Source: Streptomyces antibioticus (GTDB lineage: Bacteria > Actinomycetota > Actinomycetes > Streptomycetales > Streptomycetaceae). Taken from it: a stretch of DNA of 64,000 bases. The notes under the pieces are model-generated. The model ran no database searches and was not told the origin of the DNA. It saw only the letters and a program-made list of their open reading frames with translations. The position numbers were made by a program, and so were the translations under genes. The stretch covers positions 686,519 to 750,518 of the forward strand of contig NZ_KQ948425.1 of assembly GCF_001514065.1 (NCBI RefSeq), read 5' to 3'. Position 1 is the stretch's first letter. Each line of letters begins with the position of its first letter. Positions 1 to 64,000 of this stretch are shown here, in pieces.

Positions 1-2
1 TG

Positions 3-242
3 CGCTATCTGCACCGGCTGTTCGAGCAGGAGGGCACGACCCTCGGCCACTGGATCCGCCGCCTGCGGCTCCAGGAGTGCCGCAGGGAACTGACCGACAC
101 CGCCGGGCTGGGCGCGGTCGCCCGCCGCTGGGGATTCAGCGGCACCGCGCACTTCGCCCGGGCGTTCCGCCGCGAGTACGGCACCTCGCCCACCGCCTGG
201 CTGCTCGCCGAGCGCGACCGCCGCTGCCTGGAGCCGTCTTGA
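3..242 (+). CDS. AraC-family transcriptional regulator, C-terminal fragment (cut by window edge)
   Basis: The reading frame enters from the left edge and gives 79 residues that are the double helix-turn-helix end of an AraC/XylS regulator. It shows the second-helix pattern (VARRWGFSGTAHFARAFRREYG) followed by TSPTAW. Only the DNA-binding half is visible, so ligand and targets cannot be guessed. Its TGA stop overlaps the TTG start of the next gene, which encodes a second AraC-type protein with a very similar C-terminus. The two look like a translationally coupled tandem pair, probably from a duplication. Confidence 0.85.
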   Translation, partial: RYLHRLFEQEGTTLGHWIRRLRLQECRRELTDTAGLGAVARRWGFSGTAHFARAFRREYGTSPTAWLLAERDRRCLEPS

Positions 243-1180
243 GCGGGCCCGCGTGCGAGCAGCGGTCCTTCTCGCGCGCGTACGGCGACGTCGAACTGGT
301 CACCCGTACCGACCCGGCTTCCTGGCGGGGCTCCCTGCGCCTGCTGCACCTGGGCATCCTCCAGATCGCGAGCGAGGAGACGGACGCCGTGGAGGTCGTA
401 CGGACCACGCGGGACACGGCCGCGGACGGCCGCACGCATCTGTTCGCCCGCCTCCAACTGCACGGCAGCGCCCTGGTGTTCCAGGACGGCCGCCGCGCAC
501 ACCTGCGCCCGGGAAGCCTGGTCTTCTACGACGCCGGCCGGCCGTTCAGCGTCGTGCTGCCGGAGGCGCAGCGGGCGCGGGTCCTGATGGTCCCCCGCCC
601 GCTGCTGAGGCTGAGCGAGGCGGAGCTCCGCCGGATCACCGCGCAGGTCGTCGGCGACCCGCCCGACAGCCCGGCCGCGTTGCTGCTGCCGCTGCTGGAC
701 GGGCTGGTGCGCGAGATCGACGCGGTCGCCCCGGCCGCCCGCGAGGAGCTCGCGCGTGCCGTCGCGGACCTCCTCGCGGCCTTGGCCGCCACCCGGTCGA
801 CCGGCACGGAGGCGGCCGGCGCGGGGCCGTCGGCGGGGACCGGGCAGGCCGCGATGCTGGACCGCATCAAGGCCACCATCGAGGCCCGCCTGGCAGAACC
901 GGAGCTCTCCCCCGGCGTCCTCGCCGCGGAGCACGGCATCTCCCTGCGCTATCTGCACAAGCTCTTCCAGGAGCGGGGCACCACGGTCGGCGGCTGGATC
1001 CGCCGACGCCGCCTTGAGGCGTGCCGGGCCGAACTCGCCCGCCCCTTGGCGGCCGACCGCACCATCGCCGCCGTGGCCGCCCGCTGGGGTTTCGCCAGCC
1101 CCACCCACTTCAGCCACGCCTTCCGCAAGGCGTACGGGGTGTCTCCCGTGCAGTACCGATCCCAGCGGCACGGTGGCTGA
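239..1180 (+). CDS. AraC-family transcriptional regulator
   Basis: This is a 313-residue cytosolic DNA-binding regulator. The N-terminal ~190 residues look like an AraC-binding-like cupin sensor domain (GSALVFQDGRR, LRPGSLVFYDAGRPF). The C-terminal ~100 residues carry the AraC double HTH (GISLRYLHKLFQ, then AARWGFASPTHFSHAFR). I chose the TTG start at 239 because it overlaps the upstream stop (TTGA), has GGAG about 6 nt upstream, and no better in-frame start precedes the conserved sensor sequence. Domain order is typical of regulators whose sensor is followed by DNA binding. The two hydrolase genes downstream, 124 bp away on the same strand, are plausible targets, but this is inference. Confidence 0.88.
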   Translation: MSGPACEQRSFSRAYGDVELVTRTDPASWRGSLRLLHLGILQIASEETDAVEVVRTTRDTAADGRTHLFARLQLHGSALVFQDGRRAHLRPGSLVFYDAGRPFSVVLPEAQRARVLMVPRPLLRLSEAELRRITAQVVGDPPDSPAALLLPLLDGLVREIDAVAPAAREELARAVADLLAALAATRSTGTEAAGAGPSAGTGQAAMLDRIKATIEARLAEPELSPGVLAAEHGISLRYLHKLFQERGTTVGGWIRRRRLEACRAELARPLAADRTIAAVAARWGFASPTHFSHAFRKAYGVSPVQYRSQRHGG

Positions 1181-1304
1181 CGTACCTGCCGTGCACTGCC
1201 GGACCGGCACCGGTGCACTGGGGAGCAATCCGCCCCGGCCTCGCGGTTCTAGCGTCGTCATCGAGGCGCCCGCACAACGCATTCCGATTACTGAGGAGAA
1301 CCCC

Positions 1305-2273
1305 ATGTCCGACACCGTCGAGCCGGTCCAGCCGGTGCTGGAGCCGGCCGCCCAGGCCTTCGCCGACGCGACCGCCAACCCGCCGTACCTCTTCGATCTC
1401 GGTCCGGTGGAGGGCCGTAAGACGGTCGACGAGGTGCAGTCCGGGGACATCGCCAAGCCCGCCGTCGACGAGGAGTGGATCACCGTCTCCGGCGGACCCA
1501 CCGGCAGCGTCCGCGCTCGCATCGTCAAGCCCCAAGGCGCCACCGGCGCCCTCCCGGTGATCGTGTACATCCATGGCGCGGGCTGGGTGTTCGGCAACGC
1601 CCACACCCATGACCGGCTGGTGCGCGAACTCGCCGTCGGCGCGAACGCCGCGGTCGTCTTCCCGGAGTACGACCTCTCGCCCGAGGCCCGCTACCCCGTC
1701 GCGATCGAGCAGAACTACGCCGTCGCCCGCTGGGTCGTGGAGCAGGGTTCCTCGAAGGGCCTGGACGCCAGCCGGATCGCGGTGGCCGGGGACTCGGTGG
1801 GCGGCAACATGGCCGCCGCGCTGACCCTGATGGCCAAGCAGCGCGGTGACGTTCCCCTGGTGCAGCAGGTGCTGTTCTACCCGGTCACCGACGCGAGCTT
1901 CGACACCGCCTCCTACCACCAGTTCGCGACCGGCTACTTCCTGCGCCGGGATGCCATGCAGTGGTTCTGGGACCAGTACACGACCGACGAGGCCGAGCGC
2001 GCCCAGATCACCGCCTCCCCGCTGCGGGCCGGCACCGAGCAGCTCACCGGCCTGCCCCCGGCCCTGGTCATCACCGGCGAGGCCGATGTGCTGCGCGACG
2101 AGGGCGAGGCCTACGCCAACAAGCTCCGCACCGCCGGCGTCCCCGTCACCGCCGTCCGCTACCAGGGCGTCATCCACGACTTCGTCATGCTCAACGCCCT
2201 GCGTGAGACCCACGCCGCCGAAGCCGCCATCAACCAGGCCGTCGCCACCCTGCGCACCGCGCTGCACGGCTGA
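1305..2273 (+). CDS. alpha/beta hydrolase, hormone-sensitive-lipase (HSL) type esterase
   Basis: This 322-residue probable carboxylesterase belongs to the HSL family. The oxyanion motif appears as HGAGW (residues 90-94), where HGGGW is usual. The nucleophile elbow is GDSVGG (Ser164), the acid is in DVLRDEGE (Asp261 or Asp265), and the catalytic His is His291 in GVIHDF. There is no signal peptide, so it is likely cytosolic. The ATG has a good GAGGAGA ribosome site. It lies 20 bp upstream of a second, unrelated alpha/beta hydrolase, and the pair is probably cotranscribed. The physiological ester is unknown. Confidence 0.9.
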   Translation: MSDTVEPVQPVLEPAAQAFADATANPPYLFDLGPVEGRKTVDEVQSGDIAKPAVDEEWITVSGGPTGSVRARIVKPQGATGALPVIVYIHGAGWVFGNAHTHDRLVRELAVGANAAVVFPEYDLSPEARYPVAIEQNYAVARWVVEQGSSKGLDASRIAVAGDSVGGNMAAALTLMAKQRGDVPLVQQVLFYPVTDASFDTASYHQFATGYFLRRDAMQWFWDQYTTDEAERAQITASPLRAGTEQLTGLPPALVITGEADVLRDEGEAYANKLRTAGVPVTAVRYQGVIHDFVMLNALRETHAAEAAINQAVATLRTALHG

Positions 2274-2293
2274 CCCGAGAAGGAGAACCACCC

Positions 2294-3010
2294 ATGTCCA
2301 CCACCCCCACCGTCGTCCTCGTGCACGGCGCCTTCGCGGACGCCGGCAGCTGGTCCGGCGTGATCGAGGAACTCCAGGCCCACGGCATCCCGGTGATCGC
2401 GCCGCCCAACCCGCTGCGCGGCCTCGCCTCGGACTCCGCCTACATCGCCTCCCTGGCGTCCCAGATCGACGGCCCGGTCGTCCTCGTCGGCCACTCCTAC
2501 GGCGGAGCGATCATCACCGTCGCCGGTGTCACGGAGAACGTGGTCGGTCTGGTCTACGTGGCCGCCTACGTCCTCGAAGAGGGCGAGAGCCTGGGCGAGT
2601 TGCAGGGGCGCTTCCCGCTCTCCCCGCTCGTCAGCAACCTCAAGGAGTGGACGTACCCGATCCCGGGTGCCGACCCGGGTGTCGAGGTGACCATCGCCGA
2701 GGGCGCCTTCCCGTCGGTGTTCGCCGCCGACGTGCCCGCGGACCTCACCAAGGTGCTCGCCGCGGCCCAACGCCCGCTGGCCGCCTCGGCGTTCGAGGAG
2801 ACCGCGCCCGTGGCCGCGTGGAAGACCAAGCCGTCCTGGGCGCTCGTCGCCGGCGCGGACGAGGCGATCAACCCCGAGGTCGAGCGCTTCGGCGCCAAGC
2901 GGGCCGGGGCCACGATCGTCGAACTGGAGGGCGCCTCGCACGCGGTGGCCGTCTCCCAGCCCGAGCAGGTCGCCGACCTGATCCGCGACGCCGTGCGCGC
3001 GACGAGCTGA
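2294..3010 (+). CDS. alpha/beta hydrolase (EstC/methylesterase-like)
   Basis: This is a 238-residue single-domain alpha/beta hydrolase of the short plant-esterase/EstC type. It has the oxyanion motif HGAF (11-14), nucleophile GHSYGG (Ser68), and a C-terminal His (His216 in GASHAV). The length is usual for the family and no secretion signal is seen. It follows the HSL-type esterase after 20 bp with a GAGAAGGAG ribosome site, so they likely share a transcript that ends at the strong hairpin at 3027-3063. Substrate is not predictable. Confidence 0.88.
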   Translation: MSTTPTVVLVHGAFADAGSWSGVIEELQAHGIPVIAPPNPLRGLASDSAYIASLASQIDGPVVLVGHSYGGAIITVAGVTENVVGLVYVAAYVLEEGESLGELQGRFPLSPLVSNLKEWTYPIPGADPGVEVTIAEGAFPSVFAADVPADLTKVLAAAQRPLAASAFEETAPVAAWKTKPSWALVAGADEAINPEVERFGAKRAGATIVELEGASHAVAVSQPEQVADLIRDAVRATS

Positions 3011-3026
3011 CAAGCCCTTGGCGGGT

Positions 3027-3063
3027 GGCGCGGCCGGACATCATCGCGATGTCCGGCCGCGCC
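3027..3063. terminator. Bidirectional hairpin terminator
   Basis: A perfect 15-bp inverted repeat (3027-3041 with 3049-3063, 7-nt loop) lies between the ends of two convergent genes, 17 bp after the hydrolase stop. It has no clear U-tract, which is common for Streptomyces terminators. Confidence 0.8.
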
Positions 3064-3093
3064 GTCTCAGAGGTGACAGGTGCTCAGCGGTAC

Positions 3094-3642
3094 TCAGCGC
3101 TTCAGCGTGAACGTGAAGTCGCCGGAGACCTTGCCGGTCAGCCGGACCGCCGAGACGAGCTTCCCGTCCTCGATCAGTCGCTCGGCCTCGGCCCGGGAGA
3201 GACCGCAGGCATCGGCGATCAGTCGCACCGGCCGGACCGGGATCCGTGCCGCGAAGCGGACCGACACGTCGATCACCTCGCACTCCAGGTGATCCGATCC
3301 GCCGGTGTCGAGACGCCAGGCTCCGTCCCAGTCGAGGGCGATGCGATTACGGCGCTGCACGACCGGGTCCTGGAGCAACTCGGCCGCCAGGGCCGGGTCG
3401 TTGGCGTGCATCCGGTCCAGCTGGTCGGGCCGGACGCAGTGGACGTTCATCCGCTCCCAGACGGTGAGCTTCGCCGTGTCGCCGCACCCGGCGCAGAGCA
3501 CGAGGAGCCAGGCGTCGAGGCGCTTGTGGTGGGCGTTGACGCGGAATTTGCCGTTCGCCCGGAAGCGCGGGGACGCGCACGCAGGACAGCGGCGCAGGAC
3601 GGTCGGCAGGCAAGTGGGCATGACGACCCAGGTGTTGAGCAC
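3094..3642 (-). CDS. DUF1062 domain-containing protein
   Basis: This is a 182-residue protein matching the DUF1062 family as I remember it: an N-terminal CPAC motif, then RANGKFRVNA, a second cysteine pair (CAGC) and a basic middle region. The CPAC and CAGC pairs suggest a bound zinc. The GTG start at 3642 is chosen because the residues after it (LNTWVV) look like the family's usual beginning; an ATG seven codons in is possible. The C-terminal part (ADACGLSRAEAERLIEDGKL) resembles an S4-like RNA-binding turn. Function is unknown. It is convergent with the hydrolase pair. Confidence 0.75.
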   Translation of the reverse strand: MLNTWVVMPTCLPTVLRRCPACASPRFRANGKFRVNAHHKRLDAWLLVLCAGCGDTAKLTVWERMNVHCVRPDQLDRMHANDPALAAELLQDPVVQRRNRIALDWDGAWRLDTGGSDHLECEVIDVSVRFAARIPVRPVRLIADACGLSRAEAERLIEDGKLVSAVRLTGKVSGDFTFTLKR

Positions 3643-3936
3643 AGAGATACACCGGTTTCAGTGAGAAGTCCGCAGCAAGAAGCAGCGCGGCGCACAGGTG
3701 CGACGCGCGACAGATCAGCTCTCGGGGGGTCTCACACGGTGTACAACGGCACGTCCTTTGTTGGGCGACTCGGTCCGGCAGCACCGTAGGGCCATTCGGT
3801 GACGCCGCTCCACTGATTTTCCGACGGCTCCGCCGAGGATCTGGTGGACTGACGGGGCGCCGGCGGGCAGCACTTCGGGTGCTTCGCCGGCTCGACGACC
3901 GGAAAATCCCCGGAAGCGCACCAGGAGGCGCCCGTC

Positions 3937-4578
3937 ATGTCACTCGCCCGCGTCCACAACTTCGCCATCTCCCTCGACGGCTTCGGCACCGGCGAGGGTC
4001 TGAGCCTCGAGGAACCGTTCGGCCACGCGGGTGAACGGCTGCACGAGTGGATGTTCGCCACCCGGTGGTGGCAGGAGACGACCGGCGGCTCCGGCGGGAG
4101 CAGCGGCCTGGACGACGTGTTCGTGCGGCGCTTCGACCCCGGGATCGGCGCCGAGATCATGGGCGCCGGGAAGTTCGGTTACCCCGGGTGGCACAAGGAC
4201 GCGGACTGGAAGGGCTGGTGGGGACCCAACCCGCCCTTCCACACACCGACGTTCGTCCTCACCCACCACCCGCGTCCGTCGATCGAGATGGAGGGCGGCA
4301 CGACCTTCCACTTCCTCGACACCTCGCCCGCGAAGGCGCTGGAGGCCGCCCGGGAGGCCGCGGGCGGCCTGGACGTCCGCATCGGCGGGGGCGCCACCGT
4401 CATCCGTGACTTCCTCGCCGCCGGACTCATCGACCAGCTGCACGTGGTGGTCGTACCGATCCTGCTCGGCCGGGGCGTACGCCTGTGGGACGGGCTGGAG
4501 GAACTGGAGTCGGCCTACGCCATCGAGGCCGTCTCCTCTCCCAGCGGGGTCACGCATCTGACGCTGACGCGCAGGTGA
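3937..4578 (+). CDS. dihydrofolate reductase / RibD C-terminal family protein
   Basis: This is a 213-residue monodomain member of the RibD_C (DHFR-fold) superfamily. It starts with a family-typical segment (VHNFAISLDGFGTGEGLSLE) and has the nucleotide-binding GGGATVIRDFLAAGLIDQLHVVVVPILLGRG. These enzymes are NADPH-dependent reductases, but actinobacterial stand-alone copies are mostly uncharacterised and seldom true folate reductases. The start is supported by AGGAGG at 7-12 nt upstream. A 294-bp leader precedes it and likely carries its promoter. Confidence 0.85.
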   Translation: MSLARVHNFAISLDGFGTGEGLSLEEPFGHAGERLHEWMFATRWWQETTGGSGGSSGLDDVFVRRFDPGIGAEIMGAGKFGYPGWHKDADWKGWWGPNPPFHTPTFVLTHHPRPSIEMEGGTTFHFLDTSPAKALEAAREAAGGLDVRIGGGATVIRDFLAAGLIDQLHVVVVPILLGRGVRLWDGLEELESAYAIEAVSSPSGVTHLTLTRR

Positions 4579-4609
4579 ACCCGCCGCGCGCCGGCCGGGC
4601 ACTGACCCG

Positions 4610-6250
<1,641 letters not shown>

Positions 6251-6396
6251 TTCCCCGCACCTCCGCAAGAGTCGACCACTGCGTACGGCCCTCATTCTCC
6301 CCTGTACGGGCCCCGGGGGCGCGCACCGGGCGGCCGTTGTGACCCGTGTACGGCGGATGCGACGATGCAGGTCGGCGAGCGAAGGGGAGCATCGAC

Positions 6397-7044
6397 GTGA
6401 CACGCGAGGACCAACGGCCGCCTGCCGCAGTGCTGTTCGACGCACTCGGCGCCGACTACGAGAAGGCGTTCGCCCACGCGCCCACGCATCTGGCGGCCCT
6501 GGAGTGGCTGATCGAGCGGCTGCCGCCCGCTTCCCGTGTCCTGGACGTGGGCAGCGGCACGGGGCGGCCCACCGCGGCCGCGCTCGTCGCGGCGGGCCAC
6601 TCGGTGCTGGGCGTGGACGTCTCCCCCGTCATGGTCGAACTGGCCCGCCGCCAGGTGCCCGAGGCCGAGTTCCGCCACGCCGACATCCGTGAACTCCCGC
6701 TGGAGCCGGAGGCGTTCGACGGGGTGTGCGTCTTCTTCTCGCTGCTGCAGATGAGCCGGGCCGAGCAGTCGGCTCTGCTGCGGCGGCTGACCGCGGCCCT
6801 GAGGCCGGGCGGGCATCTGGTGCTGGCCACCGTGGCGGTGGACGTGGAGGACGTCGAGGTCGTCTTCATGGGGCAGCCGGTCCGCGCGACGAGCTTCGCC
6901 GAGGAGGACGTCGTCGCGGCGGTGGCGGAGGCGGGCCTGACGGTGCTGGCCCGGCAGCACACCACGTTCACCCCGGACCACCCGGAGGGCGCTCCCGAGC
7001 CCCACCTTTTCCTGCACTGCCGCCGCGACACGGGCCGGCCCTGA
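6397..7044 (+). CDS. class I SAM-dependent methyltransferase
   Basis: This 215-residue protein has a Rossmann methyltransferase fold. Motif I is [13 protein letters not shown] (about residues 47-59), followed by the acidic loop GVDVS, motif II around [13 protein letters not shown], and [12 protein letters not shown]. The GTG start at 6397 follows GGGGAG by 8 nt. The acceptor substrate cannot be read from the sequence. It is a single-gene unit, with the next gene 149 bp downstream. Confidence 0.85.
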
Positions 7045-7193
7045 GGCCCCGCTCTCCGGAGTACGTCCTCTGGTGCCGCGGTATTAGGTCCGCGGCCCCG
7101 TACCGCTCCGTCTGAAGATCGTCCGCGAGCCCGATGCAGCCGTCCCGGCGCGGGAGCGATCCTTTCGGTGTCACCCCGCCGAAGGAGCGCAGC

Positions 7194-7700
7194 ATGTCGA
7201 ACATCGCCTACCCGGAGCCCCGCTACCACGGAGACGAGGGCGAGGTGAACGCGGCCTTCCGCCCGGCCGACACCCCACCGGACATCTCCTCCCCCGCCGC
7301 CTCCACCCACTACCTCGCCACCCACGCCTCGACCGGCGGTGAATTCGGGCTCTATAAAGTGGAGTTGGGAGCGCGGGCGGCCGGCGCCAAGACGCATTTC
7401 CACAAGGCGATGTCGGAGTCCTTCTACATCCTCTCCGGCGAACTGGAGCTCTACAACGGCGAGAAGTGGGTCACCGGCCGCGAGGGCGACTTCCTGTACG
7501 TACCCGTCGGCGGTCTGCACGCCTTCAAGAACGTGACCGACGAGCCGATGTCCATGCTGCTGCTGTTCTCACCCGGCGCTCCCCGCGAGGAGTACTTCGA
7601 ACAGGTCGCGGAGATGACCCGACGGAGCCGGGAGGAACTCAAGGATTTCCGCATCCGGCACGACAGCTACTTCGAGGAGGACTTCGACGCCGAGCGCTAG
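7194..7700 (+). CDS. cupin domain-containing protein
   Basis: This is a 168-residue single-cupin protein. The first cupin motif is visible as THFHKAMSESFYILSGELEL (two His and one Glu as likely metal ligands) and the second as GDFLYVPVGGLHAF. The C-terminal 45 residues form a charged helix (EYFEQVAEMTRRSREEL). Members of this group may be dioxygenases, isomerases or sensors, so no reaction is assigned. The ATG has GAAGGAG 8 nt upstream. It stands alone on the transcript. Confidence 0.8.
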   Translation: MSNIAYPEPRYHGDEGEVNAAFRPADTPPDISSPAASTHYLATHASTGGEFGLYKVELGARAAGAKTHFHKAMSESFYILSGELELYNGEKWVTGREGDFLYVPVGGLHAFKNVTDEPMSMLLLFSPGAPREEYFEQVAEMTRRSREELKDFRIRHDSYFEEDFDAER

Positions 7701-7934
7701 CGCTGGGGGCGGCGGCAGAGGGTGGTGGTGGCTGAGGCCGGGGCCCACGCGTGCCTGGACGATCGGCCCACTCGGGGCTGGCCGTCGTCGGCTGAGATTG
7801 GTACACAACCGAGCCGGATGCAGGAGCCTCACCAGATCTCGAAACGCCCGATTTGTTAAGAGATGCGAATATTGCCGTCCGGATCTGTGTCGACAGCCAC
7901 AGCATGCGGGGTCCGCGGAGGCGCATACTGAGCC

Positions 7935-8156
7935 ATGACAAAGTCTGCGTCACCATCGCGTCATTTGCCCACCAGCCCCTTCAAAGCCCCGGTCGCACCG
8001 GCTCCCAAGCACTTCGCCGAGGGCGATCAGGTCACGCACGACATGTACGGCCTCGGCCGGGTGATCGGCATAGAGGACGGGATCGCGGCGCTCGTGGATT
8101 TCGGCTCGACGCAGATGCGGATCTTGAGCCCGTACACCAAGATGACCAAGCTGTAG
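7935..8156 (+). CDS. small conserved SH3-like protein, unknown function
   Basis: This 73-residue protein has a flexible Pro/Ala-rich start and a compact C-terminal part, VTHDMYGLGRVIGIEDGIAA followed by LVDFGSTQMRIL. That pattern (V.H..YG.G.V......A.VDFG) is shared with the small beta-barrel domains of CarD/Mfd-like and UvrD C-terminal segments. A role in nucleic-acid or polymerase contact is therefore conceivable but not shown. It has no neighbours in an operon. Confidence 0.65.
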   Translation: MTKSASPSRHLPTSPFKAPVAPAPKHFAEGDQVTHDMYGLGRVIGIEDGIAALVDFGSTQMRILSPYTKMTKL

Positions 8157-8791
8157 GACCCCTGTGCCCGTCACGGCACTCCAGGCCCCGTAAGGGACCT
8201 GCAACGAAAGGCAGACCTCTCATCGACTCCACGTCGCTGTTCTCCGCCCCGGAAGGGCAACCCTGCCGTTCCACCGCTGTATCGCCGCCTCCGACGATCA
8301 GCCCCTTCCAAGCCCCGGACTTCGGAGACGACGAGGTCTTCTGGTCAGAGGACGCGCAGGTGCCCGCCCCGGGCACGCGTACGACGCGATCCAAGGCCGC
8401 CTAGTGAGGCTTCGACAGCTGCTCACGAGCGGCTGATGGCCCATGCACGCACGTGAACACCCCTGAGCAACGACTTCGCATCTCGTGTCCCCGCCAGTGC
8501 CTCACCGGGCACACTGCCGAAGGGCCCCACCGATCGGGTAGGGCCCTTCGACGTTGGTCGTCCGTCGCAGTTTCCTCGGCAGTCACTTCCAGATGTGGAA
8601 GCCGGTATGCGGGCTCAGCAGGCCCGGGGCCGGGGAGACGAACCGGCACCGGCCGCCGTCTTCTCCTTCTCCGGTGCCTCGGCTCTGAGCTGCGACTCCT
8701 CCGCCACCCGCTCCGGCACGTCTGTCACTCTCGGTCGCCCTTGAACGACCTCGGGCGCCGTCACACGGCCCGGAGACGGCCCAGGAAACGA
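8157..8791. other. Intergenic stretch without a supported gene
   Basis: These 635 bases hold no reading frame I trust. The open frames here are short, low in similarity to known families and overlap each other. The only clear structure is the inverted repeat at 8518-8550. Codon-position bias is weak compared with flanking genes, which suggests decayed or regulatory sequence. Confidence 0.5.
8518..8550. terminator. Hairpin, probable terminator
   Basis: A perfect 10-bp inverted repeat (CGAAGGGCCC at 8518-8527, GGGCCCTTCG at 8541-8550) has a 13-nt loop. It lies about 240 bp upstream of the 3' end of the S1-like gene on the opposite strand and 360 bp after the small SH3-like gene. It could terminate either. 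Confidence 0.6.
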
Positions 8792-9109
8792 TCACTCGGC
8801 AGACGACCGCCACTCATCCAGTCGGACCCTGACCTGATGGTTGTGGGCGTGCCAGAAGACCTCCCCCGCAACGGAGGCCCCGATGGCAGGTAGCTCCATC
8901 CCCAGCGGCATGGCACTGATCTCAGCCAGTGCCACGGCAGCGGGCACACCGTCTATGCGTATGAAGACGCCGAAGGGCTGGCGGCCGATGACCTCTCCAG
9001 TGATAAGGGTCCCGACCGGCAGAGCAGCGACGGTTGACTCCCAGCTGCCGAGAACCACATCTGCGGTTGGCAGGTCGGGGCCCGTGGGCCACGCGTACTC
9101 ATCCGACAT
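8792..9109 (-). CDS. small S1-like RNA-binding domain protein
   Basis: This 105-residue protein's middle section has the S1/OB-fold pattern: VGTLITGEVIGRQPFGVFIRI, then DGVPAAVALAEIS, and a closing strand GASVAGEVFWHAHNHQVRVRL. S1 domains bind RNA and occur in ribosomal and RNA-processing proteins; stand-alone copies have no assigned role. It is the last of three minus-strand small genes, with the upstream one 46 bp away. Confidence 0.7.
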   Translation of the reverse strand: MSDEYAWPTGPDLPTADVVLGSWESTVAALPVGTLITGEVIGRQPFGVFIRIDGVPAAVALAEISAMPLGMELPAIGASVAGEVFWHAHNHQVRVRLDEWRSSAE

Positions 9110-9155
9110 ACCGACAAGGTACGACGGAAGGTCGCCGCAGGCCTTCCTGGCTGGG

Positions 9156-9482
9156 TCAGGGCTCCACTAGCTGATCGGGGCGCACATCGAACTCGGTCCG
9201 GTCGCCTTCTGTCGCTTCCGGTCGCCCACCCGTAGAGATCGTGACGACCTCGTTGCCGTCCGGGTCTTGGGTGCGACTCACGATCACGCAGTACATCGTC
9301 ACGGCAACGGGGTACGCCGCTTCGGGGCTCAGCGCATCCCCGTCATCGAAGATCGGCACCTTGTCGAGGAAGATCCATTGTCGGCCATGGGCGTCGATCA
9401 GGCGCACCTCGACAAACCCAGGATAGGAACCGTCGTCATACTCATGCACCCAGCGAGTGGCTTCGCAGCGCAATAAGGTCAT
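9156..9482 (-). CDS. hypothetical protein, 108 aa
   Basis: I do not recognise this protein. It is acidic and soluble, with a beta-rich pattern (TRWVHEYDDGSYPGFVEVRL, GRQWIFLDKVPIF). There is no membrane segment or cysteine motif. It sits between the S1-like and SUKH genes on the same strand. Similar small proteins in Streptomyces often accompany SUKH-type immunity genes, but a link here is inference. Confidence 0.6.
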   Translation of the reverse strand: MTLLRCEATRWVHEYDDGSYPGFVEVRLIDAHGRQWIFLDKVPIFDDGDALSPEAAYPVAVTMYCVIVSRTQDPDGNEVVTISTGGRPEATEGDRTEFDVRPDQLVEP

Positions 9483-9593
9483 CCTGCCCCCCGTTGTTTG
9501 AGATTTGGCCTCATCTTTATCAGGTCAATCACCGTGACCGTCGATGTCGTCGACGTCGGTCGACCGCTCCTGGGTGATCGTGGGGCAGCTGGT

Positions 9594-10064
9594 CTACGAA
9601 GTGGGCTGGCCTTCCAGGAGCGTTTCCACCGTCAGGGTTCCTGCCAGTGTGCCCGTCAGCCATTCCGCGAGGTTCATGCCCTGGGGCCGACACTCGCCCT
9701 CATGGTTGCACCACATGGCGCCTGCAGGATCGCGGAAGTCGACCAGCGACCAGATGGTGCAGCCCCAGTCGTAGATCAGCACCAAGCCGGACGGGATGCG
9801 ACCGGACGGATCCGGCCCGCCCTGGTACAACTCGGCGATGTCTGCAAAGTCGCCCAGCGCGGCCCCGCCGCTCACGCCCAGGATTCCTTCGTTCGGGCCG
9901 AATCCCCCGTTGGCGACCTCGACATACAAGCGCCGCAGGAGAAGGGGCAGCGGGAACCCGATGACCTCTTCCGCCGCGGCGACAGCCTCCGGTGTTGCCG
10001 GCGGTGGCAACTTCTTCGCCCGCGCCACGACCCGCAACGCCTCGACAACCTCATCATCAGTCAC
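9594..10064 (-). CDS. SMI1/KNR4 (SUKH) family protein
   Basis: This is a 156-residue SUKH-fold protein. The signature begins with PATPEAVAAAEEVIGFPLP followed by LLRRLYVEVANGGFGP, and the later part has LVLIYDWGCTIWSLVDF. SUKH proteins in bacteria are mostly immunity proteins against polymorphic or contact-dependent toxins. No toxin gene lies beside it, so it may be an orphan immunity gene. It starts with GTG at 10064. Confidence 0.78.
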   Translation of the reverse strand: MTDDEVVEALRVVARAKKLPPPATPEAVAAAEEVIGFPLPLLLRRLYVEVANGGFGPNEGILGVSGGAALGDFADIAELYQGGPDPSGRIPSGLVLIYDWGCTIWSLVDFRDPAGAMWCNHEGECRPQGMNLAEWLTGTLAGTLTVETLLEGQPTS

Positions 10065-10177
10065 GGGCTCAGGCTCTCAGCGCGGAGTGGTCGGACATGC
10101 CAGATGCCTGGGGTAGCGGCCCCGGCTTCACTTGACACCCGCATGGTGGTCGAAGCGCCAAAAGGCCGGTGGAGGCG

Positions 10178-10849
10178 TCAGAGTACGCGCAGGACTCCGA
10201 CGACCTTGCCGAGGATCTGGGCCTGGTCGCCGGGGATCGGCTCGTAGGCGGGGTTGCGGGGCATCAGCCACACCTGTCCCTCCTGGCGGCGCAGCACCTT
10301 GACGGTGGCCTCGTCCTCCAGGAGCGCGGCGACGATGTCGCCGTGGTCGGCGCTGTCCTGGCGGCGGACGGTCACGATGTCGCCGTCACAGATCGCCGCC
10401 TCGATCATCGAGTCGCCGGACACCGTCAACGCGAAGAGGTCTCCCTCGCCGACGACCTGCCGGGGCAGGGAGTAGACGTCCTCGACCATCTCCTCGGCGA
10501 GCAGCGGGGCACCGGCGGCGATCCGGCCGACGAGCGGTACCTCGACGGGTACGGCGCCGCGGTGTCCCAGGTCCGGCGCCCAGGAGGGCCGGACCTGGTA
10601 GGCGCGGGGGGTGTGGGGGTCGCGGTAGAGGACGCCCTTGCGTTCCAGCACCATCAGCTGGTGGGCGACCGAGGAGGTGCTGGCGAGTTCCACGGCCTGG
10701 CCGATCTCCCGCATCGACGGCGGGTAGCCCTGCCGCGCGACCGTCTCCGTGATGTAGCGCACGATGGCCGCCTGCCGGTTCGTCAGCTCACCTTCGGCGA
10801 CCTTCGCGCCGGGGGGACGGCCCCGGCGGGCGGGTGCTGTGTTCTCCAT
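10178..10849 (-). CDS. lexA: LexA-family SOS repressor
   Basis: This is a 223-residue LexA. The N-terminal winged helix ([40 protein letters not shown]) is followed by the S24 peptidase domain with cleavage site Ala112-Gly113, catalytic Ser147 (SGDSMIEA) and Lys184 (EDEATVKVL), so self-cleavage should work. I prefer the ATG at 10849 because GGAGG lies 8 nt upstream of it; an ATG at 10864 is in frame but has no ribosome site. It lacks the long N-terminal leader that I remember for the housekeeping Streptomyces LexA, so it may be a second copy. An imperfect SOS-type box lies at 10912-10923. Confidence 0.9.
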
Positions 10850-11241
10850 CCGGGGCACCTCCATACAAGATCCTTACGGAATGTGACCATATCCCACGCT
10901 TCCCTTGATGGGAACACTGTTTCGATCGGGAGGGTGGGTTCAGGACGGGAAGACGGCGCTGACCAGGTCGACGTGGGCGCCTGTGCCGCCTTGCCGTTGA
11001 TCGCGACATTTTGTTTCATCTGCGGCGGGACGGGCAGCTCACCCACGTCGAACTGGCCCGTCGGGTCGGTCTGGCTCCACCGCATGTACGGGGGTCCCTA
11101 CTATTTCATCCGGGTCGCCGTCGCCGGTAACGCCGCGTATGACGCCCTCCTCTCCCAGAGGCTCAGCGCTCTGCCCTGCGGTCCTGCGCCTGGAGTCCCA
11201 CCTGACCATGAAGAAGATCAAGGCGGAGAGCTGGGCCAGCG
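10850..11241. other. Upstream region of lexA with possible gene remnant
   Basis: This 392-bp gap holds the lexA promoter region with the SOS-type box at 10912-10923. On the minus strand around 10930-11085 a short frame (MRWSQTDPTGQFDVGELPVP at its start) looks protein-like but appears to change frame near 10975, where the alternative frame ends in VDLVSAVFPS. It may be the broken end of a lost gene. Nothing else is convincing. Confidence 0.4.
10912..10923. promoter_or_regulatory. Candidate SOS (LexA) box
   Basis: GAACACTGTTTC matches the actinobacterial/Gram-positive GAAC-N4-GTTC pattern with one mismatch (TTTC for GTTC). It sits 63 bp upstream of the chosen lexA start, as expected for autoregulation. 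Confidence 0.5.
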
Positions 11242-11934
11242 GTGGATCAACGTTGCATCGGCATCGGAGAGTTGACCGAGGTTCCGCGCGTCGCGGTCGT
11301 GGTCGACGTGGTGCGGGCCTTCACCGTCGCCGCCTGGGCCTTCGCGCGGTGCGGAGCGGATCGTCCTGGCCTCGTCGGAGGAGGAGGCCCTGGCGTTGAA
11401 GGAGAGCCGCCCGGGCTGGCCGGCGCTCAAGGACGGTCCACCGGCAGCGGGCTTCGACGCGGTGAACTCTCCGGGCCTGATCAAGTCGGCCGAACTTTCC
11501 GGACGCACGGTGGTGCAGAAGACGACCGCCGGCACCGTGGGCGCGCTGGCCGTCGCCGACGCGCCGCTGGTGCTGTGCGCGAGCTTCGTGGTGGCCGGGG
11601 CGACAGGGCGGTTGCTGCGGGCCGAGGGGCGTCGTCCGGTGACCTTCGTCGTCACCGGTGAGGAGGGCAGGGCCGACGAAGATCTTGCCTGCGCCGAGTA
11701 CATCGGCCGACTCATCGACGGGGACGCTGTCGAAGCAGCCCCGTTCCTCCGCAGGCCGCGGGCTTCCCGGGCCGCGGCCGATCTCGCCGACGGAGTGCGG
11801 CTCGGGTACCGGGGAGTTCATCGGGACGACGTTGAACTCTGCCTGGAAGTCGACCAGTTCTCCTTCGCCATGGTGGCACGACTGGAGAAGTCCCTTTGGT
11901 GCTACGGCCCGCCGGGGAGCGCGACGGCTGGTGA
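11242..11934 (+). pseudogene. 2-phosphosulfolactate phosphatase (ComB) family, frameshifted
   Basis: Stitching frames gives a ~231-residue ComB-like protein. The first part ([20 protein letters not shown]) is in one frame. From about 11350 the match continues one base shifted ([72 protein letters not shown]). Near 11895 a second shift is needed to reach a plausible end ([12 protein letters not shown], stop at 11934). ComB proteins are Mg-dependent phosphatases of sulfonate (coenzyme M) or related metabolism; the Streptomyces role is unclear. Two single-base shifts mean a dead gene or sequencing errors. Confidence 0.72.
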
Positions 11935-11960
11935 CTGGCCGTGGCCTTTCGGAGTGGATG

Positions 11961-13019
11961 TCAATCAGTGGGCTGACTCCCGCGTGGCCTCAGCGCCTCG
12001 ATCTCGGTCTTGAGGCGTTCCGCCTCGGGGCTGAGGTCGTCGGCCGCCGTGAGGATCCGGTGCGCGTCCGCGATGAGGGCGTTGTCACAGATGCCTCGGT
12101 CCAAACGGGCTGCGGCGTGAAGCTGACGCAAGTAGTCGTCCGCTGTGTCCAGTCCGGCGGCGAGCCCGGACGGAGCGTCGTAAGCGATCGGGCCGAGGAA
12201 GGCGACCGAACCGGCCGGGACGGGCGTCCTTGCGGGGCCTTCCGTCAGGGTGATGTCCAGGAGGTAGAGGCGCGGGCTCAAGGAAGGGGCGTCGCCGATC
12301 GTGAACAGGACGCGTTCCACCTCGCCCGCCGCGAGGTCGTAGTCCCCGTCGACCGTCACGGTCGCCGGGAGTTCCCGATCCGATCGCGGGGACAGGTCGA
12401 TGTCGTAGTCGGCGGTGATCTCCGTGGTGCCGCCGGTCTTGGGCAGGCAGGGCGGTGCGGCATCCGGCGGATCCAGGTTCCGCACCTCGCGCAGGATGAA
12501 CCGGAACTCGCCGATCGCCGCCTTCAGCTCGGCCGGGTTGCGGAGGGTGAGGGTGAGTCTCGTCGCGAGGACGGTGCCGGCGAGCGCTCGCGCGCCGTTG
12601 CGGAACTTCGCCGGGATCTTCTGGGGCGCCGGGAACTCCCGGGCGACGACCTCGACCCGGGCCGACTTCGACGGCGCCGCCGGGCTTGCGGCAGACGACT
12701 GCGGGGCGCCGCTCGCCGGGGCTTCCTCACCGGGCGCGAACGGGTTGGGCAGCCAGCCAAAGAACACCGTGACGAACGCCAGTACGGACGCCATCGCCAG
12801 CGCCGTCAGACTGGTGCGCCAGCCGTCGCCCGCAGTCCGGGTGCCATCGCCCGCGTTCCGGGAGCCGTCGCCGCTGCCCCGAGAGCCGTCGTCTCCGTTC
12901 CGAGAGCCGTAGCCTCCGATGCGGGAGTCGTCGCCCGCGTTCCGGGAGTCGTCTCCCCCGTTCCCGGCGCCACCGCCCCCAGAGCCATCCGACCCGCTCC
13001 CCCGCCCGTCCTCGCTCAT
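11961..13019 (-). CDS. membrane protein with repeat-rich cytoplasmic N-terminus
   Basis: This is a 352-residue protein I do not recognise. It has a Gly/Asp/Ser/Arg-rich N-terminal tract (about residues 18-66) built of 7-residue repeats, one transmembrane helix ([20 protein letters not shown]), a Pro/Ala/Ser linker, and a ~200-residue beta-rich outer domain. That domain contains [17 protein letters not shown] and ends in a helical segment. The single anchor suggests an extracytoplasmic sensor or stalk. The ATG at 13019 has GGGGGAG upstream; an in-frame earlier start lacks one. Only ~200 bp separate it from the divergent lipid-kinase gene. Confidence 0.75.
12820..12966. repeat. 21-bp tandem repeat, seven imperfect units, inside a coding region
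   Basis: Seven in-frame 21-bp units of the type GAGCCGTCGCCCGCGTTCCGG encode the heptapeptide GDGSRNA with variations. Being a multiple of three, the array can change copy number without breaking the gene. Confidence 0.8.
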
Positions 13020-13216
13020 CCCGGCCACTCCCCCGTAAGGCACGTCCAAGGCCAGCCACGAGGGCCGGTCCGCGCTACCGCGCCGCCTTTCCATCGTGCC
13101 GTGCGGACCGCCCTGCCGACACCCGACCGTGCAAAGGACTGCGGTCCGGCGATCTTTGCGGGGACAATGGCAGGGACCACCCCACCCCTGGGACCTCGCG
13201 ACTCGCCCGGAGCGTC

Positions 13217-14590
13217 ATGAATACGGCCTCATCGACGAACCGAACGGAGCCGAACGGCTTCGACAGACGGGCGCGGGCGCTGGCCCGCCTCTCCCTGGTG
13301 TGTCTCGCGGGTGCCGTCGCGGCCGTGGCGGCCGGTGCCAGCAGCCAGCTGCTGATCCTGCTGGCGGGCCTGGGCGGGCTGGGGCTGGCCGGGGCGGGTC
13401 TGTGGTGGGCGCTGGCGCATCGCGGGCTGGCGCGGCTGTGCGGCGCACTGTTGGCCGTGTCCGCGCCGGTGGGTGTCCTGGTGCTGTATGCCGTCTCGGG
13501 TCTGTGGTTGTTCGCGGTCGCGGCGCTGGGAGGGTGGGCCGCGGCGTTGGCCTGCGCCCGGAGCGCGCTGCGCCGGCGCCGCAGACCGCACGGGATGCGT
13601 TCGCGTTCCGTACGGCCGCCCGAGCGGCCCGTGCTGATCATGAATCCGCGGTCGGGAGGCGGGAAGGTCGACCGGCACTCGCTGGTGGAGCGGGCCGAGG
13701 CGCTCGGCGCCCGGGTGATCCTGCTCGACCTCGACGCCCGGCCCGATCCGGCGGAGATCGCCCGGCAGGCCGTCGCCGAGGGCGCGGATCTGCTCGGCGT
13801 AGCCGGCGGCGACGGCACTCAGGCCCTCGTCGCCCAGGTGGCCGCGGCGCACGACGTGCCGTTCATGGTGCTGTCCGCCGGGACCCGCAACCACTTCGCC
13901 ATGGACCTGGGCCTGGACCGCGCCGACCCGGCGACGGGCCTGGAGGCCCTCACGGACGGCGTGGAGCTCCGCGTCGACCTCGGCGAGGTGGCCGGGCTGC
14001 CGTTCGTGAACACGGTCTCCTTCGGGGCGTACGCCGAGATCGTGCAGTCCCCCGACTACCGCGACGCCAAGGCCGTCACCGCGCTCGACCAGCTTCCGGA
14101 CCTGCTCGCCGGCGAGGGCGCCGCGAAGCTTCAGGCCCAGGCCGACGGCGACCGGCTGCCGGTGCCGCAGGCGCTCCTGGTGAGCAACAACCCGTACGTC
14201 CTCGCCGACCCGCTCGGCGCGGGGCGCCGGGCCCGGCTCGACACCGGCCGGCTGGGGGTGGTCGCCATACGGATCGAGGGTGCGGCCCAGGCCGCCGAGC
14301 TGGCGTTCCGCGGGGAACGGGCCAGTGGCATCACCTCGCTCACCGCACGTCGGGTGACCGTCGAGTCCGACGCGGACCTGATCGCGGTGGCCGTGGACGG
14401 CGAGGCGCTCACGCTGCCGCCGCCGGTGGTCGTCACCGTACGGCCCGGGGCGCTGCGGGTCCGGGTGCCCCGGCATCGGCCCGGTGCGCCCTACACGGCT
14501 CCGTCCGTGGACTGGCGGCGCATCGTCCGCCTCGCTCTCGACCGTCCCTCCCCCACCACCAGCACACCGCAGGAGCACAGCGATGCCTGA
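13217..14590 (+). CDS. diacylglycerol/sphingosine-type lipid kinase with N-terminal membrane segments
   Basis: This is a 457-residue protein. Residues 22-115 hold about four hydrophobic helices. From residue ~137 the DAGK catalytic domain runs: LIMNPRSGGGK, the nucleotide loop GVAGGDGTQALVAQVA, then TRNHFAMDLGLDR and the C-terminal beta sandwich. It probably phosphorylates a lipid or prenol at the membrane using ATP. The last 8 bp overlap the start of a PAP2 phosphatase, so kinase and phosphatase are coupled, which suggests they act on the same lipid pool. The fused membrane part is longer than in soluble YegS/DgkB-type enzymes. Confidence 0.88.
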   Translation: MNTASSTNRTEPNGFDRRARALARLSLVCLAGAVAAVAAGASSQLLILLAGLGGLGLAGAGLWWALAHRGLARLCGALLAVSAPVGVLVLYAVSGLWLFAVAALGGWAAALACARSALRRRRRPHGMRSRSVRPPERPVLIMNPRSGGGKVDRHSLVERAEALGARVILLDLDARPDPAEIARQAVAEGADLLGVAGGDGTQALVAQVAAAHDVPFMVLSAGTRNHFAMDLGLDRADPATGLEALTDGVELRVDLGEVAGLPFVNTVSFGAYAEIVQSPDYRDAKAVTALDQLPDLLAGEGAAKLQAQADGDRLPVPQALLVSNNPYVLADPLGAGRRARLDTGRLGVVAIRIEGAAQAAELAFRGERASGITSLTARRVTVESDADLIAVAVDGEALTLPPPVVVTVRPGALRVRVPRHRPGAPYTAPSVDWRRIVRLALDRPSPTTSTPQEHSDA

Positions 14591-15179
14591 CCGCCCGCAG
14601 CGTGACCAGAGCGCCTCCCGAGCGCTGTTGCGCGATCTCGCCGCCCTCGACCAAGCGCTGTACGAGGCCGTGACGGTCACCCACACACCGACCCTGGACC
14701 ACGCCTTGCGCCGGCTGTCCGCGGCGGCGGACCACTCCAAGATCTCGTTCGCGGTCGCCGGTCTCCTCGCCCTGTGCCCCGGACGGCCTCGCCGCGCGGC
14801 GGTCCTGGGTGTCGCGGCCATCGGTGTCGCCTCGACGACCGCGAACCTGCTGGGCAAGCGACTGGTGCGCCGGCCCCGCCCGCACCGCGCAGAGGACTCG
14901 CCCTTCCCCGACCGACATGTGTCCATGCCGAAGTCGGCGTCGTTCCCTTCGGGCCACACCGCGTCTGCCGTCGCCTTCGCCGCTGCCGTGGGCCCGGTCC
15001 TCCCCGTCGCCACGCTTCCGCTCGGGCTGCTCGCCTGCGCGGTGGGCTACTCCCGCATCCACACCGGCGTGCACTACCCGGGCGACGTCATCGCGGGCGC
15101 CGTGCTGGGCACCGGCGCGGCGGCCGCCGTCCTCGCCGCCGGCAACTGGGACGGCCCCCTCCGCACGCGTTGCCGCTGA
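14583..15179 (+). CDS. PAP2 superfamily lipid phosphatase
   Basis: This is a 198-residue integral membrane phosphatase. The three PAP2 signature blocks are present: KRLVRRPRP, then PSGHTASA (catalytic His), then SRIHTGVHYPGDVIAGA (second catalytic His). Hydrophobic helices flank them. Family members remove phosphate from phosphatidic acid or polyprenyl pyrophosphates on the outer membrane face. It overlaps the lipid kinase gene by 8 bp and ends 11 bp before a convergent MerR gene. Confidence 0.9.
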   Translation: MPDRPQRDQSASRALLRDLAALDQALYEAVTVTHTPTLDHALRRLSAAADHSKISFAVAGLLALCPGRPRRAAVLGVAAIGVASTTANLLGKRLVRRPRPHRAEDSPFPDRHVSMPKSASFPSGHTASAVAFAAAVGPVLPVATLPLGLLACAVGYSRIHTGVHYPGDVIAGAVLGTGAAAAVLAAGNWDGPLRTRCR

Positions 15180-15190
15180 TGCCTGCCGGG

Positions 15191-15625
15191 TCAGCGCGGC
15201 GGCCCAGGGGTCCGCTTCGGCGGTACGGCCACACCGCGCGTCGCCGCGGCCCTCAGGAGGCCGCGGAAGGTGGGGCATTCCATGTGGCTCGGGGCGGGGC
15301 AGGCGGCGGCGTGCCTCAAGGAGTCGCGCAGGACGGCCAGTTCCCGCATCCGCGCCTCCAGTTCCACCGCCTTGGCCACGAGCTTCTCCCGGTCGAGGTC
15401 GGGCCGCCCGTCCGGCGCGAACATGTGTCCGATCTCGTCGAGCGAGAACCCCGCGGTGCGCCCCAGCGCGATCAGCGCCAGGCGATCGAGCACGCCGGGG
15501 TCGTACTGCCGGCGCAGACCGTGCCTGCCGGAGGAGGTGATCAGCCCCTTCTCCTCGTAGTACCGCAGGGTGGAGGCGGGGACGCCCGCGCGTCGCGCCA
15601 CCTCGCCGATGTCCAGGACCGTCAT
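15191..15625 (-). CDS. MerR-family transcriptional regulator
   Basis: This is a 144-residue MerR protein: N-terminal winged HTH (LDIGEVARRAGVPASTLRYYE, then EKGLI), a central helix and a dimerisation coiled coil (LDREKLVAKAVELEARMREL). The C-terminus has two cysteines (AACPAPSHMECPTF), which could respond to a metal, redox change or thiol ligand; the CXC pattern of CueR/ZntR is absent. It diverges from a methyltransferase gene with a shared palindrome at 15636-15649, 10 bp upstream of its own start. Confidence 0.88.
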   Translation of the reverse strand: MTVLDIGEVARRAGVPASTLRYYEEKGLITSSGRHGLRRQYDPGVLDRLALIALGRTAGFSLDEIGHMFAPDGRPDLDREKLVAKAVELEARMRELAVLRDSLRHAAACPAPSHMECPTFRGLLRAAATRGVAVPPKRTPGPPR

Positions 15626-15635
15626 TTTCTTGACC

Positions 15636-15649
15636 TCAAGTCGACTTGA
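15636..15649. promoter_or_regulatory. MerR-type operator
   Basis: TCAAGTCGACTTGA is a perfect 14-bp palindrome, preceded by TTGACC (15630-15635), in the 109-bp divergent region of the MerR and methyltransferase genes. MerR proteins bind such dyads between -35 and -10 elements. Confidence 0.78.
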
Positions 15650-15734
15650 AGTAGCACGCTGTCATTCGAGCCCGCCGACGGCAAGAACCCGTCGACACCA
15701 CACGAGCAATGGCACGCAAGCACAGGAGACGCTC

Positions 15735-16580
15735 ATGGAGTTCAAGCAGTCGCCCGAGGACGACCAGGCGGCCCGCTGGGGCCGCGCCGGCCATGTCTGG
15801 GTCGAGAAGCAGGAGTTGCTGGACGCCCTGCTCAGGCCCCTGGAGGAGGTGCTCGTCGAGGGGCTGCCCACCGGCACTGGGGACCGGGTCCTCGATGTCG
15901 GCTGCGGCACCGGCAGCACCACGGTCGCCGTCGCCCGGCGGCTCGGCCCGGAAGGGCACTGCGTCGGCGTCGACCTCTCCGAGCCGATGATCGCCGCTGC
16001 CCGGGACCGCGCGGAACGGGCGGGCGTGGCGGCGTCGTTCGTGGTGGCCGACGCGGCGGACCATCCGTTCGAGCCCGCGAGCTTCGACACCGTCGTCTCA
16101 CGCCTCGGCGTGATGTTCTTCGACGACCCGGTCCACGCCTTCACCCGGATCCGGCGTGCGGCCAAGGACGGTGCCCCGCTGCGGTTCGTCGCCTGGCGCG
16201 GCGCCGCCGAGAACCCGTTCATGACGACCGCCGAACAGGCCGCCGCGCCGCTGCTTCCGCAGCTTCCGCCCCGACGCCCGGACGGGCCGGGCCAGTTCGC
16301 CTTCGCGGACCCGGACACCGTCCGCGGCATCCTGGCGAAGAGCGGGTGGGGAGAGGTCGTCATCCGGCCGGTCGAGCTGCCGTGCGTCCTGCCGACGAGC
16401 GAGTTGGTGGGCTACTTCACCAAGCTCGGCCCGCTCGGGATGGTCCTGCCCGACGTGGACGAGGAGACCCGGCAGCGTGTCGTCGAGACGGTCCGCGCCG
16501 CGTTCGAGCCGTTCGTGCAGGGCCCCGAGGTCCGTTTCACGGCGGCCTGTTGGCTGGTGGAGGCCCGGGCTGCGGCATAG
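15735..16580 (+). CDS. class I SAM-dependent methyltransferase (MerR-linked)
   Basis: This is a 281-residue protein. Motif I VLDVGCGTGSTTVAVARRLG is followed by GVDLSEPMIAAARDRA, VVADAADHPFEPASFDTVVS and a C-terminal substrate lid. It resembles UbiE/COQ5-like methyltransferases of unknown substrate. Because it shares an operator region with the MerR gene, it is the likely MerR target and may detoxify or modify the compound that regulator senses. The ATG has CAGGAGAC 5 nt upstream. Confidence 0.88.
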   Translation: MEFKQSPEDDQAARWGRAGHVWVEKQELLDALLRPLEEVLVEGLPTGTGDRVLDVGCGTGSTTVAVARRLGPEGHCVGVDLSEPMIAAARDRAERAGVAASFVVADAADHPFEPASFDTVVSRLGVMFFDDPVHAFTRIRRAAKDGAPLRFVAWRGAAENPFMTTAEQAAAPLLPQLPPRRPDGPGQFAFADPDTVRGILAKSGWGEVVIRPVELPCVLPTSELVGYFTKLGPLGMVLPDVDEETRQRVVETVRAAFEPFVQGPEVRFTAACWLVEARAAA

Positions 16581-16586
16581 CCGGGC

Positions 16587-17029
16587 TTGCGTGGCACGGC
16601 AACGTACGGCGATGTGACCGCGCTCGGCGGCCCGGTCGAGCCGACCGATGTCGTGGAGGTGGGCGCGGCCGATGTGCCCGAGATGCTCGACCTCCTCACG
16701 CGGACCGAACCGGGTCCGTTCTGGCCGCGCACCCACGCACCAGGTACGTATCTCGGCGTCCGCGACGGCGGCGGCTGGTGGCCGTGGCGGGCGAACGGCT
16801 CGGGCCGCCGGGCTGGACCGAGATCAGCGCGGGGTGCACCGCGCCCGGCGCACGTGGGCGCGGTCACTCCCGGCGTCCGATCGGGGCGCTCGCCGCTCTC
16901 ATCACCGCGCGCGGTGAGCGCCCTTTCCTGCACGTGGCCGAGAGCAACACCGGTGCGCGCCCGCTCCAGGAAGGGCTCGGCTTCGAGAGCCGGAAGCCGG
17001 TGACGTTCCGCGGGTTCCGTACGCCGTGA
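16587..17029 (+). pseudogene. GNAT acetyltransferase remnant, frameshifted and N-truncated
   Basis: The first frame encodes a stretch typical of GNAT enzymes (VGAADVPEMLDLLTRTEPGP, GTYLGVRDGGG). From about 16775 the family match shifts one base to another frame (LVAVAGERLGPPGWTEISA, then ALAALITARGERPFLHVAES, NTGAR, GLGFESRKPVTF). The N-terminal half expected in full-length relatives is missing and no good start exists. It lies 6 bp after the methyltransferase and 17 bp from the convergent PPDK gene. I read it as a dead gene unless both anomalies are assembly errors. Confidence 0.68.
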
Positions 17030-17046
17030 CGTGGCCCCAGGGGGCG

Positions 17047-19737
17047 TCACCTGCTGTCGCTGTTCCCGGTCCGGTCCGCCACGGCCGCCCGGCCCGCCTC
17101 CAGCCGGGCCGCGGGGATGCGGAACGGCGAGCAGGAGACGTAGTCCAGGCCGACCCGATGGAAGAAGTGGATCGAGTCCGGGTCGCCGCCGTGCTCGCCG
17201 CACACGCCCGTCTCCAGACGGGGGTTGGCGGTGCGGCCGGACTGCGCGGCCAGCTCGACCAGGCGGCCGACGCCCTCCTGGTCGATCGTCTCGAACGGCG
17301 ATGTCGGGAAGACACCCTTGTTCAGGTAGAGCGGGAAGAACGAGGCCTCGGCGTCGTCACGGGACAGGCCCCAGGTGGTCTGGGTGAGGTCGTTGGTCCC
17401 GAAGGAGAAGAAGTCGGCGGCCTCGGCGATGCGTCCGGCGGTGAGGGCGGCGCGCGGCAGTTCGATCATCGTGCCGATGGGCAGGTCGAGCGGGGTGCCG
17501 GTCTCCGCCGCGACCTCGGCGAGGACCCGCTCCGTCTCCGTGCGGGCCAGACGGAGTTCCTCGACTGTGGCGACGAGCGGGATCATGATCTCGGCACGCG
17601 GGTCGCCGCCCTCGCGCAGCCGCCGGATCACGGCCTCCGCCACGGCCCGCACCTGCATCGCCATCAGACCCGGCACGGCAAGGCCGAGGCGGACACCCCG
17701 CAGCCCCAGCATGGGGTTCTGCTCGTGCATGCGCTCGACGGCGTGCAGCAGGGCCCGGTCGTGCGGGTCGGGGTGCGCGCGGGAGGCGAGGCGGACGGCG
17801 AGTTCGGTGCGGTCGGGCAGGAACTCGTGCAGCGGCGGGTCGAGCAGCCGGATGGTCACGGGCAGGCCGTCCATCGCGTCGAGGATGCCGGTGAAGTCGG
17901 CGCGCTGGAGCGGCAGGAGCGCGGCGAGAGCCTGCTCCCTCGCCGCGTCGTCGCGGGCCAGGATCATCGCCTCGACCAGGCTGCGGCGTTCGCCGAGGAA
18001 CATGTGCTCGGTACGGCACAGGCCGATGCCCTGGGCGCCGAGAGCGCGGGCCCGGGCGGCGTCCCGCGGGGTGTCGGCGTTGGCCCGTACTTGGAGAGTG
18101 CGTACGGAGTCGGCGTGCGCGAGGGCGCCCAGCACGGCCCGCGTCAGGGCCCCGCTGCCGGTGCCGTTCTCCAGAGCGCGGCCGACCTCGGACGTGGTGA
18201 GCGGCAGCGCGCCCTGGTGGACGGTGCCCGCGGTGCCGTCGACGGAGACGATGTCTCCCTCGTGTACGACGAGACCCTCGACGGTGCTGAGCCGGCGGGC
18301 GACCGGGTCGACGGCCAGTCCGTCCGCGCCGCACACGCAGACCTTGCCCATGCCGCGGGCCACGACGGCCGCGTGGCTGGTCTTGCCGCCCCGGCTGGTC
18401 AGGACCGCCTCGGCGGCGATCATGCCGGGCAGGTCGTCGGGGGTGGTCTCGCGGCGGACCAGGACCGTCTTCTCGCCGGCGGCGGCCCGTCGTACGGCCT
18501 CGGCGGAGTCGAAGACCACGGCGCCGACCGCCGCACCCGGTGAGGCGGGCACGCCGTGGGCGATGGGCACGTCGGCCGCGGTGGTGGCGAAGCGGGGGAA
18601 CATCAGCCGGGTCAGTTCGGTGCCGTCGACGCGCATCAGGGCCTCGTCGGCGCTGATGGTGCCGTCCACGCGCAGGTCGTGGGCGATGCGGAAGGCGGCC
18701 TCGGCGGTGCGCTTGCCGACGCGGGTCTGCAGGATCCACAGCTTGCCGCGTTCGACGGTGAACTCGACGTCGCACAGGTCGCGGTAGTGGTCCTCCAACG
18801 TGCGCAGGTGGTCGCGGAGTTCGACGTAGGCGCGCGGGTCGATCGACTTCAGCGCGCTGAGCGGCAGGGCGTCGCGGACGCCGGCGACGACGTCCTCGCC
18901 CTGGGCGTCGGGGAGGTAGTCGCCGTAGATGCCGCTGCGGCCGGTGGCCGGGTCGCGGGTGAAGGTGACGCCGGTGCCGGAGTCGGCGCCGAGGTTGCCG
19001 AAGACCATCGCCTGGACGTTCACGGCGGTGCCGAGGTCCTCGGGGATGTGTTCGCGGCGGCGGTAGACGCGGGCGCGTGCGCCGTTCCAGGAGTCGAAGA
19101 CCGCGCGGATGGCGCGGGCAAGCTGGTCGGCGGGGTCCTGCGGGAAGTCCTCGCCGGTCTCGCGGCGGATGATGTCCTTGAACTCCTCGGTGATCGCGGC
19201 GAGTTCGCCGGTGTCGAGGTCGTGGTCGTCCGTCGTCCCGCGCCGGGCCTTGTGGGCGGCGATGGCATGCTCGAACAGCTCGCCGTCCACGCCCATCACG
19301 GTGTGACCGAACATCTGGATGAGCCTGCGGTAGGAGTCCCAGGCGAACCTCTCCTGCCCCGAGGCCTTGGCGAGCCCGGTGACGGACCGGTCGTTGAGGC
19401 CGATGTCCAGAATGGTCTCCATCATGCCGGGCATGGAGAAGCGGGCGCCCGAGCGGACGGACACCAGCAGGGGGTCGTCGGGGGCGCCGAGGGTCCGGCC
19501 CATCGCGCGCTCCAGGGCGGCGAGGGCGGTGGCGGCCTCGACGGCGAGCTCGGGCGGCTCCTCACCGGTGGCCAGGTAGACCTTGCAGGCCTCGGTGGTC
19601 ACGGTGAACCCGGGCGGGACGGGCAGCCCGAGCCGGGTCATCTCGGCGAGCCCGGCTCCCTTGCCGCCGAGCAGGCCGGCCAGGTCGCGGCTGCCCTCGG
19701 CGAATGCGTAGACGTACTTGACCGGCGCGTTCATCAT
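17047..19737 (-). CDS. ppdK: pyruvate, phosphate dikinase
   Basis: This 896-residue enzyme converts pyruvate, ATP and Pi into PEP, AMP and PPi, and the reverse reaction makes extra ATP from PEP and PPi. The N-terminal ATP-grasp begins with GGKGAGLAEMTRLGLPVPPGF. The swivelling phosphohistidine domain shows TSRGGKTSHAAVVARGMGKV (His455), and the C-terminal PEP/pyruvate TIM barrel has GVCGEHGGDP (Cys846). Length and His number match characterised bacterial PPDK. The paired ATGs at 19737/19734 leave the exact start open. It is cotranscribed with the upstream universal stress protein (6-bp gap), and a DosR-like box lies before that gene. The pairing suggests a role in energy saving during hypoxia. 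Confidence 0.95.
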   Translation of the reverse strand: MMNAPVKYVYAFAEGSRDLAGLLGGKGAGLAEMTRLGLPVPPGFTVTTEACKVYLATGEEPPELAVEAATALAALERAMGRTLGAPDDPLLVSVRSGARFSMPGMMETILDIGLNDRSVTGLAKASGQERFAWDSYRRLIQMFGHTVMGVDGELFEHAIAAHKARRGTTDDHDLDTGELAAITEEFKDIIRRETGEDFPQDPADQLARAIRAVFDSWNGARARVYRRREHIPEDLGTAVNVQAMVFGNLGADSGTGVTFTRDPATGRSGIYGDYLPDAQGEDVVAGVRDALPLSALKSIDPRAYVELRDHLRTLEDHYRDLCDVEFTVERGKLWILQTRVGKRTAEAAFRIAHDLRVDGTISADEALMRVDGTELTRLMFPRFATTAADVPIAHGVPASPGAAVGAVVFDSAEAVRRAAAGEKTVLVRRETTPDDLPGMIAAEAVLTSRGGKTSHAAVVARGMGKVCVCGADGLAVDPVARRLSTVEGLVVHEGDIVSVDGTAGTVHQGALPLTTSEVGRALENGTGSGALTRAVLGALAHADSVRTLQVRANADTPRDAARARALGAQGIGLCRTEHMFLGERRSLVEAMILARDDAAREQALAALLPLQRADFTGILDAMDGLPVTIRLLDPPLHEFLPDRTELAVRLASRAHPDPHDRALLHAVERMHEQNPMLGLRGVRLGLAVPGLMAMQVRAVAEAVIRRLREGGDPRAEIMIPLVATVEELRLARTETERVLAEVAAETGTPLDLPIGTMIELPRAALTAGRIAEAADFFSFGTNDLTQTTWGLSRDDAEASFFPLYLNKGVFPTSPFETIDQEGVGRLVELAAQSGRTANPRLETGVCGEHGGDPDSIHFFHRVGLDYVSCSPFRIPAARLEAGRAAVADRTGNSDSR

Positions 19738-19743
19738 GGCCTC

Positions 19744-20646
19744 TCAGGCGTGCGGTACGACGGCCACGGGGCAGCCGACGTGGTGGATGGCGGCGTGAGT
19801 GACGGGACCGGTGCGCCGGCCCGCCGGGCGGTCGGTGACGCGGCGGCCCACGACGAGCAGGCTCGCGCCGGACGCGGCGCGGACCAGCACGGACTGGGCG
19901 CGGCCCTCGGTGACGGTCTCGGCGACCTCGACCTCGGGGTACTTCTCGCGCCACATGTGCAGGACGGCGGTCATGAAGCCGAGCCATTCGTCGGCGGCGC
20001 GCTGCGGCTCCTGCACCAGGCCGATGTCCCCGGGGCCGAGCGCGATCGCGGAGGGCTGCTGCCAGGCGTGCACGACGCGCAGCCGGGCGTGACGCAGCCG
20101 GGCGGCCTCGAAGGCGAACTCGATCACCTCGTCGCAGGGGTCGTTGAGGTCGAGGGCGAGGACGACGTCCCGGTAGGGCGTGCGGATGGAGTCGTGGCCG
20201 TCGGCGGCCGGGAGGTGCTCGTCCGTCGCCGTCTCCTCCGCGCGGACCAGCACGACGGGCCGGGCGGCCCTGGCCACCACGCCGAGGGCGACGGAGCCGA
20301 CCACGAACCCGGTGAAGCCGCTGAGGCCGCGCGAGCCCAGCACCAGCAGGTCGGCCGCGTCGGCCGCGTGCAGCAGGGCGGCGGTCGCGGGTCCCTCGAC
20401 CTGCTCCTCCTCGACACGGACGCCGGGGCAAGTGCGCTGGACGCGCTCCTCGGCCTGGCGCAGACAGCGCCGGGCGAGGTGCCGTTGCGCGGCGGTGGCG
20501 GGCTCGCCTTCCTGGCGCGGGTGCCAGCTCCAGGCGTGCAGAAGTTTCAGCTGGCGGTTGCGCCGCGTCGCCTCCCGGGCGGCCCATTCGGCAGCGGCGA
20601 GGCTCTCGGCGGATCCGTCGACTGCGGCGATGACGGGCAGAAGCAT
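19744..20646 (-). CDS. universal stress protein, two Usp domains
   Basis: This is a 300-residue tandem UspA protein. Domain 1 keeps the ATP-binding pattern G-2X-G-9X-GS (GSRGLSGFTGFVVGS). Domain 2 ends in GPVTHAAIHHVGCPVAVV and has a less complete nucleotide loop. Such tandem proteins act in survival under oxygen limitation in mycobacteria. The start is the ATG at 20646, with GGAGG 8 nt upstream; an earlier GTG lies too close to the same ribosome site. First gene of a probable operon with ppdK, divergent from another Usp gene. Confidence 0.92.
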   Translation of the reverse strand: MLLPVIAAVDGSAESLAAAEWAAREATRRNRQLKLLHAWSWHPRQEGEPATAAQRHLARRCLRQAEERVQRTCPGVRVEEEQVEGPATAALLHAADAADLLVLGSRGLSGFTGFVVGSVALGVVARAARPVVLVRAEETATDEHLPAADGHDSIRTPYRDVVLALDLNDPCDEVIEFAFEAARLRHARLRVVHAWQQPSAIALGPGDIGLVQEPQRAADEWLGFMTAVLHMWREKYPEVEVAETVTEGRAQSVLVRAASGASLLVVGRRVTDRPAGRRTGPVTHAAIHHVGCPVAVVPHA

Positions 20647-20734
20647 GACGCGCACCTCCGTGGGGTCGTCCGCTGCTCCACTCCAGCGTCGTCCCGCCGG
20701 CTACCGGCAGGTATGGGTCCCAGGGGCCCGTTCC

Positions 20735-20749
20735 GGGTCCGTTCGGCCC
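20735..20749. promoter_or_regulatory. DosR/OsdR-like box in divergent Usp promoter
   Basis: GGGTCCGTTCGGCCC fits GGG-N8/9-CCC with complementary arms. It overlaps a second imperfect dyad starting at 20723 (GGGGCCCGTTCCGGGTCC). It is 89 bp from the left and 62 bp from the right gene start. Confidence 0.65.
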
Positions 20750-20810
20750 CCTGTGCGGGAGGTGGGCGCGCGGCGAGGGTGGAGGCCGCGGCTCCGAAAG
20801 GCGGCACACC

Positions 20811-21617
20811 ATGGGCCGAATGATCATCACCGGCGTCGACCGGTCCGCCCGCAGCAGGGCGGCGGCCGACTGGGCGGCGCGCGAGGCGCTGCTGCGCGGC
20901 CTGCCCCTGCACGTGGTGCACGTGACGGCATCGGACGAGTGGCCGCACCGCCCGGAGGCGGTGGCGGACCGGGTGCTCGCCGAACTCGTCCGGCGGCACC
21001 CGGAGTTGACGGGGAGCGGCAGCACGCTCTCCGGGGCGCCCGCGGACGTGTTGCGCACCCTCGCGGAGGATGCCGAGCTGCTGGTGCTCGGCCTGCGCGG
21101 CGAAGGCGGGCACGCCGGAGTCGCCGTCGGGTCGACGGCCGCGGCGCTGGCCGTGTCCTGTCCCGGGCCGCTCGTCCTGGTGCCCGGCGCCTACGCCGAC
21201 GAGCAGCTGCCGGGCCGGGCCGACGGGGTGACCGTGGGAATCGATGCCCGCGACCCGATGGGCCCGGCGGTCGACCTGGCCTTCGAGGCGGCCCGGCTGC
21301 GGGGTGCGCGACTGCATGCCGTGCATGCCTGGACGTTCCCCCCGCAGGTGGCGCGCTCGCCGTTCCCGGTGCTGGAGGAGGACCGGGCGACCTGGGAGGA
21401 CCAGGAGGTGCAGATGCTGACGGACGCGCTGCGGCCGTGGCGCGTCCGGTATCCGCGGGTGGACGTCCTGGAGGACGTGGTGCTGTTCAGGCCGGCCGAG
21501 GCGCTCGCCCACACGGCCCGCAACTCGGGCCTGGTGGTCGCCGGACGCCGCTCGGGCGACACGGCGCTCGCCCTGCTGGAACACGCGCGCTGTCCGGTGG
21601 CCGTGGTGCCCGCGTGA
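20811..21617 (+). CDS. universal stress protein, two Usp domains
   Basis: This is a 268-residue tandem Usp protein, shorter than its neighbours. Domain 1 keeps GLRGEGGHAGVAVGS as its ATP loop. The second domain is compressed: the usual GxxG loop is reduced to GRRSGDTALALLEHARCPVAVV. It may therefore bind nucleotide at one site only. The gene diverges from the Usp-PPDK operon and precedes the hydrogenase maturation genes by 124 bp. Confidence 0.9.
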   Translation: MGRMIITGVDRSARSRAAADWAAREALLRGLPLHVVHVTASDEWPHRPEAVADRVLAELVRRHPELTGSGSTLSGAPADVLRTLAEDAELLVLGLRGEGGHAGVAVGSTAAALAVSCPGPLVLVPGAYADEQLPGRADGVTVGIDARDPMGPAVDLAFEAARLRGARLHAVHAWTFPPQVARSPFPVLEEDRATWEDQEVQMLTDALRPWRVRYPRVDVLEDVVLFRPAEALAHTARNSGLVVAGRRSGDTALALLEHARCPVAVVPA

Positions 21618-21698
21618 GCCACGGTCGCCGCCGCCGACGCACCCGGGTGAGCTCCGTTACCGCCCCACCCGCCCGAGACCCGGTCGGCCCTCGCGGTC

Positions 21699-21713
21699 GG
21701 GCCCTTCGGCCCC
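21699..21713. promoter_or_regulatory. DosR/OsdR-like box before hydrogenase maturation genes
   Basis: GGGCCCTTCGGCCCC is a near palindrome 28 bp upstream of the protease gene. A weaker half-matching site, GACCCGGTCGGCCC, lies at 21677-21690. The short distance would put the box close to the promoter core. Confidence 0.6.
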
Positions 21714-21741
21714 TGGGAGCCGGGGCGGGCCGCATCGCACT

Positions 21742-22245
21742 GTGAGAGGCATGCAGAGGCCTGGTCGCATCGCCGTCATCGGCGTCGGGAACGAGTTCCG
21801 GCGCGACGACGGTGTGGGCTGGGCCGTGCTGGCCCGGCTGCGTGAGCGGCCCCTGCCGTCGGAGGCCCACCTCGCCACCTGCGACGGCGACCCCGGCCGG
21901 CTGATCGGCCTGTGGGAGGGCGCCCGGCTCGCCGTCGTCGTCGACGCCGCCCATGCCCACCCCGGCACTCCGGGCCGCGTCCATCGCCTGGAACTCGACG
22001 CCGGGCTCCTCGACCGGCCGCCCACGACCAGCTCGCACGGCCTCGGCCTCGGGGAGGCCGTCGAACTGGCCCGCGTCCTCGGCCTGTTGCCGGAGCATCT
22101 GGTCGTCTACGCCGTGGAAGGCGCCGACAGCACGCTGGGCACCGGCCTCTCCCCCGCCGTCGCGGACGCCGTCGACCCCCTCGTCGAAGCCGTCGAGGGC
22201 GAGATCGCACGGAGCGCGGCGGCAGCGGCGAGGGGGCCGGCATGA
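21742..22245 (+). CDS. [NiFe] hydrogenase maturation endopeptidase (HyaD/HycI type)
   Basis: This is a 167-residue protease that removes the C-terminal peptide of the hydrogenase large subunit after nickel insertion. The nickel-binding Glu and Asp lie in GNEFRRDDGVG and VVVDAAH, and the fold-closing GADSTLGTGLSP is present. The GTG at 21742 and ATG at 21751 are both possible starts. Its presence agrees with the 22-residue tail beyond the last nickel ligand in the large subunit encoded at 28065-29435. It overlaps hypF by 4 bp, so translation is coupled. Confidence 0.88.
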   Translation: MRGMQRPGRIAVIGVGNEFRRDDGVGWAVLARLRERPLPSEAHLATCDGDPGRLIGLWEGARLAVVVDAAHAHPGTPGRVHRLELDAGLLDRPPTTSSHGLGLGEAVELARVLGLLPEHLVVYAVEGADSTLGTGLSPAVADAVDPLVEAVEGEIARSAAAAARGPA

Positions 22246-24533
22246 CCGTGCACCGCTTCCGCGTGGACGGGATCGTGCAGGGCGTCGGCTTCCGTCCCTT
22301 CGTCTACCGCACCGCGGCGGATCTCGGCCTCGACGGCTGGGTGGCCAACGTCAACGGTCATGTGGAGGGCGAGGTCGCCGGGCCGCCGCATGCCGTCGAG
22401 GAGTTCGCGGCGCGGCTGCGCACCGACGCCCCGGCCCTCGCCCGGGTGCGGCGCGTCCGGCTGACCGGCGATCCCGGCAGGCTGTCGTACCGGGAGGGTT
22501 TCCGGGTGCGGCGCAGCGCGCCCCGGCCCACGGACACGACACCCCGCGAGATCCCGCCGGACGCGGCGATCTGCGCCGCATGCCTGGCCGAGCTGCGCGA
22601 CCCGCGCGACCGGCGCCACCGCTACCCGTTCATCAACTGCACGGACTGCGGCCCGCGCGCCACGATCATCGAGGACCTGCCCTACGACCGGGTCCGCACG
22701 ACCATGTGCCGCTTCCCGATGTGCCCGGCGTGCGCCGCGGAGTACGCCGACCCCGGCGACCGGCGCTTCCACGCCGAGCCCGTCGCCTGCCCGGCCTGCG
22801 GGCCCCGTCTCGCCTGGGACGGGTTGCGAGGCGAGCAGGCGCTGAGGGCGGCCGTGAAGACGCTCGACGAGGGCGGGATCGTCGCGGTCAAGGGGCTCGG
22901 CGGCTATCAACTGGTGTGCGACGCGGGCGACCCCGCCGCGGTGGCGGAACTGCGGCGGCGCAAACACCGTCCGGCGAAACCGTTCGCCGTGATGGTCGGC
23001 GACCTTGAGGCGGTGGCTCGGCTGGCCCGGTTCGGCGCCGGTGAGCGCGCCGCCCTGACCTCACCCGAGCGGCCCGTGGTGCTGCTCGCCCGGCGCCGCC
23101 TGCGCGGGGCGGTGGCGCCGCTCGCCCGCGAGGTGCACCCCGGGCTGCACCGGATCGGCCTGTTCCTGCCGACGACCGGCCTGCACCACCTCCTCCTCGA
23201 CGAACTCGCACGACCGTTGGTCGTCACCAGCGGCAACCTCACCGACGAGCCGATCGCCGTCGACGACACGGCGGCGGCCCGCACGCTGGCCCCGGTCGCG
23301 GACGGCTTCCTCACCCACGACCGACCGATCCGCTCCCGCTACGACGACTCCGTGGTGCAGTTCGCCGGCCGGACCCGGATCACCGTCCGCCGGGCGCGCG
23401 GGCTGGCCCCCGCTCCGCTGCGGCTCGCCGTACGGGACCCGGTCGCGGGCGTGGGCGCGCAGCTGAAGCACACGGTCACCCTGGCCGCCGACGGCCGCGC
23501 CCATCTCGGGCCGCACACCGGGGACCTGGCCGACCTGGCGACCTACGACGCGTTCGTGGCGTCGTACGACCAGCTCAAGCGGCTCACCGGCATCGAACCG
23601 CGCGTCCTGGCCCACGATCCGCACCCCGGCTACCTGTCCACGCAGTGGGCGGAGGCGCAGTCGTTGCGCCGCATGCCGGTGCAGCACCATCACGCGCACG
23701 TGGCGGCGTGCGCGGCCGAGCACGGGGTGCGGGGGCCGTTCCTCGGCGTCGCCTACGACGGTCTGGGGCTCGGTGACGACGGCACCCTGTGGGGCGGCGA
23801 GATCCTCGTCGCCGATCTGAGCGGCTACCGCCGCGTGGGCAGGTTCGCGACCGCGCCCCTGCCCGGCGGCGACGCGGCGGTACGCCATCCCTCCCGCACC
23901 GCGCTCGGCCGTCTTCTGGGCGGGGAGACGCTCGGCTTCCCGCGCCCCTACCCGTGGCTCACCCGGCCCTTCACGGACCGGCTCGACCCGGTCGAGGTCG
24001 CCGCCGTGCGCGCCATGGTCGCGCGGGACGTCAACTGCCCGCGGGCCTCCAGCGCGGGCCGGCTCTTCGACACGGTGGCCTCGCTGCTGGGACTGTGCGA
24101 CCAGGTGAGTTACGAGGGCGAGGCCGCCGTACTGCTGGAGGCGGCGGCGGGCAGCATGCGCGCCGTGCCGCTGCCCCATCGCGTCGTACGGGAGCGGGGC
24201 CTGTGGGTGTACGACCCCGCGCCGACCCTGGCCGACCTGCTGCGCAGGCGGCTGGACGGGGAGCCGGTGGGGATGCTGGCCGCCGCCTTCCACTCGACGC
24301 TCGCGGCCGTCACCGGGGAGCTGGTGGCCCGGGCCGTGGCCGAGGGCGCGCCCCGCACGGTCTGCCTGGGCGGCGGCTGCTTCGTCAACCGGCGACTGCT
24401 CACCGAGGTCGGACGCCGGCTGCGCGCGCAGGGGCTGCGGGTGCTGGTCGGCGGTCAGGTCCCGGTCGGGGACGGTGGCATCAGCTACGGACAGGCGGCG
24501 GTCGCGGCCGCGCGGCTGGCCGGGGAGAGGTGA
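22242..24533 (+). CDS. hypF: carbamoyltransferase HypF (hydrogenase maturation)
   Basis: This 763-residue enzyme makes the cyanide ligand precursor by transferring carbamoyl from carbamoyl phosphate to HypE's C-terminal cysteine. Domains in order are: acylphosphatase (RVDGIVQGVGFRPFVYR), two CX2C-X18-CX2C zinc fingers (CAACLAEL, NCTDCGPR, CPACAAEY, CPACGPR), a YrdC-like domain (KGLGGYQLVCDA) and a Kae1-like C-terminal domain (HHHAHVAACAAEH, CLGGGCFVNRRL). All key motifs are intact. It sits between the protease and hypC. Carbamate kinase (42092-43039) in the same island touches the same metabolite. Confidence 0.95.
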   Translation: MTVHRFRVDGIVQGVGFRPFVYRTAADLGLDGWVANVNGHVEGEVAGPPHAVEEFAARLRTDAPALARVRRVRLTGDPGRLSYREGFRVRRSAPRPTDTTPREIPPDAAICAACLAELRDPRDRRHRYPFINCTDCGPRATIIEDLPYDRVRTTMCRFPMCPACAAEYADPGDRRFHAEPVACPACGPRLAWDGLRGEQALRAAVKTLDEGGIVAVKGLGGYQLVCDAGDPAAVAELRRRKHRPAKPFAVMVGDLEAVARLARFGAGERAALTSPERPVVLLARRRLRGAVAPLAREVHPGLHRIGLFLPTTGLHHLLLDELARPLVVTSGNLTDEPIAVDDTAAARTLAPVADGFLTHDRPIRSRYDDSVVQFAGRTRITVRRARGLAPAPLRLAVRDPVAGVGAQLKHTVTLAADGRAHLGPHTGDLADLATYDAFVASYDQLKRLTGIEPRVLAHDPHPGYLSTQWAEAQSLRRMPVQHHHAHVAACAAEHGVRGPFLGVAYDGLGLGDDGTLWGGEILVADLSGYRRVGRFATAPLPGGDAAVRHPSRTALGRLLGGETLGFPRPYPWLTRPFTDRLDPVEVAAVRAMVARDVNCPRASSAGRLFDTVASLLGLCDQVSYEGEAAVLLEAAAGSMRAVPLPHRVVRERGLWVYDPAPTLADLLRRRLDGEPVGMLAAAFHSTLAAVTGELVARAVAEGAPRTVCLGGGCFVNRRLLTEVGRRLRAQGLRVLVGGQVPVGDGGISYGQAAVAAARLAGER

Positions 24534-24539
24534 GCGCGC

Positions 24540-24797
24540 ATGTGCCTGGGCATTCCGGGCCGGGTGGTCGAGGTCCACGACGACGAGGGCCTGCGCATGG
24601 CGACGGTCGACTTCGGCGGGATACGGCGAGAGGTGTGCCTGAGCTGCACGCCGGAGGCGGACGTCGGGTCGTACGTCATCGTCCATGTCGGCTTCGCGAT
24701 CACCCTCGTCGACGAGACGGAGGCCCGGCGGACGCTCGACGTGCTGCGGGCGATGGCGGGGGCCGTGGAGGGCGAGCTGGGCGAGCCGCTGCCGTGA
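24540..24797 (+). CDS. hypC: hydrogenase assembly chaperone HypC
   Basis: This 85-residue protein starts MCLGIPGRVVE. Cys2 is the residue that holds the Fe(CN)2CO unit with HypD before it passes to the large subunit. The OB-fold sequence and length are normal. It starts 6 bp after hypF. A 118-bp gap with two DosR-like boxes separates it from the structural genes, so a second promoter there is likely. Confidence 0.95.
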   Translation: MCLGIPGRVVEVHDDEGLRMATVDFGGIRREVCLSCTPEADVGSYVIVHVGFAITLVDETEARRTLDVLRAMAGAVEGELGEPLP

Positions 24798-24803
24798 GCC
24801 GGC

Positions 24804-24841
24804 GGGACCCGGTCGGCCCGTCAAGGGGGCCGGTCAGCCCC
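24804..24841. promoter_or_regulatory. Two DosR/OsdR-like boxes before the hydrogenase structural operon
   Basis: GGGACCCGGTCGGCCC (24804-24819) and GGGGCCGGTCAGCCCC (24826-24841) lie 22 bp apart start to start, about two helical turns. The nearer one ends 74 bp before the first structural gene. Paired sites favour cooperative binding. Confidence 0.7.
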
Positions 24842-24915
24842 TGTTGCCGAGGGTCCGGGCGGCCGGAATCTGACAGTGGACGAGCACGCCGGCCATCTGC
24901 CCGCTGGAGGATCGC

Positions 24916-26049
24916 ATGAGCGTCACCGCAGCCCCTGCCCTGCTCGACCGGGACGGTCTGAACGCGCTGGTCTCGGCGCTGGTGGCGCAGGGCCGGACCG
25001 TGATCGGGCCGACCGTCCGCGACGGTGCGATCGTGCTCGCGGAGCTGGACTCGGCGGACGCGCTGCCCTTCGGCTGGGGTGTCGAACTGGACGCCGGGCG
25101 CTATCGGCTGGTGCGGCGCGAGGACGGGGCCGCCTTCGCGCACAGCGCGGGCCCGCAGTCCTGGAAGAACTTCCTGCACCCGGCACGGGAGCGGTTGTGG
25201 AGCGCCGAGCGGACGCCGGAGGGGGACGTCTCCTTCACCCCGCAGGAGCCCGCCGTCCCCTCGTACGCCTTCCTCGGCGTCCGGCCCTGCGACCTGCGGG
25301 CCATCGCGATCCAGGGCCGGGTGCTGACCGGCGGACGGCACGCGGACGGCGGTTACGCCGGGCGTCGCGAGCGGGCGCTGATCGTCGCCGTGGAGTGCAC
25401 CGAGCCGGGCGCGGCCTGCTTCTGCGTCTCCACCGGTGGCGGGCCTGCCGTCGACCCCGGGTACGACCTTGCGCTCACCGAGGTGGACGGCCGGTTCCTG
25501 GTGCGGGTGGGCAGTGACGAGGGCGCCGCGCTGCTGGAGCAGGTCCCGCACCGGGGCGCCGGCCCGGACGTCGAGGAGAGCGCCCGTGCCGCCGTCGACT
25601 CGGCCCGCGAGCGGATGGGGCGTGCGCTGCCGCCGGTCGACCTGCGGGCCCTGATGGGCGCGAGCCTGACCGCCGAGCGCTGGGACGACGTCGCCGCCCG
25701 CTGTCTGACCTGCGGGAACTGCACGATGGTCTGCCCCACCTGCTTCTGCACCACCACGGAGGAGGTCACCGACCTCACCGGCGACCACACCGAGCGGTGG
25801 CAACGCTGGGACTCCTGCTTCGACCTGGACTTCTCGTATCTGCACGGCGGCCCGGTCCGTTCCTCGCCGCGCAGCCGCTACCGCCAGTGGCTCACCCACA
25901 AACTCGGCACCTGGCACGACCAGTTCGGCACGTCCGGGTGCGTCGGCTGCGGGCGCTGCATCGCCTGGTGCCCGGCCGGCATCGACATCACCGAGGAAGT
26001 GGCCGCCCTCGACACCGAGCGGGCGGCCCGGGGAACGGAGACGGACTGA
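24916..26049 (+). CDS. hydB: group 3b [NiFe] hydrogenase, iron-sulfur (beta) subunit
   Basis: This 377-residue electron-transfer subunit carries two cysteine clusters for [4Fe-4S] centres: [16 protein letters not shown] (Cys263-Cys278) and [16 protein letters not shown] (Cys342-Cys352). It matches the HydB/AsrA-like subunit of sulfhydrogenases and passes electrons between the delta and gamma subunits. It opens the structural operon and overlaps the next gene by 1 bp. From memory, the M. smegmatis homologue (Hyh/Hyd3) is part of a DosR-controlled operon used under hypoxia. Confidence 0.92.
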
Positions 26050-26513
26050 TGCCTCCCTCGATCGCGCTGCGCATGAACCACGCCCTGCCCGCCGAGCACC
26101 GCGACCGGCTGCTGCGGGTCGCCCGCGAGGCCCACTTCCCGCAGGGCACCCGCCTGTTCGAGGAGGGCGGCCACGCGAACCGCTTCTGGATCATCCGGGA
26201 CGGCATCGCCGCCCTCGACCTGCATGTGCCGGGCCGCCGCGCCCCGGTCGTCGAGACGCTCGGCGTCGGCGACCTGGTCGGCTGGTCGTGGCTGTACGAG
26301 CCCTATGTGTGGCAGCTGGGCGCCGAGACCGTCACCCCGGTGCGGGCCTACGAGTTCGATGCCGTCGCCGTGCGGCTGATGTGCCTCGACGACCCCGGGT
26401 TCGGCCGCGCCGTGGAGCACTGGGTGGGCCGGGTGCTGGCCCACCGGCTCCAGGCGGCCCGCACCCGGCTCCTGGACCTGTACGGCCCCTACAGCGGTGG
26501 CGGTGCCCGATGA
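26049..26513 (+). CDS. stand-alone cyclic-nucleotide-binding-fold protein (Crp-like, no DNA-binding domain)
   Basis: This 154-residue protein is a single Crp/Fnr-type beta-roll domain ([20 protein letters not shown], then DGIAALDL) with a C-terminal helix. No HTH follows, so it is not a DNA-binding regulator. In the ligand cassette, where cAMP-binding domains have GE..L....R.A, it reads [18 protein letters not shown]. The phosphate-holding Arg is absent. It lies inside the hydrogenase operon between beta and gamma subunits with overlapping codons (TGATG, ATGA), so it is made in step with the enzyme and may be an allosteric subunit. A close paralogue is at 43283-43747. Confidence 0.8.
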
Positions 26514-27316
26514 CGGACGTGCCGGTGCCGTACCGCGTGGTCGCCCGCAGGGCGGAGACCGCGGACACGGTCACGCTGTGCCTGGAGCCGGTCGGCGCCG
26601 CGCTGGACGACTTCACGCCGGGGCAGTTCGCGATGGTGCACTGCTTCGGACGCGGCGAGATCCCCGTCTCGGTGAGCTCCGTGCAGGCCACCGGCGGGCT
26701 CGCGCACACGATCCGCTCGGTCGGCGCGGTGTCGGCGGGGCTGTGCGCGGCGCAGGCCGGTGACGTGCTGGGCGTGCGGGGGCCGTACGGCCTCGGCTGG
26801 GAGTTGGAGCGGGCTCGCGGGCGGGACGTGGTCGTGGTCGCGGGCGGCATCGGGCTGGCCCCGCTCCGGCCGCTGATCCTGCGGGCGCTGGCCGAACCGG
26901 CGACGTACGGGCGGGTCAACGTGCTGATCGGGGCGCGGACGCCCGCCGATCTGATGTCCCGCAAGGAGATCGAACGCTGGCCGACCTCGTACACCGGCGT
27001 CACCGTCGACCGGCCCGACCAGGAGTGGCGGGGGGACGTCGGGCTCGTCACCGCGCTGCTGGACCGGGCGGACTTCGAGCCCGCGCGTGCCTCGGCGTTC
27101 GTGTGCGGGCCCGAGCCGATGATCCGGGCCACGGCCCGTGACCTCGTCTTCCGAGGCGTGCCCGCGGAACGGATCAGGGTCTCCCTGGAGCGGAACATGC
27201 GCTGCGCGACCGGGCACTGCGGCCACTGCCAGCTCGGGCCGCTGCTGCTGTGCCAGACGGGGCCGGTCGTGGACTGGACCGCCGCCGAACCGCTGCTGTC
27301 GGTACGGGAGTTGTGA
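26510..27316 (+). CDS. hydG: group 3b [NiFe] hydrogenase, FAD/NAD(P)-binding (gamma) subunit
   Basis: This 268-residue diaphorase subunit resembles ferredoxin-NADP reductase. It has the FAD-binding beta barrel ([13 protein letters not shown]), a nucleotide-binding [17 protein letters not shown], and a C-terminal four-cysteine [2Fe-2S] motif ([12 protein letters not shown]...C). It exchanges electrons with NAD(P)H. It overlaps the preceding gene by 4 bp and the following one by 1 bp. Together with the alpha and delta subunits it would couple H2 to the pyridine-nucleotide pool. Confidence 0.92.
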
Positions 27317-28068
27317 TGAAGCCGACCCTCGCCGTGTTCAAACTGGCGTCCTGCGACGGCTGTCAGCTCACCCTGCTGGACTGCGAGGACGAACTCCTCA
27401 CGCTGGCGGGCGAGGTGGAGATCTCGCACTTCCTGGAGGCGTCCAGCTCGGTCGCGGGCGGACCCTACGACCTGACCCTCGTCGAGGGCTCGGTGACCAC
27501 GGCCGGGGACGCCGAACGCATCCGCGCGATCCGGGCGGCTTCCCGCCATCTGGTGACCATCGGGGCGTGCGCGACGGCCGGCGGCATCCAGGCCCTCAGG
27601 AACTTCGCGGACGTCGACGCCTACCGGCGCGTGGTGTACGCGCATCCCGAGTACATCGACACGCTCGCCACCTCCACCCCCGTCTCGGCCCATGTCGACG
27701 TCGACTTCGAGCTGCGCGGCTGCCCCATCGACAAGCGCCAACTCATCGAGGTCCTCACCGCCTTCCTCGCCGGACGCAAGCCGAACGTGCCGAACCACAG
27801 CGTCTGCTTCGAGTGCAAGCGGCGCGGCACGGTCTGCGTGACCGTCGCCCACGGCACCCCCTGCCTGGGACCGGTCACGCGCGCCGGGTGCGGGGCCCTG
27901 TGCCCCGCGTACCGGCGGGGCTGTTTCGGCTGCTTCGGTCCGTCCGGGTCGGTGAACCTGCCCGCGCTCGTCCCGGTGCTGCGCCGCGACGGCCTCGACG
28001 AGGGCGACGTCCAGCGGTTCCTGCACACCTTCAACGCCACCGCTTTCGACGAGGAGTTGTCGCCGTGA
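27316..28068 (+). CDS. hydD: group 3b [NiFe] hydrogenase, small (delta) subunit
   Basis: This 250-residue subunit carries iron-sulfur clusters from the active site to the electron-transfer module. The proximal cluster ligands are in [16 protein letters not shown] and RGCPID. Further cysteines ([35 protein letters not shown]) supply two more clusters. No twin-arginine signal is present, so the enzyme is cytoplasmic, as for group 3. It overlaps the large-subunit start by 4 bp (GTGA). Confidence 0.94.
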
Positions 28069-29435
28069 CCCACCGTGGATCCCGTGTGCTGCACGTCGGC
28101 TCGCTGTCCCGGGTCGAGGGCGAGGGCGCGCTACGCCTGCGCGTGCACGACGGGACGGTCACCGAGGCACGGCTGGAGATCTACGAACCGCCGCGGTTCT
28201 TCGAGGCGTTCCTGTGCGGCCGCTCGTACACCGAACCGCCCGACATCACCGCCCGGGTGTGCGGGATCTGCCCGGTGGCCTACCAGATGAGCGCCTGCGC
28301 GGCGATCGAGGACGCCTGCGGGGTGATCGTCGATCCGGTGATCCGTGCGCTGCGGCGGCTGCTGTACTGCGGCGAGTGGATCGAGAGCCAGGCCCTGCAC
28401 ATCTATCTGCTGCATGCGCCGGACTTCCTGGGCCGGGCGAGCGCGATCGAACTGGCCCGCACGCACCGGGCCGAGGTCGAGCGGGGGCTGCGGCTGAAGA
28501 AGGCCGGCAACTCGCTGATGGAGCTGCTCGGCGGGCGGGCCGTACATCCCGTGAACGTCCGCCTCGGCGGCTTCCACCGGGTGCCGACGCGACAGGAACT
28601 GCGCCCGCTGCGCGAGGAGTTGAAGCAGGCGCTCGACGACGCCTGGGACACCGTGCACTGGGTGGCGGGCTTCGAGTTCCCGGACGCCACCGTCGAGGCC
28701 GACCTGCTGGCGCTGGCCGAGCCGGACACGTACGCCATCGAGGGCGGCACCCCGACCGTGCTGCGCACGGACGGGCTCCAAACCACCTTCCCGGTACGGG
28801 ACTTCACCACGCACGTCACCGAGACCCATGTTCCGCACTCCACCGCACTGCACTCCCGGCTGGACGGGCGGCTCCATCTCACCGGTTCCCTGGCCCGGTT
28901 CGCGATCAGCGGGGCTCGCCTGTCACCGGTGGCACGGGAGGCGGCCGTGGCGGCGGGGCTGGGCGACCCCCGTGAGGGCGCGGTGTGCCGCAATCCGTTC
29001 CGGTCGATCCTGGTGCGGGCTGTGGAGACGCTGTACGCCGTCGACGAGGCCCTGCGGATCATCGGCTCGTACGAGCCTCCCGAGCACCCGTACGCGGAGG
29101 TCCCGCCCGTCGCGGGTGTCGGGCACGGCGCCACCGAGGCGCCGCGCGGGCTGCTCTACCACCGCTACGAACTCGGCGCCGACGGCCTGATCGCCGACGC
29201 GCGGATGGTGCCGCCGACCGCGCAGAACCAGGGCGCGATCGAGGACGACCTGCGCCGGATCGCCCAGTCCGCCCTCTCCGAACAGGGCGCGGACGACGAT
29301 GAATTGACGCATCTGTGCGAGCGGGCGATCCGCAACCACGACCCGTGCATCTCGTGTTCGACCCATTTTCTCGACCTGACGGTCGTGAGGACCGCAGGAG
29401 ACACTGCGGGAGGCTGCGATGTCCGAATCCCCTGA
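28065..29435 (+). CDS. hydA: group 3b [NiFe] hydrogenase, large (alpha) catalytic subunit
   Basis: This 456-residue subunit holds the NiFe site. The N-terminal ligands are Cys66 and Cys69 ([11 protein letters not shown]) and the C-terminal ones Cys428 and Cys431 (DPCISCSTH, His434). In many [NiFe] enzymes the N-terminal motif is followed by His four residues after Cys69; here that place is Tyr73. A tail of 22 residues follows His434 and overlaps the next gene by 17 bp; the operon's endopeptidase would cut there. Start is the GTG overlapping the delta stop. Reaction: H2 to two protons and electrons, reversible, NAD(P)-linked. Confidence 0.94.
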
Positions 29436-30063
29436 AACCCCTCAATCCCCGTACACCGTGAGCGATGTGATGACGCACACGGTCGTCGCCGTCGGACGCG
29501 ACGCGTCCTTCAAGGAGATCGTCGGCCTGATCGACGAGTGGAAGGTCAGCGCGCTGCCGGTCCTGGAGGGCGAGGGGCGGGTCGTCGGTGTGGTCTCCGA
29601 GGCCGACCTTCTGGCCAAGGAGGGCGTCAAGGGCGGCGGTGAGCAGGCCTTCGACCGCGCCGAGCGGGCCAAGGCCGAGGGGCTGACCGCCGGTGAGTTG
29701 ATGAGCGCGCCCGCGATCACCGTGCACGCGGACGCGTCGGTCGCCGAGGCGGCCCGCATCATGGCCCGACGGCATGTGAAGCGGCTGCCCGTGGTGGACG
29801 CGATCGGCCTCCTCCAGGGCGTGGTCAGCCGCAGCGACCTGCTGAAGGTGTTCCTGCGGCCCGACGAGGAGATCGCCGACGAGATCGTCCGCTCCGTGCT
29901 GACGAAACTGCCGGTGACCACTCCCCTGTCGGTGGCCGTCTCCGACGGCGTGGCCACGCTCACCGGTTCCGCGGCCGAGCGCACCTACCTGCCCATCGTG
30001 GCGCGGGCGGTGCAGGGGGTCGAAGGCGTCGTCGACGTCCGGCTGGAGCTCACCGGCCGATGA
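29419..30063 (+). CDS. CBS-BON domain protein in the hydrogenase operon
   Basis: This 214-residue protein has two CBS motifs ([20 protein letters not shown] with [40 protein letters not shown] with [11 protein letters not shown]) followed by a BON domain ([20 protein letters not shown]). Paired CBS domains usually bind adenine nucleotides such as AMP or ATP, and BON domains often mediate membrane or protein contact. It lies between the large-subunit gene (17-bp overlap) and hypD (4-bp overlap), an unusual place, so it may sense energy charge for the enzyme. Three paralogues occur in the island. Confidence 0.9.
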
Positions 30064-31157
30064 AGTACCTCGACGAGTACCGTGACCCGGTGCTCGCCCG
30101 GCGGCTGCTGGACGAGCTGCGGCGGACGGCCACGCGCCCCTGGCGGATCATGGAGGTGTGTGGCGGCCAGACCCACACCCTGGTCCGGCAGGGCATCGAC
30201 GAGCTGCTGCCGGCCGGGATGCGGATGATCCACGGCCCCGGCTGCCCGGTCTGCGTCACCCCGCTGGAGACCCTGGACCGGGCCATGGCCGTCGCCGCCC
30301 GGCCCGGCGTGATCCTCACCAGCTTCGGCGACATGCTGCGGGTGCCGGGCACCGACACCGACCTGCTGTCGCTGCGGGCGCGCGGGGCGGACGTACGGGT
30401 CGTGTACGCCCCGATGGACGCCGTACGGCTGGCCGCCGAGCACCCGGAGCGTGAAGTCGTCTTCCTAGCCGTCGGGTTCGAGACGACGGCCCCCGCCAAC
30501 GCGACGGCCGTGCTGCACGCGGCCCGCCTCGGCCTGACGAACTTCTCGATGCTGGTCAGCCACGTCCTCGTACCGCCCGCCATGACCGCCCTGCTCGACG
30601 ACCCCGACTGTGAGGTGCAGGCGTTCCTCGCGGCCGGGCACGTGTGCGCGGTGATGGGCTGGCGGGAGTACGAGCCGATCGCCGCCCGGTACCGGGTGCC
30701 GATCGTGGTGACCGGGTTCGAGCCGCTGGACCTGCTGGAGGGCATCCTGATGGCCGTACGGCAGCTGGAGTCCGGCCGGAACGAGGTCGAGAACCAGTAC
30801 GCGCGTGCCGTGCGGCGGGCCGGGAACACCGAGGCCCAGGACGCCGTGCGCAAGGTCTTCCGGGTCACCGACCGGGCCTGGCGCGGCATCGGGAAGCTGC
30901 CCGGCAGCGGGCTCGAACTCACCGAGGAGTACGCCCGGTTCGACGCGGCCCGCCGCTTCGACGTGGGCGGGCTCAGCCCGGTCGAGGACCCCGACTGCAT
31001 CGCCGGCTCGATCCTCACCGGGGCCCGGCTGCCCACGGACTGCGCCGCGTACGGCACCCGTTGCACCCCCCGCCATCCCCTGGGCGCGCCCATGGTGTCG
31101 TCCGAGGGCACCTGCGCCGCCTTCCACGCGGCCGGACGTGTCAGGAGTACGTCATGA
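30060..31157 (+). CDS. hypD: hydrogenase assembly factor HypD
   Basis: This 365-residue [4Fe-4S] scaffold assembles Fe(CN)2CO with HypC. Motifs in order: [42 protein letters not shown], and the cysteine-rich C-terminus ([29 protein letters not shown]). All expected cysteines appear to be present. It overlaps the CBS-BON gene and hypE by 4 bp each, so the whole block is translationally coupled. Confidence 0.95.
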
Positions 31158-32188
31158 CCATCGAGTGCCCCACTCCCCGTCACGAGGACGAGGTCGTGCT
31201 GCTCGGCCACGGCGCCGGGGGACGCCTCACCGCGGAGTTGCTGGACCGGCTGATCCTGCCGTCCCTGAGCGGCGAGCCCGGTCCGCTGGAGGACGCGGCG
31301 CTGCTGCCCGGCTACCGCGAACTGGTCATCAGCACGGACAGTTTCGTCGTCAGTCCGCTGTTCTTCCCCGGCGGGGACATCGGGTCCCTCGCCGTGCACG
31401 GGACCGTCAACGACCTCGCGATGCGAGGCGCGTGGCCGATCGCGCTGTCCGTCTCCCTCATCGTCGAGGAGGGGCTGGCGCTGGCCGAACTGCGGGCCGT
31501 CATGGAGTCGTTGGGAAAGGCCGCGCAGGAGGCCGGGGTGCCGGTCGTCACCGGGGACACCAAGGTGGTGGGGCGCGGCGCGGCCGACCGGCTGTTCGTC
31601 AACACCACCGGCGTCGGACAGCGGCACGGCTCGCTGCATCCGTCCGCGGCCCTCGCCCGGCCCGGCGACGCGGTGCTGCTGTCCGGGCCGATCGGGCTGC
31701 ACGGCACGACCGTGCTGAGCACCCGGGAGGGCCTCGGGTTCGAGGGCGACATCGCCTCCGACAGCCGCCCCCTGCACCGGCTCGTCCGGGCGCTGGCCCC
31801 CTACGGACCCGACGTGCACGTCCTGCGCGATCCGACGCGGGGCGGCCTGGCCGCGGCGCTCAACGAGATCGCCCGCGACTCCGCCGTCACCGTCGAGATC
31901 GAGGAGAGCGCGGTCCCCGTGCCCGAGGCCGTCGCCGCCGCCTGCGACCTGCTCGGCCTCGACCCGCTGATCGTCGCCAACGAGGGCTGCCTGGTCGCCT
32001 TCGTCACCGGGGACGCGGCCGACGACGTCCTCGCCGCGATGCGATCGCTGCCGGAGGGGGCTCGTGCGGTGCGGATCGGCGAGGTGGCGGCGCGGGAGCC
32101 GCAGGGGCGGGTGGTGCTGCGGACGCTGGTGGGGGCGCGGCGGATCGTGGAGATGCCGCTGGGTGAGCAGTTGCCGCGGATCTGCTGA
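31154..32188 (+). CDS. hypE: hydrogenase maturation protein HypE
   Basis: This 344-residue PurM-like ATPase dehydrates a C-terminal thiocarboxamide to thiocyanate, the CN source. It shows [57 protein letters not shown], and the essential terminal Cys in PRIC. It ends the hydrogenase operon. hypA and hypB, which insert nickel, are not in the window and must be elsewhere or replaced. The last codons lie in a triplicated microrepeat (32176-32230). Confidence 0.95.
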
Positions 32189-32230
32189 GGGGTGGTGCGG
32201 ATCTGCTGAGGTGGTGCGGATCTGCTGAGG
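32176..32230. repeat. Triplicated 15-bp direct repeat covering the hypE stop
   Basis: GCGGATCTGCTGAGG occurs at 32176-32190, 32197-32211 and 32216-32230. The first copy contains the last codons and stop of hypE. It looks like slippage that copied the gene's 3' end. Confidence 0.85.
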
Positions 32231-32250
32231 GCTGAGGGGCGGTAGGGGGC

Positions 32251-32841
32251 TCAGCCGGTCTTGTGGCCCCAGCGTGGTCCGACGCGGGCCCATTCCTCGT
32301 CCCACTGCGCCATGCGCCGCCGGTCCAGACGCTCGTGGAGAGCCCACCCGAGGGGCAGCACGAGCACGCTCGCGCACACCGCGGTCGCCGCGCCCAGCAC
32401 GACGCCCTGGAGCTCGGCTTCGTCGCTGCTCACGGGCGGAGTGGCGAGGTTGCCGCGCTGATCCAGCCAGATCCGGGCCACGCTGCCGGCCTTGATGCCG
32501 GGCTCGACGCGAGCGAGCCCGGTGCGGGGCGAGCCGTCGGCGGCCGTCCAGCGCACCTTGGCCCAGGCGTAGTCGCCCGACGAGGTGGAGGTGGTGACGG
32601 TGTCCGAGGCGTCCTGGGTGAGGACGCCCGACACGGGGTGGCGCTGGGCCCGCCGGTCGTCGAGGCTCTGCTCCACCGCGTGGGCGGTCACCATGCCGGT
32701 GACGGCCCCCACGACGAGGGCCAGGAACCAGAGGGTGAGCAGCAGCCAGGCCTCGGCGACATCGCTGCGGCGCCTGAGCGGGTTGCGCCGCCACCGCCAC
32801 AGCCGCACCCTGCGTGCCTTCGCGCGAACTGTCCGCGTCAT
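32251..32841 (-). CDS. Rv1733c-family two-helix membrane protein
   Basis: This is a 196-residue protein with a very basic N-terminus, a first transmembrane helix (WLLLTLWFLALVVGAVTGMV), an external ~100-residue domain and a second helix (VVLGAATAVCASVLVLPLGW). The DWA-like RWTAADGSPRTGLARVEPG section matches the Rv1733c family, whose M. tuberculosis member is a DosR-regulon membrane antigen. Function is unknown. The ATG at 32841 is chosen because GGAGG lies 9 nt upstream. Convergent with hypE. Confidence 0.85.
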   Translation of the reverse strand: MTRTVRAKARRVRLWRWRRNPLRRRSDVAEAWLLLTLWFLALVVGAVTGMVTAHAVEQSLDDRRAQRHPVSGVLTQDASDTVTTSTSSGDYAWAKVRWTAADGSPRTGLARVEPGIKAGSVARIWLDQRGNLATPPVSSDEAELQGVVLGAATAVCASVLVLPLGWALHERLDRRRMAQWDEEWARVGPRWGHKTG

Positions 32842-33195
32842 CGTCCGACACCTCCTCGCCGACGAACCACACCCGAACACCGCTCCTACCGACGAATCTC
32901 CCAGCGCCGGCACAGGAAGCGGCAGGGGCCGACCAAACGTCCGCCAGGGACCTCCGGGTGCGTTCGGCACCCGACCGGCCCACCTGACGCGCACCTCCTG
33001 CGTCCAGGATCGCCCTCGGTGAGATCCCGCGCGCGTCCTCCGGGGACTGGCGGCGGTGTGCCTGCTTCGTCGTCACCCCCGTCAGCCTCACTTGCGCGCC
33101 CCCGATCAGCCGCCGTGCGGCAACGGGAGGGCGGAACTCGGTGCGGTGCTCCGCCCTGTGGATCGGCTCGGTGGACGGGGGTTCTCGCCGCCTGT
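32842..33195. other. Promoter region of the Rv1733c-like gene
   Basis: This 354-bp gap lies between the Rv1733c-like start and the flavodoxin stop, both minus strand. It contains a near-matching half-box (GGGGCCGACC at 32925-32934) and an inverted repeat GGGTGC-N5-GCACCC at 32956-32972, about 115 bp upstream of the start. No gene is visible. Confidence 0.5.
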
Positions 33196-33705
33196 TCAGC
33201 TCCCGGCCGTGGCCTTCGTCAGCTCGTCGGCGATGCCCTGGGCCCACTCCTCGATCCGGGCGAAGTCCCGGAAGTCGCCGCCCTTTCCGTTGCGGACGAT
33301 CATCTTGGCGATGCGTCCCTTCGCGCCCTCCACCAGGCAGCCGCCGAAGGTGATGTGGCCGCGGGCGTCGAGCCGGTTCATGGCACGCCGGACGCCGGGC
33401 ACAGGCGGAATGCCCTTCTCCGCCGCCGAGGCGTCCAACGGTCCGCTGCTGAACAGCCACAGCGGCTTTCCGGCGAGTGCACGGTGATGGCGGCGGACGA
33501 AGCGGCGCGCGTGCCGGTGCCAGCGCCCCGCGTAGAGCCCTCCCCCCACCACGACGGCGTCGTAGTCGGCCACGCTCGCGACGGAGCCGGCCGGCCGGGC
33601 CCATGCCTGCAGGCCCGCCTTGTTCAGTACTTCGGCGACGGTCTCGGCGATCTCCGCGGTGGATCCGTTCGTCGTCCCGTAGGCGACCAGCACGCCACCC
33701 GACAT
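33196..33705 (-). CDS. flavodoxin-domain protein
   Basis: This 169-residue FMN-binding protein has an N-terminal phosphate loop YGTTNGSTAEIAE, then DYDAVVVGGGLYAGRWHRHA and PLWLFSSGPLD. It resembles the menaquinone-dependent protoporphyrinogen oxidase (HemG)-like and 'flavodoxin_5' group more than short electron-carrier flavodoxins. The ATG has AGGAGG 9 nt upstream; an open frame upstream is not used. Third gene of a likely operon with the GNAT/acyl-CoA-synthetase fusion and a CBS-BON gene. Confidence 0.86.
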   Translation of the reverse strand: MSGGVLVAYGTTNGSTAEIAETVAEVLNKAGLQAWARPAGSVASVADYDAVVVGGGLYAGRWHRHARRFVRRHHRALAGKPLWLFSSGPLDASAAEKGIPPVPGVRRAMNRLDARGHITFGGCLVEGAKGRIAKMIVRNGKGGDFRDFARIEEWAQGIADELTKATAGS

Positions 33706-33742
33706 GACGGTCCACCTCCTTTCGGCCCTTGGGTTCGTGAGT

Positions 33743-34474
33743 TCACAGCTTGCGGAGCCAGTCGTCGCCCACGCCGTGCAGGGCCTGGGGTGCGGGCTCC
33801 ACGTGGGAGTCGTCGAGGCGGTAGGTGAGCTTGCCGACGACATCGACCACGCCGTCGATCTGGCGGGCCATCGAGACGGCGATCTCCGTCTCGCTCTTGC
33901 GCTCCATGTGTCCGGAGAGCGTGACGACGCCCTCGACCACCGTCACCTCGACACTGCGGGGCGGCAGCCACAGGGCGCGGATCAGCACCTCGTCGATGAC
34001 CTCGGCTCGGATCTCGGCATCGGGCCGCAGGAAGACCTGGAGGAGGTCGCGGCGGGTGACGATGCCGACCAGGCGCTGCTCCTCGTCCAGGACGGGCAGC
34101 CGCTCGATGTGGTGGCCGGCCATGGTGCGGGCGGCCTCGACGATGGTGTCGTCGGCGAAGACCGTGACGGGCGGCGCGGTCATCAACCGGCCGGCCGTGC
34201 GGGCCCTGGCCTTCACGGCCCGCGCACGGCCCTGGTGGGTGAGCGCGGCGAACCGGAAGCGCTTCTTCGGTTCGTAGGGGTCCGGGGCGTCGGCCTGCCG
34301 GACCATGAGATCGGTCTCGGAGATGACACCGACGACCTTCTCGTCCTCGTCGACCACCGGCAGTCCGCTGATGCGGTGCTCGCCCAGCAGCCGCGCCACT
34401 TCCTTGAAGGGCGTGCCGTACCGGGCGCGGACGACGTCCGTGGTCATGACGGAGCCGACCTTGTTGTGCTTCAT
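33743..34474 (-). CDS. CBS-BON domain protein
   Basis: This is a 243-residue protein with paired CBS motifs (VGSVMTTDVVRARYGTPFKE, SGLPVVDEDEKVVGVISETD; MTAPPVTVFADDTIVEAART, ERLPVLDEEQRLVGIV) and a BON domain (RSVEVTVVEGVVTLSGHMER). It is longer than its paralogues at the C-terminus. It lies 12 bp after the acetyltransferase fusion gene and 37 bp before the flavodoxin gene, so the three are probably one transcript. Confidence 0.9.
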   Translation of the reverse strand: MKHNKVGSVMTTDVVRARYGTPFKEVARLLGEHRISGLPVVDEDEKVVGVISETDLMVRQADAPDPYEPKKRFRFAALTHQGRARAVKARARTAGRLMTAPPVTVFADDTIVEAARTMAGHHIERLPVLDEEQRLVGIVTRRDLLQVFLRPDAEIRAEVIDEVLIRALWLPPRSVEVTVVEGVVTLSGHMERKSETEIAVSMARQIDGVVDVVGKLTYRLDDSHVEPAPQALHGVGDDWLRKL

Positions 34475-34486
34475 CGTTGTCCCTCC

Positions 34487-37192
34487 TCAGCGGAGACGGC
34501 GCAAATACGGGTCGTGGGGCCTGCTGGGCAGCAGGCGTACGCGCGCATCGAGCACACTGACTCCGCCCGGTGTCGCGAGAACGGGGTTGAAGTCGGCCTC
34601 GGCGAGCTGCGGCAGGTCGCTCGCCATGCGGGACAGCCGCAGCAGCAGGTGTTCGAGGCCTTCGAGGTCCACGGGCCGGGCGCCGCCGGCTCCGAACAGG
34701 AGCGGGGCGCAGCGCGGTGCCGTGATCAGGTCGTGCACGTCGTGGTCCGTGAGCGGGGCGAGGCGGGCGGCGTGGTCGGCGAGGATCTCGGTGGCGGTGC
34801 CGCCGAGCCCGAAGAGCACGAGCGGTCCGAACACCTCGTCCTGCACGACCCCCGCGAACAGCTCGGTGCCGCGGTCGGCGAGGGGCTGGACGACGACTCC
34901 GGTCAGCAGTCCGGCGAACCGGGTCTCCAGGTCGCGGTAGGCGGCCCGGACCTGGGAGTCGCCGCGCAGGTCCAGGTGGACCGCGTGCTCGGCGCTCTTG
35001 TGCAGCAGTCCCGGCCAGTGGCCCTTCATCACGACCCGGCCGTCGGCACCGCGCAGCCGCTGGGCGGCGAGGACGGCGCCGTCCTCGGTGTCGGCCCATG
35101 CCCAGGACAGTTGCGGGATGCCGTAGCAGTCGAGGAGTTGGGCGCAGTCGCGCGGGTCGAGCCAGCCGCCGTCCGGATGGGCATCGAGCCAGGCCGCCAC
35201 GACGGCGTGGGCGCGTTCCGTCTCCACGCCGTCGAGGCCGGGGACCGTGCCGGCCGGGCGGGCGAGCCAGGCCGCGCGGCGGGCGGCGTGGGCCAGCGCC
35301 CGGGCCGCCGCCTGGGGTTCGGCGTACGACGGGACCGTGCCGTCGCCCTGCGCGGTGGGCAGCAGCTCGACGGGCAGGGCCTGCTCCAGCCGGACCGCGG
35401 CGACCGGCTTCGTCCTCGGTCCGGGGGCGCCGGTAAGAGCCCGGACGAGGTCGTCGCCGGTCGCCGCGGCGACCGCCGTGGGGACCAGGGCCACGAGGAC
35501 GGCGTCGATACCGCCGTACCGCATGATCCGGTCCACACAGTCCATGAGCTGCCCCTCCGAGACGGCGGCGGTGGCGTCGACGGGGTTGCCGACGGCGGCG
35601 CCCTCGGGCAGTACGGCGAGCAGTTCGTCGATGAGTTCGGGGGTGGGCGTCGGCAGCGTGAGCCCGGCCTCCGCGCAGGCGTCGGCCGCGAGGACGCCGG
35701 CGCCGCCCGCGTTGGTGACGATCAGGACGCGGGGTCCGGCAGGCAGCGGCTGGGAGTGCAGCAGGGCGGCGGCTTCGAGGAGTTCGCCGACCGAGCGGGC
35801 GGCGGTGATGCCGGCCTGAGTGAACAGGGCGCCGCGGGTCATGGTGCGGGTGGCGGCGGCCGCGGTGTGCGAGGCGGCGGCGCGTCGGCCGGCCTCGGTG
35901 CGGCCGGCGTCGACGGTGAGGACCGGCATCCGACGGGTGACGCGGCGGGCGGTGCGGGAGAAGGCGCGGGGGCTGCCGAAGGATTCCAGGTGCAGCAGGG
36001 CGAGGTCGGTGCGGCCGTCGCTCTCCCACCACTGGAGCAGGTCGTTGCCGCTGACGTCGTACTTGTCGCCGAGGGAGACGAAGGAGGAGACGCCGATGCC
36101 GAGCCGGGACATCCCGTCGAGCAGGGCGATGCCGACGCCGCCGGACTGCACGGCGACGCCCGCGGTGCCGGGCTGCGGGTGGCCGGCGGCGAAGGTGGCG
36201 TCGAGGCGCAGGGCGGGGTCGGTGTTGGAGAGGCCTAGGCAGTTGGGGCCGACGAGGCGCATGCCGTGCTCGCGGCAGGCCGTCAGCAGGGCCCTGGCCT
36301 GGTCGGCAGCCAGTCCCGCGGTGACGACGAGGAGGGCGCGTACGCCCGCCTTGCCGCACTCCTCTGCGGTCGCGGGGACGGCGGCGGCCGGTACGGCGAG
36401 CACCGCGAGGTCCGGTGTCCTGGGCAGCGCGGTGACGGAAGGGTGGCAGGGGACGCCGAGGATGGCGTGCGCGGCGGGGTTCACGGCGAAGAGCTGCCCG
36501 GTGTATCCGCCCGTGCGCAGCTGGTGCAGCACGGCCCGGCCCACCGAGCCGGGCTTGCGACCGGCGCCGACGACAGCGACCGAGCGGGGGCGCAGCAGCG
36601 GTTCCATGCTGGCGATGTCGGCGGCCCGGCCGCGTTCCTCGACCGCGCTGAGGTAGCTGTCGCTGTCGTCGAGGGCGATGGTGCAGCGCACCTCCGGGCC
36701 CTCGAAGCGGCGGGCGGTGCGCAGGCCGAGGTCGGCGAAGAGCCGCAGTACTTCGTGGTTCTCGCTGAGCGCGTCGGCGGTGAAGGCCGTGATGCCCTCG
36801 GCTCGGGCGGCGGAGACGAGATGTTCGATGAGCAGGGTGCCGACGCCGCGGTGGTGCAGTCCGTCGGCGACCGCGATGGAGATCTCGGCCGTGTGCGCCT
36901 CCTGGTCCGCGCCACCGGTGTCGTACTCGGCCAGGCCGATGACCTGGCCCTCCGTCTCGGCCAGCAGCGCCCGGTAGCCGGGGTGGCGCGGGGCGCAGGC
37001 CCGGTCGGCGGCCCTCGCGGCCGACCGGCGGCTCGCGGCGAAGAACCGCAGCCGCAGGTTCTCCGGGGACATCTCCTCGTACAGGCCCTGGAGCTGGTCG
37101 TGGTCGTCGCGCCGCACCGGGCGGATGCGGACCGTGCGGCCGTCCGCGAGCAGGGCGTGGACCGAGGGCCGGTCGAGTGTGTCGTCCGTCAT
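34487..37192 (-). CDS. GNAT-NDP-forming acyl-CoA synthetase fusion (protein acetyltransferase, Pat-like)
   Basis: This is a 901-residue multidomain protein. Residues ~10-190 are a GNAT acetyltransferase (LQGLYEEMSPENLRLRFFAA; HHRGVGTLLIEHLVSAARAE). Then come CoA-binding and succinyl-CoA-synthetase-like domains (SVAVVGAGRKPGSVG, GPNCLGLSNT) with His442 in the ASHT motif, and a C-terminal ATP-grasp (about 680-901). The GNAT-first order is that described, from memory, for S. lividans PatA; Salmonella Pat has it last. Pat enzymes acetylate lysines of acyl-CoA synthetases. A DosR-like box lies 87 bp upstream, suggesting control of acyl-CoA metabolism in hypoxia. Confidence 0.88.
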   Translation of the reverse strand: MTDDTLDRPSVHALLADGRTVRIRPVRRDDHDQLQGLYEEMSPENLRLRFFAASRRSAARAADRACAPRHPGYRALLAETEGQVIGLAEYDTGGADQEAHTAEISIAVADGLHHRGVGTLLIEHLVSAARAEGITAFTADALSENHEVLRLFADLGLRTARRFEGPEVRCTIALDDSDSYLSAVEERGRAADIASMEPLLRPRSVAVVGAGRKPGSVGRAVLHQLRTGGYTGQLFAVNPAAHAILGVPCHPSVTALPRTPDLAVLAVPAAAVPATAEECGKAGVRALLVVTAGLAADQARALLTACREHGMRLVGPNCLGLSNTDPALRLDATFAAGHPQPGTAGVAVQSGGVGIALLDGMSRLGIGVSSFVSLGDKYDVSGNDLLQWWESDGRTDLALLHLESFGSPRAFSRTARRVTRRMPVLTVDAGRTEAGRRAAASHTAAAATRTMTRGALFTQAGITAARSVGELLEAAALLHSQPLPAGPRVLIVTNAGGAGVLAADACAEAGLTLPTPTPELIDELLAVLPEGAAVGNPVDATAAVSEGQLMDCVDRIMRYGGIDAVLVALVPTAVAAATGDDLVRALTGAPGPRTKPVAAVRLEQALPVELLPTAQGDGTVPSYAEPQAAARALAHAARRAAWLARPAGTVPGLDGVETERAHAVVAAWLDAHPDGGWLDPRDCAQLLDCYGIPQLSWAWADTEDGAVLAAQRLRGADGRVVMKGHWPGLLHKSAEHAVHLDLRGDSQVRAAYRDLETRFAGLLTGVVVQPLADRGTELFAGVVQDEVFGPLVLFGLGGTATEILADHAARLAPLTDHDVHDLITAPRCAPLLFGAGGARPVDLEGLEHLLLRLSRMASDLPQLAEADFNPVLATPGGVSVLDARVRLLPSRPHDPYLRRLR

Positions 37193-37278
37193 GACGGATC
37201 TCCTCACAGGTCTTCTCGTCACTTGGAGCATCCAGCGGATCCGGCGCTGCTCCCATGGGCCGCCCGGGCGGCTCCGCT

Positions 37279-37292
37279 GGGCCGGTCGGCCC
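37279..37292. promoter_or_regulatory. DosR/OsdR-like box before the acetyltransferase operon
   Basis: GGGCCGGTCGGCCC, with a 6-bp inverted arm on each side of a 2-bp centre, lies 87 bp upstream of the start at 37192. Confidence 0.7.
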
Positions 37293-37359
37293 TCGTGAGC
37301 CAGGTGCTCGCCGCGCGGTCCGCGGGACGGAACCCGGGATCGCGCGGCGAGGGTGTCGT

Positions 37360-38235
37360 TCACACCGGATGGGGTACGACCGCCACGGGGCACGCCGAGT
37401 GGTGCAGGGCGGCGTGGGCGACGCGGCCGAGTTGCAGGCCCAGGTGGCCCTTGCGCCGCTTCGCGCCCACCACCAGCAGGTCGGCGCCGTACGAGGTGGT
37501 CACCAGGACGCGGCGGGCGGGGCCCTCCAGCGTGCGGGGCCGTACCTCCACGTCGGACGGGGCGTCGCCCAGGGCCTCGGTCAGGGACTTCTCGGCCTCT
37601 TCCGCGTGCAGCCGGGCGGGGGCGTCGGCCGGCAGGGGGTGGTCGGTGGTCTCGCGCGCGGGGCACCGCCAGGCCTTCACGGCGTCCAGGACCACCCCGC
37701 GCCGCCGGGCCTCCTCGTAGGCGAACCGCCGTACGGCCGCCGCTTCCTCGGGGTCGTCGCCGACGCCCACGACGACGCGGCCGTGGGTGCCGTGCGAGGC
37801 CTTGGTGTCGTGGTTGCCGCGCAGCACGATGACGGGGCAATCGGCGTGCGCGGCGACCGTCAGGCTGACCGAGCCCAGCAGCGCTTCGGCGATGCCGCTG
37901 CGGCCACGGGTGCCCACGACCAGCACGGAGGCGTTGCGGCCCTCGTGCACGAGGCCGTACTCGGGTTCTTCGAAGAGGACATCGCCGGTCACCTTCAGCT
38001 CCGGCTGTCGAGCCCGGGCCCGCCTGGTGGCGCCGGCGACGACGTCCTGCGGCAGCACCTCGGCGTCGGGCTTGCCGAGGTCCCGGGCGAGGGCGGCACC
38101 CTCGTAGCGTTCCCACCGGCAGGCGTACACCACCCGCAGCGCAACACCCCGCAGCGCGGCCTCGTCGGCCGCCCAGTCCGCGGCGCGCAGGCTCGCTTCG
38201 GAGCCGTCGACACCGACGACGACGGGCAGTTCCAT
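37360..38235 (-). CDS. universal stress protein, two Usp domains
   Basis: This 291-residue tandem Usp protein keeps GTRGRSGIAEALLGS as ATP loop in domain 1; domain 2 ends GRVAHAALHHSACPVAVV. It is equal in length and close in sequence to the Usp at 47977-48852, so the two are paralogues. The ATG at 38235 is supported by GGGGAGG 8 nt upstream. It lies 5 bp after the alcohol dehydrogenase gene, as last gene of a Usp-ADH-Usp operon. Confidence 0.92.
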   Translation of the reverse strand: MELPVVVGVDGSEASLRAADWAADEAALRGVALRVVYACRWERYEGAALARDLGKPDAEVLPQDVVAGATRRARARQPELKVTGDVLFEEPEYGLVHEGRNASVLVVGTRGRSGIAEALLGSVSLTVAAHADCPVIVLRGNHDTKASHGTHGRVVVGVGDDPEEAAAVRRFAYEEARRRGVVLDAVKAWRCPARETTDHPLPADAPARLHAEEAEKSLTEALGDAPSDVEVRPRTLEGPARRVLVTTSYGADLLVVGAKRRKGHLGLQLGRVAHAALHHSACPVAVVPHPV

Positions 38236-38240
38236 CACGT

Positions 38241-39263
38241 TCACCTCCCCAGGGCGAGGTCGAAGACGATGCGGGCCTTGACCTGACCGCGCAGGACGTC
38301 CTCGATCGATTCGTTGACGGACGACAGCGGCCGGGTCTCGCTGATGACCCTGGTGCGGCCGGCCGCGTGCAGGTCGAACACCTCGGCGAGGTCCTGCCGG
38401 GTGCCGACGATGGAGCCGATCACGCTCGTCCCGTTCAGGACGGTGTCGAAGATCGGGACCTGGATCGTGCCGTGCGCGGGCAGCGCGACCATGACGAGCT
38501 TGCCGCCGCGCCGCAGCCCGGAGTTGACGGCCGCGAAGGCGGCCTCGTTCACGGCGAGGGCGATCGCCGCGTGGGCGCCGCCGTGTTCCTTGAGGACGTC
38601 GGCGACGTCCTGCTTGCGGGCGTCGATGACGAGGTCGGCGCCGAGTTCCGCGGCGAGTTCGAGCTTGTCGTCGGTGACGTCGATCGCGGCGACGGTGGCA
38701 CCGGCGATCTTCGCGTACTGCACGGCGAGATGACCGAGCCCGCCGACGCCGGAGATGGCGACCAGCTGGCTCGGGCGCACTCCCGCGACCTTGAGGGCCT
38801 TGTACGTCGTCACGCCCGCGCAGGTCAGCGGGGCGGCGTCGACGGCGCTGACGCCGTCGGGCACCGGCTGGGCGAAGTCGGCCCAGGCGAGCATCTTCTC
38901 GGCGTAGCCGCCGTCGCAGCCGTACCCCGTGTTGATCTGCTGCTCGCACAGCGTCTCCCAGCCGGACAGGCATTGCTCGCACCGCCCGCAGGCCTTGCCG
39001 AGCCACGGCACCGCGACCCGTTGTCCGAGGCTCAGGTGAGTGACGCCGGCGCCGAGTTCCTCGACGATGCCGACGCCCTCATGCCCGGGCACGAACGGGG
39101 GGTTGGGCTTGACGGGCCAGTCGCCGTGCGCCGCGTGGATGTCGGTGTGGCAGAGCCCGGAGGCCTCGACGCGGATGCGGACCTGGCCGGGGCCGGGCGC
39201 GGGGTCGGGGCGCTCCTCGATGACCAGGGGCTCGCCGAAGGCTCGTACGACGGCTGCCTTCAT
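38241..39263 (-). CDS. zinc-dependent alcohol dehydrogenase
   Basis: This is a 340-residue MDR-family dehydrogenase. Catalytic zinc ligands are in GLCHTDIH and GHEGVG. The structural zinc cysteines are in CGRCEQCLSGWETLC, and the NAD-binding loop is GVGGLGHLAVQYA. It resembles AdhA/AdhP enzymes that reduce aldehydes with NADH or oxidise alcohols. Between two Usp genes under a promoter with three DosR-like boxes, it likely disposes of NADH as alcohol when oxygen is short. Confidence 0.93.
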   Translation of the reverse strand: MKAAVVRAFGEPLVIEERPDPAPGPGQVRIRVEASGLCHTDIHAAHGDWPVKPNPPFVPGHEGVGIVEELGAGVTHLSLGQRVAVPWLGKACGRCEQCLSGWETLCEQQINTGYGCDGGYAEKMLAWADFAQPVPDGVSAVDAAPLTCAGVTTYKALKVAGVRPSQLVAISGVGGLGHLAVQYAKIAGATVAAIDVTDDKLELAAELGADLVIDARKQDVADVLKEHGGAHAAIALAVNEAAFAAVNSGLRRGGKLVMVALPAHGTIQVPIFDTVLNGTSVIGSIVGTRQDLAEVFDLHAAGRTRVISETRPLSSVNESIEDVLRGQVKARIVFDLALGR

Positions 39264-39288
39264 GGGGTCAACTCCTCTGTCGGTGACG

Positions 39289-40194
39289 TCAGTTGTGGGC
39301 GACCACGGCGACGGGCGCGGTGGCGTGGTGCAGGACGGCGTGGGTGACGGGCCCGATGTGGGCGCCGACCGGGCTGCGCCGGATGCGGCGGCCGACGACG
39401 ACCAGGCAGGCGTCGCGCGCGGCGTCCACCAGCCGGTTGCCGGGGCTGCCGGAGGCGGGGGCCTCGGTGACCTCGACGTCCGGGTACTTCTGCCGCCAGG
39501 GCTTGAGTGCGTCGGTGAGGGCCGTGGCCTGCTGCCGGGCGATCTCGTCGTGCAGGTACGGGTCGGCGGCCAGGCCGTAGACGTAGTACGGCGGCAGGTT
39601 CCAGCCGTACACGGCCCGCAGGCCGGTGCCGCGCCGGGCGGCCGTCTCGAAGGCGAAGCCGATGACGGTGTCGTCGGGGCTGTGCGGGTCGAGGCCGAGG
39701 AGGACCGGCTTGAACGGGGTGGCGGCCGACGGGATGCCGGCCGGGTCCGCCTCGTGCTCGTCGGCGGCCTGTTCCCCGGCGCGGACCAGGACGACGGGCC
39801 GTTCGCAGTGGGCGATGACGGACAGGCCGACGGAGCCGACCATGAAGCCGCCGATCCCGCTCAGTCCGCGCGAGCCGAGGACGAGCAGTTCGGCGTCCTC
39901 GGCGGTCTTGGTGAGGACCTCGGAGGCACTGCCGGTCATCTGCTCCACGGCCACCTCGACGCCGGGGTGGCGCAGCCGCAGTCCCTCCGCGGCCTCGCGG
40001 GGAACGCGCTCGCTCCAGTGCTGCTGGGTCTCCGCGCCGAGGAGCGGGGCCTGGGCCATGGGGTCCGGGACGGGCTCCCAGACATGGACGATCTTCAACG
40101 GCAGGCCGCGCAGCTTCGCCTCGCGGGCCGCCCATTCGGCGGCGGCCCGGCTCTCGGAGGAGCCGTCGAGACCTGCGACAACGGTGCGCACCAT
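39289..40194 (-). CDS. universal stress protein, two Usp domains
   Basis: This 301-residue tandem Usp protein carries the full ATP loop GSRGLSGIGGFMVGS in domain 1. Domain 2 (GRRIRRSPVGAHIGPVTHAV) resembles that of the Usp next to ppdK, so these two form a second subfamily. It opens the Usp-ADH-Usp operon (25 bp before the ADH) and diverges from the SulP transporter gene. Confidence 0.92.
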   Translation of the reverse strand: MVRTVVAGLDGSSESRAAAEWAAREAKLRGLPLKIVHVWEPVPDPMAQAPLLGAETQQHWSERVPREAAEGLRLRHPGVEVAVEQMTGSASEVLTKTAEDAELLVLGSRGLSGIGGFMVGSVGLSVIAHCERPVVLVRAGEQAADEHEADPAGIPSAATPFKPVLLGLDPHSPDDTVIGFAFETAARRGTGLRAVYGWNLPPYYVYGLAADPYLHDEIARQQATALTDALKPWRQKYPDVEVTEAPASGSPGNRLVDAARDACLVVVGRRIRRSPVGAHIGPVTHAVLHHATAPVAVVAHN

Positions 40195-40254
40195 GAGTTC
40201 TGCCTCCTGTCGGTGTCTGTGTTCAGCGTCGCGCCGGGTGACACCGGTGCAGCA

Positions 40255-40316
40255 GGGGCCGCAGGTCCCCGCGCGGGGCCGAACGGCCCACCCTCGGGCG
40301 GGGGTCTGAAGGTCCC
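40255..40316. promoter_or_regulatory. Three DosR/OsdR-like boxes in the Usp/SulP divergent promoter
   Basis: Three dyads lie in 62 bp: GGGGCCGCAGGTCCCC (40255-40270), GGGCCGAACGGCCC (40276-40289) and GGGGTCTGAAGGTCCC (40301-40316). They lie about 21-25 bp apart start to start, two helical turns, placing them on one DNA face. They lie 60 bp from the Usp start and 55 bp from the SulP start, so both can be controlled. Confidence 0.75.
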
Positions 40317-40371
40317 TTTGCAGCCGGGCGTACTGTCGCCGAACCTGAAGGCAGTAAGCGAAAGGAACCGC

Positions 40372-42084
40372 ATGTCACACGGCTCGGGCAGACGCGGCCC
40401 CGAGTGGCGCCGGCTCACACCCGGTCTCGTCTCCCTGTCCGGCTACCGCCGGGCCTGGCTGCGCGGCGATCTGCTGGCCGGAGTCACCGTGGCGGCCTAT
40501 CTCGTGCCCCAGGTGATGGCGTACGCGGGCGTGGCCGGGCTGCCGCCGGTCGCCGGGCTGTGGGCGATCCTGCCCGCGCTCGGCCTGTACGCGGTGCTGG
40601 GTTCGTCGCGGCTGCTGTCGGTGGGCCCGGAGTCGACGACCGCGCTGATGACGGCGACCGTGGTGGCACCCCTCGCGGGGGCCGATCCCGACCGTTACGC
40701 CGTGCTGGCCGCGACGCTCGCGGTGACCGTCGGCCTGCTGTGTGTGGCGGCCCGGCTGCTGCGCCTCGGTTTCGTCGCCGATCTGCTGTCCCGCCCGGTC
40801 CTCATCGGGTACCTGGCGGGCGTGGCCCTGATCATGATCGTCGACCAGCTGCCGAAGCTGACGGGCGTCGACACGTCGGGTGAGGGCTTCTTCCCGAAAC
40901 TGTGGTCCTTCTTCGGTGACTTGCCGCAGCTCGACCCGGCCACCACGATCTTCTCCGCCGTCGCGCTCGCGTTCCTGTTCACCGTGGCACGGCTGTTCCG
41001 CACAGTGCCCGGTCCGCTGCTCGCGGTGGTCCTCGCCACCACGGCCGTGGCCGTCTTCGACCTCGACGACACCTACGGCCTGAAGGTGATCGGCAAGGTC
41101 CCCTCGGGCCTGCCCTCCGTCGCGGCCCCCGACCTCTCTGAGCTGCCGCAACTGGTCCTGCCCGCGCTGGGTGTCCTGCTGGTCGCCTACACGGACTTCA
41201 TCCTCACCGCCCGCGCCTTCGATCCCCACGACGAGGGCGCCCCGGGCCTGGACGCCGACCAGGAGTTCCTGGCGCTCGGCGCGGTCAACCTGGGCTCCGG
41301 CTTTCTGCAGGGCTTCCCGGTCAGCAGCAGCGCCAGCCGCACCGCGCTCGCCTCCTCGGCGGGCGCCCGCAGCCCGGCGTACTCCCTGGTCGCCGGGGTG
41401 GCGGTGCTCGCCGTGCTGCTGTTTCTCAGCCCGCTGCTGGCCCGCACCCCGTCGGCGGTGCTCGGCGCGCTCGTCGTCTACGCCGCGGTCCGCATGATGG
41501 ACCTGGCCGGCTTCGCCCGCCTCGCCTCCTTCCGGCGCCGCGAGCTGCTGCTGGCGCTCGGCTGCCTGGCCGGTGTGCTCACGCTGGATCTGCTGTACGG
41601 CGTGCTGGTCGCCGTCGGTCTGTCGGTCGCCGAGCTGCTCAGCCGGGTGGCCCGGCCGCACGACGCGGTGGAGGGGCTGGTTCCCGGCCTGGCCGGCATG
41701 CACGACGTGGACGACTATCCTTCGGCCCGCACCATCCCCGGGCTGCTCGTCTACCGCTACGACTCCCCGCTGTTCTTCGCCAACGCCCAGGACTTCCACC
41801 GCCGCGCCCTGGCGGCCGTCGACGAGCAGACGGAGCCGGTCCACTGGTTCGTCCTCAACACGGAGGCGAATGTCGAGGTCGACATCACCGCCCTCGACGC
41901 GGTCGACGAACTGCGGCACGAACTCGCCCACCGCGGCGTCGTGTTCGCCATGGCCCGGGTGAAGCAGGATCTGCTGGACGACCTGGAGGCCTACGGGCTC
42001 GTCGAGTCGGTGGGCCGGGAGCTCATCTTTCCGACGCTGCCGACGGCGGTGGCGGCGTACCGGAGCTGGTCGGCGACACACTGA
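40372..42084 (+). CDS. SulP-family anion transporter with STAS domain
   Basis: This is a 570-residue membrane transporter with about 10-12 hydrophobic helices (GVTVAAYLVPQVMAYAGVAG, QGFPVSSSASRTALA) and a C-terminal cytosolic STAS domain (about 430-565, LLVYRYDSPLFFANA, WFVLNTEANVEVDITALDAV). SulP proteins carry sulfate, bicarbonate, or dicarboxylates; the substrate is open. M. tuberculosis has a DosR-linked SulP, Rv1739c, to my memory, which supports a place in this regulon. It converges on carbamate kinase, 7 bp away. Confidence 0.9.
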   Translation: MSHGSGRRGPEWRRLTPGLVSLSGYRRAWLRGDLLAGVTVAAYLVPQVMAYAGVAGLPPVAGLWAILPALGLYAVLGSSRLLSVGPESTTALMTATVVAPLAGADPDRYAVLAATLAVTVGLLCVAARLLRLGFVADLLSRPVLIGYLAGVALIMIVDQLPKLTGVDTSGEGFFPKLWSFFGDLPQLDPATTIFSAVALAFLFTVARLFRTVPGPLLAVVLATTAVAVFDLDDTYGLKVIGKVPSGLPSVAAPDLSELPQLVLPALGVLLVAYTDFILTARAFDPHDEGAPGLDADQEFLALGAVNLGSGFLQGFPVSSSASRTALASSAGARSPAYSLVAGVAVLAVLLFLSPLLARTPSAVLGALVVYAAVRMMDLAGFARLASFRRRELLLALGCLAGVLTLDLLYGVLVAVGLSVAELLSRVARPHDAVEGLVPGLAGMHDVDDYPSARTIPGLLVYRYDSPLFFANAQDFHRRALAAVDEQTEPVHWFVLNTEANVEVDITALDAVDELRHELAHRGVVFAMARVKQDLLDDLEAYGLVESVGRELIFPTLPTAVAAYRSWSATH

Positions 42085-42091
42085 ACCCCCG

Positions 42092-43039
42092 TCAGGCGCC
42101 CGGCAGATCGGGCCGCACCAGCGTCCCCGAGCGGCCGTGCACGATCTCGTACGCCGCGTCCAGCGCCCCGATCGCGGCCAGTTGACCGGTGTTCTCGACG
42201 AACCGGGCGGCGGCCTCCGCCTTCGGCCCCATGGTGGCGGGGTCGTAGCCGGCGGCACGGAGTTCGGCGGGGGTGACGTCGAGCACCGGCCGCCGGTCGG
42301 GGGTGCCGTGTCCGGCGTGGACGTTGGGGACGTCGGTGAGGACGAGCAGGAAGTCGGCCTTCAGGTCCTCGGCGAGCCGGGCGGCGGCGAGGTCCTTGTC
42401 GACGACCGCCTCCACGCCGCGCAGCGCTCCGGTGACCCCGTCGGCGACGACGGGTACGCCGCCACCGCCCGCGCACACCACCACGCTGCCCGTCTCCAGC
42501 AGCACCCGGACCGAGTCGCACTCCAGCACCCGTTCGGGCTGCGGTGCCGGGACCATCCGCCGCCGGCCGCCCCGCGTCCTGGCCATCACCCAGCCGTGCT
42601 CGGCCGCCAGGAAGTCGGCGACCTTGTCCGGGTAGGCCGGTCCGACGGGCTCCGTGGGCCGCTCGAAGGCCGGGTCGTCGCCCCGCACCTGGGTGTGGGT
42701 GAGCAGGGCGACGACCCGGCGCCCGGGCAGCGCGTCGCGCAGGCCGCGCACCAGGAGGGTGCCGATCAGGCCCTGGGTCTGGGCGCCGAGCAGGTCCAGC
42801 GGGTCGGGCGCGACGAGCGACCGGTCCGCCACGCTCTGATGGGCGAGCAGGCCGAGCTGGGGGGTGTTGCCGTGGGTGATGACGAGGTCGTGTTCATGGG
42901 CGAGGGCCGCGAGGGCGGTGGCGACGCGGACGACGTTCGCCCGCTGGACGTCCGCGTCGATGGGGGCCCCTCCCACCCGGTGGGGGAGGTCGCCACGGCG
43001 GAGCAGGGCGTTGCCGCCGAGGGCGACGACGATGCGCAT
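42092..43039 (-). CDS. arcC: carbamate kinase
   Basis: This 315-residue enzyme transfers phosphate from carbamoyl phosphate to ADP, giving ATP, or runs the reverse. The amino-acid kinase fold is clear: VVALGGNALL, VITHGNTPQLG, CAGGGGVPVV, VVDKDLAAARLA, MGPKAEAAARF. No arcA or arcB is adjacent, so the carbamoyl phosphate source is not obvious. One possibility is that it supplies or competes for the carbamoyl phosphate used by HypF. The ATG has GAGGAG 8 nt upstream. Confidence 0.93.
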   Translation of the reverse strand: MRIVVALGGNALLRRGDLPHRVGGAPIDADVQRANVVRVATALAALAHEHDLVITHGNTPQLGLLAHQSVADRSLVAPDPLDLLGAQTQGLIGTLLVRGLRDALPGRRVVALLTHTQVRGDDPAFERPTEPVGPAYPDKVADFLAAEHGWVMARTRGGRRRMVPAPQPERVLECDSVRVLLETGSVVVCAGGGGVPVVADGVTGALRGVEAVVDKDLAAARLAEDLKADFLLVLTDVPNVHAGHGTPDRRPVLDVTPAELRAAGYDPATMGPKAEAAARFVENTGQLAAIGALDAAYEIVHGRSGTLVRPDLPGA

Positions 43040-43152
43040 GGCTGGACTCCTCGATCCGGGGCCGCTGGAGCTGCTTCCCATCGAACGGCGTTCCGTCCCC
43101 CGTCCACAGGGTGCTGAAGGGCATCGACGCATCGCCGGCCGGCCCTGGGGCA

Positions 43153-43166
43153 GGGCCGGGTGGCCC
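43153..43166. promoter_or_regulatory. DosR/OsdR-like box between carbamate kinase and the cyclic-nucleotide-fold gene
   Basis: GGGCCGGGTGGCCC is a near palindrome 114 bp from the left and 117 bp from the right gene start, in a 243-bp divergent region. Confidence 0.55.
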
Positions 43167-43282
43167 ATGGCCCGGGCGTGCCCGGACGTCCACGCTGGTG
43201 GTGGTAGCTCCGTATGCCGTCCCGGACGCCCGTGGCCCCCCTCCCCGGGTCCGAGCGGCACACGACCCTCTGGAGGCACGCC

Positions 43283-43747
43283 ATGAACGCGACCGCAACG
43301 ACCACCATGCCGCGGGCGCTGCCTGCCGCACACCGCGACCGCCTGATGCGGATCGGCCGTGAGGTCTCCTTCCCCGAGGGCGTCCGGCTCTTCGAGGAGG
43401 GCTCTCGCGCCGACCGGTTCTGGATCGTCCGCACCGGCACGGTCGACCTGGACATCCGGGTGCCGGGCCGCCGGGCCGCGGTCATCGAGTCCCTGGGGCA
43501 CAACGAACTCGTCGGCTGGTCCTGGCTGTTCCCGCCGTACGTCTGGCACCTGGGCGCCGGCACCTCGTCGCCGCTGCGGGCGTACGAGTTCGACGCGGCC
43601 GCCGTGCGCCAGTTGTGCCAGGACGACCCCGAGTTCGGCCGGACCATCGCCCGGTGGGTCGGCGAGGTCGTCGCCGATCGCCTGCAGGCGGCCCGCACCC
43701 GGCTGCTCGACCTGTACGCCCCCTACGGCAGCGGCGGACTGCGCTGA
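43283..43747 (+). CDS. stand-alone cyclic-nucleotide-binding-fold protein, paralogue
   Basis: This 154-residue protein has the same length as that at 26049-26513 and is clearly homologous ([53 protein letters not shown]). Again no HTH and no Arg in the ligand cassette. It is followed after 34 bp by a CBS-BON gene, repeating the partner types found in the hydrogenase operon. It probably acts as a small-molecule-sensing subunit for a protein in the island; carbamate kinase is divergent next door. Confidence 0.8.
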   Translation: MNATATTTMPRALPAAHRDRLMRIGREVSFPEGVRLFEEGSRADRFWIVRTGTVDLDIRVPGRRAAVIESLGHNELVGWSWLFPPYVWHLGAGTSSPLRAYEFDAAAVRQLCQDDPEFGRTIARWVGEVVADRLQAARTRLLDLYAPYGSGGLR

Positions 43748-43781
43748 CCTCGCCCTCGCCCCTCGTACCGAAGGAGTCACC

Positions 43782-44444
43782 GTGTCCGGAACACCGCACA
43801 TCGTCAGTGACGTCATGACACGCGACGTGGCCTGCGTGGAGCGCGGCGCCGCCTTCAAGGACATCGTGCGGACCATGCAGGACCGCAAGGTCAGCGCGCT
43901 GCCCGTGGTGGACGGCGGCGGCCGGATCGTCGGGGTGGTCTCCGAGGCCGATCTGCTGCCGAAGGAGGAGTTCCGCGACAGCGACCCCGACCGGTACACC
44001 CAGCTGCGCCGGCTCGCCGACCTGGCGAAGGCCGGTTCGGTGACGGCCGACGAGCTGATGACCTCCCCCGCCCTGACCGTGACGCCCGGCGTGACACTGG
44101 CACAGGCGGCGCGGACGATGGCGCGGGCCAGGGTCAAGCGGCTGCCCGTCGTCGACGCCGAGGGCCGGCCGACCGGGATCGTCAGCCGGGCCGACCTGCT
44201 CAAGGTGTTCCTGCGCGGCGACGAGGACATCGCGGAGGAAGTGCGGCGGGAGGTCGTCGCGTATCTGTTCCCGACCCCGGCGGACGCGGTGCGCGTCGAG
44301 GTCCACGACGGTGTCGTCCGGCTGGGCGGCCGGGTCCGTGACACGTCCCTGGTCCCGGTCGCGGCACGGCTGGTCCGCGCGGTGGAGGGGGTCGTGGACA
44401 TCGAGTTCCGGCTGGACCACGGTGAGCGAGCGGGTCTTCACTGA
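43782..44444 (+). CDS. CBS-BON domain protein
   Basis: This 220-residue protein has two CBS motifs ([80 protein letters not shown]) and a C-terminal BON domain (AVRVEVHDGVVRLGGRVRDT). It starts with GTG and has AAGGAG upstream. It is most like the paralogue at 49731-50417. Operon with the preceding cyclic-nucleotide-fold gene. Confidence 0.9.
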   Translation: MSGTPHIVSDVMTRDVACVERGAAFKDIVRTMQDRKVSALPVVDGGGRIVGVVSEADLLPKEEFRDSDPDRYTQLRRLADLAKAGSVTADELMTSPALTVTPGVTLAQAARTMARARVKRLPVVDAEGRPTGIVSRADLLKVFLRGDEDIAEEVRREVVAYLFPTPADAVRVEVHDGVVRLGGRVRDTSLVPVAARLVRAVEGVVDIEFRLDHGERAGLH

Positions 44445-44834
44445 TCCCGGGCCCCGGTGAGTGAGAACGGCGGGGTGTCCCGTGACAACGATCGTCACCC
44501 GTGGGGGCAGACCGCACCAGGGCCACCCACTTCCGCCCACAGCCGGCTGATCGTGGTCGGCCGCCGCCGGCATCCGTGGTGGCGGCGTCGCCCCAGAGAC
44601 ACCAATCACCCCCTCCCCACCCTGAGTTGGCGGTAAGTTCCAGCCGGTACGACATGTACGTGCTCACCGAGGCGTTCCTCAGCGGCAGCAGCCAGGACAC
44701 AGCCATCTTGAAACTGTCGCCCGGCAAAGCCGGCAGCGCGGCATACCGCAATCGGGTCGCCGGCAAGTCGACCGAGGGCAGCGTGGACGAGTAGACGCAC
44801 GGCCGTCCTGTGGCGAGGTCCGGCCGGTCGGGGT
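44445..44834. other. Intergenic region with possible Usp relic
   Basis: In this 390-bp gap a short in-frame stretch at 44538-44576 translates to HSRLIVVGRRRHP, resembling the C-terminal Usp beta strand and loop. No start or continuing frame exists, so it may be debris from an eighth Usp gene. A small frame ending at 44794 (DMYVLTEAFLSGSSQDTAI) is unrecognised. Confidence 0.35.
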
Positions 44835-47204
44835 TCAGTCCGGCAGGTCCAGCTGCCCCGTCTCCCCCGGCGCCAGACGCACCGCACGGTCCGGCAGCCG
44901 CACGTCGATGGGTGTGGCGTCGGACGGCGGCACCGTGATCTCCAGCCGCCCCCGCTCCAGGTGCAGGCGTACGCCCCAGTGGCCCTGGTAGCGGAGGCTG
45001 AAGCCGTACGAGGAGAGCTCCGGCAGCGGCACCGGGTCGAGCCACAGGGCGCCGCCCCGTGTCTCCAGGCCCGTCAGTCCGCGCTGGACCAGGTCGAGGG
45101 TGCCGGCCATGGCGCCGAGGTGGATGCCCTCGCCGGTGGTGCCGCCCTGGAGGTCGGCGATGTCTCCCTGGAGCGCCTCCTGGCAGTACTTCCAGGCCTC
45201 CGCCCGCCGCGCCCGGGCCAGCACCCAGCCGTGCACCAGGCCGCTGAGCGTGGAGCCGTGGCTGGTGCGGTGCAGATAGTGGTCGACGGTACGGCGCCAC
45301 GTCTCGTCGTCGAGCCGCAGCCCCAACCGATTGAACAGGCCGTGCAGTTCGGCCGGTGAGAAGAGGTAGCCGAGCATCAGCACATCGGCCTGCTTGGAGG
45401 CCTGGTAGCGGTTGACGCTGTCACCCTCGGCCTCCAGGATCCGGTCCAGGCGCCGGACGTCGCCGTAGCGCCCGCGGTAGCCGTCCCAGTCGAGCTCGGC
45501 GAGGTCGCCATAGCCCTCGAACTGGCTGATGACACCGGCGTGGAAGGGCACGTGCAGGGTGCGTGAGACGTCTTCCCACAGCTCCAGCTCGCCCTCGTCC
45601 AGGCCGGTGCGCTCGACGAGTTCGCGGCGGCGGGGTTCGGGCAGGGCGCGCAGCAGTTCCAGGGTGCGGGTGAGGACCCAGGCGGCGGTGACGTTGGTGT
45701 AGGCGTTGTCGTCGAGGCCGGGTGTGCTCGCGTCGGGGTAGGCCTCGTGGTACTCGTCTGGGCCGACCACGCCCTTGATGCGGTGCCTGCCGAGGCTGTC
45801 GTCGTAGACGGCCGAGTCCGCCCAGAAGCGGGCGATCTGGAGCAGCGTCTCGGCGCCCTTGGTGTGCAGGAACTCCGTGTCGCCGCTGGCCTCGCAGTAC
45901 TGCCAGACGTTGTAGGCCACGGCCGAGCCGACGTGGTGCTGGAGCCGGGAGTGGTCGGGCAGCCAGCGCCCGGAGCGCGGGTTGAGGTGCAGCTGCTGGG
46001 TCTCCTCGCGTCCGTCGCTGCCGCTCTGCCAGGGGTACATCGCCCCCTTGCGGCCCGCCTCGCGTGCGGCCGTGCAGGCCTGTTCCAGGCGGCGGTGGCG
46101 GTAGCGCAGCAGGGCGCGGGAGACCTCGGGGAAGTGCAGGTTGAGGTAGGGCAGGACGAACAGTTCGTCCCAGAAGACATGTCCGCGGTAGGCCTCGCCG
46201 TGCAGCCCGCGGGCGGGGACACCGACGTCGAGGTCGGCGGTGTGCGGGGAGAGGGTCTGCAGGACGTGGAAGAGGTGCAGCCGCAGGATGCGGCCCGCCT
46301 CGCCCGCCACGTCCAGGGCGGCCCGGCGCCACAGCTGATCCCAGGCCGTGAGGTGTGACTCCAGCAGCTCGTCGAAGCCCGGCGCCCGGCCCACCCGGTC
46401 GACGGCGGCGTACAGCGGGTCGCTGATCGCCGGGTCGCGGGAGGTGTGCAGGGCGACGGTCTTGTCGACGGTCACGGTCCGGCCGACCTCCAGGTCGAGG
46501 CTCAACTGCTGGATGGCGTACGGGGGTTCGTGCCGTACGGCGACGGGCGCGCCGGCGGTCAGCCGGGCCGCCATGCCGATGCGGATGTCCGAGGTGCGGG
46601 TGCGGCAGCGCAGCCACACCGTGTCGGGACCAGCGGTACCCGTGTGTACATGGGTGAGATGGCGGCCGTCCAGGTCGCGGTAGCGCGGCACGCCCGCGTT
46701 GGTGACGCCGCCGTCCAGCGCGGCCTCGACCTCCAGGGGCCCGGCGAAGCCCTCGGCCGTGAACTCGGTGCGCAGGGCGGCCAGATGAGGGTCGGCCATG
46801 TGCACGACCCGCTGCTGACGCACCGTCAACACCCGTTCCCCGCCCAGGCCGTAGCGGGTACGTCGCTCCAGCATGCCGGAGTCCGGATGCAGGGTGAGCC
46901 GGTGGTCGAGCACCTTGGTGCTGTCCGGGGTGAGCCAGGGCCCGCCGGTGAGACGGAAGCGCAGCGGAAGCCAGTTGGGGACGTTGACCATGTCCTCGTT
47001 CTCGACGCTGCGGCCCGCCACCTCGGAGGTGAGCCGGTTGTAGCAGCCGGCGACATAGGTGCCCGGGTAGTGCACGTCGTCCGCCGCGCACTCCGGCAGC
47101 GCGCCCCGGGTGGCGAAGTAGCCGTTGCCCAGCGTGCACAGCGACTCGCGCAGCCGTTCGCCGGCGGGCGCGTAACCCTCGTACTCCCAGGTCCAGCCCG
47201 TCAC
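44835..47204 (-). CDS. GH65 disaccharide phosphorylase (maltose/trehalose/kojibiose type)
   Basis: This 789-residue enzyme cleaves an alpha-glucoside with phosphate, giving beta-glucose-1-phosphate and glucose. The N-terminal beta sandwich (LGNGYFATRGALPE) is followed by the catalytic alpha/alpha barrel with the acid Glu484 in VVGPDEYHE and the phosphate-binding region HRTSHGSTLSG, then C-terminal sheets. Which disaccharide is used cannot be read. It overlaps the upstream beta-phosphoglucomutase gene by 4 bp, which would convert its product to glucose-6-phosphate. Phosphorolysis saves one ATP, fitting energy-poor conditions. Confidence 0.92.
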   Translation of the reverse strand: MTGWTWEYEGYAPAGERLRESLCTLGNGYFATRGALPECAADDVHYPGTYVAGCYNRLTSEVAGRSVENEDMVNVPNWLPLRFRLTGGPWLTPDSTKVLDHRLTLHPDSGMLERRTRYGLGGERVLTVRQQRVVHMADPHLAALRTEFTAEGFAGPLEVEAALDGGVTNAGVPRYRDLDGRHLTHVHTGTAGPDTVWLRCRTRTSDIRIGMAARLTAGAPVAVRHEPPYAIQQLSLDLEVGRTVTVDKTVALHTSRDPAISDPLYAAVDRVGRAPGFDELLESHLTAWDQLWRRAALDVAGEAGRILRLHLFHVLQTLSPHTADLDVGVPARGLHGEAYRGHVFWDELFVLPYLNLHFPEVSRALLRYRHRRLEQACTAAREAGRKGAMYPWQSGSDGREETQQLHLNPRSGRWLPDHSRLQHHVGSAVAYNVWQYCEASGDTEFLHTKGAETLLQIARFWADSAVYDDSLGRHRIKGVVGPDEYHEAYPDASTPGLDDNAYTNVTAAWVLTRTLELLRALPEPRRRELVERTGLDEGELELWEDVSRTLHVPFHAGVISQFEGYGDLAELDWDGYRGRYGDVRRLDRILEAEGDSVNRYQASKQADVLMLGYLFSPAELHGLFNRLGLRLDDETWRRTVDHYLHRTSHGSTLSGLVHGWVLARARRAEAWKYCQEALQGDIADLQGGTTGEGIHLGAMAGTLDLVQRGLTGLETRGGALWLDPVPLPELSSYGFSLRYQGHWGVRLHLERGRLEITVPPSDATPIDVRLPDRAVRLAPGETGQLDLPD

Positions 47205-47980
47205 TTCGCCTCCCCTTCCACGACCAGTTCCGCGAGATCCCGTACGACGATGTCGGCACCGCTGTGCAGCAACCGGTCCCCGGAGTCCCCCGTGGCGGCG
47301 CGGTCCACACCGACCACGAGGGCGAATCCGCCGTCGCGGCCCGCCGACACACCGGCCAGGGCGTCCTCCACGACGGCGGCGCGTGCAGCGGGGACACCGA
47401 GGCGTCGTACCGCCTCCAGGAACAGGTCGGGCCGCGGTTTGCCGGGCAGCTGGAGCCGCGCGGCCTCGCCGCCGTCCACGAGGATGTCGAAGAGGTCCGA
47501 CACCCCGGCGTGGTCGAGCAGTTCACCGGCGTGGCGGGACGCGGAGGCCGCCGCGACCGGCACCTCCGCCCGGCGCAGGGCGCGCACCAGGCGGACCGTG
47601 CCCGGGTAGGCGTCGACGCCGTGCGCCCGCAACCGCTCGGTGAACAGGCGCTCCTTGTCGGCGGCGACGGCCCGCACGGTGGCGTCCGAGGTGTCGAGGC
47701 CACGGGAGGCGAGGAAGGCGGCGGCGCCGTCCAGGCGGGACTTTCCGTCCACGTGGCGCAGATAGTCGTCGTGGACGTCGAACGGGCGCCGCTGGGCGGG
47801 ATCGTCGGGCGGGTAGGCGCGCAGGTAGGCGTCGAAGGCCGTCTTCCACGCCGCGGCGTGCACCCGGGCCGAGTCGGTGATCACGCCGTCGGTGTCGAAG
47901 ACGACGGCCCGGATGTCACGCAGGGCGGGCGCGAGTTCCTCGCCGAGGGCCGCCGGGGTGCCGGGGCGGCGCACGGTCAC
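47201..47980 (-). CDS. HAD hydrolase, beta-phosphoglucomutase family
   Basis: This is a 259-residue HAD-IA protein with nucleophile loop FDTDGVITDSARVHAAAWK, cap domain, Ser in AASASRHA, and VVEDALAGVSAGRDGGF. Beta-phosphoglucomutases turn beta-glucose-1-phosphate into glucose-6-phosphate. The GTG start overlaps the preceding Usp stop (GTGA) and its end overlaps the GH65 start (ATGA), so Usp, HAD and GH65 are tightly coupled. Confidence 0.9.
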   Translation of the reverse strand: MTVRRPGTPAALGEELAPALRDIRAVVFDTDGVITDSARVHAAAWKTAFDAYLRAYPPDDPAQRRPFDVHDDYLRHVDGKSRLDGAAAFLASRGLDTSDATVRAVAADKERLFTERLRAHGVDAYPGTVRLVRALRRAEVPVAAASASRHAGELLDHAGVSDLFDILVDGGEAARLQLPGKPRPDLFLEAVRRLGVPAARAAVVEDALAGVSAGRDGGFALVVGVDRAATGDSGDRLLHSGADIVVRDLAELVVEGEAK

Positions 47981-48852
47981 ACCTGCTGCGGGACGATGGC
48001 GACGGGGCAGTCCGCGTGGTGCAGCAGCGCGTGTCCTACGCGGCCCAGCTGGAGACCGAAGTGACCGGTCCTGCGGCGCGCCCCGATGATCACCAGATCC
48101 GCGGCCGCCGAACGGTTCAGCAGCACCTTGCGGGCCGACCCTTCCACGGTGGCCCGGCGCACGGGGACTCCCGGGTGGTCGGCGGCGGCGTCGTGGAGCG
48201 CCGCGTCGAGCACGGCGGATGCCTGTTCGGTGTGCTCGTGGGCCGTGTGTCCGGCCAGCAGCGGGTGGTCGGCCGTCTCGTGCTCGGGGCAGCGCCAGGC
48301 GCGCACGACGTCCAGGGTGCAACCGCGGGCCTCCGCCTCGCGGAAGGCGAAGCGTACGGCCTCGCCGGACGTGGCGGGTTCGCCGGCGCCGAGGAGGATC
48401 CGCTCGTGGGTGCCCTCCCGGCCCGCGCGGTCGCCGCGGACGACGATCACCGGGCAGTGGGCGCGGGCCGCCACGGTCAGCCCGACCGAGCCGAGGAGCA
48501 GGCCCTGGAGCTCGCCGCGGCCACGGGTGCCCGTCACCAGGGCGGAGGCGCCGTAGCCCTCGCGCAGCAGTGCTTCGACGGCCTCGTCGGCGATCACCTC
48601 GGTGGACACCTTGACCTCGGGGTGGCGCCGGCCGGCCCGCTCCGCCGCGCCGGCGACGATGTTGTCGGCCATCACCTGCTCGGACGGCCGGTCCGGGCTC
48701 GTCGACGGCAGGGCGCCCTCGTAGCGCTCCCACAGGGAGGCGTACACCAGGCGCAGCGGCAGACCGTGCCGGGCCGCCTCGTCCACGGCCCAGTCGACCG
48801 CCAGCAGACTCGATTCCGATCCGTCGACGCCCGCGACCAGGGGCAGCTCCAT
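47977..48852 (-). CDS. universal stress protein, two Usp domains
   Basis: This is a 291-residue tandem Usp protein with the ATP loop GTRGRGELQGLLLGS in domain 1 and GRVGHALLHHADCPVAIV at the end. Closest in the window to the Usp at 37360-38235. It is the first gene of an operon with the HAD and GH65 genes, so this stress protein is expressed together with disaccharide breakdown. A perfect 16-bp palindrome lies 104 bp upstream. Confidence 0.92.
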   Translation of the reverse strand: MELPLVAGVDGSESSLLAVDWAVDEAARHGLPLRLVYASLWERYEGALPSTSPDRPSEQVMADNIVAGAAERAGRRHPEVKVSTEVIADEAVEALLREGYGASALVTGTRGRGELQGLLLGSVGLTVAARAHCPVIVVRGDRAGREGTHERILLGAGEPATSGEAVRFAFREAEARGCTLDVVRAWRCPEHETADHPLLAGHTAHEHTEQASAVLDAALHDAAADHPGVPVRRATVEGSARKVLLNRSAAADLVIIGARRRTGHFGLQLGRVGHALLHHADCPVAIVPQQV

Positions 48853-48956
48853 GGCTTCCACCGCCTTGTGTCGGGCCGCACCGTTGCGGCGCGGAGCTTC
48901 CACTCTCACCGTCCCATGCGCGGGGGCACGACAGCAGGGGTGGATCGGCCTGGGCC

Positions 48957-48972
48957 GGGGCCGATCGGCCCC
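48957..48972. promoter_or_regulatory. Perfect DosR/OsdR-like palindrome
   Basis: GGGGCCGATCGGCCCC is an exact 16-bp palindrome, the best box in the window. It lies between the divergent Usp (start 48852) and small zinc-ribbon (start 49012) genes. Confidence 0.8.
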
Positions 48973-49011
48973 TTTGCCGGGCGTCCCTGACTGATTCATA
49001 GACTGACCCGC

Positions 49012-49290
49012 ATGGACGAAACGGAGACCCGGGAGACCGTCTGCAGGGTGTGCGGGTACGACGACGATGACGTCTTCTGGGCGGACGGTTGGCCGACGGC
49101 GGAGATCTGCTCCTGCTGCGGCAACGAGTCCGATGTCGGTGACAACAGCCTCATGGGCCTGCGCACCGACCGCGGTTACTGGGTCGGGCAGGGCGCCCCG
49201 TGGCACAGTCCGAGCGCGGAACGCCGGCACAAGAGCCGGGGCTGGGACCTGTTGAGCCAGCTGGCGAACATCCCCGAGCAGTGGCGTTGA
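49012..49290 (+). CDS. small zinc-ribbon-like protein
   Basis: This 92-residue protein starts with TVCRVCGYDDDDVFW and continues with EICSCCGNESDVGDN. The two CXXC pairs look like a rubredoxin/zinc-ribbon knuckle, and the rest is polar. I do not recognise a named family. It begins 39 bp after the perfect palindrome, so it may belong to the same regulon. A rubredoxin-like iron site cannot be excluded. Confidence 0.7.
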   Translation: MDETETRETVCRVCGYDDDDVFWADGWPTAEICSCCGNESDVGDNSLMGLRTDRGYWVGQGAPWHSPSAERRHKSRGWDLLSQLANIPEQWR

Positions 49291-49331
49291 GCCGGCCGTG
49301 AGGGCCGGGGCGGGTGCGGCGCCCCGGTCGG

Positions 49332-49538
49332 TCAGCAGGAAACAGAGGTGCGGCGGTCCGTGGTGCCGGTACGTGACGGCGTCGGCCGCGGTGCCGTCGG
49401 CGGGCGGTGCGCACGGCGGTTGATCCGGCGCAGCGCCAGCTCGTCGAAGAGCGCGGTGAGCGCGAACGTCAAGCCCATCGCCGCGAACAGCAACAGGGTG
49501 AACCTCGCCCAGAACTCCGGTGTCAGACTCGTGCCCAC
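49332..49538 (-). CDS. small single-helix membrane protein
   Basis: This 68-residue protein is a short N-terminus, one membrane helix (FTLLLFAAMGLTFALTALF) and a basic, Pro/Thr-rich cytoplasmic tail (LALRRINRRAHRP). I choose the GTG at 49538 because it follows GAGG closely and removes an unlikely extension. Similar small membrane proteins occur in Streptomyces stress islands, to my memory. An imperfect GGGGTC-N4-CGTCCC site lies at 49633-49648. Confidence 0.6.
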   Translation of the reverse strand: MGTSLTPEFWARFTLLLFAAMGLTFALTALFDELALRRINRRAHRPPTAPRPTPSRTGTTDRRTSVSC

Positions 49539-49730
49539 TGTCCTCGCCCCCTCCTCGGTCGGCGCTGTTTCCCTCGCACCTCCAGCAAACTCCGGCACGA
49601 CACCGGACACATGAGCCGACCGGCCCGGACCCGGGGTCTGCGCGTCCCTTGCTCCCGGACGATGAAGGGCCACGCGTGCCGTGAACTCCGTCGGCCCTGG
49701 TGACCCTCCGGGCGGTGTGGTGCGTCGTGC

Positions 49731-50417
49731 TCAGGGCTCCGCCACGAGATCCGGATCGAGGACGGGCGGCCTCGGCGGCCCCATGAGCGCGCTGTCCGCG
49801 TCCACCACGCCCTCCACGGCCCGTGTGAGCCGTACGGCGATGGGGACGAGCCCGGTGTCCCAGACGCGGCCGGTCAGGGTGACGACCCCGTCGCGCACGT
49901 CCACCCGCACCGGTTCCAGCGGGTCGGGGAAGAGCGGCTCGACGACCTCTCGGCGCACTTCCTCGGCGATGTCCGCGTCCGTGCGCAGAAAGACCTTGAG
50001 CAGGTCGGTGCGGCTGACGATGCCCGTCAGGACACCGGCGCCGTCGACGACCGGCAGGCGTTTGACCTGGTGCCGCGCCATGATCCGGGCGGCCCGGGCG
50101 AGGCTCGCGTCCGGGTCGATGGTGACGGCGGGTGCCGTCATCAGCTCGCCCGCGGTGCGCGCCTGGGCCCGCGCGAGGGCTTCGGGACGGCGCAGGCGGA
50201 CGTCCTCGTCGGCGTCGTGCGCACGGAACTCCTCCTTGGGCAGCAGATCCGCCTCGGAGACCACGCCCACGACCCGGTGCCCGTCGTCCACCACGGGCAG
50301 CGCGCTGATCTGCCGGCGCCGCATGGCCTTCACGATGTCCTTGAACGTCACGGTGCTCCCGAGGGCGACGACGCTGCGGGTCATCACGTCGCTCACGAGG
50401 CGGGGACTGCTGTACAT
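49731..50417 (-). CDS. CBS-BON domain protein
   Basis: This 228-residue protein has two CBS motifs ([80 protein letters not shown]) and a BON domain (VRVDVRDGVVTLTGRVWDTG). It diverges from a Usp gene across a 274-bp region holding three DosR-like boxes. The start has GGAGG 5 nt upstream. Confidence 0.9.
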   Translation of the reverse strand: MYSSPRLVSDVMTRSVVALGSTVTFKDIVKAMRRRQISALPVVDDGHRVVGVVSEADLLPKEEFRAHDADEDVRLRRPEALARAQARTAGELMTAPAVTIDPDASLARAARIMARHQVKRLPVVDGAGVLTGIVSRTDLLKVFLRTDADIAEEVRREVVEPLFPDPLEPVRVDVRDGVVTLTGRVWDTGLVPIAVRLTRAVEGVVDADSALMGPPRPPVLDPDLVAEP

Positions 50418-50497
50418 GGGGGCCTCCGGCGTGCTCGGCCGTCGTCGCGGGGGCGACGTCTGTCTCCAGACTGGGGCGAGCGACGCGCCGCCGGCTT

Positions 50498-50603
50498 GGG
50501 CCGACCGGCCCTCGTCAAGGGCCCCGACGGGCAATCCCCGCTGCCCGGCCGCTCCGGCGCTGTCCATCGGGGCCGTTCGGCCCCCTGCCGGGCCGGTCAG
50601 CCC
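50498..50603. promoter_or_regulatory. Three DosR/OsdR-like boxes between CBS-BON and Usp genes
   Basis: GGGCCGACCGGCCC (50498-50511), GGGGCCGTTCGGCCCC (50569-50584) and GGGCCGGTCAGCCC (50590-50603). The last two are 21 bp apart. The first is 80 bp from the CBS-BON start, and the last is 88 bp from the Usp start, so each gene has its own nearby site. Confidence 0.75.
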
Positions 50604-50691
50604 CCGCCCGGCAGGGGGCCCGCCCGGCGACGCTGATGACGAAGGGATCCGCGCACCGGCGCGCGGACACTGATGCCGGGAGGTGAGGCCC

Positions 50692-51585
50692 GTGCCTCGC
50701 CCCGTTGTCGTAGGACTGGACGGATCGCGCGAGAGTCTCGCCGCCGCCGACTGGGCGGCCCGGGAAGCACTGCGGCGCGGCCTGCCGCTGCGCCTGGTGC
50801 ACGCGTGGGAAGGCGGAACCTCCACCGGCGAGCCGGCGTTGCCCGAACTGGCCGCGCCCCGCCACTGGTCGCAGCGGATTCTCCGCGCCGGCCTGGACCG
50901 GCTCGGTGAGAGCTACCCGCAGGTGCGGCTGAGCGCCGATCAGGTGCCGAACTCGGCGCCCGAGGCCTTGGTGGCCGTAGGCGCCGAGGCGGAGCTGCTG
51001 GTGCTGGGCAGCCGCGCCTTCAGCGGCTTCGGCGGATTCATGGCCGGTTCGGTGGCGCTCGCGACGGTGGCCCGGGTGACCCGGCCGGTGGTGCTCGTAC
51101 GAGCCCATCAGCGTCTGGAGTCCGAGCATGTGCCGGACGCCGACGGCCGGCCTTCGGTCGGCACGCCGTACCGCGACGTGGTGGTGGGCGTCGACCCCGC
51201 GCACCGCTGTGAGGAGCTGCTCGCGTTCGCCTTCGAGAGCGCGATGATGCGAGCCGCCCCGCTGCGGGCGGTGTACACCTGGCGGCTGCCGTACCTGCCC
51301 CATACAGCCGAGGCCGGGGCCCGCATGGCGGCGGTCGGGGGCGCGGCGTACGCGCTGGGGACGGTCCTGGAACCGTGGCGGGAGAAGTACCCCACCGTGG
51401 AGGTGCACGAGCTGGTGCCGGAGGGCCGTGCTGCGGTGCAGCTGACGTACGCGGCGCAGGGCGCCGGCCTGCTGGCCGTCGGCCGCATGCTCCGGACGGC
51501 CTGTGTCGGTACGCACACCGGACCGGTCGCGCACGCGGTGATGCACCATGTCCCCTGCCCGGTCGCCGTCGTGCCCCACGGGTGA
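50692..51585 (+). CDS. universal stress protein, two Usp domains
   Basis: This is a 297-residue tandem Usp protein. The domain 1 loop reads GSRAFSGFGGFMAGS, so the second glycine of G-2X-G is Ala, which may weaken ATP binding. Domain 2 ends GPVAHAVMHHVPCPVAVV. I choose the GTG at 50692 because GGGAGG lies 8 nt before it; the earlier GTG overlaps that site. Confidence 0.9.
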   Translation: MPRPVVVGLDGSRESLAAADWAAREALRRGLPLRLVHAWEGGTSTGEPALPELAAPRHWSQRILRAGLDRLGESYPQVRLSADQVPNSAPEALVAVGAEAELLVLGSRAFSGFGGFMAGSVALATVARVTRPVVLVRAHQRLESEHVPDADGRPSVGTPYRDVVVGVDPAHRCEELLAFAFESAMMRAAPLRAVYTWRLPYLPHTAEAGARMAAVGGAAYALGTVLEPWREKYPTVEVHELVPEGRAAVQLTYAAQGAGLLAVGRMLRTACVGTHTGPVAHAVMHHVPCPVAVVPHG

Positions 51586-51638
51586 GGCACGACGGCGGCA
51601 GAGAACGTCCTTCGCCACTCCGGCCTGGTCCGCGACTG

Positions 51639-52667
51639 TCAGTCGCGCCGCAGTCGTGCGGCGACGTACTCGGTGAGGTCCAGGAGACGGTTGGTGTACC
51701 CCCATTCGTTGTCGTACCAGCCGAACACCTTGACCAGTTCGCCGTGTGCCTGGGTGAGCGGGGCGTCCAGGACGCAGGAGGCCGGGTCGCCCACGATGTC
51801 GCGGGAGACGATCGGGGCGTCGGAGACCCGCAGCACGCCCTTCAGGGCCCCGTCGGCGGCCTCCTGGAACGCCGCGTTGACCTCGTCCGCGGTCACCGGC
51901 CGCTCCAGCACGACGGTCAGGTCGGTCAGGGAGCCGTCCTCCACCGGCACGCGCACGGCGATGCCGTCCAGGGTGCCCGCCAGCTCCGGCAGCACCAGGC
52001 CGACGGCGCGAGCCGCCCCGGTGCTGGTCGGGATGATGTTGACGGCGGCGCTGCGGCCGCGGCGCGGGTCCTTGTGCGGTCCGTCGAGGACGACCTGGTC
52101 GTTGGTGTAGCCGTGAATGGTGGTCATGAGTCCCTTGTCGATGCCGAAGGACTCGTCCAGCACCTTCACCATGGGCGCCACGCAGTTGGTGGTGCAGGAG
52201 GCGTTGGAGACGACGTGGTCGCGCTCGGGGTCGTACGTCCCCTCGTTGACGCCCATGACGACGGTGGCGTCCACGCCCTTGCCCGGTACGGAGAGCAGCA
52301 CCTTGCGGGCGCCCGACTTCAGGTGCAGCCCGGCGTCCTCGCGGGTGCGGAAGCGTCCGGTGGACTCGATGGCGATGTCGACGCCCAGGTCGCCCCAGGC
52401 CAGCGCGGCCGGGTCCCGCTCGGCGGTCACCGCGATCCGCCGGCCGTCCACCGTGAGGGAGTCCTCGTCGTGTGCGACGGTCCGGCCGATCCGGCCGTAG
52501 GTCGAGTCGTACGCCAGCAGGTGCGCCAGCGCCGCGGGCGAGGTGATGTCGTTGACCGCCACGACCTGCACGGGCGTGCCGGCCGCCCGCTCCGCGCGCT
52601 CCAGCACGAGGCGCAGGTAGTTGCGGCCGATACGGCCGAATCCGTTGATGCCCACGCGCACGCTCAT
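51639..52667 (-). CDS. gap: glyceraldehyde-3-phosphate dehydrogenase
   Basis: This is a 342-residue GAPDH with NAD-binding GINGFGRIGRNYLR, catalytic Cys158 in SNASCTTNC, and DNEWGYTNR near the C-terminus. It catalyses the oxidative phosphorylation step of glycolysis or its reverse. Being in a stress island rather than a glycolytic gene cluster, it is probably an additional isoenzyme for non-growing cells. Its promoter region carries two DosR-like boxes. Confidence 0.95.
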   Translation of the reverse strand: MSVRVGINGFGRIGRNYLRLVLERAERAAGTPVQVVAVNDITSPAALAHLLAYDSTYGRIGRTVAHDEDSLTVDGRRIAVTAERDPAALAWGDLGVDIAIESTGRFRTREDAGLHLKSGARKVLLSVPGKGVDATVVMGVNEGTYDPERDHVVSNASCTTNCVAPMVKVLDESFGIDKGLMTTIHGYTNDQVVLDGPHKDPRRGRSAAVNIIPTSTGAARAVGLVLPELAGTLDGIAVRVPVEDGSLTDLTVVLERPVTADEVNAAFQEAADGALKGVLRVSDAPIVSRDIVGDPASCVLDAPLTQAHGELVKVFGWYDNEWGYTNRLLDLTEYVAARLRRD

Positions 52668-52742
52668 GTCCGTCGTCCTCCCGATCGGTGTCCGGTGGTT
52701 GCGGTGCGCTGCCAGCCTCCGGCCCGGGTGCCCGCCGCGGCA

Positions 52743-52779
52743 GGGGCCGTACGGGGCCGGGGTCCGGGCCACCCGGCCC
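52743..52779. promoter_or_regulatory. DosR/OsdR-like boxes between gap and the hibernation-like gene
   Basis: GGGGCCGTACGGGGCC (52743-52758, right arm weak) and GGGCCACCCGGCCC (52766-52779) lie 75-100 bp from the gap start and 60 bp from the rightward gene. Confidence 0.55.
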
Positions 52780-52838
52780 TGGGAGCGGGTGTGGGCGGGC
52801 GGGAGGGTGGGACCGTCGGCAGAGGATCGGAGTGGGAG

Positions 52839-53216
52839 ATGGGGCACATGGCATTCAGCGGCATCCAGGTGCGGGCGACGGGCGATGTCGACGCCGAGGC
52901 GCTCGGGTACGTCCGGGCGAAGGTCGCGGCGGCCTTCGAGCGGCCCGGGCTCCCGGACGTCAGCGGCGAGGTGCGGATCGCCCACGCGTCTGCGCAGCAC
53001 GTGGCGCAGCCGTGGTCGGCGGCGGCCGAGATCCGGGTGGGCGACGCCCTCGTCGTCGTACACGCGCAGGAGGCGAGCGCGCACGAGCTGGCCGACCGGT
53101 TGCAGGACCGGCTGCGAGGTCGCGCCGACCGCGTGGCCCATCGCGGCGACGAGGCGCGCAAGGCGGCGACGCCGCCGCCGTGGCGCGGGGGGCCGGGCAC
53201 GGAGACCGGCGGCTGA
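52839..53216 (+). CDS. ribosome hibernation factor-like (HPF/S30AE) protein, short
   Basis: This 125-residue protein resembles the HPF/RaiA N-terminal domain: VRATGDVDAEALGYVRAKVA, then AAFERPGLPDV, a beta strand with basic residues and a second helix (ASAHELADRLQDRLRGRADR). It lacks the C-terminal dimerisation domain of long HPF. If the assignment is right, it would silence ribosomes in stress, parallel to the DosR-regulated Rv0079 of M. tuberculosis. Starts at 52839 and 52848 are both possible. It ends 2 bp before a strong terminator. Confidence 0.68.
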   Translation: MGHMAFSGIQVRATGDVDAEALGYVRAKVAAAFERPGLPDVSGEVRIAHASAQHVAQPWSAAAEIRVGDALVVVHAQEASAHELADRLQDRLRGRADRVAHRGDEARKAATPPPWRGGPGTETGG

Positions 53217-53218
53217 GC

Positions 53219-53271
53219 GACGCGTGCGAAGGGGGTGCGGCCGGGGCGGCCGCACCCCCTTCGCACGCGTC
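53219..53271. terminator. Long perfect hairpin terminator, bidirectional
   Basis: A 24-bp perfect stem (53219-53242 with 53248-53271) and a GGGGC loop lie between two convergent genes, 2 bp after one stop and 7 bp from the other. Confidence 0.9.
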
Positions 53272-53278
53272 CGGGCGG

Positions 53279-54112
53279 TCATCCGGTCGCCGGCACCAGC
53301 ACCACCGGGCAGTGCGAGCGGTGCAGCAGCGTGTGGGCCACCGGGCCGAGCTGAGGGCCGAGGCGACCGGCACGGCGGTGGGCGCCGATGACGACGACGG
53401 CCGCGTCGCCCGTGGCCGCCAGCAGGGCGTGCGCCGGTCCGGTGGACACCGTGCGGGCCTCCACGCCGACGCCGGGGTGCTGCTCCTCCAGCCGGGCCAG
53501 GCTGAAACGGGGTACGGCTTCCTCGGCCCGGTCCTCGCGGTCGCGGTGCCGTTGCCCGGGGCTGGTGGCGGGGATCGGCGAGGGCAGCTCGGGCGTGATG
53601 TGCCGGTGAGTGCGGGAGTGCAGGACACGTAGCCCGACCTCGCGTCGCGCCGCCTCCGCGAAGGCGTACGCGGCGGCCTCGGTGTCGGAGTCGTCCGCCA
53701 GGCCCAGCAGGACCTCCTCCTTGCCGTCGCACGGGTGATCGCCGCGTACGACGAGCAGCGGGCCCCGCACCCGTGCGGCCAGCCGCAGGCTCACGGAACC
53801 GGCCATCAGGCCGGTGACCCCGCTGAGACCCCGGGTGCCGACGACGGTGAGGGCCGCGCCCTCGCTTTCCCGCGCGAGCACCCGGACGGGGCTGCCCGCG
53901 ACGGCCCGGGACGTCACCGTCAGGCCCGGGTGGCGTTCACGCACGCGTGCGACGGCCGAGGCGAGGACCGGGCCGGCCTCGTCGCGGTCGGGCACGGCGT
54001 AGACGATCCGCAGCTCGGCAGCGCGCCGCGCGGCCTCGTCCGAGGCCCAGTCAAGGGCCCGTACGGCGACCAGTGAACCGTCCGTTCCCACGACCACTTG
54101 CTGGAGAGTCAT
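53279..54112 (-). CDS. universal stress protein, two Usp domains
   Basis: This is a 277-residue tandem Usp protein with GTRGLSGVTGLMAGS as ATP loop and GPVAHTLLHRSHCPVVLV at the end. A longer linker holds a polar segment (PGQRHRDREDRAEEA). The start ATG has GAGAGG 4 nt upstream. It is convergent with the hibernation-like gene and 120 bp downstream of an FMN-binding gene on the same strand. Confidence 0.9.
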   Translation of the reverse strand: MTLQQVVVGTDGSLVAVRALDWASDEAARRAAELRIVYAVPDRDEAGPVLASAVARVRERHPGLTVTSRAVAGSPVRVLARESEGAALTVVGTRGLSGVTGLMAGSVSLRLAARVRGPLLVVRGDHPCDGKEEVLLGLADDSDTEAAAYAFAEAARREVGLRVLHSRTHRHITPELPSPIPATSPGQRHRDREDRAEEAVPRFSLARLEEQHPGVGVEARTVSTGPAHALLAATGDAAVVVIGAHRRAGRLGPQLGPVAHTLLHRSHCPVVLVPATG

Positions 54113-54214
54113 GTCCTCTCCTCCTCTGCTCTGTGGTCCCGATACTCGTCCGCCCGCACCACGCCGGGCAGAGGCCGGGCGCACCCGGTGAAGCGCCGGA
54201 CGGCCCCTTTCGCA

Positions 54215-54228
54215 GGGCCGTACGGACC
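54215..54228. promoter_or_regulatory. DosR/OsdR-like box before Usp gene
   Basis: GGGCCGTACGGACC lies 102 bp upstream of the Usp start at 54112, just after the stop of the FMN-binding gene. Confidence 0.55.
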
Positions 54229-54232
54229 GGTG

Positions 54233-54673
54233 TCAGTCCGAGAGGTGGATGCCGTAGAGCGTGCGGCCGCCGACGAGTGCGCGGCCGCTGACCAGGTCGG
54301 GCTCGATCCGGACGAAGACCTCCTCGGGCGAGGGCACCCAGGAGCGCGGACCGGTGCGGGTCAGGCGGTCGTGCTCGGCCGGGTCCGTGACGACCGAGGC
54401 GGCGCCGGTGACGACGACGCTCCAGCCGGAGTGCGTGACGGCGTCGACCTGGTCGGCCTCGAAGGCCACGACCGCGCCGTCGATGGCCCGGACCAGCTCC
54501 GACGCGGCCGCGGTGCGCAGCAGCACGGCGCCGTCACCGTCCAGAGTGAAGTTGACCGGCAGGACGGCGGGCAGGGCCTGGCGGGTGTGGACGATCCGGC
54601 CCACGGGCACCTCGGCCAGCAGTCGCAGACATTCCTGCCGTTGGAGTTCGCGGAATCCGTCGTTGGGATACAT
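54233..54673 (-). CDS. pyridoxamine 5'-phosphate oxidase-like FMN/F420 split-barrel protein
   Basis: This is a 146-residue flavin-binding split barrel (LLAEVPVGRIVHTRQALPAV, PVNFTLDGDGAVLLRTAAAS, GWSVVVTGAASVV, WVPSPEEVFVRIEPDLVSGR). Members bind FMN, F420 or heme; the DosR-regulon protein Rv3129 has this fold, to my memory. Substrate is unknown. A GGGCCGTCAGTCCC box lies 83 bp upstream. Confidence 0.82.
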   Translation of the reverse strand: MYPNDGFRELQRQECLRLLAEVPVGRIVHTRQALPAVLPVNFTLDGDGAVLLRTAAASELVRAIDGAVVAFEADQVDAVTHSGWSVVVTGAASVVTDPAEHDRLTRTGPRSWVPSPEEVFVRIEPDLVSGRALVGGRTLYGIHLSD

Positions 54674-55091
54674 GGCCAGACCGTCTTTCGCCGGAAGCGG
54701 CAGGCGCGCGCCGCACGTCGTCCGTCCATGGTGGGCGAACGGGCATCGAGCGCGAAGGGCCGTCAGTCCCGGATGTTCCGGACAACGGCCCTGTCGCTCC
54801 GCCCCCCGGCGCCCGCCGGCGGACGCAGGTCCTGGTGCGACCGGCCCACCCCTCCCGGTCCAATGTCCAGGACAGGAACAGACCTATCGGCGGCCTACCG
54901 TCGAAGCGTCAGGCGCGACCGGCGAAGGGAACACCATGACCGAGCAGAGGACAGCCCGGGCCCTGGCGGCGGGCGGCCAGGTGGTCACCGCCAGGGCGAA
55001 CGACGCCTTCGGGCAGCGCGGCGGCCGCAGCAGCGCGCCCGTCAGGAGCGGCGACCGACTCGGCCTGGCTCCGTGCCCAGCGGGGCGAGTT
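54674..55091. other. Right edge of the stress island, with orphan gene start
   Basis: This 418-bp gap holds the box at 54757-54770. At 54936 there is an ATG with GAAGGGA 5 nt upstream opening MTEQRTARALAAGGQVVTAR, but the frame runs into the antisense of the next gene without a sensible end. It may be the first ~45 codons of a gene cut off by a past rearrangement. Confidence 0.4.
54757..54770. promoter_or_regulatory. DosR/OsdR-like box before FMN-protein gene
   Basis: GGGCCGTCAGTCCC; its right half AGTCCC equals that of the M. tuberculosis DosR box. It lies 83 bp upstream of the start at 54673. Confidence 0.65.
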
Positions 55092-56387
55092 CTAGGGCGT
55101 GTCGCCCGCCGGCGGCAGCGCGGCCCAGACCTCTTGCAGCAGCGTCTCGTAATGCTCCCCGTAAGTGACCACGCCCGCGAACACCGCGTCGAGCGCGGCC
55201 CGCAGCGGGTCGGCCTCCGCGGCTCCCGTCACCGCGGGAAGCGCCATGTGCGGCTGGGACATCCGCTGGGACGGGTTCGGGGCACCGTGGGTGACGCCCA
55301 TGGTGAATACGGCGGTTTCGGACCGGCGCCCGGGCACCCGCTGCGGGCTCGACCACTGCACGGCGGCAGCCGCAGGGCCCACGATCTGCGGCGCCTCCCA
55401 AGCCGTCACCTCCGGCCGTGGCGCGGGCGGCCGGAACGAAGGCCGCTCAGGCGGAACGGCCTCGCCCACGGTCCGGTCCGGGGCCTGCGGGTCGTCGGCC
55501 AGGGTCTGCCACATGCGATCCCAGTCGTCGAAGGGCGGCGGCAGGGGACGTCCCTCCGCCAGCGCGGTCAGCCCGTCGGTGACCCAGTCGAGGGCGGTGA
55601 GACCGGACTGCTCGCAGGCCCGCCGGGCCGCCAACAGGGCGATGGCACGCTGGACTTCAGGACCGGCGGCATCGATCGCATGGACCAGGGACGGGTCGAA
55701 GCGCACCAGACCAGCCACGTTCCCCAGGACCTCACGCAGGGCCTGGCTGGGCAGCTGCCCGCCCCACTCCCAGCGCTCCAGGGCGAGCTGGTTCTCCCGC
55801 TCGGCCCGCTCCTTTTCGAGCCGCTCCCGGCGCTCGGCCTCGGCCCGCTCCTCGGGGGTGGGCGCGGGCGGTTGCTCGGCCGCGTAGTTGTGCCAGTAGG
55901 CGGCGATCCCCGACGTCTGCTTGAGCACACGGTCGGGCTTCGGCGGAGCGGGCCAGAACTGCAGGAGGTAGGAGTCCAGTTGTGGTTCGTCGTCCAGCCG
56001 GGTGTCCTTCCTGTTCGCCTCGTCCATGCCCTTCGCGCAGTACCGCACGCGGTAGTCGGTCTCCTCCAGGTCCAGCTCCCAGACGGCTTCGCCCGCCCAC
56101 TGCACCAGTCGGCTGTCCGCCGAGACAGGGCGGAAGGACACCTCCACCACGTCCTCCCACCGCGGGTCCAGGGCGGGCGGCTCCTCATGGACCTCGACGG
56201 TGAAACCGACGTCCCCCGTGTGCAGCCCAGTCGACAGCCACAGCGCGCCCGGGATCGCGGCGCCGCACAGTCCCGCGCGCTGCCCGGCGAACGACTCGGC
56301 GAGATCCGGGCCGAAGCCGTCCGGGTCGCTCTCGACATAGATCTGCCCGTAGTGCACGAACACTTCGCCCTCGACCGGCCTGCGCAT
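55092..56387 (-). CDS. hypothetical protein, 431 aa
   Basis: I do not recognise this protein. It begins with a beta-rich domain (VFVHYGQIYVESDPDGFGPD, RAGLCGAAIPGALWLSTGLH, VEVHEEPPALDPRWEDVVEV). A charged coiled-coil-like linker (PEERAEAERRERLEKERAER) follows, then a helical C-terminal half with Pro-rich spacers. No signal or membrane helix. The ATG at 56387 has GGGAGG upstream. Codon use is normal for the window. It lies outside the regulon-type promoters. Confidence 0.72.
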   Translation of the reverse strand: MRRPVEGEVFVHYGQIYVESDPDGFGPDLAESFAGQRAGLCGAAIPGALWLSTGLHTGDVGFTVEVHEEPPALDPRWEDVVEVSFRPVSADSRLVQWAGEAVWELDLEETDYRVRYCAKGMDEANRKDTRLDDEPQLDSYLLQFWPAPPKPDRVLKQTSGIAAYWHNYAAEQPPAPTPEERAEAERRERLEKERAERENQLALERWEWGGQLPSQALREVLGNVAGLVRFDPSLVHAIDAAGPEVQRAIALLAARRACEQSGLTALDWVTDGLTALAEGRPLPPPFDDWDRMWQTLADDPQAPDRTVGEAVPPERPSFRPPAPRPEVTAWEAPQIVGPAAAAVQWSSPQRVPGRRSETAVFTMGVTHGAPNPSQRMSQPHMALPAVTGAAEADPLRAALDAVFAGVVTYGEHYETLLQEVWAALPPAGDTP

Positions 56388-56466
56388 CGCTACCTCCCGT
56401 GGATGTGCCACCACCCTACGAACGGCCACTGACAATGCCCGCCGTCGCCCGTGACCCCAGACCGCG

Positions 56467-56985
56467 CTAGGACTTCTTCGCCGTCCGGGCCCGGTACGCC
56501 GCGACCGTCGTCCGGCTCGCGCAGGCGTTGGAGCAGAAGCGGCGTGTCCGGTTCCGTGACTGGTCCACGAAGTAGTTGTCGCAGCCTTCCGCCGCGCACC
56601 GCCCCAGCGTCACCGCCGGCTCCCCGGCCACGACCAGCGCGAGCTGGGCGGCGATGAGCTGGCCGGCCCAGCGCTCGGCCGGGGTGCCGTTTCGGCTGAA
56701 GTGGACGTGCCAGCCGCCGAGTCCGTCATGGTCGGACAGGTGCATCTCCGGCGGATAGTCACGCAGCAGCCGGTGCACGGCCGCGGGTTCGGTGCCGTCG
56801 ACGGCCTGCGCCAAGGCCTCCCGCACGAGGTCGGGCAGGTCGCCGTAGTCGCCGCCCGGCGGCGGAGTGATCTCGTGCTCCTCGAAGAACCGGCCGACCA
56901 GTTCGCCGTGTTGGTCGAGGGTCCTCGTGTTGGCCAGCTCCACGGCCAGCCGCGTCACGTTACCGACGTAGTCACCGTAATGCAC
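56467..56985 (-). CDS. CGNR zinc-finger (ABATE-domain) putative transcriptional regulator
   Basis: This is a 172-residue protein. The N-terminal ABATE region (YVGNVTRLAVELANTRTLDQ) is followed by the C-terminal CGNR-type zinc finger CAAEGCDNYFVDQSRNRTRR with FCSNAC. CGNR proteins are thought to bind DNA and regulate neighbouring genes. I choose the GTG at 56985 because AGGTGG lies 4 nt upstream; longer versions would overlap the divergent gene. An inverted repeat in the shared region is a likely operator. Confidence 0.82.
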   Translation of the reverse strand: MHYGDYVGNVTRLAVELANTRTLDQHGELVGRFFEEHEITPPPGGDYGDLPDLVREALAQAVDGTEPAAVHRLLRDYPPEMHLSDHDGLGGWHVHFSRNGTPAERWAGQLIAAQLALVVAGEPAVTLGRCAAEGCDNYFVDQSRNRTRRFCSNACASRTTVAAYRARTAKKS

Positions 56986-56992
56986 TTGACCA

Positions 56993-57045
56993 CCTACATC
57001 GCCGCTTCCTAATGTAGGCGCCATGCTAACTGATGCCACCTACAT
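56993..57045. promoter_or_regulatory. CCTACAT/ATGTAGG inverted repeats between divergent genes
   Basis: CCTACAT (56993-56999) pairs with ATGTAGG (57012-57018), with a second CCTACAT at 57039-57045 inside the first codons of the right gene. Probable operator for the CGNR protein. Confidence 0.6.
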
Positions 57046-57703
57046 CGCCCGTCGGCTGCATCTGCTCGGGGAATGGGACGCCGCGCTCGCCGTCCTGGGT
57101 CCGGACGCCGAACCCGAGCTGCGCGCGGAGATCGCCGTAGAGCGCTGGTTCTTCCGGATCGAGCATCACGAGGAGGCCGAGAAGGCGGTCGCGGTGCTCG
57201 ATCCCTCGTCGCCGACCGCGCAGCTGCTCACGGCGCGACTGGCCTACAGCCGGCTGCTGTTCCGCCGCGCCCCGCGCCCCGACGACCGCGCCGTCGCCGA
57301 GGCCGGCTACCGGGCGGCGGTCGAGCGCGGCGACGAGAAGCTGCGCGGCTGGGCCGAGTTCCACTGGGCGGTCCTGCTGGACAACATCGACGAGGACCCG
57401 GCGGCCGCCGACCCGCACTACGAGACGGCCCTCGACATCGCCAAGGCGTCCGGCGACGAGTTCCTCGAGTCGTACATCATCCGCCACGTCGCTCCGCGCC
57501 GGGAGCCCGCCGAGCGGATCGCGATGCTGCGCCGCTCACTCCACCTGCGCGCCGCGCTCGGCGCCCGGCCGCAGACCGTCGCCGCGCAGGCCCTGCTCGC
57601 CCGCGCCCTCCCCGAGGACGACCCGGAACGCGCCGAACTCATCCGCACCTTCCGCCCGGCCGCGGAGGAACTGCACATCGGCTGGCTGCTGTCCGACCAC
57701 TGA
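57023..57703 (+). CDS. TPR-like helical repeat protein
   Basis: This 226-residue, all-helical acidic protein has TPR-like pairs (IARRLHLLGEWDAALAVLGP, EEAEKAVAVLDPSSPTAQLL, EAGYRAAVERGDEKLRGWAE, DPHYETALDIAKASGDEFLE). It is probably a scaffold or peptide-binding protein. The ATG at 57023 is very close to the divergent operator, so the transcript may be nearly leaderless and strongly repressed by the CGNR protein. Confidence 0.7.
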   Translation: MLTDATYIARRLHLLGEWDAALAVLGPDAEPELRAEIAVERWFFRIEHHEEAEKAVAVLDPSSPTAQLLTARLAYSRLLFRRAPRPDDRAVAEAGYRAAVERGDEKLRGWAEFHWAVLLDNIDEDPAAADPHYETALDIAKASGDEFLESYIIRHVAPRREPAERIAMLRRSLHLRAALGARPQTVAAQALLARALPEDDPERAELIRTFRPAAEELHIGWLLSDH

Positions 57704-57758
57704 ACCGACTGCGCATACGGTGAGCACAGCTTCATGACGTGTGCGAGAAGGAGACAGG

Positions 57759-58328
57759 ATGAGCGGGCGGCGGCCGACGGGGTCCGGCGGGTTCGTGAAG
57801 GTGTGCGGGCTCACCCAGGAGCAGCAGATCGACTGGGCCATCGAGCTGGGCTACGACGCCATCGGGGTCGTGGTGACTCCCAAGAGTAAGCGGTACTGCC
57901 CGCCCGAGCGGGCCGTGGCGCTCGCCGACCACGCCCGCGGGCGGATCCCCACGTTCGCCGTGGCGCTGGCCCACGAGGAGACGAAGGCCGTCGCGGAGCA
58001 CTTCGACACGATCCAGGTCTACGAGATGGTCGACCTCCCCAACCTCGCCCTCGCCTCCGGCACGCCGCCCGAGCACCCGGAGGCCCTGGAGTACTTCTTC
58101 TACGACGCCAGCACGGGCAGCGGTGTCTTCGCGGACATCCCCGAGTGGGTCAGGGACGTACCCGGGCGGGTCGTGATCGCCGGAGGCCTCGACGAGCACA
58201 ACGTGGCGGGCGTGATCGACGCCTTCGCGCCCTACGGGGTCGACGTCTCCAGCAGTGTCGAGACCGCGCCGGGTATCAAGAGCCGGGAGAAGATGGCCGC
58301 CTTCATCGCCGCGGCCCGCTCCCACTGA
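57759..58328 (+). CDS. phosphoribosylanthranilate isomerase-like (TrpF-family) protein
   Basis: This is a 189-residue TIM-barrel protein. It has the TrpF N-terminal motif KVCGLT (catalytic Cys), a later Asp in FFYDASTGSG that aligns with the catalytic acid, GGLDEHNV, and the phosphate-binding GVDVSSSVETAPGIKS. Streptomyces normally use the bifunctional PriA for this step, so a separate TrpF-type gene outside trp genes suggests another sugar-phosphate isomerisation or a backup. Start ATG has AAGGAGA 6 nt upstream. Confidence 0.85.
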   Translation: MSGRRPTGSGGFVKVCGLTQEQQIDWAIELGYDAIGVVVTPKSKRYCPPERAVALADHARGRIPTFAVALAHEETKAVAEHFDTIQVYEMVDLPNLALASGTPPEHPEALEYFFYDASTGSGVFADIPEWVRDVPGRVVIAGGLDEHNVAGVIDAFAPYGVDVSSSVETAPGIKSREKMAAFIAAARSH

Positions 58329-58334
58329 GCGGGC

Positions 58335-59393
58335 TCACTCCAGCAGCGTGCGCAGGGGGCCCGCCGGCAGTCCATGGCGGGTGTGGCCGCGCGGGCCCGT
58401 GGTCGTGGTGGCCGTCAGCAAGGAGTTGAGGACGGCCTCCTCCACGGCGTCGAGCACGGCGCCGAAGAGCGGGTCGAGCCGGTCGTCGGGCAGCACGGTC
58501 GGACCGGCGGGCTCGCCCAGCGGGCGGGTGCCGAAGGCGAGGCCGTAGTCGCCGCTGCCATGGCCGTACGCGGCACCGACGCGGGCCAGGGCGTAGACCG
58601 CGCGACGGGCCACCCGGGTCAGCTGGCGGGCGTCCAGCGGCGCGTCGGTGGCGGCCAACACCATGCAGGAGCCGCGGTCGGAACCGACGTCCGGGTCGGG
58701 CAGACCGACGTCGACAGGCGTGACCGTACGACCCGAAATCCTGAGCGTGCCACCGAAGTTGGCCTGCACCAGCACCCCCACCGTCACCTCACGGCCGCCC
58801 AGCGCGAGCCGTCGCGACGAGGTGCCGACACCGGCCTTGAACCCGAGCGCGGTGGTCCCCGTGCCGGCCCCCACGCATCCTTCGGCCACCGGCCCGTCGG
58901 ACGCGTTCTCCAGCGCGGACCGGACATGCTGCTCGCGCACCGGTCGTGCGCGGATGTCGGACAGCAGCCCGTCGTTGCACTCCCCCACGACCGGGTTCAG
59001 GCTCCGCACGTCCTCGTTGCCCGGCCGCTCCAACATCCAGCCGACCAGGGCGTCGGCGACCCGGAACGCGGAGAGGGTCGAGGTGAGCAGCACCGGCGTC
59101 TCCAGCGCGCCGAGTTCGGCCAGCTGCGTGCCGCCCAGCAGCTTGCCGTACCCGTTGCCCACGAACACCCCGGCGGGCAGCGGGCGTTGCGGGCCGATCC
59201 CGTCCGGCACGATCGCGGTGACGCCGCTGTGCACCCGCGGCGGGTCGATGAGCGTGGTGTGGCCGACCCGGACGCCCGGCACATCGGTGAGCGCGTTGTG
59301 CGGTCCGGTGGGCAGGTCACCTACGCCGAGACCGATGTCCCGGGCCCGGGGAGCGGAGCCGGAGGAGGACGGGCGTGGGGCCGATGCGCTCAT
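58335..59393 (-). CDS. P1 family (DmpA/NylC-like) N-terminal nucleophile aminopeptidase
   Basis: This is a 352-residue DmpA-fold protein. The precursor should self-cleave before a Ser or Thr to make the active enzyme. The expected region is GSDRGSCMVLAATDAPL, and the earlier blocks ITDVPGVRVGHTT-like (ALTDVPGVRVGHTTLI), VFVGNGYGK and VGECNDG match the family. Possible substrates are D-/beta-peptides or nylon oligomers. It is convergent with the TrpF-like gene, 6 bp away. Confidence 0.88.
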   Translation of the reverse strand: MSASAPRPSSSGSAPRARDIGLGVGDLPTGPHNALTDVPGVRVGHTTLIDPPRVHSGVTAIVPDGIGPQRPLPAGVFVGNGYGKLLGGTQLAELGALETPVLLTSTLSAFRVADALVGWMLERPGNEDVRSLNPVVGECNDGLLSDIRARPVREQHVRSALENASDGPVAEGCVGAGTGTTALGFKAGVGTSSRRLALGGREVTVGVLVQANFGGTLRISGRTVTPVDVGLPDPDVGSDRGSCMVLAATDAPLDARQLTRVARRAVYALARVGAAYGHGSGDYGLAFGTRPLGEPAGPTVLPDDRLDPLFGAVLDAVEEAVLNSLLTATTTTGPRGHTRHGLPAGPLRTLLE

Positions 59394-59428
59394 GATCGGC
59401 ACCCTACGCGAGCACGCGTGCGGTGCGG

Positions 59429-60115
59429 CTAGGCCTTGTCGAGTTGGTCCGCCAGGTCGGTCAGGTCGTCGGCGTACAGGTCGAAGCGGTCCTCGGGGGC
59501 GGGCGGGTCGCCGACCGGGCGGGCGACGTACGCGGTGCGCAGGCCGAGGCGCTGGGCGCCGCGCAGGTCCCAGGCGTGGGCGGCGACCATCAGGAGTCGC
59601 TCCGGCGGTCGTCCGGAGACGGTGACGGCCAGTCGGTAGACCGCGGGGTCCGGTTTGAAGGTCCCGGCCTCCTCGGCGGACAAGGCCTGATGCCAGCGCA
59701 GTCCGGCGTGGGCGCTGAGTTCCAGCAAGGCCGTCCGGCTCGCGTTGGACAGGCCGATCAGCGGGTACCGCTCGGCGAGCCGGGCGAGCCCCGCCACGGT
59801 GTCGGGCCACGCGGGGAGCCGGCGGGCCGACTCGACGAGCGCGGCGGCGGCCGAGGCGTCGGCCCCGGCGGCGTCGGCGACCAGCAGCGCCGCTTCCCGG
59901 TCGATGACCTCGCTGGTGGCAGGAGGCCTCGCCCCGTCCACGACGCGGCCCTGCTCGTGCTCGACGTGCCGTTGCCACAGGGAGAGGAGTTCCTCGACCC
60001 TGGTCTCGTCGAGCGAGGCGTCAAGTGCGCGGATGCCGGCACGGAGTCCCGCCGGTTCGTCGACGAGGGTGCCGAGCACGTCGAACACGAGGGCGTCGAT
60101 CGCCGGCTCTGCCAT
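59429..60115 (-). CDS. haloacid dehalogenase, type II
   Basis: This 228-residue HAD protein has the nucleophile loop FDVLGTLVDEPAG, the Ser/Asn motif IGLSNASRTALLE, EAGTFKPDPAVYRLA and MVAAHAWDLRGAQRLGLRTA. This fits L-2-haloacid dehalogenases and related phosphatases. The nucleophile position has Asp. The ATG has GGAGG 9 nt upstream. Substrate unproven. Confidence 0.88.
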   Translation of the reverse strand: MAEPAIDALVFDVLGTLVDEPAGLRAGIRALDASLDETRVEELLSLWQRHVEHEQGRVVDGARPPATSEVIDREAALLVADAAGADASAAAALVESARRLPAWPDTVAGLARLAERYPLIGLSNASRTALLELSAHAGLRWHQALSAEEAGTFKPDPAVYRLAVTVSGRPPERLLMVAAHAWDLRGAQRLGLRTAYVARPVGDPPAPEDRFDLYADDLTDLADQLDKA

Positions 60116-60192
60116 GGGCGGGCCTCCCGGAGGGGTCACGGTGCGGGGCGGTGCCGGCACCCGGCGAGTGCCCGCACCGCCCGGTGTCAAGC

Positions 60193-63100
60193 TCACCGTC
60201 GGGCGGCGCCGATGGTGATGATGCCGGCCAGCTTCGGGCTGGTGGCGTTGTCGTAAACGACCTCGCCGCCCGCCTTCTTCCAGATCTTGATCCGGAACGT
60301 GTGCGCGGTGGCCGTGACCCGGAATCCGTAGCCGCTGCCGCCGTTGACCGTGCCGGATCCCTGGTAGACCGCCTGGTCGCCGGTGACCACGAGCCAGTCG
60401 GAGCCGGTCGAGCGGAACTTCAGCTTGGCCGGGCCGAAGTCGAGCGTCGCCCACCCCGTGGGGACGGTGGCTCCCTTCTCGTACAGGGCCACGAGGGAGA
60501 AGGCGGCCTTGCCGGTCAGGGCCGGGCGGGCGGGGTAGGCGCCGGCCGGGGAGGTATAGACACCGGTGCCGAAGGCGGGTCCTGCCGAGCGGTCGTAGGC
60601 GATCAGCTCGGGGAGGGTGCCGCTGTCCGAGGCGCCGTCGTCGTCGGTGACCGTGATGACCGGGCGACGGATGCCGGCCTTGGTGTAAGTGTGCTCGGCC
60701 CGGCAGCCGGTCGCGGTGACCTGGCCGGCCTGGGGTGCAGTGCCGTCCTTCCAGTCGACCTTGCAGGTGTGGGTGTCGGAGGAGCCGGGGTCGGTGAAGG
60801 CGGCCGTGACGACGGCGGTCCTGCCCACCGACACCGCGGACTTGGGGCCGGTCGCGGCGGTGATGGCCGGTGCCGCGTTGGCGACCTTCACGGTGGCGGT
60901 GTCGCTGCTGCGGCCGCCGGTGAGGGTGACGGTGTAGGTGCCGTCGTCGGTGCAGGTGAGGGTGGTGTGCACCGCCGCCGGGTCGGCGAAGGTACAGGGC
61001 GCGCCTGCCTCGACCGTCCACTTCGGGGTGCCCGCGCCCGAGAGGGTGCCGCTCAGTGCGAGCGCGTCGCCTTCGCTCCCCTCGGCGTTCGGGCCGGCGT
61101 GCACGACGGTGACCGGATCGATGCTGGTGAGCGTCGGCACGACCTTCTTGATCAGGCCGTCCGCGTCGAACTCCAGCTTGTCGACGGTGGTTTCACGGTG
61201 CGTGCCGTCTCCGCCGGGGACGGCGAACCGGTGGTAGGCGATGTACCAGTCGTCGGTGTTGGGGACGTGGACGACGGAGTGGTGGCCAGGGCCCTTGATG
61301 CCGAGCGAGAGATCCTTCTCCAGGATCACTCCGCGCTTGGTCCACGGGCCGGTGGGCGAGGAGCCGGTGGCGTAGGCGACGCGGTAGTTCTCGTCCCGGG
61401 TGTCGTTCTCCGACCACATGAAGTAGTAGATGCCCTTGCGCTTGATGACGAAGGAGCCCTCGTTGTAGCCGCTGGGGGTGATGTCCTTCGTCTTCGCGGT
61501 GTCGATCGAGACCATGTCCGCGTTGAGCGGCGCGACGTAGGCGTGGCCGTTGCCCCAGTAGAGGTACGACGTGCCGTCGTCGTCCGTGAACACGGCCGGG
61601 TCGATCATCTGGCCGCTGTACTGGCCGGCCTTCAGCAGGGGGTGGCCGAGTGCGTCCTTGAAGGGCCCGGTCGGCGAGTCGGACACGGCGACACCGATGT
61701 TGGCGTCGGCGCAGAAGTAGAAGTAGTACTTGCCGTCCTTCTCGGCGATGGTCGGCGCCCAGGCGCGGCTGTCCGCCCAGGAGACGTCGGGACCGAGGTC
61801 GAGGATGACGCCGTGGTCCTTCCAGTGGACCAGGTCGGTGGAGGAGTACGCCTTGAACTGCGTGCCGCTCCAGCCCTCGAAGCCGTCGGTGGTCGGGTAG
61901 AGGTAGAAGGTGTCGCCGAAGCGGACGATGTTCGGGTCCGCGTTGAGACCGGGCAGGACCGGGCTCTTCATGATGAGCGCGGACACCGTCCAGGTGCGCT
62001 TCTTGCCGTCGGAGCCGGTCACTTCGTACGTCACCGGCTTGCTGAAGTCCTGGACACTGCCGGAGGCGGGGCTGATGGCTGCGCCATGGGCGAGGGTGAA
62101 CTCCGGTGCCAGTGAAGTGAGATCGCTGCCTTCCTTCAACGGCAGCGTGATCTTGCTGTCCGCGTTGTCGATGATCGCGTCGACCTTCAGACCGGTCTGC
62201 GTCGCCTTGGCGATGCCCGCGGTGTTGCCGCTGAGCTCCATGACCTCCGCGGGCGTGAGGGCGCGGTCGTAGATGCGGAAGTCGTCGACCTCGCCGCCGA
62301 AGTAGGGGTCGGCCGCGTACAGGGAGCGGCCGATGTAGCCGGTGTAGTCCTTGTTCGCGTCGTACAGTTCGGACGGCTTGATGCCGGTCGTGGTGCGGGC
62401 CGCCTCGACGCCGTCGACGTAGAGGACCATCGTGCCGGTCGTGCCGTCGAGGGTGACGGTGACGTGCTGCCACTTGCCCGGGGTGAGCCCGGAGCCGGCC
62501 GTCAGCTTGGACTCTGCGGACCAACTCGCCTTGGTGATGGCGGAGTAGAGGCTGGAGCCGCCGTTGGACGGGGTGGCGAACAGGTACTTGTTGCTGTCGG
62601 GGCCGAGCCCGAACAGCCACTGGAAGCTCGCGCCGCCCTGCCACTTGGCGTACGTCGACACGGTCACGCTGTCGGCGTTCTTCAGCACGCCGTTGGGGAT
62701 CTTCACGTACGGGGACGTGGCCGAGTCGCCGGACATCTTGAACGAGCCGCCGTCGACTCCGGTGCCGAACGCGGGAGTTCGGGCGTAGGTGCCGTGGTAG
62801 CCGTGGCCGCTGGCGTCGCGGGCGATGTTGCCGCCGGTCTCGTCGAAGTCGTACTCCAGGAGCAGGTCCGCCGGGACGTCCGGCCCCTCCGCCGAGACGG
62901 TGACCTGGGCCTGGACCGGCAGTGCGGCGCCGTCGGGCAGGCTGCCGGTGACCGTGAAGGTGCCGGGCTGCGCGTACTCGGACGCCGGGACGTCCTCCCA
63001 GTCGACGGCGACGGGGCGCTTGACGCCGTCGGCGTAGGTGGCGATCACGGTGGCAGGCAGGACCGGGGCCTCACCGGTCCGGGTCTTGACCTGGATGTCC

Positions 63101-64000
63101 TCGACGCTCTCCACCAGCTGGTCGGGCTGATAGGCGTGCAGCAGCCGGTCGTACTCGGCCTGCGTGACCGGCAGGACCGTGCCGTGGCGTGGCCTGGACG
63201 GCAGGTCGTAGTCGGCGACCGGGGTCCAGACGCCGGAGTCGAGGTCGGTCGTCTCGAAGGGGAGGTAGCCGCGGCCGCCGAACTCGTCGAGGAACGCGTA
63301 CCACTTCTCCTCGGTGTTCGACTTGAACACCAGCGGCCCCTCGGCGGCGCTCATCGCGCCCTTGCCGATGCCCTCGGCGACCGGGGTCCACGAGCCCAGG
63401 ATGGAGTCGCTCTTCTCCTCGAAGATGAACTTGCTGTTGGGGGTGGAGGAGGAGTTGTTCCGCTCGTCCTTCGACAGACGGTAGTAGGTGCCGTTGTGCC
63501 GGATCATCGTGGAGTCGATGACCGAGTAGCCGCGGTCGACCCAGACCTTGGGCTGGCTGAAGGTGTAGAAGTCGCGGGTGGTCGCGTACATCATGCGGTT
63601 GTACGTGTCGCCGGAGTGCGCCTCGTTGTCGTACAGCTTCGACGCCCAGAAGACGACGTACTCGCCGCGCTCGGCGTCGTAGAAGGCCTCCGGCGCCCAG
63701 GTGTTGCCGGCGCTGTCCGGGGAGACCTTGACCAGGCGCTGGTCGGTCCAGTGGACGAGGTCGGTGGACTCCCAGACCATGATGGACTTGCTGCCGCTGC
63801 GCTGGGCGGCGTCCCAGTCGCCGTTGCCGTAGATCCGCAGGTCGGTGGCGATCTGGTAGAACTTGTCGCCCTCCGGGGAGCGGATGATGAACGGGTCGCG
63901 CAGGCCCTTCTCGCCGAGCGTCGAGGTCAGGACCGGCTTGCCGTCGTTCAACTCCCGCCACTTCAGCGGGTCGTCGCCCTTGCTGAGGGCGGCGTAGAGC
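60193..64000 (-). CDS. multidomain GH43 arabinanase/arabinofuranosidase, 3' part (start beyond window)
   Basis: At least 1,268 residues of a huge, probably secreted enzyme for arabinan or arabinoxylan. In order: GH43 five-blade propeller (64000 to ~63130; RDPFII, MIRHNGTYYR, AEGPLVFK), Ig-like domain (~63100-62870), LamG sandwich (~62850-62260), linker, second GH43 (~61970-61130; LNADPNIVRFGDTFYLYPTT, QMIDPAVFTDDDGTSYLYWG, NEGSFVIKRK), PKD repeat (~61100-60590) and a C-terminal glycan-binding-like domain. Two catalytic modules in one chain are unusual but known. The signal peptide is beyond the right edge. Confidence 0.92.
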   Translation of the reverse strand, partial: LYAALSKGDDPLKWRELNDGKPVLTSTLGEKGLRDPFIIRSPEGDKFYQIATDLRIYGNGDWDAAQRSGSKSIMVWESTDLVHWTDQRLVKVSPDSAGNTWAPEAFYDAERGEYVVFWASKLYDNEAHSGDTYNRMMYATTRDFYTFSQPKVWVDRGYSVIDSTMIRHNGTYYRLSKDERNNSSSTPNSKFIFEEKSDSILGSWTPVAEGIGKGAMSAAEGPLVFKSNTEEKWYAFLDEFGGRGYLPFETTDLDSGVWTPVADYDLPSRPRHGTVLPVTQAEYDRLLHAYQPDQLVESVEDIQVKTRTGEAPVLPATVIATYADGVKRPVAVDWEDVPASEYAQPGTFTVTGSLPDGAALPVQAQVTVSAEGPDVPADLLLEYDFDETGGNIARDASGHGYHGTYARTPAFGTGVDGGSFKMSGDSATSPYVKIPNGVLKNADSVTVSTYAKWQGGASFQWLFGLGPDSNKYLFATPSNGGSSLYSAITKASWSAESKLTAGSGLTPGKWQHVTVTLDGTTGTMVLYVDGVEAARTTTGIKPSELYDANKDYTGYIGRSLYAADPYFGGEVDDFRIYDRALTPAEVMELSGNTAGIAKATQTGLKVDAIIDNADSKITLPLKEGSDLTSLAPEFTLAHGAAISPASGSVQDFSKPVTYEVTGSDGKKRTWTVSALIMKSPVLPGLNADPNIVRFGDTFYLYPTTDGFEGWSGTQFKAYSSTDLVHWKDHGVILDLGPDVSWADSRAWAPTIAEKDGKYYFYFCADANIGVAVSDSPTGPFKDALGHPLLKAGQYSGQMIDPAVFTDDDGTSYLYWGNGHAYVAPLNADMVSIDTAKTKDITPSGYNEGSFVIKRKGIYYFMWSENDTRDENYRVAYATGSSPTGPWTKRGVILEKDLSLGIKGPGHHSVVHVPNTDDWYIAYHRFAVPGGDGTHRETTVDKLEFDADGLIKKVVPTLTSIDPVTVVHAGPNAEGSEGDALALSGTLSGAGTPKWTVEAGAPCTFADPAAVHTTLTCTDDGTYTVTLTGGRSSDTATVKVANAAPAITAATGPKSAVSVGRTAVVTAAFTDPGSSDTHTCKVDWKDGTAPQAGQVTATGCRAEHTYTKAGIRRPVITVTDDDGASDSGTLPELIAYDRSAGPAFGTGVYTSPAGAYPARPALTGKAAFSLVALYEKGATVPTGWATLDFGPAKLKFRSTGSDWLVVTGDQAVYQGSGTVNGGSGYGFRVTATAHTFRIKIWKKAGGEVVYDNATSPKLAGIITIGAARR

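Follow-up and report, generated by a model that had tools for sequence, protein, structure and literature searches.

The 16-bp palindrome AGGGCCGATCGGCCCT, which recurs upstream of the genes of a stress and hydrogenase island in the 64,000-nucleotide stretch of Streptomyces antibioticus DNA analysed here (the window), corresponds to the published site of OsdR, a low-oxygen and dormancy regulator that is the counterpart in Streptomyces of DosR/DevR. The OsdR/DosR identity of this box is already in print, as the same palindrome was reported for S. coelicolor with EMSA and mutant-probe evidence by Urem et al. 2016 (PMC5069765), and the evidence supports the view that the boxes represent a new Streptomyces instance of it, in agreement with the assignment made by an earlier reading of the sequence alone. 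What is added here is a predicted OsdR box before a putative sulfhydrogenase-type [NiFe]-hydrogenase operon. The boxes themselves, their placement and spacing, their recurrence before orthologues and the homology of the regulator are apparent from the DNA. The site matrix of S. coelicolor appears to transfer to another Streptomyces, and the island would constitute a sharp, testable regulon of approximately 65 kb.

The predicted regulator and its paralogue

It is very probable that the boxes are DNA sites of OsdR, encoded beside the sensor kinase OsdK, and that OsdR often binds them as two dimers and activates stress and hydrogenase operons as well as osdR. According to the proposed mechanism, the GAF-domain kinase OsdK would signal low oxygen or a changed redox/NO state and cause phosphorylation of OsdR, a predicted NarL-type response regulator encoded beside it, whereupon phosphorylated dimers would bind the palindromes, often two dimers on one face of the helix with centres 20-22 bp apart. 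Such binding would activate universal stress, CBS-BON, acyltransferase, flavohaemoglobin, glycolytic and hydrogenase operons, and osdR itself would be autoactivated; binding of the boxes by OsdR, its cooperativity, activation rather than repression, and the nature of the signal are what we infer. As NO was found in published work to lower DevS autophosphorylation in S. coelicolor, the NO signal may not carry the same sign as in Mycobacterium.

The scoring matrix derives solely from the 26 S. coelicolor sites in print, and a site that scores at least 11 is termed strong; as sites were chosen by this matrix, base frequencies at the sites are partly circular. The osdRK pair (contig C4:765134-767673) lies 15-17 kb past the window, and osdR is preceded by two near-perfect boxes, at 767768 (score 19.8) and 767829 (21.7); the single 34-kb regulon proposed from the sequence therefore becomes one box island of approximately 65 kb (C4:707-772 kb) with its regulator outside the window. 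OsdK carries HisKA_3 and ATPase domains besides its GAF-A homology, and its first GAF domain matches DevS 2y8h (E 9e-46) and 2vzw (E 4e-51), the latter presumably DosT, and has an HPPM histidine at 131 which we take to be the heme ligand (putative heme binding). OsdR matches DosR (3c3w, E 4e-79) with homology over 210 residues and, in an alignment to 3c3w with numbering counted by hand, keeps Asp54 of the receiver together with K179, K182 and N183, presumably the DNA-contact residues. K182 has been described as the core DNA-binding lysine (PMC5999986).

A paralogue at C5:459148 is 67% identical to OsdR and keeps the same KxxKN residues in its recognition helix, so it is conceivable, albeit unlikely, that this or some other response regulator is the main occupant of the boxes or shares them with OsdR. 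Among 149 other genomes of the genus, the WW-centred box exceeded its reversed control by 501 to 202 in the 103 genomes with a close regulator match (E <1e-90), whereas the 36 genomes whose best match was of the paralogue's lower strength still displayed a small excess (91 versus 57, p 0.02) and the 10 without a match gave 17 versus 25. The larger excess where a closer OsdR match is present argues against the paralogue, as does the position of osdR itself within the box island and the absence of a box scoring at least 9 just before the paralogue gene. The regulon assigned to OsdR is not always a single island, as two relatives (G091 and G101), which carry the WW-centred box 20 and 11 times genome-wide, have no more than 6 and 5 intergenic sites, respectively, at up to 60 kb from osdR.

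The island shares with the OsdR (SCO0204) regulon of S. coelicolor the palindrome, the box before osdR and the clustering around osdRK (PMC5069765), and at family level the neighbouring Usp, ADH, PPDK, nitroreductase and PNPOx genes (Pfam compared with Table 1 of PMC5069765). What sets it apart is a flavohaemoglobin gene preceded by a box, together with a [NiFe]-hydrogenase and its maturation genes; no word beginning with 'Hydrogen' occurs in the main text of PMC5069765, and no nar gene was found among the island proteins scanned with Pfam, which represent part of the genes in the 65 kb. With regard to the DosR/DevR regulon of Mycobacterium tuberculosis, regulator homology and the 14-bp GGG-N8-CCC layout are shared, but the gene content is different and the likeness to the DosR core stops at bases 4-6: the inner bases are CCG/CGG here and ACT/AGT in the DosR core, as quoted in the sequence-only reading.

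Placement and pairing of the boxes

The first box in the window (20735..20750, score 14.1) is flanked by two divergent Usp genes, 20655 at 88 bp and 20820 at 77 bp, and precedes the UspA1 orthologue in 7/7 relatives and the UspB orthologue in 4/4. Ahead of the hydrogenase maturation protease gene, which is followed by hypF and hypC, a 22-bp pair consists of a distal box at 21676..21691 (10.5) and a box at 21698..21713 (13.1) situated 45 bp before the gene, and the orthologue of this gene is preceded by a box in all 11 near relatives and in 12 of 18 of all loci. The box at 24826..24841 (12.7) stands 82 bp before the hydrogenase beta-subunit gene, the orthologue of which has a box in 16/16 nearest relatives and in 29/53 of all loci with an orthologue; the distal member of this 21-bp pair, at 24805..24820, is weak (5.2), and a second element like it is visible in several rows of the relatives' alignment. 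Further along, the box at 37278..37293 (16.8) is located 93-94 bp before a GNAT/acyl-CoA-synthetase-like gene (34487-37192, minus strand); a box stands 89-112 bp from its orthologue in 11 of the 12 near relatives, and one is present in 11 of 14 of all loci.

A cluster of three follows, in which the box at 40275..40290 (16.3) lies 88-89 bp before a Usp gene (39289-40194, minus strand, followed by ADH and Usp genes) and 206 bp before the SulP gene (40489, plus strand), and is accompanied by weak boxes at 40255..40270 (7.2), 20 bp away, and 40302..40317 (7.9); it recurs before the Usp orthologue in 6/6 near relatives and before SulP in 2/4. Two weak boxes, at 43152..43167 (6.7), 54 bp before a cNMP-binding gene, and at 43131 (7.5), precede a gene that has a box scoring at least 9 upstream in 4/15 relatives. 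The box at 48957..48972 (18.4) stands before a Usp gene (47977-48852, minus strand, then HAD and GH65) and a small ORF (49012, plus strand), and precedes the Usp orthologue in all 5 near relatives and in 6 of 9 of all loci. A CBS-BON gene (49731-50417, minus strand) has a box 88 bp upstream at 50497..50512 (16.8), while boxes at 50569..50584 (17.9) and 50589..50604 (11.2) form a 20-bp pair, the former 220 bp before the Usp gene at 50797 (plus strand).

The weak boxes at 52743..52758 (8.8) and 52765..52780 (6.8), 22 bp apart, precede gap, whose start was reassigned to 52667 as the likely one: NCBIfam matches begin at residues 159-163 and the ATG at 52667 is preceded by GGGAGG, which would place the former box approximately 83 bp and the site at 52766 approximately 106 bp upstream of the start, although the latter is inside the called gap ORF. 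A box scoring at least 9 was found upstream of gap in 2/4 relatives, with 1/4 for the reversed control, and the weak sites 43152 and 52765 could individually be due to chance. A further 22-bp pair at 54192..54207 (13.0) and 54214..54229 (14.0) lies 88 and 110 bp, respectively, before a Usp gene (53279-54112, minus strand), and the last box (54756..54771, 11.6) is 153-154 bp before a pyridoxamine-oxidase-like FMN protein gene (54233-54610, minus strand) with a box upstream in 5/7 relatives.

The recurrence of a near-palindromic box at many promoters, as claimed from the sequence, is real, strong intergenic sites being far above shuffled and reversed controls. Eleven of the 16 copies originally listed score at least 11 (20735, 21699, 24826, 37279, 40276, 48957, 50498, 50569, 50590, 54215 and 54757), but five are weak (24804, 40255, 40301, 43153 and 52766, scores 5.2-7.9), each with a second site nearby: a strong site lies 21 bp from 24804, 20 bp from 40255 and 27 bp from 40301, and 43153 and 52766 each have another weak site as neighbour, at 21 and 22 bp, respectively. 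Sites at 21676 (10.5), 54192 (13.0), 52743 (8.8) and 43131 (7.5) were absent from that list. Close pairing of multiple sites was borne out, the distance being 20-22 bp rather than the 21-25 bp first given (53 distinct pairs, an 11-fold excess), which adds a quantitative spacing rule for box pairs. The published pair of SCO0517, at -248/-268, is also 20 bp apart (PMC5069765), and DosR/DevR has been described as binding cooperatively where two or more sites are packed closely together (PMC3029386).

Judged by their placement, the boxes behave as promoter elements, with most boxes per kb in divergent gaps (116 in 87.6 kb) and fewest in convergent ones (11 in 42.1 kb). This distribution is contrary to what would be expected if the palindromes were RNA hairpins, i.e. 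terminators or attenuators, rather than protein sites, an explanation that we consider highly improbable even though, by inspection, a stem of 5 bp closed by a loop of 4 bases could form and Streptomyces DNA often contains GC-rich inverted repeats: among 248 departures from consensus at paired positions, Watson-Crick pairing is retained in 7 and G-T pairing in 30. The hairpin explanation was consequently rejected on gap orientation and absent pair compensation; no Rfam match at the gathering threshold was present within the window.

Enrichment and recurrence before orthologous genes

The matrix was run over 80 hydrogenase loci, over a 120-kb neighbourhood in each of six relatives, and over contiguous blocks of the S. 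antibioticus genome totalling 738 kb, together with small pieces. Twenty intergenic sites scoring at least 11 were found in 8.6 kb of intergenic island DNA, as compared to a mean of 0.33 over 200 dinucleotide shuffles (maximum 2) and 0 in the reversed-sequence control, while the rest of the contig stretch examined had 3 in 35.8 kb and DNA sampled elsewhere 0 in 58.7 kb. Position, not raw count, separates the real sites: 26 exact copies occur genome-wide, 12 of them within 63 kb, and 11 of the 12 copies in the island are intergenic as against 3 of the 14 outside. The sequence-only reading would have been undermined by a box equally common genome-wide; this is not the case for intergenic sites, yet the raw exact whole-genome count is below that of the reversed control (26 versus 35). 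The degenerate pattern GGSCCGNNCGGSCC likewise gave 128 matches genome-wide versus 154 for its reversed control, and the loose consensus with up to 3 mismatches, hardly informative in GC-rich DNA, gave 431 versus 380 expected. That such palindromes are a compositional by-product of GC-rich DNA, as these near-chance counts and the coding sequence of the hydrogenase loci (box 47, reverse 54) might suggest, is refuted for the strong sites taken together and has a negligible probability, given the intergenic excess in the island, in the 80 hydrogenase loci (187 versus 13 reversed) and in the six relatives (81 versus 1), and given that boxes keep their position before orthologues.

In the latter comparison, a box was present in 110 of 174 orthologue upstream regions of the 22 near loci (reversed 5; L053 excluded), in 136 of 285 of all 86 loci (reversed 10) and in 23 of 105 of the 63 other loci alone (reversed 5), where a box in a divergent gap was counted for both genes, upstream regions had to measure at least 30 bp and orthologues to share at least 60% identity. 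Pooling relatives inflates the significance, since related loci do not provide independent observations. The 120-kb stretches come from six relatives picked among genomes with a close OsdR match after box counts were known, several for their high counts, and the alignment of relatives and part of the per-gene counts (such as those for UspB, SulP, gap, the cNMP-binding gene, HypD and HypF) derive from 17 hydrogenase loci chosen after the box results, namely the 16 nearest (at least 74% identity) and L053 (71%, boxes already seen). Several island genes had no box of their own in relatives (hypothetical 32251, 0/1; Usp 37360, 0/5; CBS-BON 43782, 0/6; GH65, 0/3; with 1/4 for flavodoxin 33196), and such genes could be reached only as operon members, or not at all; results were mixed for HypD (2/13) and HypF (1/7).

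A hydrogenase operon behind a predicted OsdR box

The hydrogenase run, encoded on the plus strand, comprises maturation genes for a HycI-family protease, hypF and hypC (21751..24797; Pfam, with NCBIfam for the protease), structural genes of a putative sulfhydrogenase-type [NiFe]-hydrogenase (24916..29435; beta 24916, cNMP-binding 26049, gamma 26510, delta 27313, alpha 28086; Pfam, NCBIfam and PDB) and, downstream, genes for a CBS-BON protein, hypD and hypE (29458..32188; Pfam, with NCBIfam hypE above its cut-off). With regard to a putative place among the cytosolic group 3b/sulfhydrogenase enzymes, the best PDB match of the alpha subunit is sulfhydrogenase 1 alpha (E 5e-67), and its NCBIfam ShyA match of 254.7 bits lies far below the equivalog cut-off of 700.

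A precedent exists in Hyh of Mycobacterium smegmatis (MSMEG_3927-3931), the beta subunit of which was raised up to 67-fold at 0.6% oxygen saturation (PMC2799521) and which is stated to belong to the dos regulon (PMC8125079, PMC13098282). The alpha, beta, gamma and delta subunits of this DosR-controlled [NiFe]-hydrogenase are also found here; the present case differs in that it concerns Streptomyces, that cNMP-binding and CBS-BON genes lie within the run, and that its evidence is that of sequence. No OsdR-controlled hydrogenase of Streptomyces appeared in the titles or abstract openings among the matches listed for Streptomyces, OsdR/DosR or hypoxia together with hydrogenase, and no paper was found in the literature that combines group 3b, hydrogenase, DosR and hypoxia. 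The boxes predict that some streptomycetes place a hydrogenase under a dormancy regulator, as in M. smegmatis, a prediction that would tie the H2 metabolism of soil actinomycetes to a defined sensor of oxygen/NO.

A more ambitious reading, which we put forward tentatively and consider somewhat less probable than its opposite, would make the control of a cytosolic [NiFe]-hydrogenase by OsdR/DosR an arrangement of old standing among actinobacteria that some Streptomyces have retained. On this view the enzyme would serve redox balance and probably evolve H2, the arrangement would follow a strict tandem grammar in which two dimers sit 20-22 bp apart, and aerobic streptomycetes would thereby switch to making H2 by fermentation once OsdK registers a loss of oxygen. 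From 80 hydrogenase loci, 2 were dropped for want of a usable gene call, and a box scoring at least 9 preceded the operon in 43 of the remaining 78 (reversed control 5), the 35 without one including 6 that had no upstream gap to score. Recounted by distance, the box was present in 16/16 nearest loci and in 27/62 more distant ones, i.e. 5/21 at 69-73% identity and 22/41 below that, and it was this recount that lowered our estimate for an old arrangement from only slightly under even to its present level.

Distribution of the box and extent of the probable regulon

The exact box GGGCCGNNCGGCCC is present in 26 copies in the genome (10.15 Mb, 29 contigs), and 12 of these lie within a 63 kb segment (C4:706775-770136) of the contig that carries the window at C4:686519-750518. 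This segment represents 0.6% of the genome, for which approximately 0.16 copies are expected by length; six exact copies are inside the window. As the reversed pattern occurs 35 times genome-wide as compared to 26 for the box, abundance alone is no proof and position constitutes the evidence: 11 of the 12 island copies are intergenic, the remaining one being coding (window 20257), while 11 of the 14 copies outside the island are coding by the calls of a simple codon-composition script, for which some start codons are approximate. A weight matrix built solely from the 26 S. coelicolor sites printed in PMC5069765, and independent of the window, returned 20 sites scoring at least 11 in the intergenic DNA of the island (8,563 bp within C4:707-772 kb). 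The remainder of C4:520-858 kb held 3 such sites in 35,798 bp of intergenic DNA (Fisher p 5e-12), the coding sequence of the island held 2 in 56 kb, and a further 400 kb from contigs C1-C3 held none at 58,739 intergenic positions. Shuffled island intergenic pieces gave a mean of 0.33 such sites (largest number 2 in 200 shuffles), and no site of at least 11 was found in the reversed sequence of the island intergenic DNA.

The alternative that the box is equally common genome-wide disagrees with this concentration of intergenic sites (20 vs 3 vs 0), and the recurrent box described by the sequence-only reading is confirmed as real and correctly interpreted, being in kind already known. That reading had proposed a single 34-kb regulon; the regulon idea is supported, the extent is not, as it reaches about 65 kb with the regulator beyond the window. 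Eleven of its 16 box coordinates were strong and five weak, each of the latter with a second site 20-27 bp away, and sites at 21676, 54192, 52743 and 43131 were absent from its list. The box it placed before gap is present only as a weak pair (52743/52765), approximately 80-110 bp upstream of the likely start: the gap ORF as called (window 51639-53141) has 158 extra residues, without a matching domain, before the conserved domain, and with the true start likely at 52667, site 52766, seemingly coding, falls upstream of the gene. The present analysis adds the extent of about 65 kb with a regulator encoded beyond the window's end, a 20-22 bp spacing rule and, in some Streptomyces, a hydrogenase that is likely an OsdR target.

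Seven Usp and four CBS-BON genes are located within 35 kb (window 19744-54112), the box being in the upstream gap of six of the seven Usp genes. A fusion of GNAT acetyltransferase, CoA-binding, succinyl-CoA-ligase-like and ATP-grasp domains (window 34487-37192) resembles a protein acetyltransferase in architecture, and its box distance is near-constant in relatives. Outside the island three exact copies are intergenic, and one of them (G000:C1:279059, own genome; score 14.9), situated 174 and 462 bp upstream of two divergent genes, may represent a distant regulon member. The region 7700-12000 of the window has lower GC (0.673 over 8001-12000) and is sparse in called genes; it includes a gene for a LexA-like repressor (10178-10864).

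The OsdR-OsdK pair

The NarL-type response regulator gene osdR is located at C4:766978-767673 on the minus strand; the best solved match of its product is M. tuberculosis DevR/DosR (E 4e-79), and alignment to that structure established that K179, K182, N183 and Asp54 are kept. It adjoins osdK (C4:765134-766825), whose kinase product contains two GAF domains together with HisKA_3 and an ATPase domain. The first of these GAF domains has matches to DevS (E 9e-46) and to 2vzw (DosT; E 4e-51) and keeps the HPPM histidine, presumably the heme ligand. Two boxes precede osdR (scores 19.8 and 21.7; maximum 22.3), and further boxes, likewise beyond the window, are found upstream of genes for a flavohaemoglobin (C4:761469), a STAS protein (C4:770173), a nitroreductase-like protein (C4:770562-771593) and PNPOx-like proteins; an additional one is situated 30 bp past the end of the flavohaemoglobin gene and, going by the called start, about 571 bp upstream of a PAS-SpoIIE gene. 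Just one other close OsdR-like regulator is encoded in the genome (C5:459148-459786, 67% identical, KxxKN residues kept), the remaining matches with E no higher than 1e-30, 32 in number, being at most 44% identical. No box of at least 9 directly precedes this paralogue, and 36 of 149 other genomes in the genus have as their best OsdR match one about as strong as this paralogue.

OsdR would be expected to bind the boxes and activate the genes behind them; the candidate signals are oxygen loss or NO, as NO reportedly inhibits S. coelicolor DevSR (SCO0203/0204; PMC4766573) but activates Mycobacterium DosT (PMC5069765, discussion).

Recurrence in relatives and the hydrogenase

The relatives of the window are Streptomyces, and the nearest named hydrogenase loci are from S. 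justiciae (92% identity), S. blattellae (88%) and Streptomyces sp. HD (87%), among others. Orthologues were defined as mutual best matches of at least 60% identity, with an upstream region positive at a box score of at least 9. In 22 near loci (six genomes, whose osdR neighbourhoods were picked once box counts were known, which favours the recurrence numbers, plus the 16 nearest hydrogenase loci) 110 of 174 upstream regions were positive (reversed 5), as compared to 23 of 105 in 63 more distant loci alone (reversed 5) and 136 of 285 across all 86 loci (reversed 10). In the near set the box was found before hydrogenase beta (16/16), maturation protease (11/11), acyltransferase-like (11/12), osdR (8/8), Usp (7/7, 6/6, 5/5) and flavohaemoglobin (4/4) genes, at near-constant distances from the start for the acyltransferase-like gene (89-112 bp) and Usp 39289 (90-100 bp); few or none preceded orthologues of hypothetical 32251, Usp 37360, CBS-BON 43782, GH65 and flavodoxin. 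The six osdR neighbourhoods together held 81 intergenic sites vs 1 reversed, with just 6 and 5 near osdR in relatives G091 and G101, and no site was found in four distant 20-kb background stretches. Across 150 genomes of the genus (own genome excluded from the groups), the WW-centred box and its reversed control numbered 17 vs 25 where no regulator match was present (n=10), 91 vs 57 with a weaker match (n=36), 272 vs 109 at E 1e-90 to 1e-111 (n=62) and 229 vs 93 below 1e-111 (n=41); close-match genomes differed from the rest at p 6e-9 for the box and 0.11 for the control, in classes that were set by match strength alone and in which orthologues may be mixed with paralogues.

The hydrogenase beta, gamma, delta and alpha genes (window 24916-29435) are nearest to sulfhydrogenases, and as the subunits are below NCBIfam equivalog cut-offs, 'group 3b' is only our judgement. 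A box of at least 9 precedes the operon in 43 of 78 usable loci (reversed control 5), including all 16 at 74% identity or above. M. smegmatis Hyh, a comparable hydrogenase, is reported to be induced by hypoxia and to belong to the dos regulon (PMC2799521, PMC8125079, PMC13098282), and no hydrogenase is mentioned in the main text of PMC5069765 on OsdR; the hydrogenase is likely an OsdR target in some Streptomyces. Loci L032-L055 (69-73% identity) carry the box less often (5/21) than more distant ones (22/41), which include Lentzea, Planosporangium, Actinomadura, Spongiactinospora and a Trueperaceae MAG; second Lentzea and Actinomadura hydrogenase loci were without a box of at least 9. The MAG locus (L078), labelled non-actinobacterial, has a box (score 14.3) 107 bp before a hydrogenase-run gene, whereas its 13.5 kb encode no OsdR homologue at E 1e-20, and this box may result from chance or mis-binning. 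A small cyclic-nucleotide-binding-domain protein is encoded between the beta and gamma genes (window 26049-26513), and a CBS-BON protein after alpha (29458-30063), followed by hypD and hypE; second messengers are possibly linked to the hydrogenase.

Site architecture

Pooling the island, the 120-kb osdR neighbourhoods of six relatives and 80 hydrogenase loci gave 275 intergenic sites (reversed controls 12 in all), at densities per kb of 1.32 in divergent, 0.88 in co-directional and 0.26 in convergent gaps; 87 of the 148 sites in co-directional gaps are placed 60-120 bp upstream of the start codon as called. Among 248 consensus departures at paired positions a Watson-Crick pair was kept in just 7 and G-T in 30, and this scarcity of compensating departures disfavours an RNA hairpin and favours a dimeric DNA site. 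In 227 distinct sites, which were matrix-selected so that base frequencies are partly circular, GGG is conserved at 92-96%, position 5 is C (82%) or A (17%) and the central pair is mostly A/T.

Second sites of at least 5 were counted to 120 bp around 251 strong sites (at least 12), and those at 20, 21 and 22 bp accounted for 22, 15 and 16 distinct cases, as compared to 0-5 at other distances. The rate of 53/1,465 at 20-22 bp is 11-fold that elsewhere (124/37,611, with 19 and 23 omitted), in loci related to one another, so that p-values are not independent evidence. The same peak was evident at higher thresholds (14, 8, 11; two strong partners counted twice), and seven of the 20-22 bp pairs are within the island itself. 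Such spacing, two helical turns, is that expected of two dimers on one helix face; DevR is reported to bind cooperatively at two sites that are closely packed (PMC3029386).
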